A stretch of 64,000 bases of DNA. Source: Paramarasmius palmivorus. Taxonomy: Eukaryota > Basidiomycota > Agaricomycetes > Agaricales > Marasmiaceae. Where the stretch lies: positions 62,001 to 126,000 of the forward strand of contig JAYKXP010000009.1 in assembly GCA_037176845.1 (NCBI GenBank). The letters run 5' to 3'. The notes beneath the pieces were generated by a model. That model had not been told where the DNA came from. It worked only from the letters and a program-made list of their open reading frames with translations, and did no database searches. Position 1 is the first letter of the stretch. Every line of letters begins with the position of its first letter. Both the position numbers and the translations under genes were made by a program. Below, one piece after another: positions 1 to 64,000 of this stretch.

Positions 1-1
1 T

Positions 2-922
2 GCGTCATCTGTCGATAACGTGGAGAAAATCCCACTGTTGCTGCCGTCAGAGCTCCCAGATGCAATCCGTTTACATCCAGCGCTGGAGAAGTGGGTGGAG
101 ATGGAGTCACAGTTTCGAAAGGCTCAACTTAGAACGTCCATGCGAGCAATACAAACGCATCTCTTCGTGAGGTCCGGTTTGAATATCGAACGGAGAACCC
201 AGTCTCGAGGGCAGAAGGATTCCACCAGGTCCAGGGATGGCATGGCGAGAAATGAGCTAGAGATCCAGGTTTTCCGAGCGAAATACCAAAGAGCCTGGGA
301 CGCTCTGCTTGCGATGATTGGAGAGGACAGTCTTCAGAAGGAAATGCCAGGGTACTTAGTCCTCCGCGAGCAGGACATACGCACACACGATGACATCGAC
401 AACCTCACTTACGTCTCGAACCGAGCCAGGAAAAACGCGGTGGAATCCCCACCGCTTTTAATACCGGGTGAATCTCGAAGGGTTATGTCATGGATTTGGA
501 CCGGTATCGATATTGAGGGTGATTCTGGAGCGATGAAGGAGGCTCTCCGGATCGAATGGAGTAAGGTTTGGGCCAGAAAACGGTGGTGGGACGAGGAGCT
601 AGCACTGGTGCTGGAGGAACAACGCAGATCCCTGGAATCCCTGGGATACGAGGCAGAGAGGTGGCAGAGGAGAGCAGATATACACGATGGTCCTGAGGGC
701 TACAGAGCCTATGTTGTGCGGCAGGCCTGTTTGAGGACGTCACTGGCGTCTCGATTCAAGACGATTTGGAGCACCCCAATCCGGAAGCGTTCTGCAAATC
801 ATAGACCGTATACCGGTGATACGGCTTTGGGGCAAGAGCAGGACCAGGATAATGAGGATAGCGAGGAGGAGCAGCAGCATGGAGATAATTGGGACGAGGA
901 AGCTGAGGAGGAGGAGATGTAG
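2..922 (+). CDS. KDZ (Kyakuja-Dileera-Zisupton) transposase, C-terminal part, 5'-truncated by the window edge
   Basis: The frame is open from the first bases to a TAG at 920-922, so the gene starts outside the window. About 306 residues are visible. Features typical of the C-terminal half of fungal KDZ transposases are seen: a region after the catalytic core with 'TRSRDG', then 'YQRAWDALLAM', the stretch 'MSWIWTG' followed by 'ALRIEWSKVWARKRWWDEE', and 'EEQRRSLESLGYEAERW'. It ends in a very acidic tail rich in Glu and Asp. These enzymes mobilise large DNA transposons common in Agaricomycetes. The catalytic residues lie upstream and cannot be checked. No intron or stop is seen in the visible part. 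The family assignment is by recognition of these motifs, not by search. Confidence 0.75.
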   Translation, partial: ASSVDNVEKIPLLLPSELPDAIRLHPALEKWVEMESQFRKAQLRTSMRAIQTHLFVRSGLNIERRTQSRGQKDSTRSRDGMARNELEIQVFRAKYQRAWDALLAMIGEDSLQKEMPGYLVLREQDIRTHDDIDNLTYVSNRARKNAVESPPLLIPGESRRVMSWIWTGIDIEGDSGAMKEALRIEWSKVWARKRWWDEELALVLEEQRRSLESLGYEAERWQRRADIHDGPEGYRAYVVRQACLRTSLASRFKTIWSTPIRKRSANHRPYTGDTALGQEQDQDNEDSEEEQQHGDNWDEEAEEEEM

Positions 923-1147
923 GTGAAACTTTGCAAAGTTCCAAGCGGAGACAAGAACGGAGGTTATCTTTCATATTTGGGATTTTTATTGATTTATTAT
1001 TGATTTATTTTTGCTATGTTATCTGTCCTTTACCTCTGGATAGGGTTATTCCTTATTTGGGTTAACAGATTTAAATTTATTTGATATTCTTTTGTAGCCA
1101 TGGGTAGACACGACTAACTTTGCAATGTATTGCTGAGACATCTCCGT
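923..1147. repeat. Junction between KDZ fragment and copia remnant, with repeated 12-bp palindrome
   Basis: AT-rich spacer between the KDZ stop codon and the gag stop codon. The perfect palindrome ACTTTGCAAAGT occurs at 928-939, just after the KDZ stop, and again at 1151-1162, across the end of gag. A one-mismatch copy lies at 1117-1128. No pol sequence of the copia element is present, so the retroelement has lost everything downstream of gag or the two elements are fused here. The mechanism is not visible from one copy. Confidence 0.5.
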
Positions 1148-2146
1148 TCAACTTTGCAAAGTACCAACAAGGTCGCCTGCGTTGATGATTTCAACTTCTT
1201 CAAACCAGCCGTCGTCGTTGATGGTGTAAGGGCCGATTCGAGCAGGAGTGGAAGAAGTAGGCAAGGCATTAGTGGTAGCAAGTGTCGCAACTTCAACCTG
1301 AGTTTCGTTGGACTTCTCGCCTTTGCCTTTCTTGCCGCGCTTGCGCTTTTTCTTCTTTTCCGAATCCCCCCCTTCAGCCGAGCCGCCGGCGGTAGGCTGA
1401 TCATCCTTCTTCTGGTTAGAATCAGGTGATTTACCCTTGCCATTGTCGTCGTTTTTCGGCTTCTTTTGGTTTGACCAATTGGGGTTCTGCGGTTTACGCT
1501 TAACTCCGCTGATACGACTAGCTAAACCCGATGCATTACCATGACGTCGTTGATATTCTTCTCTAATGATCCCGACGATGGCATCCAATTTAATGGTATC
1601 CAAGGTCTTGTTAGCAAGGATCGAAGCTGAAAGATTTTCCCAGGATTTTGGCAAAGCGGCAAGCAAAATCATGCATTTAACCGACTCTGACAACTTCAAA
1701 CCGAGATTATCTAGCTTATTAAAAAGAGATTGAAGAGACGTCATAGCAGGCGTGGGATCAACGTTATCAGACAACTGAAAATGAATAGCATCTTTAAAAT
1801 CGGTAAAGATGCCGGCAGGACCTGGTGTACTGAAATGCTCCTTTAGGATGTCATATGCTTCCGAAGCTTTCTTGCATTTAGAGACCAAGTAATGCATTGA
1901 AGTCGGGATGCGAAGAATAATGAGGCCGAGAGCCTGCATATTCATGTCGTCCCAATCATCAAGTTTATCTTGGTTTATGATAGCACCGTCTTTATCAGTG
2001 ATGTTGGCGGGCTTATCAGTGTAAAAGACTTTGTAAATCTTTGTGAATCGGGCATAGCCCGCAATGCAAGTGTCCCATTGGTCCCAGTTTTCGGAACTCA
2101 AAAAGGGAACGGAAGCAAGGAGACCGGAGGACTTATCAGAAGACAT
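1148..2146 (-). CDS. Ty1/copia-type retrotransposon Gag polyprotein
   Basis: A 332-residue ORF with a true ATG at 2144-2146 on the - strand. The N-terminal 200 residues match the copia-type Gag (UBN2/Retrotran_gag) pattern: 'LSSENWDQWDTCIAGYAR' near the start, then 'LIILRIPTSMHYLVSKCKKA' and 'LPKSWENLSASIL'. The C-terminal third is basic and low-complexity (Lys/Arg runs, residues about 215-280), which suits RNA binding. No CCHC zinc knuckle is seen. Gag forms the virus-like particle of the element. In copia elements Gag is normally fused to protease, integrase and reverse transcriptase; here the frame ends shortly after Gag and no pol follows, so the element cannot be autonomous. Its upstream LTR and primer binding site lie at 2870-3299. 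Confidence 0.8.
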   Translation of the reverse strand: MSSDKSSGLLASVPFLSSENWDQWDTCIAGYARFTKIYKVFYTDKPANITDKDGAIINQDKLDDWDDMNMQALGLIILRIPTSMHYLVSKCKKASEAYDILKEHFSTPGPAGIFTDFKDAIHFQLSDNVDPTPAMTSLQSLFNKLDNLGLKLSESVKCMILLAALPKSWENLSASILANKTLDTIKLDAIVGIIREEYQRRHGNASGLASRISGVKRKPQNPNWSNQKKPKNDDNGKGKSPDSNQKKDDQPTAGGSAEGGDSEKKKKRKRGKKGKGEKSNETQVEVATLATTNALPTSSTPARIGPYTINDDGWFEEVEIINAGDLVGTLQS

Positions 2147-2869
2147 TGTAGAATGGAGTAACTAATTCCGGTGGTTTACTATAACAAGCGAGTCAGTTAT
2201 CCTTTCTCAGCAAGTCATGGTTGCCACGTTCATTCCAGCAATGTGACCCGGTGTTAATAACCAGTAAAAGTGGTGTTATTCCCTTCTCCTACGGCTATCC
2301 GGTCCTCTTCCGCCCGGACTAGCTTTATTTGTACATAAAAGGACTATCTAATAAAAGAATGTCGCCGCGAGGTAATTAAGAAAGTGCTTCTGCAAAAGAC
2401 AGTGTCCGGGCGCTGATCAAGGGAGCCAGCGTGGCCAGAGTCTCAGAATGGCTAGCACAATAAAGTGCCCGTCATCCTGGCGTACTACACGTGAAAGGGA
2501 CTTAACCTTTCCGCGGGGGTCGTATTTCTACGGGGGACCCAAGGAGTGCCGACTTCTATCGCCTCATGGCTCACCGGGGTTACCGGGATATTGCCTGGAC
2601 AGGCTAAAACATGCCCTCTACACCCTTGCGGGCCGAACGGGGTCATGCCGAAGCGTGGCAGGAGTTCGGCGTAGGACTTACGGTAGTGCCTAGCCTTATC
2701 CTATGCTCCCATAGGCCTTACAATTACATACGTTAGCAGGGTTTAGGGCGCATATATATTTTAGCGCCCACAAACGGAAATAATCAAATTTACCATTGGT
2801 TACCAAACTACCAGAACCAACACCACCACTACCAGTCCAACGGGACGGTCATCACCGTGAACGAATCGC
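2147..2869 (-). other. Long leader between gag and LTR of the copia element
   Basis: About 720 bases separate the gag start from the primer binding site, long for a copia leader. No convincing coding frame is seen. A perfect 6-bp inverted repeat, GGGCGC at 2746-2751 and GCGCCC at 2764-2769, encloses a 12-base AT loop and could form a hairpin in the genomic RNA. The length may reflect a packaging region, an unrecognised intron or a nested insertion. Confidence 0.4.
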
Positions 2870-2882
2870 GGGGCCCATAACC
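2870..2882 (-). other. Copia primer binding site matching the initiator tRNA-Met anticodon arm
   Basis: Next to the LTR edge the - strand reads GGTTATGGGCCCC. This is complementary to the anticodon stem-loop of eukaryotic initiator tRNA-Met (GGGCCCATAACC). Drosophila copia and several fungal relatives prime from such an internal tRNA fragment rather than the tRNA 3' end. Position and sequence together fix the element orientation as minus. Confidence 0.65.
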
Positions 2883-3299
2883 TGTTGAAACAGGAACAGC
2901 GTAGCGAGTGAGGTGACGACCACTTACCAAGTGGAGAAGAGTTAACGAGGTAGAGAGCACAGAGAATAGACAGAAAGTCTTATTGTCCACAGAGCGTATC
3001 TACTACAGTTTATATACTGGAAATACAACTATGTACGCATAAAGTAAGACATAGAGTAAAGTAATGGTAAGATCGAATATACACGATTATACCACAAGTA
3101 AACAGCATGTTGTGGAGTTCAACATGCCCATATTGCATGTACTATACTACTGCTACCAATAGCGATTATACCTACGAGTGTTCTACATGAGTTGTACACT
3201 ACGGAGCAGCTATATTAATCAATCATTAATATCAGGATAGGAGATAAGTTACATCCTCGGAGTCTAGTGACTACTACGGGCGTTACTATAATCTCAACA
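2883..3299 (-). repeat. Copia long terminal repeat (5' LTR, minus orientation)
   Basis: The 417-bp segment is bounded by the short terminal inverted repeat TGTTGA...TCAACA. It lies directly beside the primer binding site and upstream of gag. On the - strand a TATA-like TATATAAAC lies at 3008-3016, as expected for U3. No second LTR copy is visible in the window, consistent with loss of the 3' part of the element. Confidence 0.6.
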
Positions 3300-3828
3300 G
3301 GGAGATGAGCCAGTGGAACAATATGAGAAGGTTCGGGATGTATCAACATCCCAGGTTGGAAAACTATGTTGACAAGTTCATCTGCAGCATCCTAGCCTCC
3401 TGGCTCTTCCATATGAACTGTAGAACCCCTGTGTAGGGTAGGGCCCAAGTAGGGCCCCTTGAACTCATCAACAAATCTGGTTCAAGTCTACTTCTAGATC
3501 ACCACTTGCTCCACACCAATCACAATTGATAGAATAGGAAGACATTCTGTAGGCCCACAGTTCACTCCACCTGGACCATCATCAATGATTCTGGATCATT
3601 CATAATAGAACAAAAATACCTATACATATGATATAAATAACTCAAACTGTGAGTTGTGATACTGCAATTGGTTAGTGGATAGCTCATCCAGATGAAATAT
3701 TGACAGTAACTTATTCCAGTGATGCTGCTATAGTGTCTCTAGTTGTGGCTAGTATTTGTTATTTTGCATGCAGCACACCTGTTAACTGTTCTTTTCTAAA
3801 TATTGTGCAGATTGGGTGTGGCATATCA
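3300..3828. other. Non-coding stretch left of 7TM copy A
   Basis: No ORF, RNA gene or repeat boundary could be supported here. From about 3500 the DNA becomes AT-rich and almost free of CpG; this continues through copy A. Confidence 0.4.
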
Positions 3829-3845
3829 CTTCATCTGTTGCAGTG
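3829..3845 (+). promoter_or_regulatory. Upstream box shared by 7TM copies A, B, E and F
   Basis: The sequence TTCATCTGTTGC lies about 135 bases upstream of the copy A ATG. Longer versions (ATCTGTTCATCTGTTGC, or its complement) occur 125-150 bases upstream of copies B, E and F. Conserved position in front of four paralogs suggests a cis-element. Common ancestry of the promoters is an alternative. Confidence 0.35.
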
Positions 3846-3930
3846 ATGACTGGACTGATGAACAATAACATCCTGATGCAGACTAAGCTTGCATCTAGGG
3901 TAGCAACATTGCTGTGGCAAAAAATGAGGC

Positions 3931-3937
3931 TATATAA
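3931..3937 (+). promoter_or_regulatory. TATA box of 7TM copy A
   Basis: TATATAA 34 bases upstream of the ATG. Copies B, E and F have TATAAAA-type boxes at nearly the same distance (about 35-42 bases). Confidence 0.5.
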
Positions 3938-3970
3938 CAGCACTTGGTAACTTTCCTTTTCACAACATTA

Positions 3971-5571
3971 ATGTCTTCCACAATTCCTGACAACTACTGT
4001 GCCTCCCTTTCTGTCAAGCAGACTATTATTGCATCTTCCTCTACTCTATTAGTAAGTGTCAAAATCAGAGACTCCACTGTTGACTAGCTAAAGTGGGGTT
4101 TATTTATCAGGCAATGTATTTTGTCTATGGTATGTTCCAATTAATATTTGATAGCCAATGGTATAAAGCTCTTTCTGTAGGCATCTATGTCCTGCTTTTT
4201 GGGACATACATCTATATGATGTGTAGTCACAATCAAACTAGTAGAAGGCTTAAGAAAGATCTCTACCTCATTCTCACAGTGGTTCTATTTGTGCTGTCAA
4301 CCACCTTTGTGGTCAACCTGACCCTTTATGTCAGCCATAGCTCCATTGTTCGCTTCAATGCTGTCAAGAACAAAGATTACAACCTATTTGAACAATACCA
4401 GAAGTTTGAAGACTTTGAAAGGAAGTTTGGCATGTAATACTTGTATATCTTCCCTTGTATTGCAGCAGTACTGATTTATTTTCTTGCATTAATCCAGCTT
4501 AACTGAGTCATATTTGTCTGTTTTTCTCAAGTAGGCCCTCTTTGAATTGCATATTCTATTGTCTGACACAAGTTATCAATTCTAGTATTATGGCAGAGTG
4601 GATGCTGGTTTGTGCTATTGGTTGTTATGTCTTACTGATGATCATTAATTTTTTGTCTGGATTTTAGATTCACCGGTGCCATCTCATGTGGGGTTCCAAC
4701 AAGTTAATAGCTGTTCCTCTGATTATAGTCTCAATTTTGATCAATGGTGTGGCCTTCTTTATAAACCTTTGCGCTTAGTTAATAGTAACATGGTCATACA
4801 AAGCTTGTGGCCTTGCTGCTTATTCTCTGGAATCATTTGGGTTAATTGGCCTTACTACCCCCAGTCTGGACACTACAACTCTGTTGATGGTTGAGAACAG
4901 CTTGGAAAATGCATATTCTATCACTAGCATGGTCAACAACATCATTATTACTTTGCTAACTGGTAAGTGTCTGAACATGATTGTTTTATCTGAAAGTTAA
5001 TAGCATCTTGCACATATAGCTGGGCGTACCTGGTGGATTCACCGACAAGTCTGTGCTCAAGGTATTTACACAAGTGATAAACTGGTTCAGTCTGTTTCCA
5101 GATTCATGTGAGGATGGTACACCTTTAGTATTAACACTTTCTGATCCAAGTTCTCAGACTTGAGTCTGGGATAATCTATCCAGTCATGATGACGGTAGAC
5201 TTGATCATTACAAACACTATATCATTTGAGACACTTCCTTTTGACCTATTTCCCTTGGTTGCCCTCAGTGCTGTAAGCAAGAAATTTAGTGCTTTTACCA
5301 GTTCTCAAATTCTCACTTAATTTATCAGGGAATTGCTCCAACTTTGATCATGGTGCGAGCAAAACTTGGCCAAAATGTTGAAAGCCTTCAGGAGGCAGTC
5401 TCCGACATTCACTTTACAAGCAGGCCAGCACAGCATGGGCTTGGAGAAATGAGCACCACTCAATCCCAGGCACAAGTTCTCTCTGTTGTCAGAAATTCCA
5501 GATGCTTTGAAGGTGGTGCAGAGCAAGCAGAAATTCAAAATGTGAAGGAGGCCCCAGCAGCAAGTGCATGA
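3971..5571 (+). CDS. 7TM receptor-like membrane protein, copy A (intact, ten exons)
   Basis: Exons: 3971-4051, 4111-4129, 4181-4433, 4498-4530, 4586-4607, 4668-4746, 4804-4962, 5020-5107, 5158-5272, 5329-5571. All introns have GT and AG ends, all phases join, and the product is 363 residues with no stop. Hydrophobic segments lie roughly at residues 14-46, 60-82, 120-138, 147-170, 195-217, 247-270 and 276-295. The hallmark 'IHRCHLMWGSNK' follows helix 3, and 'PTLIMVRAKLGQNVESLQEA' follows helix 7. This resembles a large, uncharacterised serpentine protein family of Agaricomycetes. It lacks features I associate with STE3 pheromone receptors. The ligand is unknown. Plasma-membrane location is inferred from the helices. 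The copy holds only about 8 CpG in 1.6 kb but keeps an open frame, so it may still be under selection. Confidence 0.75.
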
Positions 5572-6821
5572 AGCCATGACCAGACACAATATATTTTCGA
5601 TATCCCTTTTTTAGTAGTTGTGAATGTATTTATTATTATGACTGTTAATACTAGATGCATGGCCCAAGACTGCTGATCATACAGATGATTGTGTCCTGGA
5701 TATGAAGATTGAGCACCATCTGAGATCTCAGCATGTTCAAGAGAAGAATCTGACATGGCTGGCTTGAGGTTCAGGATAACTTCCAGCAGATCCTTAAAAA
5801 GGATGTCACATTGGATGGCTATCCCAACTATCTCAACACATTGAGGTTGTTGGGGAGTGGATACATGGAATAGAAAGAAGAAAGGTCTTTCCAACTAGGA
5901 TTGTATCATGTATGACTCTGAGACCATTGACAATCTCGATCAAACATCCCAAGCTACCTGAGCTGCAGAACCCTGTAAAGATGTGTAATCTGGTACACTC
6001 AACTGGGATACAGTTCACTGGCAACAGTGTCTTTGGAGCCAGTAAGAGGGCAAGAAGGATGAATGGTGTACATGATGAGGATTGGGTCAAGGTATGAAAC
6101 ACCATGTTGGGTGGATAACAGAACCATCTCAACAGGAATGCAACTCCACGTCCCAGCCCAACCCACAATGTATGTAGAGCCCCCAAAAGACGACTTATTG
6201 CCAACACATGGAGCATCAATGTGAATGGAAACAAGGTGAGAAGCCCGAGCTTAGAGCCCAAGCATAATATACAAGAGATGTTTGGAGGAGCTCAAGGGTC
6301 TGAAGGAGAACACTATAAGGGTGTGGGTGCAAGTGATGGCTGTGGAAGAAAGAGATACACTGAGTCTGTATGGGATGGAGGATGGTTGTATGGATAAGAA
6401 TGGTTTTGGGAAGTGTCAGTGATACCGTGACTTTTGGCTCAATGTTTGTGTAAAAGGATCTGAGGAGCACATATTCTGGGAAGGATGTTGTTGACGTGAA
6501 TGGTCTGCACATCATTAAAATGATGTGACAATATTCCCATGGCTGACCCAGCTTAATGCACACTGTACAGGACCTGTAGAACCCAGTGTAGGTTAATGAG
6601 GATGCAGGGGTTGTGGCGAAAGAAATGAGCAGCAGACTTGAATATGGGTTATTGTGCTGTGGATTGTGACGTGTTTTTTGAAGAGTTGAAGATCCAACAT
6701 GCAGAAGGGTATGATGAGGCTGGATATTCCTCAAGCCGTGCATGAGATCACGCTAACAAGTCTGGAAGCTTCTGAGTGGAAGCTAGAATGTACTAGGTGA
6801 GTGATTGTTGGTGATTGGAGC
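5572..6821. repeat. CpG-poor degenerate repeat module downstream of copy A
   Basis: Decayed sequence shared with the region downstream of copy B (about 18240-18540): an 'actaggattgtatgattctgag'-like stretch followed by a segment ending in 'GGACCCCAAAACGACGAGG'-like sequence. ORFs here are short and out of frame with one another. I see no functional gene. Confidence 0.4.
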
Positions 6822-6829
6822 TAGAGGAA

Positions 6830-7430
6830 CAGTGATGGACTTGACAGGGTCTGACCAGGGTCTTGACTGAGTCATGACCCTGTCTGACCTTTGACCCTCC
6901 AAAGGTCAAGGTCAAGCACTGCCTTGGCAGGTGACAAGCCGAACGGCCAGAAGGAAGTGCTGGGGCGCTTCTGTGACCATCTTGGAAGTTGGTGACCTCA
7001 CATTTCTTGAGGTTTGTTATTGTCCAGATTAGATTAGAGTAGACTCCTCATGCCTCAGTGCACAGGTAGTGCTACTGTCAACAATCCAGGTATCAATACT
7101 ATGTTTTTGATTTAAACATGACCGTTTTAACTTTGACCATGTTCCACAGACAATCAATGCTATGGTATACACAACATTTTCAATACTCTGCAATCAATTC
7201 ATTGTTTCTGGCCTTTAAAGTATTTTTTCCAGGCAGACTGACAGTGTAACTGAGGATATTGGTGCGTTGTCGTGCACAAGAACTTGACAGTGACTGCGCA
7301 GATCAAGGCTATACCATTTTTGGTATATGACCTTGACCTTTGACTTCTCGGTCAGACTGGGGTCTGACTAGGGTCAAGGGTCTGACCCGAGTCAAAGGTC
7401 AAGGCCCCACGCTGACCTTGTCCATCACTG
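6830..7430. mobile_element. hAT-like non-autonomous DNA transposon (601 bp)
   Basis: Terminal inverted repeats CAGTGATGGAC begin at 6830 and end at 7430. The element is flanked by a perfect 8-bp duplication TAGAGGAA (6822-6829 and 7431-7438). An 8-bp duplication and a CAG-starting terminus fit the hAT superfamily. Both subterminal regions carry many copies of GGTCA/TGACC words (for example AAGGTCAAGGTCA), which may be transposase binding sites. No transposase ORF is present. It lies inside the repeat module, where related copies read 'GAGCTAGAGGAA' without the insertion (for example near 19794-19804). Confidence 0.8.
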
Positions 7431-7438
7431 TAGAGGAA

Positions 7439-10400
7439 TGGGAAGAGCGAAGAGAAGCTACACCATGTGAGCGTAGTGAGCTCGAAAGAAGCGTACAAGG
7501 AACACCATATTGTGGGTAAATCTCTGCGCAATCTCGCTGCCTAACCATCGAGGATTGGGAGGAAGAAGGTATCGACTTGGGTGAGGGTGTTGAACAAGAT
7601 ACATGACATCGAGTGGTTGTATCCTAAGATCCTTGTCGTTCCATTAGGATTGTATGGCTTGTGCACGATTTCAACTGCACATTCCAATTCTGCTACATCA
7701 ATGATCACCTATACGACTGCCTTCCAAAACAAACTATCACCTAGACACACGGAAAGTTTCAATACACTTGGAACAGGTTGAGTGCTTAAGCTTGAAGCTC
7801 AAGCGTGATGTGTGAGAGGTGTGCAGAGGAGCAAGTGCGAGGGTAAGGAAGAGGTTCAGAAGAACCTCGATAAGGAGATACGCCCGGTCTGAGGACGGAG
7901 TGGAAGGATGAGGATGCAGGAGTTGCGTAGAAGGAGATGGGCAGCGGACTTGATCTTGGGGTATCGTGCTGCGGGCAGTAATGTCTCTTTGGAAGTCAAC
8001 GGCGTTCGGGGACCAAGAAGGGATGCCGATAGGCGATACGCCATATCGTGGATGAATACCACGCGTTGAGGTTGGTGATAACGGGATGGAATGCAGAAGG
8101 GTGTGCCGCGGAAGGTGTTGACGATGATGGACGTTCACCGATGACATGCACGCTATCAAGCAATGGCTTGAAATGGTGCTAATATACCTCATTACTCCAT
8201 GCCTCCGAGACCAATGTCAACGACAGCCATCCTACATCACCCACACGAACTACGGAACCCCCAAATCACGAGGTACCGGCCAGAAGCACGATGAGCCTCA
8301 ACCCACGAAGAACGCGTCGAACAGCTTAGCTCAAGCGCGGTATGTGAGAGGTACGTGGAGGAGCGCAAGGTTCTGAAGGGGAATGCAATAAGCGAGCGAG
8401 CGCGAGACTGTAGGTGTGAGGAAGGGACACAAGGAAGCCCAGCAAACTTCGATAACGAGTTACGCCGGATCTGAATACAAGATGAAGGAAGGTTGTGTTG
8501 GTGAGGATAGCCTGGGGTTTCGTGCTGCAAATGGTGATGTGTTTTTAGAAGAGTCGACGGTATTTGGGGGGCGAGATTGTGAAGGAGCTAGTCCAACACG
8601 CGTAAAAAGGACTGTAAGGCTCTGACAGCGCCTCTGTATGAGGATACCCAGAACCTCTTCTCCAAGCTTTCCGCGTTCCGCCAGCTTAGGGCCTTCGTCT
8701 TTCTGCCGCAGCGGAACCCGATTGCGCATCCCATCCCACACCACCCAGACGGTTCGCAGAACCTCAAAAGATGAGTTATCGCGCGCCCAGCCGTACAAGA
8801 AGTTTCAGCACACATGGAAATAAGCTGAGCACTCAGAGCTTGAAGCGTGAAGCTCAAGCTAGGTGTATAACAGGTGTGCGGAGGTTTGGGAGAACGCAAC
8901 AAGGGATGGGTGCGGGAGTGGCGGTGTACTTGGGGGTATGGGTGTGAGTGGTGGCCGCGGAAGAAAGGCCTGGGGATGGGATGTAGGGTTGCGTTGGCGA
9001 GGACGCGGACTTGGTTTGTGGTGTCGTGGATGATAAGGCAATGCCGTTCGGCGACTTGATGACGTCGCCGAGTCGTCTACCCCAAACAAGGACGCGATAA
9101 GTGCCTTGTGATCGTCTATGGGGGTCGAGAAATGGGTGAAAGGGTGATTGCGTTCTGGATGCGAGGAGCTGAGGCAGTGGTGTAGCGTCTATCGCGGTCG
9201 CTTCTGGGCATCGGTCTTGTGAAGGTTGTAGGGATCATCGAGGCTGGGATGTAGCGTCTTCCTGGCGAAGGATAAAGCGGGCGAGCTGCTGAGAAGGGCG
9301 TGGAGAGTTAGATGTCACTATCGAGATAGGTATGAATAGGTGTATACATACCTCGACCAAAGCGTGCACGTTTTCGATGGCCCAATGTTCTCTCTTTGGC
9401 CCCATAGCTGCTGCTGTCCTGTCCTACACATCCGAGTCTACGATGAACATTCTGGGCTTGTGAATAGTTGCAAGAGTTTTCGAGGACGGCATTGACATTG
9501 CGATACCCTAGTGCTTGTGATTAATTGATTCGTTGTTGCTTCGTCTTGCTCCTGAAATTAGCTAGGTGTGTGGAGGTCCAGGTTTTGAAGAACACGATAA
9601 GGTATGGGTGTGGATGTGGGTGCGAGAATATAGGCGTGAGTGGTGGCCGTGGAAGAAAGGGATACACCAAGTCTGAGGCCTGGAGATGGGATGGGTGAGG
9701 ATTGTGGTGTCGTGGATGGTGATAAGGCGATGTCGTGTCTTTGTGGAGCTGAACAAGCTGGCCCAGCATTCGCGTAAAAAGGATCGCTCATGCGAACTGC
9801 AGAACCTCCAGGAGACGAGCTGTCGCCCAGACACACGGAACGCCTACGCTTGAAGCTCAAGCGCAGTGTATGAGAAGTGTGCGGAGCAGCCCAAGGTTGT
9901 CAAGGAGAATAGGATAAGTGTGCGAGTGCGAGGGAAAGAAGAGTTTCAGATGAACCTCGACAAAGAGATACACAGGATCTGCGGATAGAGTAGAAGGGTG
10001 AGGATGCAGAACTTGCGGTGAAGAAGGTGAGCAGATTTGTACTTGGCATCAGAGTCGTTAATACGCGAAGGCTGAAAGCGGAAATCGCGTACGCGAGCCA
10101 GAAGAACGATATGCTGTGGTAGCGAGGATAGTGGGGCAAAGATACGTCGGGTCTGAAGACTGGAAGGTTGTTGGTAGGGGTTTCGTGCTACGGATGGTGA
10201 TGTTTTTAGTGGACAATATCTGGGGGTTGAAGGTGAGGAACGTGTCGGGATCGAAGGAGCCAACGTTCACGTAAAAGGGACCCGAAGAGCGCGCTGTATT
10301 GGGTCTATAGGGTGTTTGGGGACCAAAAAAAGTCTGGTTCTGGAGTCCAGCGACTTGATGACGTCGCCGAGTTGTCCGCCTCAACAAGGATACAATGAGT

Positions 10401-12250
10401 GGCTTATATGCTGTGGCCACTCTTTGGAAGATCCAGCTCCTGGGATGGGTGGTGATAGTAAGATGGTGGGGCGAAAGGCCAAGGAGGCGATGTAGCGTCT
10501 GAGGAGTACACCGCGTGTCGAAGGGGATATACTGTCAGATGCGCTAGACCTTAGGAAGGTTGTGCTGGTGAAGATGCAGGAGCAGATGTGCACTTGGGGT
10601 GTCGTGTTGTGGATGGTGCCAGTGATGCGGAAGAGTGAGAAAGGATGGGTGATGCCGCGTGTCGGGATAGAACGCTCAGCATTGTATGGTTACAGGGCAC
10701 TGATGTTTCTGAAGGACAATGCGATAAGGCATTGAGTGCAAGGGTATGGGTGCAAAAAATGGGCACGAGGAGGCCCAGCAAACCTCAATAAAGAGATACG
10801 CCGGGTCTGAGAATGGGATGTAGGAAGGTTGCGTTTGTGAGGATGCGGAACTGGCGATGAAAGCTTCGTGGGGAGCTAGCCTAACATTCGCGTGAAAAGG
10901 GCCCAATGAGCGCGAGGAGTGCGTTTAGCAGTGGTTATACGGCGTTGATGATGTTTTAAGGGAGTAAGTGGGTGTGGGGAAGGGGAATGAGGAGGTCCCA
11001 GCAAATCTCGATAGCGCGATACGCAGGATCTGGATACGAGATGGAGGAAGGTTGTGTTGGTGAGGATAGCCTGGGGTTTCGTGGTGTGGACGATAACGTG
11101 TTTTTGAAAGAGTCGACGAACCGTATCGCGATCGAGATAGAACGAGACAGAAGACCTTAAGTTCCTGGTTCTGGAATCCGACGACTTGATAATGTCGCCG
11201 AATCGTCCGCCTTAACAAGGACGCGATAAATGCCTTGGAATCGTATATTGGTCGAGAACTAGGTGAATGGGTGATTGTGTTCGGGATGCGAGGAGCTAGA
11301 GGAATATGACTGTGGAGTAGTGTCTATCGCTGTCGCTTCTCGGCATCGACCTTGTGAAGATTGTAGGGATGACCGAGGCTAGGATGTAGCATCTTCCTGG
11401 CGTGTTCAAGGAAAGGATAAAGTGGACGAGCTGCTGACAAGGGCGTGCAGAATTAGATGATACTGTCGAAATAGGTGAGGATGGATGAATATATACCTCG
11501 ACTAAGCCGTTTCAACGCCCATTCTGCTATCCTGTCCTACACATCCAAGCCTCTACGACGAGAACAACCTGCGCTTGTGAATGGTTGCGGGAGTTATCGA
11601 GGACGACGTTGACATCGTGATACCCTAATGATTTATTCGTGGTTGTTTCGTCTTGCTCCTGACTTTGCGTGAGGGTTGTTTCGAGGTGGTTGATGCTGCA
11701 AAGGACAGAGATTCAGAAAAGAGCTTGGAAGCGGAAGCGGAAAACAGTAACTCCGGATCTGCCAGGGCTCTCCTCAACCACCATCACCAACACTGTTCGC
11801 TATCTCTACACTCGCTCCACGCCACCCATGCTCTCAAGTTTCTCAATTCATTGGAAAAATCGGAACGCTTGATTGTAGCAATGCCCTGGATATCGCGTTC
11901 CAGACGATGAAAGGTACGCTGTTCTCTGTTTTCTGCGATCAGGAAATCCTCAGCCTATCCCGTCAGGCTCAAGCCATCGCTAGTCCCCCGTCACAGAGGT
12001 CACCTCAACACCCAAAGCGATCATTTACAAGTGTGCGGAAGACCAAGGATATAATTTGCACTAAACACACCCTCACTGTCACGATAGGTACGCGTTCGTC
12101 CTTCAACATTCTCAGAACCATGTTTATATCCTCCAAGCTCTAGATCTGCACTCGTATTCTCAAAACCATTACCCACTTAAGCTATTGCAAAACAAGTCTA
12201 TCCACCCGGTAATAGTCGGATGTCCGTGTCACTTGGGAGTGCGAATGCTG
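7439..12250. repeat. Block of degenerate dispersed repeats (several units)
   Basis: At least three partial copies of one repeat are stacked here. Recurrent words on the + strand are GAAGCTCAAGC, 'CCTCGATAAGGAGATACGC', 'CATTCGCGTAAAAAGGA', 'CAACAAGGACGCGATAA' and 'TACCTCGACCAAAGCGTGC'. They recur at 20.2-21.4, 26.9-28.6 and 33.7-34.9 kb. On the - strand short coding-like words such as 'IEHALVEV' and 'FYANVG' recur in copies but are broken by frameshifts. This suggests decayed copies of an unidentified, once coding element. No intact gene is supported. Confidence 0.5.
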
Positions 12251-15242
12251 AGGAACTGAGAATAGGCTAAAGTGCTGAGCTGGAGGGATTGAAGAACAAT
12301 CTTTCCGGGGCTTTCTGGCAGGCTGGTAACCACCACCACAATCTCTACGCCAACCATGACCTCAAGTCCCCACCACATTTGTCGAGATTGTACTCCCGTA
12401 TTGACCTAGACGCCGCCCCGGCGTTCCCGCCAACGAAAGGTATGTTCTTCGTCAGAGGCTTAGCCTACTATGTCAGGCTCATCCATAATCCCATTCCACC
12501 ATCCTACAGGCCAACTCAAGTACTCAACGCCCACATCGACTATTCCCAGACCATTCGTGTCGTACTGTTGCGATAGGTACGTGTTTGCCTTTAAAATACT
12601 TCAGGATCATGCTGAGCATCTTCTAGAATTGTATCACGCCTACCGGATCCTCTGTATAGAACAAAACTACGTACTGAGCTGGTCTCCAGGCTGAGGTGCG
12701 ACGATCATCTCTACACATTCAACAAACGCCGCAGAAGCTCAACCCGGTACCTCGTTTGCGTGTAAGAGTACCCCTTGCAATCCTGAGGTTCGGTTCTCGT
12801 CGGTTTAACATCCCGAAGCTTGAGGCTTTCATTGTCAGGTACATATCCGGAAGCGAGAGAAAAAGAAACTCCGCGGCTTTGGAACTGGAGAAAATCGGGA
12901 TTCGGCTCTGCTGGTCTGCTTCCGTCGCGTCTGCAATTCTCACAAACCTCCACAGGCCTTGGCCCTTGACTCGACAGGCTCTCCATACTTAAACCCAGAA
13001 GTCAAGATCCAGCAACACCTTCACACGTAGCTCTGACTCCATCATGCTTTGTACTTGAAGCTGCGTGAAGACGGGACATGAAGCCTGCGATCTTCGGGCC
13101 ACTTAAAGACTGAAGGTGCGTCCTTTCTACCAGTCTTATATCCCATCTCACCATCTTATATTTTAGTTTCAAGACACCCACGGCGAAAGGGGGGGGATTA
13201 GCAGAGGTGTATATGCTACAGAGTTTAAAGAACACGGATACGTAGTTTCATTGTACTATTACTATGAAATACACTAGGGATTCTTATAAAGCCCTTCTGC
13301 GTTGTGGATTCATGAAGTCTCGCGACGCCGTGCACACCTTGGCCAGCTCCTGTTCCGGCAACCAAACAAACAACATCGTCCGCCTCGATTGCACACCCAA
13401 ACTGCAAGAGACGCGAGAATCAGCCAGTGAACTGCTGAAGCGAGACAATGGACAACGTACCATCGCTCCAAGCTCAGCGGTTGGATATACAGCTATTGAC
13501 AACGCACCCCCGATGCACCTTCGAGACAACGCCTGTTCATTCCGATGTGACGTATTCCAAACTAAGCTGGCCGGGTATCTCGGTACTGGGTCTTGCTAGC
13601 TTGAACGTTGGACTTGATTTCCCCGCATCGAGTAGAGCATTTCGAGGTTCGAGGTGAGGTCAAACCTAATTCCAAGCTTCTTCGCGTGGTTTCTATCCAG
13701 TGAATGAGGATCAGTCATTGTCGGGTATAACGCAGACTGAGATCTGAGAACTCACCGAACGTCCAGATTCACCCCTTCAGCGAGATAGACCCGGCCTTCT
13801 CACCCCAAACTCCAGAGCCTACGAAGACCTTCCTATCCACTTCCATCGTACAGAGAGTACGAAATCCAAAAGTGGAGTCAACACGCTTCTTCTTGCAATA
13901 GGCTCCCATGCTAATACACGAACATCTCTAGCCATGCAATTTCGGCATAGCTTGCGTTCAGCCTTCATCAGTGTACGCTGGCTAATAGGGAAGGCTTGCT
14001 CCAAGTGCAGCAATGCCGCCCGTTCAAACGATGGCTCGTTGAAGAATCACTGGCTAAACACAATCATCAGTAGAAGCGCTAGATTGAGAATGATTACAAC
14101 CTACCGGATGAACTTGGTTCATCGATACACCGGATTCGCCACCGCAAACACGAAGAAAACTCTTGCGTGTAGTAAGAATGCAGATCCCTCGGTCTCTTGA
14201 TTCCTAGTCCAAGGCCCGGGATTGGCCTACGCCTCGAGAGATACCGATAAACGCTAAACGTTCCCAGTTCGATGCGGCTTGGGCGATGACTCGAAGCGAG
14301 GATCTAGGCTTGAGGTGAGTATTTGGAGGGGTGCGACAGAGAAGGGCTGAGTTATGGAGGAGGTAGACGGAGAGTGAGCTGTCGATATTTCCTAGGGGGT
14401 GCTGCATCGACTATGAGGTATTGAACACGAGATGAGACCTGCAGCTGTTATAAGTTTTAAAACCACAACTTCCAAACATCACAGCCTACACCACTTCGGC
14501 TCCCGAAGCAACTTGGACTCCCTACAGTCTCGACCTTCTCTTCAGACGACGTCTTCAGCTTGTGAGCGTCCTTGTTATTCGGCAGGACAACTGCGAGTAA
14601 AGATCTACTCCCATCATGAGTCGTGAAAACGAAGCCGCTCGCTGTCCTGGGCCAGATTTTACACCGTATACGGGATCTTCTGGACAATTGGGTCGCAGGG
14701 CTCGATTTTCATGCGTTTGTTGAGTTTGTTGATGTCTTTGTAAGTCGAGATGAAACCCAGAAACCCAGATGTCTTCGCCTGGTCTAGTTAGTTGGGGTAA
14801 GTGTCTGTTGGTGGTCGCGTTTTGCCGGCGCGTTCAAGGAAAGAATAAAATGGGCGAGCTGTTGAGAAGGGCGGGAAGAATCAGACGATACTGTCGAAAA
14901 GGTGAGAAATAGATGTATACCTCGACCCAAACGTGCTTGATTCCAATGCCCGTTGCTATATCGTCCTGCGGCATCTGAGTCCGTATGACAGGAATAATGA
15001 CGCGATACTACTTCGAGGTTTGGCTGGAAAGGTCGGAGGTACCGCTAGCTTTGTAGCTTTTGGGTGAGAGCTGGAGTTTGTGCTGTTTGTATCGTGTGTG
15101 TCGAGGGTGTGAGAGTGCAAGGTATGTAGCGGGAAAAACAAGGGAAAAAGCTCCTCCCGCGGCTTTCTTCACAGCCATCTACTTGCTCGAGCTCTCTTAT
15201 TTTCCATCGCATTTTCACGTCACACTACAACCTTCTCTTAGC
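12251..15242. other. Mixed decayed repeat sequence without a supported gene
   Basis: Only overlapping short ORFs on both strands are present. The words 'RSSFNILRTMFISSKL' encoded just before, at about 12093-12140, recur inverted at 41220-41130 ('FFNILRTMLISSR'). The family module (GATACTGTCGAAA, CCTCGACC) appears again at 14830-14970. Nothing else could be recognised. Confidence 0.35.
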
Positions 15243-15690
15243 AGCGAAGGATACCGGAGAGAGAATGAGGCGATTCAAAAACCCCAAAAGCCGTCAGAAG
15301 GCTTGCTTTCTCAGTAAAGAGATGATTGAAATTGGGACAAGGAATTTGGCCATATAATTTGACCTGGGAAGATGGGAAAATACCCGGACAATGCACCTTC
15401 AAGTCTCGCTCACTGCGCGCGGAAGTGGATGTGACCCAGAGGAGAGATCCCTTGTTCTGCATTAGTGGTACGGGCTCTTTCCTCTTCCCATGAAGTTCGG
15501 CCGACACTGAAGTTTCTTTATCATTAGCATCACTATAAATTCTCTCTGCTTAGTTGTCAAGGCAAATGCCATTATCTCCTTTGTACTAGCATCACCTCTG
15601 CGACCCGGTCTCGTACCACCCCAATATAGAGCATGATGCTATTGCGCAGTTTCTCTCACTCGCGCTCGCTCATTGATGGCCGTCTGCGAA
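15243..15690 (-). repeat. Dispersed repeat copy 1 (empty-site copy of the 49.7-50.5 kb repeat)
   Basis: Read on the - strand this 450-bp segment matches 49672-50530 read on the + strand over most of its length. Shared stretches include 'AAGGAGATAATGGCATTTGC', 'AGAGAATTTATAGTGATGCT', 'GGACAAGGAATTTGGCCATA' and 'CGAAGGATACCGGAGA'. It lacks the 384-bp inverted-repeat element present in the second copy. A shared reading frame (…QREFIVML…RPNF…) hints at a coding origin, but both copies carry stops. Confidence 0.7.
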
Positions 15691-16280
15691 AGATAAACTG
15701 ACACGAAATGGCTCCCGTACCGTCCTCATTCTTCCCGAACAAGCAACGAATCTCAATTCCATCAGCTTTGCTCTCTGAGTCTCTCGTCGTTTCACTGCGG
15801 CGATATCGGCCAACAGGCCCCATTATCCATCACGGCATCATATCAGATGTTGGTTTCACTGTATATCGTAATCTAGAATGCACCCTCATCAACTGCGAGA
15901 TCAATATTGGCTCGCAAAGGCGACTATCATCATCATGCAAATAGAAGGTCCAGGGTATTTCATATATACTCGTACACCTGGTGGTGTTTGATACTTCCCA
16001 AGCTTCTGGCCCTGTCTTTAACGCAGCTTCTCTAGGACTACTTGATGTGGAGCAGTGGTGTATCATACATACATCAGGAATGCTCTTGTTTGCAGTTGGA
16101 AAAGATCGTGAACTCAATAGTAGCTCTGTAAGCTGCAGGTTTTTTATACCACAAGCAAGGTTAATTGGTTTGTTCCAGTCAGGCTGAATTTCTAGTTTTG
16201 GAGTCATGTGTCATACACTTATTCTGCAGGGCTCCTTATCCCGTTCATTCCACCCAAAATTGAGCAGCTTGATGTTGACC
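15691..16280. other. Non-coding stretch upstream of copy B
   Basis: No supported gene. CpG content falls sharply from about 15960, as it does around copy A. Confidence 0.35.
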
Positions 16281-16297
16281 ATCTGTTCATCTGTTGC
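16281..16297 (+). promoter_or_regulatory. Upstream box of 7TM copy B
   Basis: ATCTGTTCATCTGTTGC, a near-tandem ATCTGTT repeat, about 130 bases before the ATG. Matches the boxes of copies A, E and F. Confidence 0.35.
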
Positions 16298-16370
16298 CAA
16301 TTTGACTCTTTTCCTGATATCCACATATAAACTCAGATTGCAGTGATGTTGCCTTGGCATACAATGGAGC

Positions 16371-16377
16371 TATAAAA
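16371..16377 (+). promoter_or_regulatory. TATA box of 7TM copy B
   Basis: TATAAAA 42 bases upstream of the ATG at 16413. Confidence 0.5.
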
Positions 16378-16412
16378 CATGCTCAGGTGCTTCTCTTGTT
16401 ATCATGTCAATA

Positions 16413-17977
16413 ATGTCGTCAACAATCCCTGCTGCCTACCTTATCTCCCTTTCTGCCCAACAGAGTATTGTTTATCCAATCTCTACTCTGTCAGTGAGTA
16501 TACCAAGTAATTTTACTGCATACTGTGTGTGCTGAAGTGCAATTCATTATACAAGGCCATGTACTTTGCCTATGGTATGTTGCAGTTGCTATTCATTTGT
16601 ATGAGCATATGACAATCTTTTGTTAGGTCTCTATGTCCTGCTCTTTGTGACATACATCTATATGATGCTTGGTTGCAATCAAACTGGCGAAAGGCACAAT
16701 AAAAACCTCTACCTCATCCTTACTGTGGTTTTATTTGTGTTATCAACAATCTTTGTGGCCAATGAAACTGCCTACTTTGTCCATGGTTCTGTTGTTCGAT
16801 TCAATATTGTCAAGAATGAAGATTATGACCTATTGGAATGATATGAGCATTATGATGACTTTGAGAGGGGATTTGGCAAGTAATACCTGCAGAAACTGCC
16901 TCATACTACAGCAGCACTGATTCTTTGTTATGCATTCACCTAGCTTTACTGAATCATTCTTGTCTGTTTTTCTTAAGTAAGCCCTCTTTGAACTGCATAT
17001 TCTATTGTCTGACACAAGTTGTCAATGCCAGTATTGCAGCAGAGTGGATGCTGGTCTGTGCCATTACATCTGATCAGTGACTACTGATTTCTATCTAGAT
17101 TTTAGATACACCGGTGCTATCTCCTCTGGGGTTCCAACAAGCTTGTAGCTGTTCCTCTGATCATTGCCTCATTTTCTATCAATGGTGCGAGCTTCTTCAT
17201 GGACCCCAGGATATTCAATGATAACACAGATGCCCAAAGCTTATGGTCTTGCTGATGCTGTACTGCAATCAATTGGAACTCCTAGTCTGAATGCTGTAAA
17301 TCTGTTGGTGATGGACGATAAATTTGCTGGATCATATAGTATTGCCAGCCTTGTTAATAACATTGTGATCACATTACTAACTGGTGAGCATCTAGATGTT
17401 ATTGTGTTCCATGATTAACTATATCTTACACATATAGCTGGGCGTATTTGGTGGATTCACAGACAAGTCTGTGCTCAAGGTGTCTGCACAAGTGATAAGC
17501 TTGTTCAATCTATTACCAGAGTCATGTGAGATTGTATACCTTTCATATTGACATTTACTAATTTTCTCAGACTTGAGTCTGGTATGATCTATCCAGTCAT
17601 TACTGTTGTACAGGTGATCATTGGAAACACCATATTATGGCAGAAGTATCCTATTGACATAATCCCTCTGATGACCCTCAGTACTGTAAGTAAGAGATTT
17701 AGTGTTTCTTCTCTTCTCTGATTCTAACTTGGCTTATTAGGGTATTGCTCCAACTCTAATTATGGTCCGAGCAAAACTAGGCCAAAATGTTGAAAGCCTA
17801 CAGGAAGCTGCCTCTATTATTCAATTCAACAGTCAGCCAGTACAGCAAGGACTTGCAGAAATGAGCACTATGCAATCACAGGTCCAGGTCCTATCAGTTG
17901 GGAATTGCAGCATTTCTGAGAGCCAGGAGGAACAAGTGGGAGATGTGAATTTCAAGGAGACATCTGCAATTGTATGA
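16413..17977 (+). pseudogene. 7TM receptor-like protein, copy B (one nonsense codon)
   Basis: Exons by comparison with copies A and C: 16413-16493, 16556-16574, 16627-16879, 16944-16976, 17032-17053, 17106-17184, 17240-17383, 17438-17525, 17571-17685, 17741-17977. All splice sites are kept and every exon is open except exon 3. There a TGA at 16839-16841 (codon 105) replaces the CGA Arg codon found in copies C, D, E and F ('ERYQ'). The change is C to T at a CpG. The predicted full protein would have resembled copy A, with the same helices and 'IHRCYLLWGSNK'. About 8 CpG remain in 1.6 kb. An in-frame upstream ATG exists at 16404; the start at 16413 was chosen because the other copies begin 'MSSTIP'. 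Read-through or a sequencing error cannot be excluded. Confidence 0.7.
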
Positions 17978-20900
17978 AGACTGCAGTGTGTTATCTGGCA
18001 GGTTGTGTTTATGTGATTTTTGTTTTCTACCCTCTTTCAATGTATCTATTGGTTTATTACTTCATAACCTTGACACTTGTATTAGAAGTGCAGCCTTAGC
18101 CTCACGCCTTTGGTAGTGTCTTTGAACTTGATATATCAGAGTAATCAATGGTATAGATCCTCTAGTATGACAGCCCTCTTTGAGTGAATAGATCAAAAAG
18201 TAGAGAAGATAATTTGAGGGCTAAGGTACAAACTTGATAGATAACCCCGTGAATCTGGAGACTCAGCAACCGGGGCTTCTAGACCATCAAGACAATACCG
18301 TACCGTGGATGGACATCCAAACCATCTCAACGCGTCAGTCTGCAGGAAGTGTTGACGAAGATGTGGGATGCCAAGCACGACATCGAGCTGTTGCTTGAAA
18401 CGGCATACCAATATCCCCATCACGAAACTAGGATTATATGATTCTGAGAACAACGTCAATGATTTCGCCCACCCCAACCCAATGCCTGCATAACCCGTAG
18501 GACCCCAAAACGACGAGGTATCAGCGATCACCCAGACGCACGAAAGACTTCAAAGCTTCGACTCGCGTGGTCACTACGAGATGTCGGCCTTTTCCTTTTT
18601 GAGCTTGACCCGAACGTGAACATTTGCCAATATACTCTAGCTTGCACTCAAGCATGGCGTGTGATATAGGGAGCGTTTGTCGGGGAACATCACGGAAATG
18701 AGTTGGCGCAACACAGAATGCTATAGTGAAGGGGTGCAGGACATCCACCAGAAAGTCTGAGGGAGGTATGAAACGCCATATTGCGGGCGGATCCACAAAT
18801 AATCTCATTGCGGGATGTGGGATGTGTATAGTGGTAGCAGAAGGTCACTCGGGAGGCGAAACGTTGGAACGATGGCGATGGGTTTACAAGGAAAGGGAAG
18901 TCACAAATGAGGACAGAGTCGCCAAGTTGGTAAGAGGAAGACTGAGTGTTTCTAAGATGAAGTGTAATCCCACTAAGACGATTGATGGTTGTGATCTGGA
19001 CGCTAGGTGCTTGAGATGTAGCGTCCATTTGGCCGTTCTGTGTAATAGGGTAGTAGGAACGACCGAGGAGGAATAGTGTCTTCTCTGCACATTCAAGATG
19101 ATGCATGCACACCTCAACCAAGGCATGCTCAATTCCAATACCCCAGTATCCTCTCTCTCTCTCCATATGCTCTGTCCTCGAAGCATCTAAACTCTAGTGT
19201 GTGCGTCATCGATGATTTTGACACGTATATCCCAGCCTAAACCACACCATACAGGGCCTGTAAAACCCAAAAGACGCGCTACCACCCAGACGTATGGGAA
19301 CCTCCAACACGTGGAACGAGTCGGGGAGTTTGAGGCTTAAGCAAGTGCAGAGGTGGTTCTGAGGAGGAATGTGATGGCAATGCAGAGCTGGGGTGATGAA
19401 CTCCAATTCGAGAGCGCTATGAGGAAGAGGTCCATATACTGGCTGAGCACGTGATGAATTGGAAGGCTACATCGGTGAAGATGCAGAGGTTGCGTTGAAG
19501 GAGATTGAGCTTGGGGTGTCACACTGTGGAAGGTGATGTCTTCTTGGGAGAGTCGTTTCGCTTTCGTGAGCCAGCCCTACATTTGCGTAAAAAGGGACCT
19601 GACAAACGCGAATAGGAAAGATACTATGGAAGCACAGAAGGCCAACAATACCCGGGGGTGAAGTGGGAGATGAGCTACAGCGAAGGGGACCTTGTGAGTC
19701 GTTATGCCGAGATCTTTGGAGCGAAAAAGAGAAAATGGAAGATTCTGGATGAAAGCTCGACAATGTACTAGGTGAAATATCACTGGCGATTGGAGCTAGA
19801 GGAACGGGATGAATGGAGGGACGCTACGTCGATGTGAGAGTAGTATGGGTCGTGCTCGATAAAGTGAACCGAGGAGGTTCAGCATGTCTTCCAGGTGAAC
19901 GTCGAGGAAGAGTTGTGTCATGAGGTGAAACGCCGTATCACAGGCAGATCTTTGAACCATCTCGGTATGTCGAGGGGTGGAGTGGGATTGAGATTGGAGG
20001 AGGCATCGACGAAGGTGTGGACTTGAGAGATGCACGACATCGAGCCATTGTATGCCGACATCCCAATTGCTCAACTAGGATTCCATGGCTCGTCAACTAC
20101 TTCGACCGCACATTCCAATCCTCTGACATCACCCAGATGAACCGCAAAACCTCAACCGTAACAGATGAGTTATTGCGCGCCGATATGCACGAGAAGCTCC
20201 CAACACATGGAAACAAGTTAAGTGGCCTAAGCTTGAAGCTCAAGCGTAGTGCAAGAAAGGTGTGCGGAGGAGCAAGTGTGAGGATAAGAAAGAGGTCCAG
20301 AAGAACCTCGATAAGGAGATACACTGGGTCTGAGGATGGGATGAAGGAGCAGGCGTTTTGAGGGTGCAGGCACTGAAGGAGATGAGCATGGGGTATCGTG
20401 CTGCGGAAAGCGATGTGTCCTTGGAAGTTGACAGTTTTCGAGGACAAAGGAGGGATGTCGATAGGCGATAGGCGATACGGCGTATCGCGGATGAATGCCA
20501 CGCGTTGAGGTCGGTAATAGCGAGACATCATGCAGAAGGGTGTCCCGCGGAAGATGAACATTCCCCGATGACATGCATGATATCAAGCCGTTGCTTGTAA
20601 CTGTATCCCGATATCCTTATCACTCTATGCTTCTGAAACTACCGTCAACGACAGTCCTACATCGCCCATACGAACTACGGAACCCCAAAAAGACGAGGCA
20701 CGGGAAGAGCAGGTTGAAGCTCAAGCGCGGTATGTGATAGTTACGTGGAGAAACCCGAGGTTCTGAGGGGAAATGTGATAATGGAGCGAGCGCGAAGCTA
20801 TAGGTGTGAGGAAGGGCAGGAGGAGGATGCCCAGCGAGATACGCCGGATCTGGATACGAGATGGAGGAAGATTGTGTTGGTGAGGATAGCCTGGGGCTTC

Positions 20901-22560
20901 GTGCTGCAGATGATGTGTTTTTTAAAGAGTCATCGATGTTTGGGGGATGAGGATAGGCGATGTCGATGCCGTGTCGGTATGGAGCGGGGTTATGGAGGAG
21001 CTAGTCCAACATTCGTGTAAAAAGGACCCAAAGAGCGCGCTTTATTGGGCTTAACGGGTATTTTGGGATAAAAAAAGACCTTGGTAATATTGGAATTCGA
21101 CTACTTGAAGTTGATGATGTCGCGGAGCCGCAACAAGGACGTGATAGTGATTGTATATGGGGGTTAAGGGATGCAAAGAGGCAGTGGAGTAGCATCTATC
21201 GCTGTTGTTTTTGGGCAATATTCTTGTGAAGATGGTAGGGACGACTGAGGAGGTGTAGCGTCTTCCTGGCGTGTTCCAGGCAAGGATAAAGTGGACGAGC
21301 TACTGAGAAGGAGGTGAATTAGACGATATCATCGCAATAGGAATGGATGGATGAATACATACCTCGGCCAATTCAGTGGAGTTCGAGATCTCGAAGATAG
21401 GAGAGCGGGTGTGGGTGGTGGGTGAGGAATTCGAAGGATTCCCAGAAAAACCTCGATAGAATATGCTGGGTCTGAGGATGGGATGAAGGCTGACGAGGAT
21501 GGAGGACTTGGGAGGAAGGAGATGAGTAAACCTGAGCTCGGGGTACTATGGATGGTTATGTTTGTGGAGGAGTGTCAATGCAGCCGCCCACCCCAACAAG
21601 GGTATGCTGGTTTACTGTCATACAAGGGCGCGATAGATGTCTTGGGTGTAGTGTCTATCGCTGTCGTTTTTGGGCAATAATTTTGTGAAGATGGTAGGGA
21701 TGACCGAGGAGGATGTAGCATCTTTGTGGGGTGTTCAAGAGAAGGATAAAGTGGGCGAGTTGCTGAGAGCGGCATTGAAAATTAGATGATGTTATCGGAA
21801 TATGTGTGAATGGATGAATACATACCTCGACGAAAGCGTGCTCAATTTCAAGTGCCCATTTACTCTCTCTGACCCCATGGTTGCTACTATACAACCCTAC
21901 ATATCCGAGTGTACGACGAGAATCTGAGCTTGTGAATTATTGTGGGAGCTATCGAGGACAGCGTTGACAGCGTGATAATGGCCTGTGATTCCGACGTGGT
22001 TGCGAAGAGCATAAAGGAACAGCGGAAAAAGGTTACTCCGCCGCTTTCGCAGGGCTTTCCTCAACCACCATCATCACTGTTCACTATCTCTACACTTGGT
22101 ACATGCCAGTTGCCCTCAAGATTCTGAAGCCATTGAACCAATCGGAACGTATTATTGTAACAATGCCCTGGATGTTTCGGGCGATGAAAGGTATGCTATC
22201 TTCCATTTTCTACGACAAGAATCCTCACTCACCATAGTGCATCAGGCTCACCACATCGGCAATAGCAGCTCTCTTTTAACAATGCCCTGGACACCATACC
22301 TTTCTTTCGCCGCTCATTTGTGATGTTATGAATATGTCAGTGTTTTGACGTCTATACCGCACCAGTTTCACTAATCTGCTTGATAGATAGACATTCAGTC
22401 TGGGTGCAGACTACCGGTGCTTCAGCGTCAAATGAACAGGTCGCATTTCGTGCTGCTTACACCATCTAAGCCTCGATTATGTTTGAGTCAAACCAAATGT
22501 CGGTTTCGGCGAAGAGTTTTGCGTGGATCAACTTGAAGGTAACGCAAAACCCTTGTTCTT
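17978..22560. repeat. Degenerate dispersed repeat block downstream of copy B
   Basis: Same repeat family as 7.4-12.2 kb. The segment around 20480-20580 closely matches 8040-8150 and 27130-27250 (about 110 bases with the 'ACGCGTTGAGGT' core and 'GATGACATGCA'-like end). Modules with 'TACCTCGACC' occur near 19110, 21360 and 21820. The word 'AACTCCGCCGCTTTC' at about 22035 recurs at 28360 and, diverged, at 34755. On the - strand fragments such as 'GIEHALVEVCMHH' and 'LEIEHAFVEVCIHP' point to one ancestral coding exon. All frames are broken. Confidence 0.5.
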
Positions 22561-24235
22561 ACGCCGTGGTAGCTTGGCTCATCGGCTGTCTCTTTAGGTC
22601 TCGAATGTCTGTGCTAAACACTACCTAGTACATCTTTGGCACCTTGAGAACAACCTGCGAACGGCGAGATGTTCCTCCTTTTCAGCATCCGACAGCAGTG
22701 GTCACAAATCGTAGGCTCGGGACGCTCAGGAACCCATGGGTCTTCGGTTTTTTCCCTCGCTCTCAAGTTAGACAGCACCGCTCCGGAATCACAATTTGAA
22801 GCTGCAGAGTCACCGAATGATGGACAGCTATACACGCCGCAGACCTGTTATTCGTACTTTCTGCATCAAACATCCATTTCACTCTCATCTTGCCTTCATC
22901 ACTTCCACCTCCTTGTCGACGGTACGAGAGTATATGGCGCATTAGTGCATGGAGAAGTCTGGGCGAATGGTGAGTTTGGCCTTCATTCTTCCAGCTTCGT
23001 CAACTGAAAATACACACAGCAAGTTTAATCACCTTCAGCAATGATGTCATTGACTGGCTACGCTCTTTCTTGACACCTTCAGACCGTATCATCAACTGTA
23101 TGAACTACACACGGTCTTGGGGTGTTCATAGTAACATATCTGACCGACATTATACCGTACGTCCGCAAGGAGATAGGAGGAAGAGGGATAGTGAGGATGC
23201 TCAGCAGAAGGTTTAGGACAATGAAGAATGCCGGTCTTTTTCTAACTTGCGACATCTTCGATAACAGTGACAGTGTCCACTATTAGGGACCTTAGGCCTG
23301 TCTATACGTGTTCAGTCAAATTTCTAGCTCTCATTCTGCATGAACACGATGGTCTTGACTGCTTACCACCATGATCATTCTATATGACCTTCCATACGAG
23401 CTTATATGGGTAACTGCTCTTCGGGTGAGTACTATTTGGTTCCCCTCTGTTTCCCTCTGTTCCAATCATTTGTTAATGAGTCACTGACCTAGATTCTTGA
23501 CAGATGTATACCAGGAAAGATTTCAAAGGCTTCCGTTTTACCAATAGGCGCGCTAACGAAGCCGCTGAGCGTACTACATGGTCTACCTGATCCAATTTTT
23601 AGTCGGGAACATGTTCAAGAACTCCAAGTTTAAGAACGGATCCGAGCTTCGCGACAGACATGATCAATCGTTATTGAATCATTGACCCCAGGCAAAGCGT
23701 TGGATCCACCTGAAGGCAAACAGGATTCAGATGATTGATCAATGTCATAGCTGTTGAGTGATATCGAGTCGGCCTAGGGGAGACCAGATCGAATGTGGAC
23801 CATGGACGGTCGCCATCTTCCGAGTCGAGCAAGGAAACGAAGCTGTGGGAGACACAAAGAACTTGTCATTTACCCTTCCAGAAGCTCTATCTGTACTAAT
23901 AGGACTACATTTTGCCAGGTGATTACCTTCCATTGGTGACTATACATGTTCTCGCTCGCTGGGCGCCTACTTGGTTCTCCATTCGAATCGTCCCTCTGAT
24001 TGATGGGGATCACCTATGTACGGGATGGTCGTGGTTTTATTTGGTCCTGGTGAGTGAAAACTTGCACAAAGGTAACCGAAATTACCCCTTCTAACGTCTG
24101 CGTGGTATTGACAGCTTTTACCGTCGTACACTGTTTGGTCAGGATCAAGTTTATGGAGTCACGAACTATGGCGCCACCTTCAAATACAACGACTACACCT
24201 ACTTCCGGATTTAGGATTCGAATCTACCAGTCTGC
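22561..24235. other. Non-coding or decayed sequence left of the DUF3472 gene
   Basis: The longest frame (22669-23007, + strand, 112 codons) has no recognised motif and lies in sequence related to about 51.8-52.1 kb. The rest has only short ORFs. I do not support a gene. Confidence 0.3.
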
Positions 24236-24243
24236 TATAAAAA
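24236..24243 (+). promoter_or_regulatory. TATA box of the DUF5077-DUF3472 gene
   Basis: TATAAAAA 57 bases upstream of the ATG at 24293, in a GC-balanced context. Confidence 0.5.
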
Positions 24244-24292
24244 CCCCAGCCAGTTGGACCACATCTAGAAACATCATCTGCTCTTTACTACC

Positions 24293-25477
24293 ATGTCCGC
24301 AAAGACAGTAGCCTTGGCAGGGAACGCCTTCCTCACGACGGTGCCAGCTGGAGCTGTTGAGGTCATCAACGACAATGGCCTGGCGAACTGGACCAACCCA
24401 AACACCATCTGTAGTGCCTATTTCCGCATGGCCTCTGCTGGCTCGGTGACTGTCGGGCTAAATGTGTACTTAGCGGGCAGTAACAACAGCACTGTCAGAG
24501 TCACCATCAATGGAACCACATTCACGGTCAAGCTCGCTGGCACGACTGCTAAAACCTATCCCGTTGGCACCGTCAATGTGGCTGCTCCCGGCTACGTGAA
24601 GGTGAACCTGCAGGGCGTAACCAAGGACGGCGGCTTTTTCGGCGATGTGTTGGGCTTGAGCGTGACCACAACCTCTGCACTTGTCTTCGCCAACGACCCA
24701 GCGAACTACTACTAGTCGCGCCGCGGCCCGTCAGTCCACATGAACTACACCGTCCCAGCCAACAGCGAGTACTTCTACAACGAGGTGACCGTTCCCGCGG
24801 GCCAAGATGCAATCGGCTCATACTTCATGGTCACTGGCTTTTCTGGCGGCTACTCCGGCATTCAGGTGAACAGCCAAACTGAACGCCGGATCATCTTTGC
24901 TGTCTGGGATGCAGACAACAGCCAGAAGACCACGCTTGTGAGCAAGGGTAAAGGAGTTGTCGAAGAGAGGTTTGATAATGAAGGCAGCGGAGGCAGGGTA
25001 CACCTCTTGTTCAACTGGGTGGCCAGCACCACCTACAAGTTCATCACACGCATTCATCCTGATAGTTCAGGGAGCAGTCTCTTCTCAGCGTGGTTCTTTG
25101 CACCAGAGTTGAATTCGTGGCGCTACCTTGCCACTTGGAAGCGTCCCTCCACCAACACGTACCAGTCTGGTGTCCACTCCTTCCTGGAGAATTTCCTCGA
25201 TACTAGAGGCTATACCGGTCGCCGCGTACAATATGGTAACCAGTGGGTACACAACGTGAATGGTACCTGGTCCGAGGTCACCGCTGGTCGCTTCACAGGT
25301 GACGCCACTGCAAACAATGTGCAGCGCATGGATTATGCAGGCGGCCTGGAGAATGGACGCTTTTACCTCCGCAACTGCGGCTTCTTCCCCGATTATGTGC
25401 AACTCGACCAGAATTTCAACCGCCCAGCTACTGGCACACAGCCGACGGTTGATGTGAACACCCTGCCAACCCACTGA
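24293..25477 (+). pseudogene. DUF5077-DUF3472 protein gene, intronless, with one in-frame TAG
   Basis: One reading frame of 395 codons from ATG 24293 to TGA 25477, interrupted only by TAG at 24713-24715 (codon 141). Residues about 3-130 fit DUF5077, a beta-rich N-terminal module. From about residue 145 the protein fits DUF3472: 'EYFYNEVTVPAGQ', 'GIQVNSQTERRIIF', 'WVASTTYKFITR', 'WRYLATWKRPSTNTY', 'HSFLENFLDT', 'GRFYLRNCGFF'. The TAG lies in 'ANDPANYY-stop-SRRGPSVH', where relatives as I know them have Trp, so a TGG to TAG change is likely. The 245 codons after it show no further damage, implying a recent mutation, a sequence error or read-through. No signal peptide is evident. The function is unknown; a carbohydrate-related role is often assumed for the family. 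Lack of introns contrasts with neighbouring genes and would fit acquisition from bacteria, but this is inference. Confidence 0.8.
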
Positions 25478-25935
25478 ACAGAAGCCCAACATCATTTCCG
25501 AGCGGCCAAGAAGAGCTCGGACATTATATCTGTCCATTCATTTATTCTGAGTCTTCACTTTCACCTCGCCCTTTCTTGTACACACCACATACATGTTGCC
25601 CATTCACCTGATTGCCCCTTCTACATGAATGTAGTTTTTAGGCAATTTCACAACAAATGTAAATCATCCGCGAAACAGTCGGGTGTACTTTTATCGCTTC
25701 TACTCTTATCATGTCTTTTGACTGTTCTCCAGTCCTTTTGACTTTGCCCTGACCTTTCTGGCTTTACTCCGATGGTTCATTTGTCTTTCTTGATACAATG
25801 TACTTTACAGTACAGTGAAACTACCAATGTACCATTATCTTGTTGATACCGCAATATCCAACACTGCGTGAACCGGTAACTGGGAACAAGAATGATGTAT
25901 TGTCCTGGCTAGTTTGAGGAGTCCGAAAGAGATTT
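25478..25935. other. 3' flank of the DUF3472 gene
   Basis: T-rich sequence just after the stop probably includes the 3' UTR. No gene or repeat is recognised. Confidence 0.3.
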
Positions 25936-26746
25936 TCAGTCCAAGACTTGGAGGATTTGACATGTTGGACATATCAATGGTCGAACGAGTCGGAAAGTTA
26001 GGCACATCACGTCTGTATGGAGACCTAGGGGGTAGGACGAGTATCGAATGCGGATGCTTGCGGAACATAAGAACCAGAGGGGTACGAGCCTAAGGTTGCA
26101 CCCCTGTTTGAAACCCGAGGCTACGTTTGAAAGGGATGAGGCCGGATTGGCGTCAGAAAGTGCTGGTCCCACCTCGTTGAGTGAAGCCATATCCCGAATA
26201 GAGGCTGCATCGTCAGGAGAGATCAAGACATCTCTAGTAGAAGATACTTCGTCTTTCAGAATGAAATGTGTCATCGTCAATTTGGCGAATAGATTTCGGC
26301 GCTCATATAACAGCGCCTTAAATTCGGCAAGATCCCGTTCCTAAACTAGACCATCAGGACTTGAGAAACATATTGGCACGATGACGAGACACACGTTCAC
26401 CAAATTTAGGGTAACACTTTCAGAGGGGTTGTATAAGATATTGTTATTAAATATCTCTCGGGTGCCTTGGTTGAGCAACCTATAGATATCGTACAGAACC
26501 AAGGGGTATATCCGTCTTTCAGCCCACTCTTTCGTTGAGAGATGGTGGTGACAACCAATATGGGGAAAGGGTACGAACAAGAAGCACAGCGACAAGGTCG
26601 CAGTACTCCTCTCTGGAGTACTCTGGGGAAAGAAAGTCCCTTGAACGGGCTCTGTCGTACACATGACATTGCCGACGAATAACCATACGCAAGACCAATA
26701 CGAGGGTGAGAGTGAGACTCGATATCACGCGGTAAATGAGGTCCAC
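25936..26746 (-). CDS. Hypothetical spliced gene, probably incomplete
   Basis: On the - strand three pieces join in phase: an upstream exon ending at 26575 ('EYSREEYCDLVAVLLV'), an exon 26401-26528 ('WAERRIYPLVLYDIYRLLNQ') and an exon from 26340 downwards ('ERDLAEFKALLYERRNLF'). The introns are 26529-26574 (46 bases, GT-AG) and 26341-26400 (60 bases, GT-AG). The middle part looks helical and charged; the part after it is Ser/Asp-rich ('VLISPDDAASIRDMASLNE'). The 3' exon stays open to a stop at 25936. The true start was not found, and the N-terminal region above 26700 may be damaged. No family was recognised. It could be a decayed gene. Confidence 0.35.
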
Positions 26747-26879
26747 ATGAGCTGGAGGAACTCAGTGAAGGAGGATCTCCAGTTGGCGTATTCCGGAACA
26801 TAAATTACAGATCGGAGATTTGACAAGAACATGCTCAACATCGCCTGGCCTGAGCCAAAGTAAACTTGTAACGAATCAC

Positions 26880-28900
26880 CTCCAGTATCATTCTATCTTC
26901 TTCCGCTCGATAGTAAGCAGGTCTTCGATACCCAGATGAAGGATGAGAAGAAGGCTAGAAGAACCTTGAAAGAGATATGCTGGGTCTGAAGATGGGATGA
27001 AGGACTAGCAAGTGAACGAGGATGCAGGGTTGCGTTGAAGATGAGCAGCGGACTTGAGCATGGGGTGTCGTGCTGCAGATAGCGATGCGTTTCTGGGAGA
27101 GTTTGGGGACAAAAGAGGGGTGCCGATGGGCGACATGCCGTATCGCGGATGAACTTTGCCACGCGCTGAGGTTGGTGATAACGGGATGGAATGCAGAAGG
27201 GTGTGCTGCAGAAGGCGTTGATGATGATGAACGTTCCCCGATGGCATGCAAGCTATCAAGCAACAGCTTGAAAGGGTGCTAATACACCTCATCACTCCAT
27301 GCCTCCGAGACTAATGTCAACGACAACTCCTACATCACCCACACTGACTACAGAACCCCTAAAACACGGCCAGAAGCACGGTAAGCTTCAACCCACGTAG
27401 AACGCGTCAAGCAGCTTGAAGCTCAAGCAAGATGTGTGAGGCATGAAGAATTGAAGGGTTTGATAAGGGAGCAAGTGCGAGAGGTGTGAGGAAGGGGGCA
27501 CAAGGAGGAGGCGCAGGTTCTGAGGATGGGATGTGAGTAGGTGGTGACCGATGAGGATGCAGAACTGGTGATGAAAGCTTCGTAGACGGCGATGTGCGGA
27601 AGAATCTACGAAATCTGGGGGTGAGGACGGGTGATGCCATGTTGGATGGAGTGAGATTGTGAACAAGCCAGCCCAACATTCACATAAAGAGGGTCCGACA
27701 GTGGTTACAGGGTGTCTGGGGACAAAATCGAGAAAAAAGTCCTTTTGGATCTGGAATGCGACGACTTTATGGTGTCTCCAAGTCGCCTAACCCAACAAGA
27801 ACGCGATAAACGCCTTGAAAACATGTATGGGGTTGAGAACTGGGTGAAGGGCGATCAATTGTGTTCTGGAAGCGAGGAGCTTGAGGAATATGGCAGTGGA
27901 ATAGTGCCTATCGCTGTCGTTTTGGGGCAATAACCTTGTGAAGATGGTAGGGACGACCGTAGAGGATGTAGCGTCTTCCTGGCTGAGGGAAGGATAAAGT
28001 GGGCGAGCTGCTGAGAAGGGCGTGAAAATTTATACGATACTATTGAAATAGGTGAGTATGGATGAATACCTCGACCAAAGCATGCTCCATTTCGATTTCA
28101 ATGGCCCAGTTTCTTCTCCTTGACCCCATGGCTGCTGCTATACCGTCCTACACATCCGAGTCACTACGATGAGAACAACCTAGGTTTGTGAATGGTTGTG
28201 GGAGTTATCGAGGACGGCGTTGACATCGTGATACCCTAATGACCGGCAATTCGTGGTTGCTTCATCCTGCTCCTGAGGTTGCGTGAGGGTTGTCTCTGGC
28301 TGGTTGATACTGCAAAAGGACAGAGAGAATCAGAGAGCTTGGAATTGGCTTGGCGGAAAAAGGTAACTCCGCCGCTTTCACAGGGCTTTCTTCAACCATC
28401 ACTCTGTTCACAATCTCGTTCCACACCAATCGTCCTCAAGATAATGAACTCCTTGAACAAATAGGAACGCGTGACAGTAGTCTCAAAATGCCCTGAATGT
28501 CGTGTTCTGGGCGATGAAAAGTATGCTATTCTTCCGATTCGTTTCACGGCTCAGCCTAGTATGTCAGGCTCAATTTCATCTCTAGTAAACCATCCCATAG
28601 GCCAACTCCACGCCCACGTCGACCACTTACAAGTGCATACAAGACCAAGGACAACGACTCGTGTTCCATAAACGTCTCATTGTCACGATAGGTGCACGTT
28701 CGTCTTAGAATCCTTGGAACCAGGCTTACATCTTCTAGATCTGCACTCGTTACATGCCAGTCACACCTGAAATCTTTGAAGGAATAGGAAGATGTGCTGT
28801 AGGCCCACACAGGAACATCAACGTAAATGTACGTTGTCCTCCGCTCCACTCCATTATAGATACTGAATCCTTTTTATGATAGAGCCGCTTCTCGTTCTTA
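26880..28900. repeat. Degenerate dispersed repeat block
   Basis: Third large array of the family seen at 7.4-12.2 and 18-22.5 kb. 27130-27300 aligns with 8040-8170. 27780-28250 carries the 'CGCGATAAACGCCTTGAAA' to 'GACATCGTGATACCCTAATG' module also found at 11210-11630. The 28680-28760 segment matches 12080-12150. No intact frame. Confidence 0.5.
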
Positions 28901-29523
28901 GGCTCACGAGGAGAGGCTCAGCCTGGTGCGTCTTCAATTTCATCCCTACTCGTATTGACTATTGAACTGACCAATACAATTGCGCTAGTCCATCTGCCTC
29001 GTCTCGCCTCATATTGGGCCAACATCATGATCGCCCATCTCCGATGACTCGAGGATTACTGCAGCTACCAGCATTCCGAGTCTTCTCTCCCCCATCATGA
29101 ACGAAGACCCTTCAATCTGGGCAAGCCCCTTAGCTCGGAGTCGCACTCAGATTGTTCCATTGACGTTCCAGGACAATCCCAATGCATGAACTCTGGGATG
29201 CAGTATGGAGGAGTAGAAGGTTGTGCTCGATGTTTGGATGTTCGATGATAGCTGAACGTAGAGATGAGTAGATGGAAGCTAGTTCAAAGGGGAGATAATT
29301 TGGTTGTGGATTTTTGCGGTTTCTTCAAACTTGCCCATATACCCAGAACCTCCATGATGCTTTTAGAGCTCATTCCACGCTATCCGTGCTCTCAATTCTA
29401 TGCCATGCTCATTGCAAATATACAATAAGCCCACTGCAGTAAGTTATCTTCAGTTTCCTGTACCACCGAGCTAATCTTGCGGCCCAGGCATACATATCTC
29501 CGCATTGTTCATCACTACATTGA
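28901..29523. other. No supported feature
   Basis: Only short ORFs and no recognised repeat words. Confidence 0.3.
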
Positions 29524-30430
29524 ATGGTGACTCACGATGTTGGTTTCGATTTCTTTACACACCAAATTCATATGTCTTCTTTGGTGGACAGCGCTGCAAT
29601 ACGAACTGCCCAAAAGTTCCTATCCTGTGTAACTCGTGACGAAATGAACATCGCATTCAGTCATATCATTCCACTCTATTGCTCTATTGCCAGTTCGTCA
29701 ATGATCCTCCAGCTTCCATTGTATCGTACGAGGAAAGTTGGGCATTAATGCCCATGCATCATTCATCGATGTAGTTCAGGTGAAACGGGCACGGAACTTA
29801 CTGGTGCTGGGGCCGCCGGGAAACCGGTATGGAACATCTTCGTTTGCTAGATCAAAGCCGAAATGCTAAAATTTGCCTTCAGTCTCAAACTCATATATCC
29901 CTTTGGCGATGATCAGAATAGGCCTTTGCCTAGTCTCGCACCAATACCCACTTGCATTGCCATCTACCTTTCCTGTTATCTTCTCAAGGAAGACCAGTGC
30001 ATGATTTGCGAATGAACTAGCCGTACTTTCCTTCAACAGACGATCGTGGATATCTTCCCAACACGTGCACTTGTAGAAGCCTCGCTATCTCACTCTTCTT
30101 TGATGTGGAATGGAAGGTTGATTCTTTCGTGCACCAACAATGGAAGTATCAGGGAAACATGCATGTTTGAAAATATCACAATGATACGCTAGTCCAATCC
30201 GAACACTTCACAAAGTCAGCGATTACAATCATGAGGCTCCTACTGACCCGGCGCTCACTCATTTCGAGCTTCAGCAGGGCCGCTAGGAAGATTGCCACTG
30301 AACTGGACGATCAAGCAGGTGAGCACTCAACGTCAACCTATCACAGTTAAATTTAAACTTGTGATTGATTCTACAGCAAACTCTAGTCATAGCGCTCTAT
30401 CGCAATTCATTGCAGGTGTCATTGACTTCA
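29524..30430 (+). repeat. Upstream segment of copy C, duplicated and inverted upstream of copy D
   Basis: Two stretches match the region upstream of copy D (38260-38890, - strand). The first encodes 'MSSLVDSAAIRTAQKFLSCV' (D: 'FSSLVDTAVIRRVAKFLSCV'). The second, about 30190-30420, encodes 'QSEHFTKSAITIM' followed by 'SRAARKIA' and a GT-AG intron after 'DQA' (D: 'QSEYFTKSVILIM', 'SRASKKIA', 'DEQA'). The small TM-protein gene recognised upstream of D is therefore present here as a decayed copy without a clear start. Confidence 0.55.
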
Positions 30431-30550
30431 TAGATCTGACAAACTTTCCACTAAATTACATACAATGCTCGCTGTCTATCTCATGCGGAGCCGACATTCA
30501 TGTGTGTAGAGGTATTAATATGCCTGAAATTTTCACTCCCCTCGATAGCA

Positions 30551-32122
30551 ATGTCGTCCACAATTCCTGACGGATACCTTGCCTACCTTTCTATCCAACA
30601 AACTATCATTCTTCCAATTACCACTCTGTTGGTGAGTATACTGCTGTCCGTGTGTCCACGAGCGCGTGCTGAAGCGCAAACCGTTATATCAGGCCATGTA
30701 CTTTGCCTACGGTACGTCACAGTCGCTATTTTTTTCCGTGAAGGATATGTCAATTTTTCATTAGGTTTCTATGTGCTACTCTTCGGGACATGTATCTACA
30801 TGATGCGTAGTCGCGACCAAACTGGCAAAAGGCGCAATAACAATGTCTACATTATCCCCACCATGGTCTTATTTGTGTTATCGACAATCTTTGTGGTCAA
30901 CGAGACCACCTACTATGTCCACGGTGCCGCTGTTCGCTTCAATGTTGTCGATAATGAAGATATCAATCTATTTGAGCGATACCAGGCTTATGATGACTTT
31001 GAGCGGAGGTTTGGCAAGTAATGGTTGCATTGTCTGCCTCGTTCCGCAGCAGCACTGATTCTTCGTTGTGCATTTGTCTAGCTCGACTGAAACGTTTTTG
31101 TCGGTTTTCCTGAAGTAAGTCTCTGTACTGTGTGTTCTGTCTGAATCATCTGACACAACTTTGCCAGTATTGCAGCGGAGTGGATGCTGGTTTGTGCCTC
31201 TACATTTAATCGATGCCAACTTATTCCTTTCTGAATCTAGATTCACCGGTGTTATATTATCTGGGGTTCCAGCAAGCTCGTAGCTGTTCCCCTGATCATG
31301 ACCTCAGTCTCGATCAACGGTGCAGTCTTCTTTGAACCTTTGCGGTAGTTAATGATGACACGGTCATCCAAAGCGTGTGGCCTCGTTACTTATACTCTGG
31401 AATCGATTGGGATGGTCAACCTCGCTACCAGTCCAAATGCTGCAAATCTGTTGGTGATTGGGCGCAACTTGGAAGGCCCATATAATACTGCTAGTCTTGT
31501 CAACAACATTATCATTACTTTGCTGACTGGTAAGTGTCTAGACGTTATTGCGTTCCAGAATTGACGGCGTCTCGCATGTATAGCTGGGCGTATTTGGTGG
31601 ATTCACCGACAAGTCCATGCTCAAGGTACCTACACAAGCGATAAACTTGTTCAGTCCATTTCTAGATTCATGTGAGTCATCTCATTTTTTAGCTTGGATA
31701 TGTTACTGATTCCTATTGTAGACTCGAGTCCGGAATTATCTATCCTGTCATGAGTGTGGTAGATCTGATTATTGTGAATGTCGTACCGATCGAGAGGTTT
31801 CCTTTTGACGTCTACCCCCTCGTCGCCCTCAGCGCTGTAAGCAAAAAATTGGTGTTTTCACAGGTCCTCTGATTCTAACTTGACTTAACAGGGAATTGCC
31901 CCAACTCTGATTGCGGTCCGAGCAAAACTCGGTCAAAACGTTGAAAGTCTGCAGGAGGCGGTCTCCGACATTCGCTTCACAAGCCAGCCCCCACAGCAAG
32001 GGTCCATAGGGATAAGCACCACCCAATCACAGGCCCAGGTCCTTTCAGTTGTCAGGAATTCTGGTGGTTTTGGTGGCGAGGAGCAAGTGGGAAACGCGAA
32101 GGAGGCTTCTACCATTGTGTGA
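30551..32122 (+). CDS. 7TM receptor-like membrane protein, copy C (intact, ten exons)
   Basis: Exons: 30551-30631, 30693-30711, 30765-31017, 31082-31114, 31168-31189, 31241-31319, 31374-31529, 31584-31671, 31722-31836, 31892-32122. All junctions are GT-AG and in phase; the product is 358 residues. It begins 'MSSTIPDGYLAYLSIQQTI', has seven hydrophobic segments, carries 'IHRCYIIWGSSK' after helix 3, and ends with a polar tail (about 75 residues) starting 'PTLIAVRAKLGQNVESLQEA'. Exon sizes equal those of copy A except exon 7 (156 bases, loop between helices 4 and 5) and exon 10. About 70 CpG lie in 1.6 kb, in sharp contrast to A and B. The promoter differs from A/B/E/F: TATTAATA about 35 bases upstream, as in copy D. 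Confidence 0.78.
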
Positions 32123-32490
32123 TGGAATACATCGTTGGTAGAGCTATTTCTTAAGTACCTTTTCCGCTATGTATTTATGAATTCATGACCCCCCAAAAAT
32201 ATACGGAGAGTAGCAAGCAGAAGCTATCTCTCCGGTATACACTCAGAGAAAACAGGGCTGGGCGTGAAGACTACGTACGTCACTGTCGGCGTCGGTAGTG
32301 TAGGTGATGCATTTGGATTCCGATACCAGTAAACATGGCTCGTCAGGACAAAGCGACAGTCAGGTAAATAGAAATGCCGTTAGCCACTCGGAGAAACCCA
32401 CGACAGCCGTCCCTGCTTAAAGGATGGGAACTGGATGCTAAGAGTGTGGTGGTATACCGAAAGTGTCAATTTGCGCCCAAGATATACGAG
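32123..32490. other. 3' flank of copy C
   Basis: No gene or repeat recognised. Confidence 0.3.
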
Positions 32491-33089
32491 TCATAATGCC
32501 AATAAGCAGTAAACATCTACGAAGTGAGGATTAGTAAAACTAAGAATTACAGTAAGAAGGGAGACGTACATTAGAACAGCGTGTTCCATGGGAGTGGGTA
32601 GTACTGTAACATCTCCCAAGTCCCGAGGGCCGATATACTGTCGAAGCATCGTTCTGGACTCCATAATCGTAGAACGCCCACAGACATAGTAGACTGGCAG
32701 GGCCTGAGAAACGATCTCCGTCCAGATCCTTGACGTGGCGAGCGTACTTGGATGCTCAAGATGTATCGTGCACGTTGAGGTTAAGTCAAGCAGTGCTGCT
32801 GCGAGATTGTACGAGGTATAATCTATACACGCGACCCTATAACCCGAGAAAACCAACAACACGTACCTCCCTGTGGTGAATGCTAAAGCCAATTCCAGTT
32901 TCCGGGTACATCGAGACGGAGAACTGTCGTCTCTTTCCAATAGATCTTCCATCCTTCGCCAGAGGTATCAACGATCCTGAGCTTAGCGAAGCGTACCTTG
33001 AAGGAAGGGCATGAGTCCACACGCACTGGTAAGACCAAACAAAGGAAACTTACGTGGGTCCTGAGTTGAGTGCTCTCGATACATCTCAT
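32491..33089 (-). CDS. Possible decayed spliced gene of unknown function
   Basis: On the - strand the frame 33089-32883 contains 'VRFAKLRIVDTSGEGWKIYW' and ends in 'DVPGNWNWL'. A second frame, 32952-32491, contains 'YTSYNLAAALLDLTSTC' and 'SRIWTEIVSQALPVYYVCG'. A GTACGT donor near 32865 and an AG near 32825 could join downstream parts, but no complete model was found. The style recalls the variable C-terminal regions of Agaricomycete F-box proteins; no F-box is visible. Treat as a gene remnant. Confidence 0.25.
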
Positions 33090-34860
33090 TCTTCGGAAAG
33101 CTCTATCGTCAGCCCTGCCCAGCTCAACCCGACCCAGACCCTACTTCGCGTCCTTCCCAAGGCCACTACACGACCTGTTGAACACCAAACGGCAAGCGAG
33201 GGATCCGGGCGCTGAAATGCTTCACCTCGTGCAGAGCAAGTCGTACGTTCGACGACAGGATATTGATCTAAACTTCAAACACCTGATGTAGCTTGATCAA
33301 GAGTACGGTGCAGGTGGCGTTGCTCGAGGTTTTGAAGGGAGATACAATGTTGTCGATGTGTAAGTGTCGTGCTGTAGGAGACGGAGAGGCTCATCGAATC
33401 ATCGTGAACCTCGCGCCAGGTGTCTGAGGATGGGGTTGGAATCGAGGTACGAAACGCCGTATCACAGGCGAATCCACGTGCTATTCCAAGACGACAAGGT
33501 CTGACATGGGTACGTAATCTGAGAGCTTGAACGAGATGAGCAGGATGTTATGCACGACATCGAGTTGCTGCTTGAAACGGTAGGCCCATGTTTAATTCGC
33601 ATCGTGATATACGCCTCTGTGAACAACGTTGATTGTCTTCCAACGCCGCCACTGGGAAAAGGTCTGGCGTGAGGGGTGTGAGGAAAGAGGACTGATGAAT
33701 ATCGGCTAGAGAGGTAGACGAAGCCAACATTCGCCACATCCAACAAAGACGCGATAAACGCGTTGAGCGACTATAAGACCATGAGGTCATGTCTACATTT
33801 TGGTGTTCGGGTCCTTGGGCAACGACATTATGAAGGTGCGACTCGCGAGGTGAGGATGTTGTGTGTGTTCGAAAAAAGGATCTGACATGGAGAATCAGAC
33901 ATAAATCTACGTGAGATTGAAGGGTGTATACCTCAACCAAGGCATGTCCAATATCCCTGTCTCTTTTCTTTGACCCCACAGACCCACGGCCAACCATCCA
34001 GCATATCCCGACGACCAAGTCGAGCGTACCTATTCGAAGTTCGGGATGGAAGAGGTTGGCTTTGTAGTTTAGAGGAGAGGAACACTGGATGCGAGATTTC
34101 GATGAAGTACGTGCTAGCCTAATGTTGCATAAAAGGACCTAGGCGGTAGTTTTTCGTGCTAGTTCTGAAATGAAAATGCCTTGGAATCATTGACATTTAG
34201 GTTTGCATGCGGGGTCGGGAACTGGGTGAACGATGGGTGTTCTAATGAGGAGCTCGAGGAATGCAACGAGCGAGCGGGAAGGAGCGTGATGCGTAGCCTG
34301 GCAAGCCGTCTTTACTTGTACAGAAGATAGTCGTTCTGTACCTGAGTAAACGTGATGCGGTCGCTTTGGACAACAAGGTGAGAGGCCTAGGGACGACGGA
34401 GGAAGATGTAGTGCCTTCAGCGCGTTCAGAAGAGTTTGACGTGTTCAAAGGGAGAAAGGCGTTTGCATAACTCTGAGAACTTGAAGGGCGCTCAGAGTCA
34501 GACAATACTATCAAAATAGACGAGAATGGATGAATACCCTCGACCGTGCTCGATTTCAATACCTCCATCACCGCATTGAAACTCGCTGAACCTTGACTTA
34601 TCTTGTTCGCGGCGTCGGTTTTATGATTCAGAATGCAAGGTTGTTGTTGACATCGTGGCAGCAGGAATACGACTTCGTCAAGGGAGTTTATGCTGCAAAA
34701 GGGTACGGAGGACGGGCAAACGCTGGTGATGGAAGCGGGAAAAAGTATGTAACTCCGCCGCGTTTCCTGAGCACATCACTGACACAAGGATTCACAATCG
34801 TTCCAAGCCAACTACGATCAAAGCCTAGGGACCTCAATATACTAGACTAGAATCTCGAAG
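33090..34860. repeat. Degenerate dispersed repeat block left of the inversion axis
   Basis: Contains the same - strand words as the other left-half blocks ('RDIGHALVEVYTL' at about 33940; 'ACATTCGCCACATCCAACAA' at about 33728; 'CCTCGACC' at 34540). Two partial units are nested. 33400-33620 resembles the module downstream of copy B (18300-18440). No intact gene. Confidence 0.45.
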
Positions 34861-36314
34861 TCTTCAGAAAAAGTTAACATGGTAAATATTACTACTGGTG
34901 TATGTACAATAGATTACTAGCCGAGCTGTTGAAACCAGGCTGAAGTTGCGCATAGAGTACCGTATTCAGAGCGTCTACAATTGATACTATCTTGTCGATA
35001 GTGAGCCAGCTAATGTCAGAGGTATAAAACGCGTCCTCTAACCCTCACCATAACTGACCACCACTATGCAAACCACAACCTTCCGAGACTCCAAAACCGG
35101 CCAAATTATCGAATCCTCCTTCTCCCGAACTGCCCAACTCCTAAACTATCCAAGTGACACATGCCGGGTCTGCAGTGAGTTTGTCTTTTCGTCTCTGGCA
35201 TTCGGCAGGATGAATATGTTGGACTTTGTGGAACGAAACGAAGGCAAGAGGTATCGCGGTGTTTTGTGCACCCAAGAGCTTCAATCTTTCTCGTCCTCAA
35301 TGCATACCGTTCTCTTCTTCCTGCCTTTCTCACCCAAAGACACTGTCGCTGGTGAACGACCTATACCAAAAGTCAACATCAAACAAAGGACGTTGAGCGA
35401 CTAGCGCGTACCTTCTGAACCCACTGACGAACCCTCACCAAACATCCATTCTCCAAAGACGCCAATCCCGATGCCGAAAGTTCATGGATATGGTAATGAG
35501 GGAACAGCTAGAAGATGGTTGCAAGCAAGTTGCGAGTGTATGTAATGGCGATGAAGCGGAAAAATGTTCCTCCGCGGCTTTTCTTTTCGGCGCTTTCCTC
35601 ACGACCACCATTCAGAATTACTCTACACTCGCTCAACCATGCTAACCTCGAATCGCATAGGCCAACTCGACGCCTGCACTTACTTCACCCAATCTGTGAG
35701 TAAATCCAAATCTGGAACTGGTATATGACGATGGGTGCCGGACAATAGGGACGGCGAGTGCGAAACGATAGAGCGCTTTGGTCAAGGTATGAATCCATTC
35801 TCTTCTAGCTTCCACTGTATCGTCTAATTCTCTCAGATTTATGCAACATATCGCCCAGACCATGTTGGGTTCTTCCATTGAACACTTCAAGAAACCCTTC
35901 ATCGGCTCACTTCCTTGGCCAACATTCACACCATCACTCCCGTGCCCGCTCTCACATCGACAAGGCCATATTCCCTTTCTCCAGATCTACACCAGGTACT
36001 CTCACTTGTGCTCCAATCTTAGGCTGCTCGAGTTCTTTTCACATGTGTTGGTTGAAGCTCCTCGCGCGCCTGGACGATAACACGTCTTTCGGGGTTCTGC
36101 AGTGTGACGAGGACGATGACGAGTAGGATGGGAGTTCTAGTGTCTAATAAAACCCGTGTAAGCCTAGTCTTTAACTATCTAGATGTACCGAAGAATACTT
36201 CGATCGCGACAATAAAATTGAATACAACCACGTTCAGTAAGAAAAGAAAGATCGGGAACGCATCACGTCTGGCAATGTACTCCTTCACACAACCACAGGG
36301 GCTCCCTTGACATT
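34861..36314. other. Region around the orientation switch
   Basis: 35530-36110 still carries repeat-family sequence in left-half orientation ('CTCCGCGGCTTTTC' at about 35570; 'CAGATTTATGCAACAT' at 35838). From 36315 the 7TM copies and the repeats run the other way. A 112-codon frame at 35066-35404 (+) shows no family motif. No gene is supported. Confidence 0.35.
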
Positions 36315-38140
36315 CTACGCATCCTCCCGACCACCTTCGAAACCTCCAGAGCTCCTAATAATCGATAGGACCTGAGCCTGTGATTGAGTGGTGCTTACAC
36401 CTCCGGGTCCTTGCCGTGTAGGCAGGCTGGTGAAACGAATATCGGAGACTGCCTCCTGCAGACTTTCGACGTTCTGGCCGAACTTCGCTCGGACCATAAT
36501 CAAAGTCGGAGCTATACCCTAGTAGATCAAATTGGAATCAGAGAGCTAGAGAGATACCATATCTCTTGCTTACAGCACTGAGCGATACGAGGGGGACCAG
36601 GTCAAAAGGATACTTCTCGAACGGCACGGTGTTTGTAAGGATCAGAATTGTCACACTCATAATTGGATAGATCAACCCAGACTCGAGTCTGTGAGAGGAA
36701 TTAGTGAAAGTATCCAATACGATAGTGAGATGTATCATCTCACATGAATCTGGAAATAGATTGAACGAGTTTATCGCTTGTGTAGACACCCTGAGCATGG
36801 ACTTGTCGGTGTATCCACCAAATACGCCCGGCTATACTGTACTATTTCATTCGTTTCGGATGGCATTGTGACCTGTGACCTTCCATCCGAAAGTGACCTG
36901 TCGGATGGTGGGCCCGCGGTCTGTGACCACGGCAAAAATTTCGGAAATTAACGCCCAAAATTGCCAAATTTGGGCAAAATTCGGGATGTTAGCGCTGGTA
37001 ACTCGCTGGGAGGACTCGGATGATCCTCCAGTGACCTGTGACCAAACGAAAAATTTCGGATATTTTTGGCCTTGTGACCGTGACCATCCGAAATGAATGA
37101 AATAGTACAGTATGTGCCGTCAATCACAGGACACAATCACGTCTAGACACGTACCAGTCAGTAAAGTAATAGCGATATTGCTGACAGAACTGCCAATAAG
37201 ATATCCGGTTTCGACACCGTTCTGTATATCCAACAGATTTGCAGCATTTAGACTGGTAGTAAGACTGGTTGTCCCAATTGATTCCAGAGTATAAGTAGCG
37301 AGTCCACAAGCTTTGGACGATCATATCATCATTAGCTACCGCAATGGTTCAAAGAAGACCGCACCGTTGACCAAGACTGAGGCCATGATCAGAGGAACGG
37401 CTATCAGCTTGTTGGAACCCCAGATAAGATAACACCGGTGAATCTAAATCCAGACAGGAATCAGTGACCATTAATTCAGAGTGATAGCACGAACCAGCAT
37501 CCATTCTGCCATGATACTGACATCGACGACGCAAGTCAGACGACAGGAACATGCAGTACAGAGAGGCATACTTGAGGAGAACGCCGACGAATCTTTCGGT
37601 TATGCTGGGTGAATGCACGACAAAGAGTCAGTGTTGCTACAGAACAAGACAGACAATGCAATTACGAGCCAAGTTTCCGCTCAAAGTCGTCAAAATTCCG
37701 GTATCGCTCATATAGGTCGTAATCTTCATTCCTGACTACGTTGAAGCGAACAACGGCACCATGGACAAAATAGGCAGTTCTGTTGACCACAAAGATTGTT
37801 GACAACACAAATAAAACCACAGTGAGGATAAGGTAGAGATTCTTATGGTGTCTTTCACCAGTTCGATTGCCATTACGCATCATGTAGATATATGTCCCGA
37901 AGAGCAGGACATAGATACCTATGAAAGTTTGTTATATTCTCTACCAGATGAACGATGACTGCAACATACCGTAGGCAAAGTACATGGCCTAATACAATGA
38001 TCTACACTTCAGCATGCGCTCATGGTCACAGTGGTACACATTGATAGCAGTACACTCACCGACAGAGTAGAGATTGGATAAATGACAGTCTGTTGGACAG
38101 AAAGGAAGGCAAGATGGCTTTCAGGGATTCTGGGCGACAT
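36315..38140 (-). CDS. 7TM receptor-like membrane protein, copy D (intact, intron 7 carries a transposon)
   Basis: Exons in transcript order (- strand): 38140-38060, 37988-37970, 37918-37666, 37604-37572, 37516-37495, 37443-37365, 37310-37155, 36831-36744, 36688-36574, 36518-36315. All junctions are GT-AG and in phase, giving 349 residues. The product begins 'MSPRIPESHLAFLSVQQ' and has seven hydrophobic segments, 'IHRCYLIWGSNK' after helix 3, and 'PTLIMVRAKFGQNVESLQEA' at the start of the tail. The tail is shortened and ends '…GREDA'. Intron 7 is 323 bases instead of about 50-75 because of a 274-bp inverted-repeat element that ends five bases before the splice acceptor, which could reduce correct splicing. 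CpG content is normal. Confidence 0.75.
36837..37110. mobile_element. 274-bp TA-flanked MITE in intron 7 of copy D
   Basis: Terminal inverted repeats of about 28 bases begin CTGTACTATTTCATTC, continuing TTTCGGATGG with one mismatch. The flanking TA is at 36835-36836 and 37111-37112. Copies A and B have CACATATAGC at the same intron position, which gives the empty site directly and confirms a TA duplication. TA duplication fits a Tc1/mariner-like source. Interior words GTGACCTGTGACC and AATTTCGG repeat. No ORF. Confidence 0.8.
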
Positions 38141-38204
38141 TGCTATAGAGTGGAGTGAAGGATTGAGGCATATTAATACCTCTACGCACACTACGGGATG
38201 AATA

Positions 38205-38562
38205 TTACTGACAGTCGGCTCTGATCACATCTGGACATTTGTGCCATGTATTTCGGTGGAAAGATCGCCGGATACATGAGCTTGTTGAGATCTGAAAGCG
38301 TGCAATGAGTTGTGATGGAGCGGTATTTTCTGTAGAATAAATCACAGATTCAGATTTAGATTTCACTATTATAGGTTGAAGTTGGGTGCTCACCTGCTTG
38401 CTCATCCGGTTTGATAGCGATCTTCTTAGAGGCCCTGCTGACGCGCTGAACCTTCAAGCCAGAAACTAACGAGAAGGTTAGCAGGATCCCCATGATCAAA
38501 ATTACCGACTTTGTGAAGTATTCGGACTGAAGCGGTGTTTCATGTTTCAATGCGGAGGACAT
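38205..38562 (-). CDS. Small single-TM hypothetical protein upstream of copy D
   Basis: ATG at 38560-38562 (- strand). Exon 1 is 38562-38394 and encodes 'MSSALKHETPLQSEYFTKSV', one hydrophobic helix ('ILIMGILLTFSLVSG') and a basic segment ('RVSRASKKIA'). A GTGAGC donor and a CTACAG acceptor (exon 2 from 38329) fit an intron of 64 bases. The exact 3' end is uncertain; the open frame runs to 38205, only 65 bases before the copy D start codon. The homologous but decayed sequence upstream of copy C conserves the frame and the donor site. No family recognised. Confidence 0.4.
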
Positions 38563-39074
38563 GCAATCCCTGATACACCATTATCGATGCACGGAAGAAT
38601 CGACCTTAGTTTCCCGTCGGCCCCAACCCAAGTACCCTCTAACAGGTTTTGTGCCCATTTTCTCTTGAAAACATCGATGGATGATGCATATGCATCATGT
38701 ACGATAAGGATGGAATGTAATGAAGTTGGATGGCGTTACTTGGTATGACTGAATGCGATGATCATTTCGCCATTAGTTACACAAGATAAGAACTTTGCGA
38801 CTCTTCTTATCACAGCGGTGTCCACCAAAGAAGAGAAATGAATTCGATGTGCAAAGGGATCCGAGCCAACGTTGTGGGTCAATGTTGGATATGTGTGCCT
38901 GGGCTGCACGATCAACTGGGTATCTCGGTGGTACAAGAAAGTGAAGGTAACTGACTGTAGGTTGATGGTTTGTTTACAGTGAGCATGGTGTAGAATTGAG
39001 AGCACGATTAACGCGGAACGAGCTCTAGAGGCGTCGTAATGGTGGTGGTTCCAGGTAAGATAAACCTTTGCCAT
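38563..39074 (-). repeat. Duplicated upstream segment of copy D
   Basis: The - strand frame 39074-38736 contains 'FSSLVDTAVIRRVAKFLSCV', matching the copy C upstream segment at about 29570-29640. It is part of the inverted duplication that includes copies C and D. Whether the frame was ever a gene is unclear. Confidence 0.45.
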
Positions 39075-41010
39075 TTACGGTAAGTGCAGAAAAATCTACC
39101 AACTCGGGATTATCGCGGCCCCGCTCTTTGCATCGAGCTTCGACCTACCTCCATCTACTCTTTCAGAACCACCCTTGCACCCACAAGCTCTCGTCGAACA
39201 TACAAATATCGAGCGCATCCTTCTACCCCTTCGTACCTCATCCCAGACTTCGGCGCATTGAGATTGTCCTACAACGTCGAAGGAAAAGTCTGAGTGGCAT
39301 TCCGCAACCCGTTTCGGTCGGGGGTTATGTTCTGTAGTTCGTGTGGGGTTCAAGTGGGGCTAGCGGGCTGGGATCTGGATAATAGGAGCGGTGGGGAATG
39401 AGATGAAGAGCATCAAGCATGAATCAGGATGAGGCCCGCAATTGGTTTTAAATAACTCAGGTACGTGTCGTTGGCTCCTGATACTTGATGCCCCAGTATT
39501 CAATCTCAGATTACAGCCGTACACATTTAGTTCCATGCTAGCTGAAGCACGCAGGTTCTAGGATTGTCGGACTAGCAGCTCTCGACAGCTTGCAGGATCT
39601 GCGGCGACTACTTGATGAGCTCGGCACATCATTAAATACAGGGGTAGCAATGGAGAATGTTCTGTCTTTCCGAAGCATTATTCACGTCCCCATGATATAC
39701 TGGAGCATCCATGGTGTCGCGAATATGCCTTTCGGTGCACTGTCCGAGGTTAGACGTCAAAGAGAGCGGTGCATTTGCCTTGGGAACGTGCCGAAGGCAT
39801 ACCATATACATGGCTTTTCTTTCGTTCCCAACCGTACGTCTCACTTATTATTGTGACTCTTTCACAGGCTCACCGATCCATGTTTGATACTTAGATGTTT
39901 GGCATCGGTAACATGCATGATGCATGTCAGGGCGCAAGTATCATCCCGAAGATCCATCGACGCGCGTTCTCTACTACATCTTCCTCATCGTTAATCCAAC
40001 CTATTCGATCTCCGACCAGCCATTCTTGCGCGATGGGGGTATCGTTTCGTTCGCCATTGTCCTGACAAACCTCAGAGTACGCTCCGATTGCTGGATCTTG
40101 AGGGTGCGCATGCTTATGTTCTTCTTTTTCTTTCTAGCGCAGAATCTTACGGTAGTATTAGCAACAGGCATTCCACCTCTCGATAAAAGCCAGGAACGAG
40201 CTCGAGCCTCGGGAGCTCAAACAGATGACTACAAGAACTGAAGCTTTAGGAACGCTCCGCCGGAAGGTTCCAAGGGACTGCTTTTACGCGCAAACCGGTG
40301 GATCACCTGGAGCTCCCGAGTCTCGAGAATCTTTTCCGAACGCTCGTATGCTCATCATGTACCAGCAACTGCTATGGCCTTGTTCCTCACTGGGAGCAGT
40401 GTACTCCTCAAAGCCTCCGTTTTCGTCACAAATCTGTGGTCTGGCGACTATACAAAGGTAATAGTACTTATTCGAGGTTACATGGCTTGACGAAAGACCA
40501 GATAATGAGGGTTCCTCAAGTACGTCAAATGGAGCCGATCCAGAGTATCCAGTTCAACGAGTAACGCGTAGTTTCTACCACGAATACCTCCCTGTCGTAA
40601 TCTAGACATTCTTGTTAGATGTTAGCTATTGTCCGTAATATAACACTGAACTCACGGGTAGAACATCATTCTCCTTGCTCGATCGCGCCTCCTCTTCGGC
40701 GGCGAGATATTGAGCGCAGGCTAGGGATTGTGAAAATGGACCTTCTAGTCAACCCAGACCAAAGTGTCTTCGTTTGGGAGATGGGAGAGCATAGCCGACG
40801 ACGAAAGTGCTGGTAACTGTATCCTTCCTTGGAAGTAGCTAGGTTGGCCTATGTGATAGTAAGCGAAAGAGGCGAGGCGTAGTCCGAGCAACGATCATAC
40901 CAATCAGTTCAATAATCAATGCGGGAATTAGATCGAGCACGTACAAAGCTGAGCCTCTCCTTCTGAGCGTAAGAACGAGACAAAAATGAGCTTTTTTTTG
41001 TAAACGGGAT
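39075..41010. other. Decayed sequence without a supported gene
   Basis: Several short + strand frames (39590-39856, 39924-40241, 40225-40461) show no motif. Fragments such as 'CTTTCCGAAGCATTATTCAC' near 39667 resemble 55457-55480 and suggest remnants of the right-half repeat family. Confidence 0.3.
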
Positions 41011-41220
41011 TTAGCACCAATAATGACGTGGAACGGAAGATGACATACATTGAGATTCCTGCGGACACACTGGCGTGAAGCGTCTTTCTATTCGTCTATG
41101 AGTTTGGATGTGGTCGGCTGGAACGGGTGCAAATCTAGAAGATATGAGCATGGTTCTGAGGATGTTGAAGAACGAACACACACCTACCGCGGCAGTTAGA
41201 GGTCTATAGCCATCGGGCAT
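41011..41220 (-). repeat. Inverted fragment of the left-half repeat family
   Basis: The - strand encodes 'FFNILRTMLISSRF', matching + strand sequence at about 12095-12143. It is one of the anchors showing that repeats right of 36.2 kb are inverted relative to those on the left. Confidence 0.45.
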
Positions 41221-43200
41221 GAATCATGTCGGACCATTGCAGATTGTATTCTTGACTTTGTGTGCAGTTGCGAACAGTTGATATGACCATTGAGTTGACC
41301 AGCGCTATGTCATTTTTAGCGCAGTCTTGAACGAAATACTCTACCCAGGGATGAAATTGAACAGATTGAGGCACACTCCTGTATGCAGCATAGTATCACT
41401 GACGAGGACGTCCGGTTCACTAGAGTTGAAAGTCTCGAGTGTGGCTGTCGTGGAGCGGGTTGTGATGGTGGTTGTGAGGAAAGCTATGAACCCAGATTTC
41501 GTCAGAAATCTGACTCCGACCCGCCGAACCGACTCCGAGTGCCTGATCCGACTATGCTAACCAAGTCCAACTTTCAACTCCAACTTTTTTTGAGCTACTT
41601 ATTTCCTGCTATCGTCTCATGATGATCTATAGTCACGATTTGAGTATAAAATATCCACATGCCAATTAATACTAGTTCAGCTCTGAGAAGCATCCTGTTT
41701 ATGGCCGGCTGTATTCGATCCGGCGCCAGATTAGTGATAGCCGAGCTCGACTTTTTTGAAACCAACTCCAACTTCGACTTAGCCGACTTCGTACTGAGTG
41801 CTGCGACAGTCGTACTTCTTCAATTGCATATCTGACTATTCAAAATTCTCTTTCTACACCCCAAATGCTTTGCTGAAACATATGGAACCGCGGAGGGCCA
41901 GAAGGGAGTGATAGGCGCTGAATAAGCGCCGGGTTTTCGATGGTGAAAAGACGCGTTGAACTTTGGATATTGAATGCGCAACTGTGATTTGATGTCATTA
42001 TGCTCAAATCTCAGTAATAAGTAACTGAATCTGTAGAACGTCAGTGCTCCGCCGTAAGATATTTGGTAGGCAAGTTTGGCAAATTGGGTTTGAAAAGGTT
42101 ATAACCTATTTCCATGGGGCATAAGCTCGAAGACGACTCGAAGAATTCTCAAGTAGGATACTTCTAGAGCATATGAAACAAGTAGAGGAAGTCGTTCAGG
42201 TGTATTTATCTACGGAATACTACTAGTAACTATTCACCTGTGAAAGCAACCAGTCACTGACACATTTATCAGTTTTGATCGTGCAGTCAAACATCCATGG
42301 TATCTTGATATGGAATCCCAGGGGACATTCCCTCAAGGTAGCTAAGGGAAGTTCCTCAAGTATACACTACTTGGAATCCAAGGATAAATGGTTATTCCCC
42401 ATAGTATTGCACCAGGCTTCGGCACCTGAGATAAACTTACCGTGACTTTGAATGTTGCTGCATTTGCATCTGCTATAAACTACTATATACTATCTCAAAG
42501 ATTTGAAACAGTGTAATAATCTATGTAATACCTTTCTTGAGTCTTCATTCATGTACAGAGAACGGGCGACGCGACACATTGACTTGGGAGTCGCGACGCG
42601 TACTGATCAATCGATCACATGCCCTTTCTTACCTGCCTTTTTCGGACTGGCAGGCGCTTGGTCTGTCGGAGCTCCGGAGTCGGAGTCGGTGCTTGGTTAA
42701 CTCACGTACCAGCACCGACTCGTAAGGACACCAAAATGTTAGCATTGTACTTGAAAATCCATAATCTGAGCTCGGATGGTTACAAAATAACACTGTGTTT
42801 AGACAGATAAAGAATTGAATTACCAAAGCTGCACTCGGCTAACGGGCGTTAGCAGTGTTGAAGTTGGAGTTGGAAAAGTCAGTCAAACTCGGTTACCGGA
42901 CGGACCCGAGTCAGTTTCGGACACTGAATTTTTGATGAAATTTGTGTTCATAGAAAGCGGTTATTTTCCGGTTCGTCTTCCTGCCTGCCTGGTCTTTCCA
43001 CGCGACTCCTCTTTGCCTCTTCCTACCAAGCTACAGAGCCAACCCTTTTCGTCGACTATCTCCCTCGTCCCAAAACCATAGAACCCCATTGGAACCCCCA
43101 TCCAAAGCTTCTCTCGGTCACTCAGCTAGAGCCGAAAAGATGCCTCGAGAGACATTAACCTAACCAATCCAACTGCTTCACCAGTCCATTCCCGAGCACT
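41221..43200. repeat. Non-coding segment with GGAGTC-rich inverted repeats
   Basis: 'CTCCGACCCGCCGAACCGAC' at about 41516 and 'AACTCCAACTTT' at 41579 face 'GAAGTTGGAGTTGG' at 42859 and 'ACGGACCCGAGTC' at 42900 in inverted order. This suggests the eroded ends of a roughly 1.4-kb element (41.5-42.9 kb). The ends are too diverged to fix a target duplication. No ORF of note inside. Confidence 0.3.
42683..42721. repeat. Perfect 11-bp inverted repeat (hairpin) within GGAGTC-rich DNA
   Basis: GAGTCGGTGCT at 42683-42693 pairs with AGCACCGACTC at 42711-42721, leaving a 17-base loop. It lies next to 'GGAGTCGGAGTCGG', a word that also occurs at about 62700. Confidence 0.5.
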
Positions 43201-44945
43201 CGCTAACCTGATTCAAAACTTGGAATCTCATCGTTATGGAGTCAAAGAGAGGAAACTGGAGCATTGAAATCGAACAGGTATGCACCCGTCCATTCAGACA
43301 TAGATTCGTATCTGACTCACCCGTCTTTCTGCAGATTTATGCAACTTCATTGAGTATGGCGGTACCAAATCCTTCTCTTGAACGTGCTGAGAAGACGCTA
43401 CATCCTCGGCCGTTCCATCTGTGACTTCTTCCGCTCGTTTTATTCCTCACACCCAGAACACGAACATCTACCTCATATTGGCATCACACTTCGTCCCAGA
43501 AGCATCCAGATTTCCGCTTTCCGACTCTCAAGTCAACGTTTCTTGGCAATATTAGTGCCCTTGTCCTTTTACTCGGGATCCTGCGTCTGTCCTCTCCCCT
43601 ACAGTGCTCCGCGTTCCGCTACCATCGACAGGGTTGCATCCCTCTCTGAACCGCCCCTGCACTCATCTTCGGGTCAATCTCAAATTTTGACATCCCGTCG
43701 TCGAATTTGCTCCGGATACACACGAATGAAGCTTTTCATGGGTCTGAGTCGTATTACTCGTCTTTCGGAGTCCCAGTGAAGCATCTATGAGGATCCAAAA
43801 TGAGATCTGCGGTCGGAATTTGCATGGCCAGCGTGTAGAGTCCGTGACGAAGAATGAGCGGGTTGAAGAGTGCTTGGCTTGAACCCCATAAAACCACCAC
43901 ATTCTAGGTAAGCTCCCTTTCCTTGGACCAGCGCATATGGACTTACGCTATTCTAAGACGACGATAAAGCACAAGGACCTCGGTACCTCTGGCATTGGAC
44001 AAAGCGCTTTCTTTCCCCGAAATGATTCATCTTGTCCGTCAAAGTATTGCTCTGGATCTGATGATCTCGCCACGGTGTTGCAAGCGTGTCGATACTTTGT
44101 GCGAGGCTAGCCGTTGAGGAGCATTGGGATTGGGAACGAGCTGAAAACTTAGATATCGGTTCTTTTCCCGAAGATTCAGCATATCAAACCATGTACGTCT
44201 ATCCTCTTATCACAACTCTCTCATCATTTCCTAATCCGCGGTTGATAGGTAGATGTGTGGTATCGGTGAAGACTATCGATACTTTACCGTTCTGGGTAGC
44301 ACGACCAATACTACAGCACTCTCGATCTCTAGCACCCGTCCCCAGTCCCCACACCTTCACACTCTTCGTTCTTTCTTCCAAAGAGCTGCGCTTTCTTTCG
44401 GAATCTGAATCCATTGTTCACACTACCGGTACTAACATCGACAATGATACCAGCACCGAGACTAATCGGCCGCCTCGATATTGTGCTTGTATCAAGCCAA
44501 ATGTCGATTTCAGAACATACGATCCACAGGTTCACCTTCACCGTCTTTTGCTTTCCGCCCATCTCACAAAAGATACGGAGCAATGGCCTGGAACATCGGA
44601 GAAGGGAGACGGCATCACTTCGAGACCACGGGAATGAGCAAGAGTCTTTCGGATTTCCGCCGACTTGTCAGTTTCTATTATGTGTTTATTCGTAACCAGT
44701 CGAAATAGAAGGTTCATGGGCCATGGAATGGACTTTACTATCCCTATGTGAAACTTGAAGATATTCTGGGTTGCAAGGCTTATGCTTTGACGCTTTCAAA
44801 CGTTGAGATAGGTTGAAACTTTTGTTACCATAACTTTTAAGTGCTGCAACAAGCATGGACCGAAAGAATACCAGTTTACGGACAATACATACATTCAGAG
44901 CCAGTAATAGAAAGAAAGAAAATAACTCTGAACAACGGTACTCCG
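43201..44945 (+). repeat. Degenerate repeat block, right-half orientation
   Basis: The + strand words 'GSK/ESKRGNWSIEIEQ' (ATG at 43236) followed by a GTATGCACCC donor and a TTCTGCAG|ATTTATGCAAC acceptor correspond to the - strand 'IEHALVEV' module of the left half. 44080-44640 matches 55670-56040 in order: GTACGT intron, then 'GGTATCGGTGAAGAC'-like sequence. Frames are broken, so this is a decayed coding repeat. Confidence 0.4.
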
Positions 44946-46238
44946 TCATACAATTGCAGAGTTCTCCTTCCTGTGATTCCCCGCTTGCTCCTCACCACCT
45001 TCGAAAACACCAGGATTACTGACAACTGATAAGACTTGACCTTGTGATTGGATGGTTCTTGTGCCTCCAGGCCCTTGCCATGCAGGCTGGCTGATGAAGT
45101 GAATATCAGAGACCACTTCCTGCAGACTTTCGACATTTTGGCCAAGTTTTGCTCGGACCATAATCAGAGTTGGGGCAATTCCCTGGCATGCCAAGCTATA
45201 ATCAGAGAAGTGAAGAAACACCAAATCTCTTGCTTACAGCACTGAGGGCGACTATGGGGAATAGGTCAAAAGGATGCTTCTCACTTGGCATGGTGTTCAC
45301 AATGATCAAATTTACTGTCATTATGATTGGATAGATTATTCCAGATTCAAGTCTGAGAATTTGAGTCAATAAGTGTCAATATGAAAGGTGTATCATCTCA
45401 CATGAATCTGGAAACAGACTGAACAAGTTTATCACTTGTGTAGACACCTTGAACATGGACTTGTCGGTGAATCCACCAAATACGCCCAGCTATACATGTG
45501 AGATACCAATCAATTGATTGCATCTGGTCACTCACCAGTCAGTAGAGTAATAAAAATATTGTTGACAAGACTGGCAATAGCATATGAGATTTCAAGGGTG
45601 TTCTCAATCACCAACAGATTTGCAGCATTCATATTGGGAGTAGTAAGGTTGGTTGTCCCAATTGACCGCAAAGTATAACTAGCAAGACCCCAAGCTTCAG
45701 AGATCCATGTCATCATTTATTAGCACAAGGGTTCAAAGAAGACTGCACCGTTAACCAAGATTGAGGTTATGATCAAAGGAACAGTGACTATCTTGTTGGA
45801 TCCCCAGATGAGATAGCATCGGTGAATCTGTAATTCAGACATAAAATCAACGGCCATCAGTAAGATACAATGGCACAAACCAGCATCCACTCCGCTGCAA
45901 TACTGTCATTGGCAACTTGTGTCAGACAATAGAAAATGCAGTTCAAAGAGTACTTACTTGAGGAGAACGCTGACAAATGTCTCTGTTGTGCTAGATAAAG
46001 GCATGACACAGAATCAGTGCTGCTGCAGTACAAGGCAGTATATGCAATCATTACTCGCCAAATCTCCTCTCAAAGTCATCAAAATTCTGATATCGTTCCA
46101 GTAGGTCGATATCTTCATTCTTGATAACATTGAAGCGAAGAGCAGCACCATGGACATAGTAGGCAGTTTGGTTGACCACAAAGATTGTCAATAACACAAA
46201 TAAAACCACAATAAGGATGAGGTAGAGGTTTCTATTAC

Positions 46239-46725
46239 TGTAATGACCATGCAAACTCCTACTCATTTCCCTGTCTTCCGGTACTATTTCCACTAGTTCC
46301 CTTCCTGCTTCCGACGTTTTGCCTCCGGAGTTTTCCCACGCCCTTCCGGAGCGTTATCCTTGTCTTCCGGACCCTCCGGGCTATTTTCCCACGGTATTCC
46401 GGAACCTCGGAGCACTTATCTACCATATCCCGACCTTTCTCCTATCATCTTGGCATCTATTCCTCATATATACATTCCTTTATACTTCATGCACCATATG
46501 ACTCTCATATCTCTTCCATCTACTCTGCCTAGTAGTCATCAGATCATCCCGGGCCATCACATCCCTTCCAGCTCCCGGTACATTACTCAGTATATAAACT
46601 GTCATGTATTCCAGTACTGTAGCTTTAGGCAGAAAATCAACCACTAGTAGTGTCGTTCACACTGCTCTATCTTCTCTCTTCTCTGATGGAGTAGTCTCTG
46701 TCTTCCCTGCGGCATGAACGTGACA
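46239..46725 (+). repeat. 5' LTR of the self-priming element
   Basis: U3 has a TATA box TATATAAA at 46591-46598. About 35 bases from it lies TAGGCAGAAAAT (46626-46637), the probable start of R, which is complementary to the primer site just inside the element. Confidence 0.8.
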
Positions 46726-46727
46726 GT

Positions 46728-46739
46728 ATTTTCTGCCTA
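46728..46739 (+). other. Self-priming primer binding site
   Basis: ATTTTCTGCCTA, two bases after the 5' LTR, is the exact 12-base reverse complement of TAGGCAGAAAAT at the predicted mRNA start in R. Tf1/sushi-family elements prime reverse transcription by folding their own mRNA 5' end onto such a site. Confidence 0.75.
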
Positions 46740-48155
46740 GCAATATGCTGTTATGTTTCTATATGCTCAACTCAATCTCCGCTCCTTATCCTCTCTATTC
46801 TTTTCCCCTCCGAAAGTCACTACACCATCAACCAACATCTCCGGCACTCCTCAGAGGCCACTCCCAGCTATTATGCTGTTCCGTACTCCATTCCTATCAT
46901 GTCTCCTTCCTCCGGCACATTTCCTATCACTTCGTCTTTGGTTCCGGCCAACATTGAGGGCTCTAGACTAGATGTCTAACCCTAAGACCAGAACTGGTCT
47001 CTCTGCGCCCTTCCGGACTATTTCCGTGCCTCCGGAGATTTACTCCGGTCCACACTCCGGTCTGGATGTCCTTCCTGCGCCATTTCTCCTCCTCCATTCC
47101 CTGTGGTCGCTACCCTGCCTTTGGGCTAGTGCTCTGACATATGAGCATCTCCGTGGATGATTCCCCTGTAACCTCTATCTCAGTCCGTCGACTGATCAGA
47201 GCATGCAGTACCCATATCAGAAGCCGAGCTCTGCTCTGGTGTCTCCTGTGGACCTTGCAACCCACACTGATTTGGTTCCTGCCGTTATGTTGGCCTCCTA
47301 TGGCTTTGCTAGGCTTTTGCCTGGTATTTTGTTGCCTCCTAAGGCATTTCGAGGTGTTATATCACCTACTCCGCAGTTTCATCCTGCTCCAGACTTTGTG
47401 TCCACCCTCCGGCAAACCTTATCAACCCCTCCTGCACCTCCGGCGTCTCACATTTCATCCCCGCAACCCCTTCCTGTGTCTGGAACCCATTAGGATGGTT
47501 TTTATGTTGGCACGTACTGTTCCTTCTGGTACTATGATGCTTCCTCCCTTGTAGTTGACCTTTTATTTGCTTCCGGAATTGTCTTTCCACTTCCGAGTAT
47601 ATTATCTTCCTGTTCTAAACCTCCGGAACCCCTTCCGGAAATTTCCCACGCTTAGTTAGCACTTCCATTGATGCTTTCTCTCTGCTTTTTGTAGTTTACA
47701 GGCTTAGAACACCCTCCGATGATTTTCTCTGAATTTTCCCACGCTCTTCCGGTCCTTATAACCTTCTGTTTTACTTCCGGAGAACTTATTATGTCTCCAC
47801 AACAGCTTCCGGAGTATATTCTAGATTTTCCCACGCCCTTCCGGATTTCGGAGCCTTAAGTTCCTTTCCGGAGGTCATTATTTGCTTCCGAAATGTCTTT
47901 GAATACTTCTGGTAGTTTTTCTCTTCCTCTTCCAAGGTTTTTTGCCCTGCATTCTTCTAGTACTTACTGCTATCAATTGCATACTTACTAGTTTTTATCT
48001 GCAGTTCTATTTCATTTCCACGCTATGTGTTATAGTTCTTATTCCTTTTCTTGCATTTCTACCAGTCAGTTCTTCTTCACTCCCGACTTCCTTGCTATAC
48101 ACTTCCTGTTCTCTCTAGTATGCTCCTCCAGGGGTCGGAGCAAGTGGGAGGATAC

Positions 48156-48642
48156 TGTAATGACCATGCAAACTCCTACTCATTTCCCTGTCTTCCGGTA
48201 CTATTTCCACTAGTTCCCTTCCTGCTTCCGACGTTTTGCCTCCGGAGTTTTCCCACGCCCTTCCGGAGCGTTATCCTTGTCTTCCGGACCCTCCGGGCTA
48301 TTTTCCCACGGTATTCCGGAACCTCGGAGCACTTATCTACCATATCCCGACCTTTCTCCTATCATCTTGGCATCTATTCCTCATATATACATTCCTTTAT
48401 ACTTCATGCACCATATGACTCTCATATCTCTTCCATCTACTCTGCCTAGTAGTCATCAGATCATCCCGGGCCATCACATCCCTTCCAGCTCCCGGTACAT
48501 TACTCAGTATATAAACTGTCATGTATTCCAGTACTGTAGCTTTAGGCAGAAAATCAACCACTAGTAGTGTCGTTCACACTGCTCTATCTTCTCTCTTCTC
48601 TGATGGAGTAGTCTCTGTCTTCCCTGCGGCATGAACGTGACA
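48156..48642 (+). repeat. 3' LTR of the self-priming element
   Basis: Appears identical to the 5' LTR over 487 bases; both the TG/CA ends and all internal landmarks are shifted by exactly 1917 bases. Confidence 0.8.
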
Positions 48643-48973
48643 ATTACGCATTTCACTGGTTCGATTGTGACTACACATCATGTAGACACATGTCCCAAAG
48701 AGCAGCACATAGAGACCTAATGGAAATTTGTCATATCCTTAACCAAATAAATGGTGACTGTGACATACCATAGGTAAAGTACATGGCCTAGTATAATAAA
48801 ATGCACTTCAGCCCACACTCACAGCCACAGTGGTATACACTTAAGCAGTGTACTCACCGACAGAGTAGAGATTGGAAAAATGACACTCCGTTGGATAGAA
48901 AGGGAGGCAAGGTAGGCAGCAGGAACTGTGGACGACATCACTACGGTGAGAAAAAGAAAAGAGTGCAAAAGGC

Positions 48974-48981
48974 TTTTTATA
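48974..48981 (-). promoter_or_regulatory. TATA box of copy E
   Basis: TATAAAAA on the - strand, about 40 bases upstream of the ATG. Confidence 0.45.
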
Positions 48982-49073
48982 GCTCCACTATATGTCAGGG
49001 AAATGACACTGTCCTAGAAGCAAGCTGAGTTTGTACATGAATATCTGGTAAGGAGTCAATTTTAATCAAATCA

Positions 49074-49090
49074 GCAACAGATGAACAGAT
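49074..49090 (-). promoter_or_regulatory. Upstream box of copy E
   Basis: The - strand reads ATCTGTTCATCTGTTGC about 140 bases upstream of the ATG, identical to the copy B box. Confidence 0.35.
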
Positions 49091-49671
49091 GATTGACATC
49101 AAGCCTGACTGATTGTGGGTGGGATGAGATGCACAACTCGAGAACTACTAGAAAGTCAACACTATTGGGCCCGACTGGAAAAAATCAATTACCTTGGTCA
49201 TAGTGTAAACCTGCGACTCACATAGCTATTATTGAGTTCACAGGTGATCTTTTCCAATTCTGATGTATGATACACCACTACTCCATTACCCCACATCAAG
49301 TGGTCCTAGAAAGGTTTCATTGAAGATAAGATCTGATGCTTGGGAAGTATCCCAAGTCACCAGGTGTATACGAAACACCCTGGACCTTCTATTCAGCTAG
49401 AGGTATCGTGATCATAGTCGCCACTGGCTTTGCGAGCTATTCGTCTCGCAGTTGATGCAGATGCATTCTAGATCGTGATATACGACATGAAACTAATGTT
49501 CGATATGACGTTGCGATGGATGATGGGACCCCTGGGGTGAGTAGCGCCTGTAGGCCGATATCGCCGCAGTGAAACGATGAGAAAGTGAAGCCAACGGGAT
49601 TGAGATATTTGTTGCTTGTTTAGAAAGGATGAGGATGGTATGGGGACTATACTGTGTCTGATTTTATCTTT
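49091..49671. other. No supported feature
   Basis: Short ORFs only; no recognised repeat word before 49672. Confidence 0.3.
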
Positions 49672-50530
49672 CGCAGATGGCCGTTGATGAGCGAGCGAGA
49701 GAAATCGTGCAATAGCATCATGCTCTATATTGGGGTGTTACCGCAAAGGTAATGCTGGTACAAAGGAGATAATGGCATTTGCCTTGACAACTGAGCAGAG
49801 AGAATTTATAGTGATGCTAACGATAAAGGAACCTCAGCATCGGCCGAACTTCATAAGGAGAGGAAAAAGATCGTACTATTACAGCTGTTCTAATAATTGT
49901 AGGCCGCATCGAAAAAAAAGCTAGCTTACCAAGCGCCCCACCTACTCCACATTCTCACGTATCCTCCCCCAATTTTCTGAGTGATACTGCCAGTTGGAAC
50001 GACAGTTTCAATTGACCACTTATACTTGTGCTAAGCAAGTACTGATTTGATCGACGTCGGCTGAGATGCATAGTGAATTTTTAGTTGAGAAAGTAGAATT
50101 ATCACTCTGTACGTATACAGCAGTGGTGGAGCTATGAAATCAGCAGCGTGTTCGCGTTGTGGGTGACTATGAGTGTCATGTAAGGGAATGACATCAAAGG
50201 TGGTGCGCTTGGTAAGCCAGCTTTTTTTTCGATGCGGCCTACGATTATTAGAATAGCTGTAATGCAGAACAGGGAATCTCTGCTCTGGGTCTCGTCCACT
50301 TCCGCGCGCACAGTAGGCGAGACCTGAACGCGCATTGTCCGGGCATTGTGCCTTCTCGTTTCTCCAGTTCGAATTATATGGCCAAATTCCTTGTCCCAAT
50401 TGCAATCATCTCTTTCCTGAGAAAGCGAGCCTCCTGCTGGCTGACGGCTTTTGGGGTACTTGAATTACCTCATTCTCTAGTTCTCCGGTATCCTTCGTTG
50501 GTATGAAAAGCATGCAGTGTGACGTGGAGA
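49672..50530 (+). repeat. Dispersed repeat copy 2 (with inserted element)
   Basis: Matches 15690-15243 read on the - strand, in the same order, but is interrupted by the 384-bp element at 49879-50262. It encodes a broken frame with 'TTEQREFIVMLTIKEPQHRP'. Its orientation relative to copy 1 is inverted, like the rest of the right half. Confidence 0.7.
49879..50262. mobile_element. 384-bp inverted-repeat element (MITE)
   Basis: Terminal inverted repeats of about 60 bases: left TTACAGCTGTTCTAATAAT..., right the complement with a few mismatches, both including the GCCGCATCGAAAAAAAAGCT stretch. The paralogous repeat at 15.4-15.5 kb lacks the element; its junction reads ACTAATGCAG. Flanks TTA and TAA leave a 2- or 3-bp duplication possible, so the superfamily (Tc1/mariner or PIF/Harbinger) is not decided. 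No ORF. Confidence 0.7.
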
Positions 50531-52339
50531 TGTGATGAGGTGGGGGAATGTCAGAGAATAAGAGAGCAAGTCTGGAGATATGGTTGTCAAGAAAGCCGCG
50601 GAACACGCTTTTTCCCAGCTTGACATCTGTTCATTTCGTTCAGCAATCTTCTACAGCTTCATCCCAGACTCCGTCGGCGCGTTCAGAGATCCCTCAGAGC
50701 CTCCACGACAACGATATTTCATACCCTATCCTCTCCCCGACACTATCTTTTTACACGTCATACTTGAGCTTCAAGCTCAAAGTTCGACTTGTTCTAAGTA
50801 CATGAGCCGGAGCTTCTCTTGTCGTCCTCCCGAAGCATTCTGTTTTTCTCTTCAGTGATTATGGGTATACAGGGTCAAGGAGAAGAGACTGGAGTATTGA
50901 AATGGAGCACGCGTTGGTAGAGGTCCAGTAAACATCCATTTAGATTCGACGGTAGAATAATTATATCTGACTCTCCCCGTTCTTCTGCAGATTTGTCTCC
51001 TTCGATATGCAACGTGCTAAGACACCACATCCTCGATCGTTTCGACTACCTTCAAAATCACAATGACCTTGCCCAAAATGACCACATTAGAATCTCAGAA
51101 GCTTTTATTCCTCGACCATATTTTCACCTAGTCCTCGTTCGCGGCTTTGAAACACGAACCTGGATGTCGTCAAGGCATTCGTCGCGGATCTGTTGGGGCG
51201 ATTTGCACATTGTCGAACTCAAGTGACGCCCGGGACATTACCATATCCATATTACTCCTCGTTGTCACAATGACACTGGCTTCAGCACTATCGGCATCCG
51301 AATCGTTTCTCACTGATTACTGTCGACCCTTCCGACTCAAGCCATCACCTTCTACATCATGATACCCCAAGTCGACGCGTGAGTCTGAATATGGCGGCGA
51401 AACTGGTTGAAGTATGGAAACCGAACCGAGTTTGGCGCGCCGCGATTTGTTAGACTATACCCAACATGTACGCCATTTTCCTTTTTACCCTGACTCTCAG
51501 TTCACTAATCGCGTCCGATAGACCTTCAGTGCACGCCAGCTAGCAGCTCGGATGCTTTCTGGCGCAAACCACCAGTTTTTTTGGTTATACGAGAAACGAT
51601 TCAACGCCCAGCTTCTGTCTACCAGATTTTACCGCTAGCCTCTCCGAGACGCCACTTCATTCAAGCCAGATCTTGGTTTCGGACACCAAGGGCTTTACGT
51701 ATATCCACTGGCATGCATGATACTCATTGGGCGTTGAAGCTTCGAGTCGGAGGGGATGGTTGATGGCGTGCTGTTGAAATATGGAACGGAGATAGTGTTT
51801 CGCTCGAGGCAGAGAAGCCAGCAGTTGAGGTAATGCAACGCTTTATCCTTATGTCGTGATAGCATAGCTCATGGCCGTTTCTTTAGCTTCCAAATGGCCA
51901 TGCTGTACACAACGCTAATCAATAATGATTACATCTCTGGCTTCTCGTCGCTACTAGTACCATGATAGGATCGCACCGAGCCTGCGAATGACCAGAGGTT
52001 GCTGCTCTTGAGTCTTTTTTAACATCTGACGGCAAGGATTTGCGCTGTCGGTCCTCCTCCAAATCGAATCCAAGCTTCTTTCGAGAAAAGGATCACAGTA
52101 GCACGTAGAGGCTGTATGGTAATGTCGGGGTTGCGCAAATTAGATGCTCAAAGTCGTCACGCCACTACCAGTTATCGTTACATTCGGTAATTTCTTCGTT
52201 GTATTTACGCTCTCCGTTCGTATTCAACATTAGGACGGCAGTTTATTGACGTCGTGAAGCCGACCATCTAAAAGTCGATATTTACGGATAATGGCCAAGA
52301 AGAAAACAGAGAAAGAAAGACCCTAGACACGTCCCTTCA
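50531..52339 (+). repeat. Degenerate repeat block, right-half orientation
   Basis: Begins with 'ATGGTTGTCAAGAAAGCCGC' (50580), the inverted counterpart of the left-half CCGCGGCTTTC modules. It contains 'TGGAGTATTGAAATGGAGCA' with the GTAAAC/TTCTGCAG pair (about 50890-50990). 51740-51920 resembles 55940-56110, and 51980-52090 resembles 22640-22720. No intact gene. Confidence 0.4.
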
Positions 52340-53900
52340 TCACACAATCACTGAGGCCTCCTTTGCATTTCCCGCCTGCTCGTCGCCAACAGCGTTTTTG
52401 ACAACCGAAACGACCTGCACCTGAGATCGAGTGGTACTTATCCCTCCGAACCCCTGCCGTGCCGGCTGGCTCGTGAAGCGAATGTCAGAAACCGCTTCCT
52501 GCAGACTCTCGACATTCTGGCCGAGTTTTGCTCGGACCATGATCAGAGTCGGGGCGATTCCCTGATTAATCAACATTAGTATACCAAGGCGGCACATATG
52601 GTCGAGTTCTTACAGCACTAAGAGCAGCTAGTGGGAACGGGTCAAAGGTATACTTGTCCGACGGTAGGGCGTTGGTGGTAATCAGAGCCAACCCACTCAT
52701 GATTGGATAGATCATTCCAGACTCAAGTCTACAAGGGGCATCAGTAACGTACCCAATCTAAAAAGATAGATGACTTACATGAATCTGGAAATGGACTGAG
52801 CGAGTCTATCACTTGCGTAGATACCTTGAGCACGAACTTGTCGATGGATCCACCAGATACGTCCGGCTATACGCGTGAGATACTGTTAATCATAGAACAC
52901 AATAACGTCTACTAGTAGGCACTCACCAGTCAGCAGAGTAATGATAAGGTTGAAGACAGCACTAGCGATATTATATGCGAAACCGACAAAGTTTCCGATT
53001 ATCATCAGGCTCTCGGCAAGTGTGCATATACCAATTGATTTCAGAGTAACGCTGGTGAGGCCACCGGCTTTGGTCCGCCTATATAAGCATCCCATGGTAC
53101 GAAAGCTGAACAGAGATGAACGTACCGTTGACAAGAACCGAACCCACGATCAGAGGAACCGCGACTAGTTTGCTGGAGCCCCAGATGACATAGCACCGAT
53201 GAATCTAAGTTTGTGATGAGACTCGGTGGCTATCGATTAAATGCAACGACACGGCTCACTAGCATCCATTCCGCTGCAATGCTGGCGTCGGCAATTAGTG
53301 TCAATTCTTAGAGTTTCCAGATAAAAGTGTACTTACTTGAGGAAAGCGGCCAAATATGCTCCAGTTAAGCTAGGCGAATGCAGGACAAGGAATCAGTACT
53401 GCTGCATAACGAAGCAGAGAACAGTCCATACAAGCCAAATCTCCTCTCGAAATCGTCCTGGTTCTGATATCGCTCGAATAGTTCGTAATCTTCATTCTTG
53501 ACGACACTGAAGCGAACGACGGAAGCATGGCCCGCGTAAATGGTGTAGTTAACCATGAAGATGGTTGATAACACGAATAGTATCAAGGTGAGGATGATGT
53601 AGAGGCTGCTGCTCCGTCTTTCGCCACTAACAGGGTTGCAACGTATCATGTGGAGATACGTCCCAAAGAGTAGAACATAGATACCTAAAGGAAAGAGGTT
53701 GTTATCCTAACCAACGATACAGAATCAATCGAGACGTACCGTAAGCGAAATAGGTGCCCTGACAAATGAAACACGACTTTAGCTGAGCAGAAGTAGTAAC
53801 CACTAACCGTGATACTTACCGATAAAGTGGAGATCGGCGCGATAATAGTCTGCTCTACAGAAATAGAGGCAAGGTAGTTTTTGGGGATTGTGGACGACAT
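52340..53900 (-). CDS. 7TM receptor-like membrane protein, copy F (intact, ten exons)
   Basis: Exons (- strand): 53900-53820, 53758-53740, 53684-53432, 53369-53337, 53281-53260, 53204-53126, 53067-52927, 52866-52779, 52728-52614, 52561-52340. All GT-AG and in phase; 350 residues. It begins 'MSSTIPKNYLASISVEQ', has 'IHRCYVIWGSSK' after helix 3, and ends '…QAGNAKEASVIV'. Exon 7 is the shortest of the family (141 bases), so the loop between helices 4 and 5, extracellular if the N-terminus is outside, is five to six residues shorter than in copies A and D. CpG content is normal. TATA box TATAAAATA and the shared upstream box are present. Confidence 0.78.
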
Positions 53901-53933
53901 CGCTGTTTGAATGGAAACGGAAGCGTCTGAGCG

Positions 53934-53942
53934 TATTTTATA
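53934..53942 (-). promoter_or_regulatory. TATA box of copy F
   Basis: TATAAAATA on the - strand, 34-42 bases upstream of the ATG. Confidence 0.5.
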
Positions 53943-54047
53943 GCTTCATCGCGCAGTACGCCAATGTTGTAACTTGCTACCCTGAATGCAAGCTCGAATT
54001 GCATCCTAGTGCACCCGCATATCATGTTCATCAGTTCAGTTAGATCC

Positions 54048-54066
54048 GCCACAGATGAACAGATGG
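54048..54066 (-). promoter_or_regulatory. Upstream box of copy F
   Basis: The - strand reads CCATCTGTTCATCTGTGGC, about 150 bases upstream of the ATG. One base differs from the copy B/E box core. Confidence 0.35.
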
Positions 54067-54760
54067 TATATTTGTATTAGAATCCGCGAGATTTTCGCAG
54101 GTATGCCTGGTGATCAATTGATCATGTTGGAAATGAAGGACATGTCGGGTTTCGCGATAAAGTTGAATACGTAGAGACGCTATTAGGCGTGGTAGAGCCA
54201 ATCACCGTCGATCTTGAAAGCTAAAGATGGCAGAGAGAAATATGAGATACCTCCTGATTACTCTGTGCAACCTTCCGGTACAGAGCTGTGGTATCATTGA
54301 ATACGATAGTCATAAGCCGCTGTTCGTATCACATTGGGGCGTTTTCGATGCGCCAAATCACCGTGTGGCGATGAATTGTGTGAGGATATTCATGTTGGGC
54401 CCCATAAGTGGTATGAGAAAGTGAAGGTTACTGAGTTGCACGCATAGAAGTCTTCGCCATATCGGTATTTGCGTAACGGTCTTGGGAATGGTTCTGCAGT
54501 TGGTCGAAAGCACGACCTTTTTTGAGTCTGGTGGTGTTCAGAGAACCCTTGAAATAGATTATCGCCTGATAGTGCCACATTTGGAATACTTAGTGTGAAT
54601 TGCTGTAGACATGCTCAAGTCATACCTAGATGGATTCAACTTGCCAAACGGTTTCACAACACGTCTGCCGCCCTAAACCACTCCAGGCATGACATATCAA
54701 AGGAATATAATGCAATTCCAATGAGAATAAAGCCACACTTCGTTTCCCAAGACTTGAGTC
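54067..54760. other. Upstream flank of copy F
   Basis: No gene supported. A 65-codon frame at 54227-54424 has no motif. Confidence 0.3.
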
Positions 54761-56400
54761 GAGGCCTGAGGCCTGCGGCCTTGAGGGCATGTTGTGATGG
54801 TGGTCGTGAGGAAAGCCGCGGAATTACCTTTTTCCTCCTCCACCTTGTAGCTCAGCAGGCGGGAAACCTGCTCATCTCGTTCAACGCAAGTTCCACATCC
54901 TCATCAACAAGGCCTTATGCCCTTCCATCCCGCTGCTAATACATATCTATCTCATTCTCAGACCTGGCGCATCTCTTTTGCGAGGTTCTTCTCGTCCTCT
55001 TTCCCATAGCGTTCCGCCAGCTCACTCCCTCGAGCACCACCCACACTCTACCTCCTTCAGATCCCAACACGGCAAACCAGGATCGGTTACTGCTCGAGTC
55101 AAGCCCAAAAGTCGACAACTTCCTCTGCGAGAGTTTTCATGCGCGTCACTGGTCTTTTGGGTGCAATGTAAGGATGCAAAGTTAAGCTGCATAGAGAACT
55201 GGTCCCTTGGAATGAGATTAGAGCCCACGTAAGTCTCCTTTGCCTGGTCTGACCAGCGTATGGACTAATGCTATTCCAAGACGACGACTTCAGCCAAGGG
55301 CAAGAACACCCGGCGCATCTCGATGAGGGGTACGAACCCTCAAGGCCTCAAGAACGAGCCCTGGCTATTGGAAGACTCGCATTGGCTACACGTAGGACCG
55401 GCTAAACCTCTCTCAATGCTCACTCCTGAGGGTAGCAACGGAGAATACACTATCTTCCCGAAGCGTTGTTTGGGTCCCCATGATCTCGCCGCTGCTTTTG
55501 CCCTGAAGCGTCTGGTATGGCAGTGGTGTAATGTCTTTAATTAGAGGCGGATTTTCTGCGAGGTCAGTCGTCGAGGAAAGGGGTACATTGGGATTGGGAA
55601 GGCGCTGAAGAGATACCATGCACGAGTTCTTCTATCCTGACACTACTGGCGCACCAAGACATCGTCCCCGAAATGTATGTTTTCTTTCTTATCCATAACT
55701 CTCGCCGGGTCCCTAATCTGAGTTTAGTAGATGTTCGGTATAGGTGCATCGAGGTACAAACCACCAATGCAAATGAAGGACGAGCTACATCACATCACAA
55801 GACACCACCCTGAACATCTTCCCGGCAGGAGTGACACTAGTGTGTGCGCCCTTCGACGCTGTCACTCTGGCCCAAGGAGCCGTTGTTACCATCGGATGCA
55901 TCACCAGTATTGTTTCATTTCGGTGTCGCGTTTCTGGCCGTCGAGGCTTCGAATCGGAGGGACTGGAGTGCCGTTGGAGTATGGTACGGAAAAGGTGTCT
56001 TGTTCGAGATATAGGCGCCGTGATCAACAGCAATGAGTGAGAGGCGCATATCATCGTGACCAAGGTAATGCAAAAACTTGTGGTCTTCGCGGTCAAATAG
56101 CTCATGACTATCTTCTGGCTAGGACACCATCCAACCCAGCTTTACTTGGCGAATGGATCGGGCAAATGGTTTGGTCAACAACCCCGGTTTTCCCTCCGGT
56201 TCATGTAGCCTGTCTCGTGGACGGGCTCTTAAGATATCAAGCACCGAGCTATACTATCGTCGCTCTCCTCGCTACCGGACAATCTCCCCTACACCAATGC
56301 TCTTTACTATTCGACTCCTTGGTACAGGTCGTCGACGTTGAGCTTTACGCACTCGACCTATTCCATGGAATACCCGCCATACCTACAACTAAATGACAAA
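54761..56400 (+). repeat. Degenerate repeat block, right-half orientation
   Basis: Starts with 'GTGATGGTGGTCGTGAGGAA' (about 54793), as at 41460. It includes a Ser/Pro exon-like part (55320-55544, 'LKNEPWLLEDSHWLHVGP'), a GTATGT...TTAG intron-like gap at 55674-55730, and 'TTLNIFPAGVTLVCAPFD'-type sequence after it. 55670-56040 parallels 44190-44640 and 51300-51800. This is the best preserved member of the repeat family and may reveal its coding origin, but the frames still shift. Confidence 0.4.
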
Positions 56401-56897
56401 TAACCCGTCTCGCGTATCTCCCGAGCGACTAGGTCGAACTAGGATGTAGATCAGGCGACGAAGGGATGAATGGAGAGTATGTTGGGGTCAAAAGTGGGCA
56501 GCTTATGCATAGGTGGCGGCGCTTGGAGAACAGTTTTAGCGAAAAGCGTTCCGCCTGTACTTGAAAGCTTCGATACCTTTTCCTACTGCCTTTACCCATT
56601 TCGTTCCCGCATTCTTCGTTACTTACCCCCTCTAGACTCCCCGAACTATTACTTTCACCTTTCTCTGGTACGCAGGTGGCCCTGTCTTCTGCTCTACACC
56701 TTACTATTTCGCGTGTATCGTCTTGATCGACCGGTGCGATGGTCTAGATCGTCGCCTCCTAATGTACTTATGTTATTCTGTTGCGCAAAAACTGGGTATA
56801 GAACACGAATTCATAAATACATTGAAAACCAGTAGAGAAGAAAGGAATGAAGAAACACCAGGAACGCAGTTCTCCCAATAACTCCGTTGGCACTGCA
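56401..56897. other. No supported feature
   Basis: A 121-codon + strand frame (56470-56835) has no recognised motif and sits in decayed sequence. Confidence 0.25.
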
Positions 56898-57240
56898 TCA
56901 CGCAATTGCAAAGGTCACCTTCGCATTTCCCGCTCGCTCCTCCCCGCCTTCCATACCACCTTCGGAATTCGGGGCAATCGATAATACCTGTGCCTGAGAA
57001 TAGACGGTGCTCGTCCCCCCGGCACCTCGCTGTGCTGGCTGACTTGTAAAGCGTATCTCGGAGACAGCTTCCTGCGTACTTTCGATGTTCATCCCAAGTT
57101 TCGCCCGGACCATGATAAGGGTTGGCGCAATTCCCTAAAAGTCAAATTGTAATTAAAGAATTGAAGAAACGCCAAATCTCACTTACAGCGCTGAGGACAA
57201 CTAGAGGGAACGGGTCAAAAATATACTTCTCGGAAGCTGT
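56898..57240 (-). pseudogene. 7TM copy G, 3' remnant (exon 10 and part of exon 9)
   Basis: Exon 10 (57134-56898, 79 codons with stop) is intact: 'PTLIMVRAKLGMNIESTQEA' to '…GNAKVTFAIA'. The intron and about 50 bases of exon 9 follow (57187 to about 57238), then similarity ends abruptly within 'EAS-EKYIFDPFPLVVLSA'-like sequence. Exons 1-8 are missing, so no full product is possible. Confidence 0.75.
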
Positions 57241-58650
57241 AAGACGAACCAAACCGAAATGTTGCACTTTTAATCACATTCAACCACATGCCTCTTCTCC
57301 TCGCCATCCAGTAAAGATTTTGCATGAGATTCACGACATATAATCATGATAATCCCCACCGGCCGCTGGTTGAGTTCAACAAGGTCGAAGCAGAAAACGA
57401 GTTTGTGCAAACTGGGAAATTACGTACTTACTAACTTTATACCAGTCGGCATTTGCCGAGTACCACATTTTCGAGTGGCTGTAAGTCAAACAAATACTGC
57501 CATGTACCCGTCGGCGCATATCGAGGGGTATTATTGCTAGGGATCATTTTCCCAAACTGAAATTCTTTGCAGAATTTCACCAACGGCGTCAGTATTGAGG
57601 TTTGCAGATTCACACGGTGAAGGCACTGTACCCGGCTTTCTTTGCGACCTTCTGGGTATAGCCGCCGGTTTTACTACCTTTACTATGCCAGGGAATCGAA
57701 TCTCTGGCGACATAATCAAAAGATTGACTTTGCCCTGCTACATCGTGATATTTGCCGAAGGTATTCCTCTTCAGGTTTATTTGGCAAGAAGACCAGTAAT
57801 AGTGACTAGTATGCTTGCCATGTGGAATGAAGAAAGTCCTCCGGCGTCAGATTTTTGGCCTCCATCTTACCCAGACAGAGTGAATGTCATCGACGGATGG
57901 GTCTCTGCTATGGATTCATCAGAAAGTTCGTTGGGAATTTGAAAGAACGGAGATTCATGCCGACCACATGTCTGCGCACAGGGAATGCAGCTTCTCAATT
58001 GTCAAAGAGCACCCTAAATCTTGACGTGTTTGGAGATACAGTTCGAGCGTGAGCTTGTTAATTAACAAACGGGATTTTGTTGCGATCCTGATGCGTGGGT
58101 AGGCTGGCAGGTAACATTTTTGGCGCGGTGATTGTACAGCTAACAAAAAAGATTGTGCAACTCGAGGCTTGGAAGTCGGTCAAATGTGATTGCGGAGCTG
58201 GAGACAGCTGGAATGATTCTGAAAAGCCCATCTGAGAACTGAGACAGCAGCTCCAATCTGAATCTACCAAGGATTTTTTTAGGTAATTCCTAGGTGGCAG
58301 GCGGTAACCAATGTGCTTTGTGCGGAGCTCCGCCAATTGAAAACGTTAGCCTGAGCACTCATTTTAATTTATTTCGCATCCGTGGATTGTAGAACATGTC
58401 AACAGAAGAGGTTCGCTAATAGCTAGACCAATGTCAATTATATTGTGACGAGTAATAATGGCAGTTGGGCATACTTCTGATGCACGATGAGGTCTCTGGA
58501 TAGTGAACAAGGTATGACACTAGAGCAAAAAGCACAGGAACGACGTTCAGCACAAAACTGATGCTTCATGGCAAAAGGAATCGAACTTGATAATTCATAC
58601 ACAGAAATGAACCCAGTGCACTATCGATAACATACACTCTGACAAATTCT
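57241..58650. other. Spacer between the repeat block and the right-edge genes
   Basis: A 115-codon + strand frame at 57595-57942 ('GEGTVPGFLCDLLGIAAGFT') is the only notable ORF; no family recognised. The rest shows nothing. Confidence 0.25.
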
Positions 58651-59222
58651 TCATGTAGTTGGACGCCAGCGCGTGAAGACCCATTTCTGCCCATCCGCCT
58701 GGAAATCGTGGTCGAGAGGCCTAAGCTTGAGCTGGACACAATGAGATTCGTAATGAGGTCGAAGCCGACGAGATTTACCTCGGTACCGGTATTGGTCCAT
58801 GCATAGTCGTTCAGGGAGACGCTGAAACAGAAAAGCAGTCGTCAGTCTCCTTACTGCGTAGAGGAACCATGTAACTAACGTGTATGTGTTCTCCAGGCCG
58901 GGAACAGAACTCAAGACCCATTCATCAGATCCAGAGTCAGCATCTCCAACAATATCCATATCAGGCGTTATGGGTAAAGCATTGGGGGCAGCACCAGGCT
59001 TGGGGACTGTACCAGCATACTCGCTGTACACCAAATAGAATGCACCGCTTTGTTGACTGTCAAAATGCCACTTCGAATTAATATCGCTGATAGAGTGTTC
59101 ACCTTTAGTTGAGTTGAATTATCATCAGTGCGGAGGTTGAGAGGTGTGCCGACAACATCGGTGTCGAGAGCGACACAAAGGTTGGCGTTGCTGACTTTGT
59201 AGTATCCCGTCTGCAGAGGCAT
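58651..59222 (-). CDS. Small beta-trefoil protein (ricin-B-lectin-like or mycocypin-like)
   Basis: Proposed exons (- strand): 59222-59103, 59070-58880, 58821-58779, 58731-58651, giving 144 residues, the usual size of single-domain mushroom beta-trefoil proteins. It begins 'MPLQTGYYKVSNANLCVALD', shows strand-like repeats ('GAFYLVYSEYAG', 'NTYTVSLNDYAW') and ends 'DGQKWVFTRWRPTT'; QKW-F is common in ricin-B-type folds. No signal peptide, so the product is probably cytosolic, as for many fruiting-body defence lectins and protease inhibitors. Introns 2 and 3 are ordinary GT-AG. Intron 1 needs only 32 bases (59071-59102) to keep phase, unusually short, so that junction is the weakest part. Sugar or protease binding cannot be predicted. 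Confidence 0.55.
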
Positions 59223-60171
59223 GGTGTCTAGGCGTGTGGACCTGCGAGTGGAACTAGCTGGGTGAACAATGGGACCTGTGCTGACCTGTGATCATATAAG
59301 TACCGTGCATCTGAATGATTAGATGACCGAGAAACGCACAACTTGAACACTACAACATCAAATATGATCTAACCATTAATGGGGACGGGGGTTATATCCT
59401 GAACTGGAAGGTCACGAGAGGATTGCCATTGACGGGGAAGTTGAAGAACCCCTGCCACGAAAAGCACTCAGGGGAAGTCCAAATCCAAGATGAACGATAG
59501 CGCATGACAGTTCAAATGACTGGACATTGGCGAAAGGGTCGGTCATTTTCCATAATCAAGCCTACTACCAGAGTAGCAACGAGATTATTAGGTCGGAGAT
59601 GCACCCGTGTATTCTATCGGGTGCTGAGAGAACTATCGCGATCTATCCACTGTCCGGATTTGGGCACCGAGAACGGACCTAGGAATTCCAGCAGATTCGC
59701 AGAATGGCCGGTTAGTATCCGTCTTAAAGCTTGAGCTATGTCCCACTTACACGATGTATGAACGCAGTCAGGACACGTTTGAGGCTATACCCCGCCTTCC
59801 TTTCTTATTCCAGGCATTTAGGTTACTCCGAAGTCGAAGTCGAAGATTTTAATGGGTCTAGTTTGGAAGCCTTGCCCTCACAATCACTCTGGGCTTGTAA
59901 TAACGAAGAGAAACCTCTAGGGCCGGCCACGAGTAAAAGAGCTGAACAAAGCATCACGGTTGAGAGCAAGGAACAGAGCGCGACCGCCAACTGCATTTGG
60001 ACAACAGATTACCTAACCAGCACCACCATTGACCTCGACCTCGAACTCAAAGACTGCCACTGGACCGCTTGAAACTTGTATTTTTCTTCAGTATGTGCTT
60101 CATATTTCTATTGAAAAGCTATAAATATTGATGAAAAAGTTTTCCCTTTAGCAATCTCCTCGTAAAAGGTC
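59223..60171. other. Intergenic region between the beta-trefoil gene and NOT2
   Basis: Divergent promoter region. Two + strand frames (59504-59734, 59731-60072) show no motif. A short GAAGTC triplet run lies at about 59833-59850. Confidence 0.3.
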
Positions 60172-62331
60172 ATGAATCGACAAGGTATGCCAGCGTGGTC
60201 TCGAAAAGGCGTATGAAAATGAAGGCAAAATTATCCTAGGTCAAACCCAAAGACCACCCAATCTGGCACCAAATCCAGCTCTTGCAAACCAATTTCGTTC
60301 ACCCTATAGCTTTGGGATGCCACCTCGGAACGTCAATGTCTTGCAAGGAGGAGGTTATGTTCCCGGAATACCCAATAATCATCGGACGCCAACCCAGCCG
60401 TCACAAGGACCGATGGTATCACAGCCGACACAGTATATACCACAGCGTGGGCAGAACAATTACGGATTCAATGGTGGCCTTGGCCAACATCAGGCGAACG
60501 CCTTGCAGCAACAACAAGTGAATGGTGCATCGAATTCCTTACCGCCTCACCTGCAAACGCCGAATCTACCGAGCGCACAGACTGTATCATCAACGAGTGA
60601 AGTTGGACTGGATCCTAACGATTTCCCAGCGTTAGGCTCAACATCAGCGAACAACAACAATGGGAGTGGAAATAACAACGGGAGTGGGGGAAGCACGACA
60701 AGTTATGCGAGCCAAGCTGGTACAGGTGTGGGTATGGGTAGTGGGGCATCGATCGGGGGAGCAGGAGCAGGAGCAACGAATCAGCAGAGAGATTTCACTC
60801 CGGACGATTTCCCAGCTTTGGGTGGCCAGACACAAACCCAGACGAATCAGGATGGCAGCCATTCACATCCGCCGGGCCTTAATGGCTTTCCCCAGCATTC
60901 AGAGCATTCGCAACAACAGCAACACCGCCAGAACCTACTTGGAGCACTAAGCGGCGGCTTACCACAAGGTACACCTGGTATGCTGAACTTGAGCCCTGCG
61001 CAAGCTAGAACCGTACATCCTGGCTTCCAACAGCAACATCAACATACCGATGCAGAGAAGCAGCAGCAACGGGTATGTTCGGTCTCTCTGTTCCAGCGTC
61101 GTTCGCTTTAACTCCATCGCGCATGACAGAACAATTACAACATGAAACTGAACCAACCACCACATGCTGCATGGCCATCACCGAACATTAACCCAAGCCC
61201 AATTCCCGGCGCTGGGTTTTCGAACGCTCCTCCGACATCTGCGACACCAAATGGAACACATCCAACCCAGAATCCCTCATCAGCCCATATAGGTGCACCA
61301 CCAGGCGTACCACCTCCGTCTGCCAATCCCAACACATCATCGACAGTACCACAGACGCCAGGCTTCCCGTCTAACGGGCTCGACAATCCTAACGGCAACT
61401 CGAACAATCCCACCTCAACAAATCCTAATCCCAACCTCGCCAACGCGACGAACAACAGTAATAACAACGCTCCACAGGCTGCACCTCCAAACTCGACGCA
61501 GAACCCAAACTCGATGCCCAATTCGACGGCTCATGTCCACCAACACCCAACGACACCGGCACAGCAGGTGCTAATGAGCGCAGCGGATAGATGGGGGCTA
61601 CTAGGTTTATTAGCAATGATAAAAAGTGCGGGGTCGGATCCAGACCAAGGGTTGAGTAGTATCGGACAAGACTTGGGTACGATGGGACTGGATATGGGCT
61701 ATGGAGGGTGAGATCGAACATTTTACCCCGGTTGCGTGACAGCTGACGTCTTTCGTGTTAGAAACCTCTACTCGACCTTCATAACACCTTGGGCAGACCA
61801 ATCTGCAGCACATACAGTCGAACCCGATTATCACATACCGGCCTGCTATAACGTCCCCTCAGCAATTCCTGGTCCAAGTAAAGCACAGGCATTCAGTGAT
61901 GAGACCCTGTTCTTTATGTTCTATTCATCACCGCGGGACGCCCTTCAAGAAGTTGCCGCACAAGAACTGTTCGTGGCAGTTTCTCTATCTTGTTGAGTAC
62001 CACTAAATACTGCAATAGATGGAATCGTAACTGGCGATTCCACAAAGAGCTCCGATTATGGATAACAAAGGATAGCGGTGCCCCGCCCTCACAGAAGATA
62101 CACATGGGTGAAACCGGACAATACACATATTGGGATCCGGAGAACTGGATGAAGGAGCGCAAAGATATGACAGTCATGTACACTGACCTCGAGGAAAAGA
62201 ACGTACCCGTTTTCAGTGGCACCGCACTCGTTCCTACCGCACAACAGCCAACACAAACCGTTGCACCTGCACCAGTTCAACCTGCGATCCAAACTCCTCG
62301 AGGTTCCTTCCAAATGGGTGTGGCGGTTTAA
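60172..62331 (+). CDS. NOT2: CCR4-NOT complex subunit 2 (NOT2/CDC36 family)
   Basis: Exons: 60172-60184, 60240-61072, 61130-61707, 61762-61968, 62019-62331; all GT-AG and in phase; 647 residues. The N-terminal two thirds are Gln/Asn/Pro/Ser-rich and disordered, with two copies of a 'DDFPALG'-type motif (residues about 120 and 180). The C-terminal NOT2/3/5 box runs from about residue 478 ('YSTFITPWADQ') through 'SDETLFFMFYSSPRD' and 'AAQELWNRNWRFHKELRLWI' to 'YTYWDPENWMKERKDMTVMY'. NOT2 binds NOT1 and NOT3/5 in the deadenylase complex that shortens poly(A) tails and represses transcription. Start chosen because ATG 60172 gives 'MNRQGQTQRPP' after splicing a normal 55-base intron. An essential housekeeping gene marking the edge of ordinary gene-dense DNA. 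Confidence 0.9.
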
Positions 62332-62846
62332 CGTCTAACGACTGTCGACGAGATTTCGGTTGGGAAGGTTGATGAATACATAATATCCACGTTCCTTTCA
62401 CATTTGCCCTTCGACCCTCACATCTGCACATCATCATCATCTGTCTTCCTCCTTATTGTCTCATTGGTCTTTCGCTTTCTATAACCTATCCTCTCGAACT
62501 GTGTACCTTTACTCAAAAGTGTTCTTCTAAGTACCTCTTTATACGTTTAAGAGTATTCTTTGCTAGTGCCATCTCGATATCACGACATTTTCCCGATGGT
62601 TATCGTGGACTATTTGACTGAGAAGCAGAGGACATTGGCACCGAATCGATGATGCCAGGGGCTGCCAATTGAGACCAGGGCCAATGGCGCTGATGATCGA
62701 GTCGGAGTCGGAGTCGAACATTATTGGCATTACACAACTCTTTCTCGTTCAGTCATGTTCTCGACACCCACACCCGTATAACGTCCTACACCGCTACATT
62801 CTCTGCACGATTTTACACGCGATTCCCGAAAAGAAATCATAACATT
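62332..62846. other. Intergenic region between NOT2 and the GGTase-I beta gene
   Basis: T-rich 3' flank of NOT2, then 'GAGTCGGAGTCGGAGTCG' at about 62699-62716, the same word as at 42680. No gene seen. Confidence 0.3.
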
Positions 62847-64000
62847 ATGAGCAGCGATTCTTTGACAGATTTTCAGTTACCACCTCTTGGAAGAGGAGGG
62901 CACGCGGGGCATGTCAAGAGATGTTTGATTGGTCTTCCGAGCTCCCAAGTTGAAGCCGATTCGTCGAGGTGTGTATAGAGCAGCTGTTCGTGACGTCTTA
63001 GAGCTATATTATTCTTTCAGGATGGCTCTAGCTTTCTATTGCATTGGATCCCTGGATCTTCTGGGTGTCATCAACGACAAGATATCTGCACACGAACGCG
63101 AAGCCTGGCGAACTTGGATATGGGAACAGCAAACAAGCACGTTAAGATCTCGTCTGGTCCTCTGCATGCGACTGACGCTGCTACAGGAGGACGATATGGG
63201 ACAGGATTCCGACCGAGTCCATTCATGACATCAGGGATAACTTTGGACTCAACCGTATGATATCACCCATTTATTTCTGTCTCGTGCGAAGCTAATACAT
63301 GTTTGAATTATATAGCAAGAATATCACGACTTCGACAGCCCACATCTCATAATGACCTACACAGCTCTTCTATCTCTCGCCATTCTGAGGGACGATTTTT
63401 CAAAACTAGACAGACACGGGCTTATCGAGTTCATACGAGCGTGTCAGACAGAAGAGGGAAGGTGCTTTCGTCATTCTATTCACTTTTCGGTTCACGTTTT
63501 GACTGTTCTCGTCATAGCTTTACAACAGTTCCCAAAAACGGAGATACTGATCTACGCACACTCTATTGCGCGTTTGCTATTAGTAGTATGCTCAATGACT
63601 GGTCAGGAATCGACGTAGATCGGGCCCTGTCCTTTGTGAAATCCTGTCGGGTAAGGGATTCATCGTCAGACTCACTAGCGTAGTATGCTCAACAACGCTA
63701 CTCAGACTTATGAGGGAGGCTACGGGCAGTACCCTCATTGCGAAGCCTCTGGTGGCCCGACTTACACCGCGATAGCTGCAATACATCTTGCACCACCTTC
63801 ACACAAGCGGCTCACAACGGAGGAGCAGCAGAAAACGATCCACTGGCTCATGCACAACCAATCTAGCTGTGGAGGTTTTAAGGGGAGGACGAACAAGGAA
63901 GCTGATGCTTGTTATTGCTTCTGGTGTGGAGCATCTCTCAAGGTGGAGTTTCTCGCCGGGGGCACTGCAACCTAACCTGACCACTATGACAGATCCTTGG
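62847..64000 (+). CDS. Protein geranylgeranyltransferase type I, beta subunit (partial, runs off the window)
   Basis: Exons: 62847-62968, 63021 to about 63136, 63187-63254, 63316-63461, 63518-63650, 63706-63942, 63993 onward. Motifs of prenyltransferase beta subunits are clear: 'RMALAFYCIGSLDLLGV', 'YGTGFRPSPF', 'SPHLIMTYTALLSLAIL', 'DLRTLYCAFAISSMLNDWSG', 'YEGGYGQYPHCEASGGPTY', and 'GGFKGRTNKEADACYCFW' with the Asp and Cys that bind zinc. The enzyme adds geranylgeranyl groups to CaaL proteins such as Rho GTPases, with the shared alpha subunit. The zinc-binding His lies beyond the window. The junction after 'WIWEQQT' keeps phase only with a GC-AG intron (donor GCACGT at 63137); the nearby GTTAAG donor at 63141 shifts the frame, so a one-base error or polymorphism is the alternative. 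Confidence 0.85.

Follow-up and report, generated by a model that had tools for sequence, protein, structure and literature searches.

Two questions are raised by this locus, namely how related genes came to lie on both strands in an apparently mirrored arrangement, and what kind of protein they encode. The window, by which we mean the whole stretch of 64,000 nucleotides that was analysed, corresponds to bases 62001-126000 of contig C9 (1,035,183 bp) of Paramarasmius palmivorus, which PMC8581569 names among the species causing cacao thread blight in Ghana; the assembly comprises 68.3 Mb in 393 contigs. We favour, with reasonable rather than strong confidence, a reading in which the array belongs to a large and variable cluster of orphan seven-helix receptor genes that evolves by birth and death in P. 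palmivorus, a palm- and cacao-associated mushroom, and related Marasmiaceae. At the level of titles, nothing in the literature on the species and on receptor expansions was recognised as describing this seven-transmembrane (7TM) family.

Gene models, losses and versions of the region

The array spans positions 3971-57233 and consists of six ten-exon paralogs (A-F) and a remnant, G. Copies A-C are located on the + strand and D-G on the - strand, as the first-pass annotation had proposed, whereas its description of seven ten-exon copies applies to A-F and not to G. The gene models were built from the alignment, with A, B, C, D, F and G rechecked using a spliced protein aligner, and in these models all intron sites of A-F are GT-AG and occupy positions common to all six. 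On C9, the frame is open in A (3971-5571), C (30551-32122), D (38140-36285) and F (53900-52340), and broken in B (16413-17977), E (48938-44946) and G (57233-56898). The stop codon of D lies ~10 residues short of the aligned end at 36285, and intron 7 of D contains a MITE (36834-37113) with 30-bp terminal inverted repeats, which has 72 matches in the genome, counting TIR-only fragments, and is present on C9 and on contig C227 and missing from D on contig C291.

The three broken copies each carry a different lesion. B contains a single in-frame TGA in exon 3, at a codon that reads CGA in C, D, E and F. E is interrupted in exon 3 by the remnant of an LTR retrotransposon (46239-48642), which separates exons 1-2 and the start of exon 3 (48643-48938, - strand) from the remainder of exon 3 through exon 10 (44946-46238, - strand). 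The insert of 2404 bp has the paired LTRs (two identical copies of 487 bp), the TG...CA ends and the target-site duplication (5 bp, ATTAC) by which such elements are recognised, and its LTR has nine matches in the genome, including one pair at C9:907-909.5 kb. The element is probably non-autonomous: its internal part is only ~1.4 kb, and the single long internal frame that was scanned (47138-47551, + strand) gave no Pfam match. G is cut at 57233/57234, within exon 9, which leaves exon 10 and a part of exon 9. Rfam and tRNA scans of the window gave no match. A second gene family was suspected at 7.5-11.7, 20-22.2 and 26.9-28.75 kb, where repeats lie, but the scanned frames are without Pfam match and many of them overlap; we provisionally treat these repeats as non-coding.

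Three versions of the C-D region are present in the assembly, on C9, on C227 and on C182/C291, and presumably represent nuclear haplotypes; they may derive from the nuclei of one dikaryon, from more than two haplotypes or from a segmental duplicate. The versions match one another well over roughly 28.4-57.2 kb of the window, and outside this interval the matches, in a search scoring the best candidates, are only paralog-level, transposon or short-repeat. At the E locus, C227 has an empty site with a single ATTAC, and all ten exons of E can be followed there in a spliced alignment free of stop codons and frameshifts. C227 also aligns with the window at 99% as far as base 57233, beyond which it continues through the whole of G, with one possible frameshift in that gene. 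The frame of F is open on C227 too, and two more copies are found on this contig at 24 and 29 kb, the former with one possible frameshift. In addition, the 379-bp insert with terminal inverted repeats in the upstream flank of E (49882-50260) is not on C227, and C182 carries a version of C that lacks ~600 bp (window 31342-31940).

Since both the E insert and the truncation of G are absent from C227, these losses vary between versions, and C227 supplies a natural comparison of the loci before and after a gene is lost. Thus, the proposal that A, C, D and F survive while B, E and G have died describes C9, but does not extend to E and G on C227, where E is uninterrupted and G is full-length. Gains, losses and pseudogenes among linked paralogs, differing from one presumed haplotype to the next, are the pattern of birth-and-death evolution, and the first-pass suggestion of a paralogous 7TM family with clustered birth and death is indeed reinforced by the other contigs of the assembly, although the simple mirror origin that accompanied it is not. 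Copies would be lost via stop codons, transposon insertion and breakpoints, such that each version, presumably a nuclear haplotype, would have a different repertoire.

Predicted topology, fold and possible function

Neither C nor F matches any Pfam family at E<=1, and for 91 homologs no GPCR family is among the 25 families shown of 31, nor among the 25 shown of 88. No signature of the known GPCR families was therefore found in C or F or, within the families shown, in the 91 homologs. The homologs were obtained in searches that scored the 7997 and 7996 candidates having most words in common, and the family may thus extend beyond Marasmiaceae. The AlphaFold models of two homologs nevertheless display the seven transmembrane helices of the GPCR superfamily, with a kinked TM6 (pLDDT 82.7 and 80.2), and the second model has one additional helix of low confidence. 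Application of the positive-inside rule to the 91 homologs predicts an N-terminus outside and a C-terminus inside, with K+R counts of 3.3-3.5 around ICL1-3 compared with 0.7 for the N-terminus, 2.8 for ECL1, 1.3 for ECL2 and 0.5 for ECL3. ECL1 is the least clear loop in this charge pattern.

Sequence variation is distributed unevenly across the predicted helices. Among 27 paralogs from the genome itself, mean entropy is 1.38 bits in the outer helix halves and 0.75 bits in the inner halves (p 5e-8), and the 91 homologs show the same trend (2.26 versus 1.57, p 1e-7), where both p values treat residues as independent. For the 27 paralogs, the predicted orientation comes second among 128 half-assignments, and TM7 is the exception to the pattern of a variable outer and a conserved inner half. 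Invariant or near-invariant residues concentrate at four sites: HRC closes TM3 and TAGRIWW closes TM5, with YP lying in TM6 and AGxAPTL in TM7.

Comparison of the predicted structures with GPCR classes, which the first-pass annotation had recommended, yields the three Ste2 entries listed as the best matches of both models, ahead of the highest-scoring row outside Ste2 by 0.8-3.2 Z (first run) and 1.9-2.8 (second run); the next match of the first model after Ste2 is TAS2R14. The predicted models thus adopt the overall Ste2 fold of class D, and the family is most likely a group of orphan 7TM receptors with a Ste2-like predicted fold, which may act as unrecognised chemical sensors. The proteins would span the plasma membrane, their N-terminus facing outward, and the variable outer half could bind diverse ligands, whereas the conserved inner face (HRC, TAGRIWW, YP, APTL) would signal to a G protein, as in class D Ste2.

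Other roles have to be weighed against a receptor function. That the genes encode an amplified 7TM membrane protein of another kind, such as a transporter, a lipid- or sterol-binding protein or a chromophore-less rhodopsin-like pump, appears unlikely to us, in that the lead of the Ste2 entries and the conservation of the inner relative to the outer half both argue against it. We regard it as somewhat less likely still that these variable receptors serve nuclei or mycelia in recognising self and non-self or mates, and not in sensing the environment. Gene content and integrity differ among the versions of the region, as at recognition loci, and the closest predicted fold is that of a pheromone receptor; however, the usual mating receptors of the STE3 type are encoded elsewhere, on contigs C22, C100 and C64 (PF02076 has 36 exon matches on other contigs), and allelic dN/dS is low (0.08 for F and 0.28 for D versus C291), without the excess expected of a recognition locus. 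The coding sequence of D is identical on C227.

Improbable, in our assessment, is a divergent branch of the DUF6534 family (PF20152), which PMC12842992 proposes as a new Agaricomycotina GPCR class. The taxon ranges overlap and both groups are 7TM proteins, with the DUF6534 candidates described in PMC12842992, but the 74 exon matches to PF20152 in the genome include none in the window, C and F do not match the family at E<=1, and PF20152 is missing from the 25 families shown for the 91 homologs. Membership of the window copies in DUF6534 was rejected on these grounds.

Duplication, inversion and CpG-depleted domains

The seven window copies belong to a larger set, which comprises at least 64 gene places in the assembly (150 of 179 matches joined, with haplotig copies counted separately). 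At least 18 of these are located on C9:1-198 kb, where the cluster continues to the left and right of the window and the gene places are oriented - - - - + + + + - - - - - - - - - -. The first 600 bases of C9, where signs of a subtelomeric position were looked for, contain no TTAGGG or CCCTAA.

Self-BLAST of the window recovered all copies and their inverted pairs, with 56 repeat pairs (E<=1e-10) covering 16.9 kb in direct and 17.4 kb in inverted orientation, such that inverted symmetry is present, as had been anticipated. The repeats named in the first-pass annotation are confirmed: 15142-15464 and 15468-16695 are inverted relative to 50616-50260 and 49876-48648, respectively (71-77%), as is 28668-28970 relative to 41207-40904 (68%), and 11166-12155 matches 27746-28750 directly (72%). 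By contrast, the flip is not centred at 36.2 kb, near which the first-pass annotation had placed it. Rather, the strand switch occurs between the end of C (32122) and the end of D (36285), with the C/D pair centred at ~34.2-34.4 kb and a spacer (32123-36284) that has convergent genes on either side and is not symmetrical.

The symmetry is confined to pairs of copies. The upstream flank of B (15142-16412, + strand) is the inverted homolog of that of E (48939-50616, - strand) at 70-77%, and the upstream flank of C (28668-30550, + strand) is, in pieces, the inverted homolog of that of D (38141-41207, - strand) at 67-73%. Among the upstream flanks of A-F, matches at E<=1e-6 are found only for B-E and C-D, both inverted. 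When 31 upstream flanks were compared, 11 of them <700 bp, the long non-allelic matches were B-E (up to 1316 columns, 72%), C-D (two pieces, ~800 columns), C9_2k/C9_193k (433 columns, 85%) and C182_2k/C9_7k (two pieces, ~460 columns, 65-76%), and the remaining pairs have ~300 bp or less in common, mostly adjoining the gene. Two inverted duplicates, B-E and C-D, are thus supported by the sequence comparison, with no indication of a whole mirrored block.

Phylogenetic analysis bears on the same point. In a tree of 31 rows, in which 4 of 27 inner branches are starred and 17 of 27 open and the bootstrap had not settled, F falls outside the group holding A-E (93/97, not starred), and the best tree contains B+E with weak support (31/41). 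The AU test rejects a single clade of the window copies (p 0.006) and also D+E+F (p 0.014), but not A+B+C (p 0.15), A+F (p 0.16) or C+D (p 0.40). The window paralogs differ by dS of 0.51-1.30, compared with allelic values of 0 (D on C227), 0.035 (D on C291) and 0.061 (F), which indicates that the duplications are old, and dN/dS of 0.18-0.39 among the paralogs indicates constraint. Ka/Ks values were left out for C versus its C182 version, where the spliced alignment crosses the deletion, and for C9_2k versus C9_193k, where the frames are not multiples of three.

It therefore seems quite improbable that one gene-plus-repeat module was amplified in tandem and half of the array then inverted, as originally envisaged. 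The inverted homology of B/E and C/D, upstream flanks included, the B+E grouping in the best tree and the clades that are not rejected would fit such an origin, but the rejection of a single window clade and of D+E+F, the placement of F, and a cluster that extends to both sides with mixed orientation do not. The best account of the array is repeated local duplication, partly inverted, within a shifting cluster, whereby some new copies (B-E, C-D) would have been inverted together with their upstream flank. An assembly artefact at the orientation change, in favour of which nothing was found, can be practically dismissed, since C227 runs continuously through the 32150-36250 junction at 96%, which makes the orientation change real, and paralog dS of 0.5-1.3 is far from that of a false duplication.

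Three copies differ from their surroundings in CpG content. CpG-depleted domains are located around A (3200-7200), over B (16000-18100) and over E (44900-46230, resuming at 48640-49200 past the LTR insert), with near-normal CpG o/e adjoining all three and moderately low values (0.41-0.92) in the insert itself. Of 31 rows, four have a gene-span CpG o/e under 0.4 (A 0.13, B 0.12-0.13, C227 E 0.39 and C182_17k 0.23), C9_23k has 0.56, and the remaining 26 have 0.74-1.07; the window copy of E has 0.33. Within the four low-CpG rows, o/e is 0.06-0.11 in introns and 0.15-0.50 in exons. The frame of A is open despite lying in a CpG-depleted domain.

Residual coding CpGs are enriched in CGN arginine codons (9 of 14 in A+B versus 37 of 168 in C+D+F, p 0.0015; 19 of 28 when C182_17k is included, p 3e-6), as would be expected if C-to-T decay continued under protein selection; in C227 E, which is outside this test, the count is 10 of 26. 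Of 15 CpG sites common to C, D and F, 5 are still CG in A, 5 in B and 8 in E (controls 15/32, 15/22 and 15/27), and as this site-by-site test is weak, the claim of CpG loss is based on the o/e ratios and the residual CpGs. Classical RIP was considered and rejected, as the decayed CpGs have no TCG preference and non-CpG C-to-T is not clearly raised (A 44/293, B 33/289 and E 32/292; controls C 24/345, D 46/361 and F 62/429). The simplest reading of these sequence patterns is long-term CpG methylation of the gene bodies concerned. PMC13297926 describes gene-body methylation as largely lost in fungi, to which gene-sized CpG-depleted domains around open genes would run counter, and these domains make gene-body methylation a directly testable reading. 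A literature search on CpG depletion in basidiomycetes found no paper.

Taken further, and tentatively, mushroom-forming Marasmiaceae might possess a large repertoire of class-D-type receptors with the Ste2 fold in a hypervariable cluster, of which each nucleus of the dikaryon would hold its own set and some members would be methylated in the gene body yet selected, which could restrict expression to a subset of the receptors at any one time; we consider this extended proposal doubtful.

Comparison with known receptor systems

According to PMC12842992, a number of the known fungal GPCR classes are missing from Basidiomycota or reduced there, and class 1 STE2 receptors are exclusive to Ascomycota. 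If the family is a class-D-like receptor repertoire, part of this gap would be filled, and testable orphan receptors would become available in several cacao- and palm-associated fungi. The alpha-factor receptor Ste2 (class D GPCR, fungal class 1, PF02116) likewise has seven helices, but its structural alignments with the present models are at 8-12% identity, and the family described here is large and clustered. PF02116 matched neither C nor F at E<=1 and nothing genome-wide, though the control also gave no match. Profile comparison with Ste2 produced a weak match (E 0.003 and 0.005, probability 10% and 8%), which covers TM3-TM5 of both, and the trimmed score was 25.0, compared with a null maximum of 24.0 of 60 and 19.9-22.4 for reversed controls.

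The DUF6534 proteins of Agaricomycotina are likewise an expanded 7TM orphan family in the same fungal group. The STE3 pheromone receptors are also fungal 7TM receptors that are present in this genome; membership of the window copies in this family was rejected, with no match to PF02076 in the window or for C or F. Vertebrate olfactory and TAS2R receptors gave no sequence match to the family, and their arrays are clustered, evolve by birth and death, and combine a conserved inner part with a variable outer part.

Versions of the C-D region and insertions among the copies

The region around C and D, two of the ten-exon 7TM receptor-like paralogs, occurs in three versions within one assembly, on C9 (the contig of the window), on C227 and on C182/C291 (presumably haplotypes), which is more than the number expected from a plain dikaryon. 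Intron 7 of D contains a 280-bp MITE (window 36834-37113) that is present in C9 as well as in C227, and is missing from C291; the element has 72 matches in the genome, a count that takes in TIR-only fragments. Two further insertions, one at 41485-42953 and one with terminal inverted repeats at 49882-50260, are lacking in C227. Exon 3 of copy E harbors the remnant of an LTR element (46239-48642) with identical 487-bp LTRs, and a second, matching LTR pair is located near C9:908 kb (contig positions C9:907108-909514).

CpG-depleted domains and G-rich repeats

Gene-sized CpG-depleted domains lie around copy A (3200-7200) and at copies B (16000-18100) and E (44900-46230), each adjoined by sequence with near-normal CpG. 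Copy A has an observed/expected CpG ratio of 0.13 and its frame is still open. Strand-biased, G-rich direct repeats span 7500-11700, 20000-22200 and 26900-28750; the frames scanned within them gave no Pfam match. Related stretches occur at C9:38-40 kb and also on C182.

Neighboring frames and STE3-type receptors

Between B and C, DUF5077 and DUF3472 frames (24269-25477) have a similar counterpart (73-86%) at C9:445.9-450.0 kb. A Copia-type gag (PF14223; 1148-2161) is situated close to the left edge, and its 3' neighborhood (2000-3300) has 90-97% matches on several contigs. In the right flank (60176-63683) there is a NOT2/3/5-type frame at 61903-62331 (PF04153), followed at 63261-63683 by a prenyltransferase alpha-alpha toroid domain (PF00432).

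Elsewhere in the genome, STE3-type receptor exons (36 matches) are found on contigs C22, C100 and C64, and may correspond to the pheromone-receptor mating locus together with relatives of that locus.
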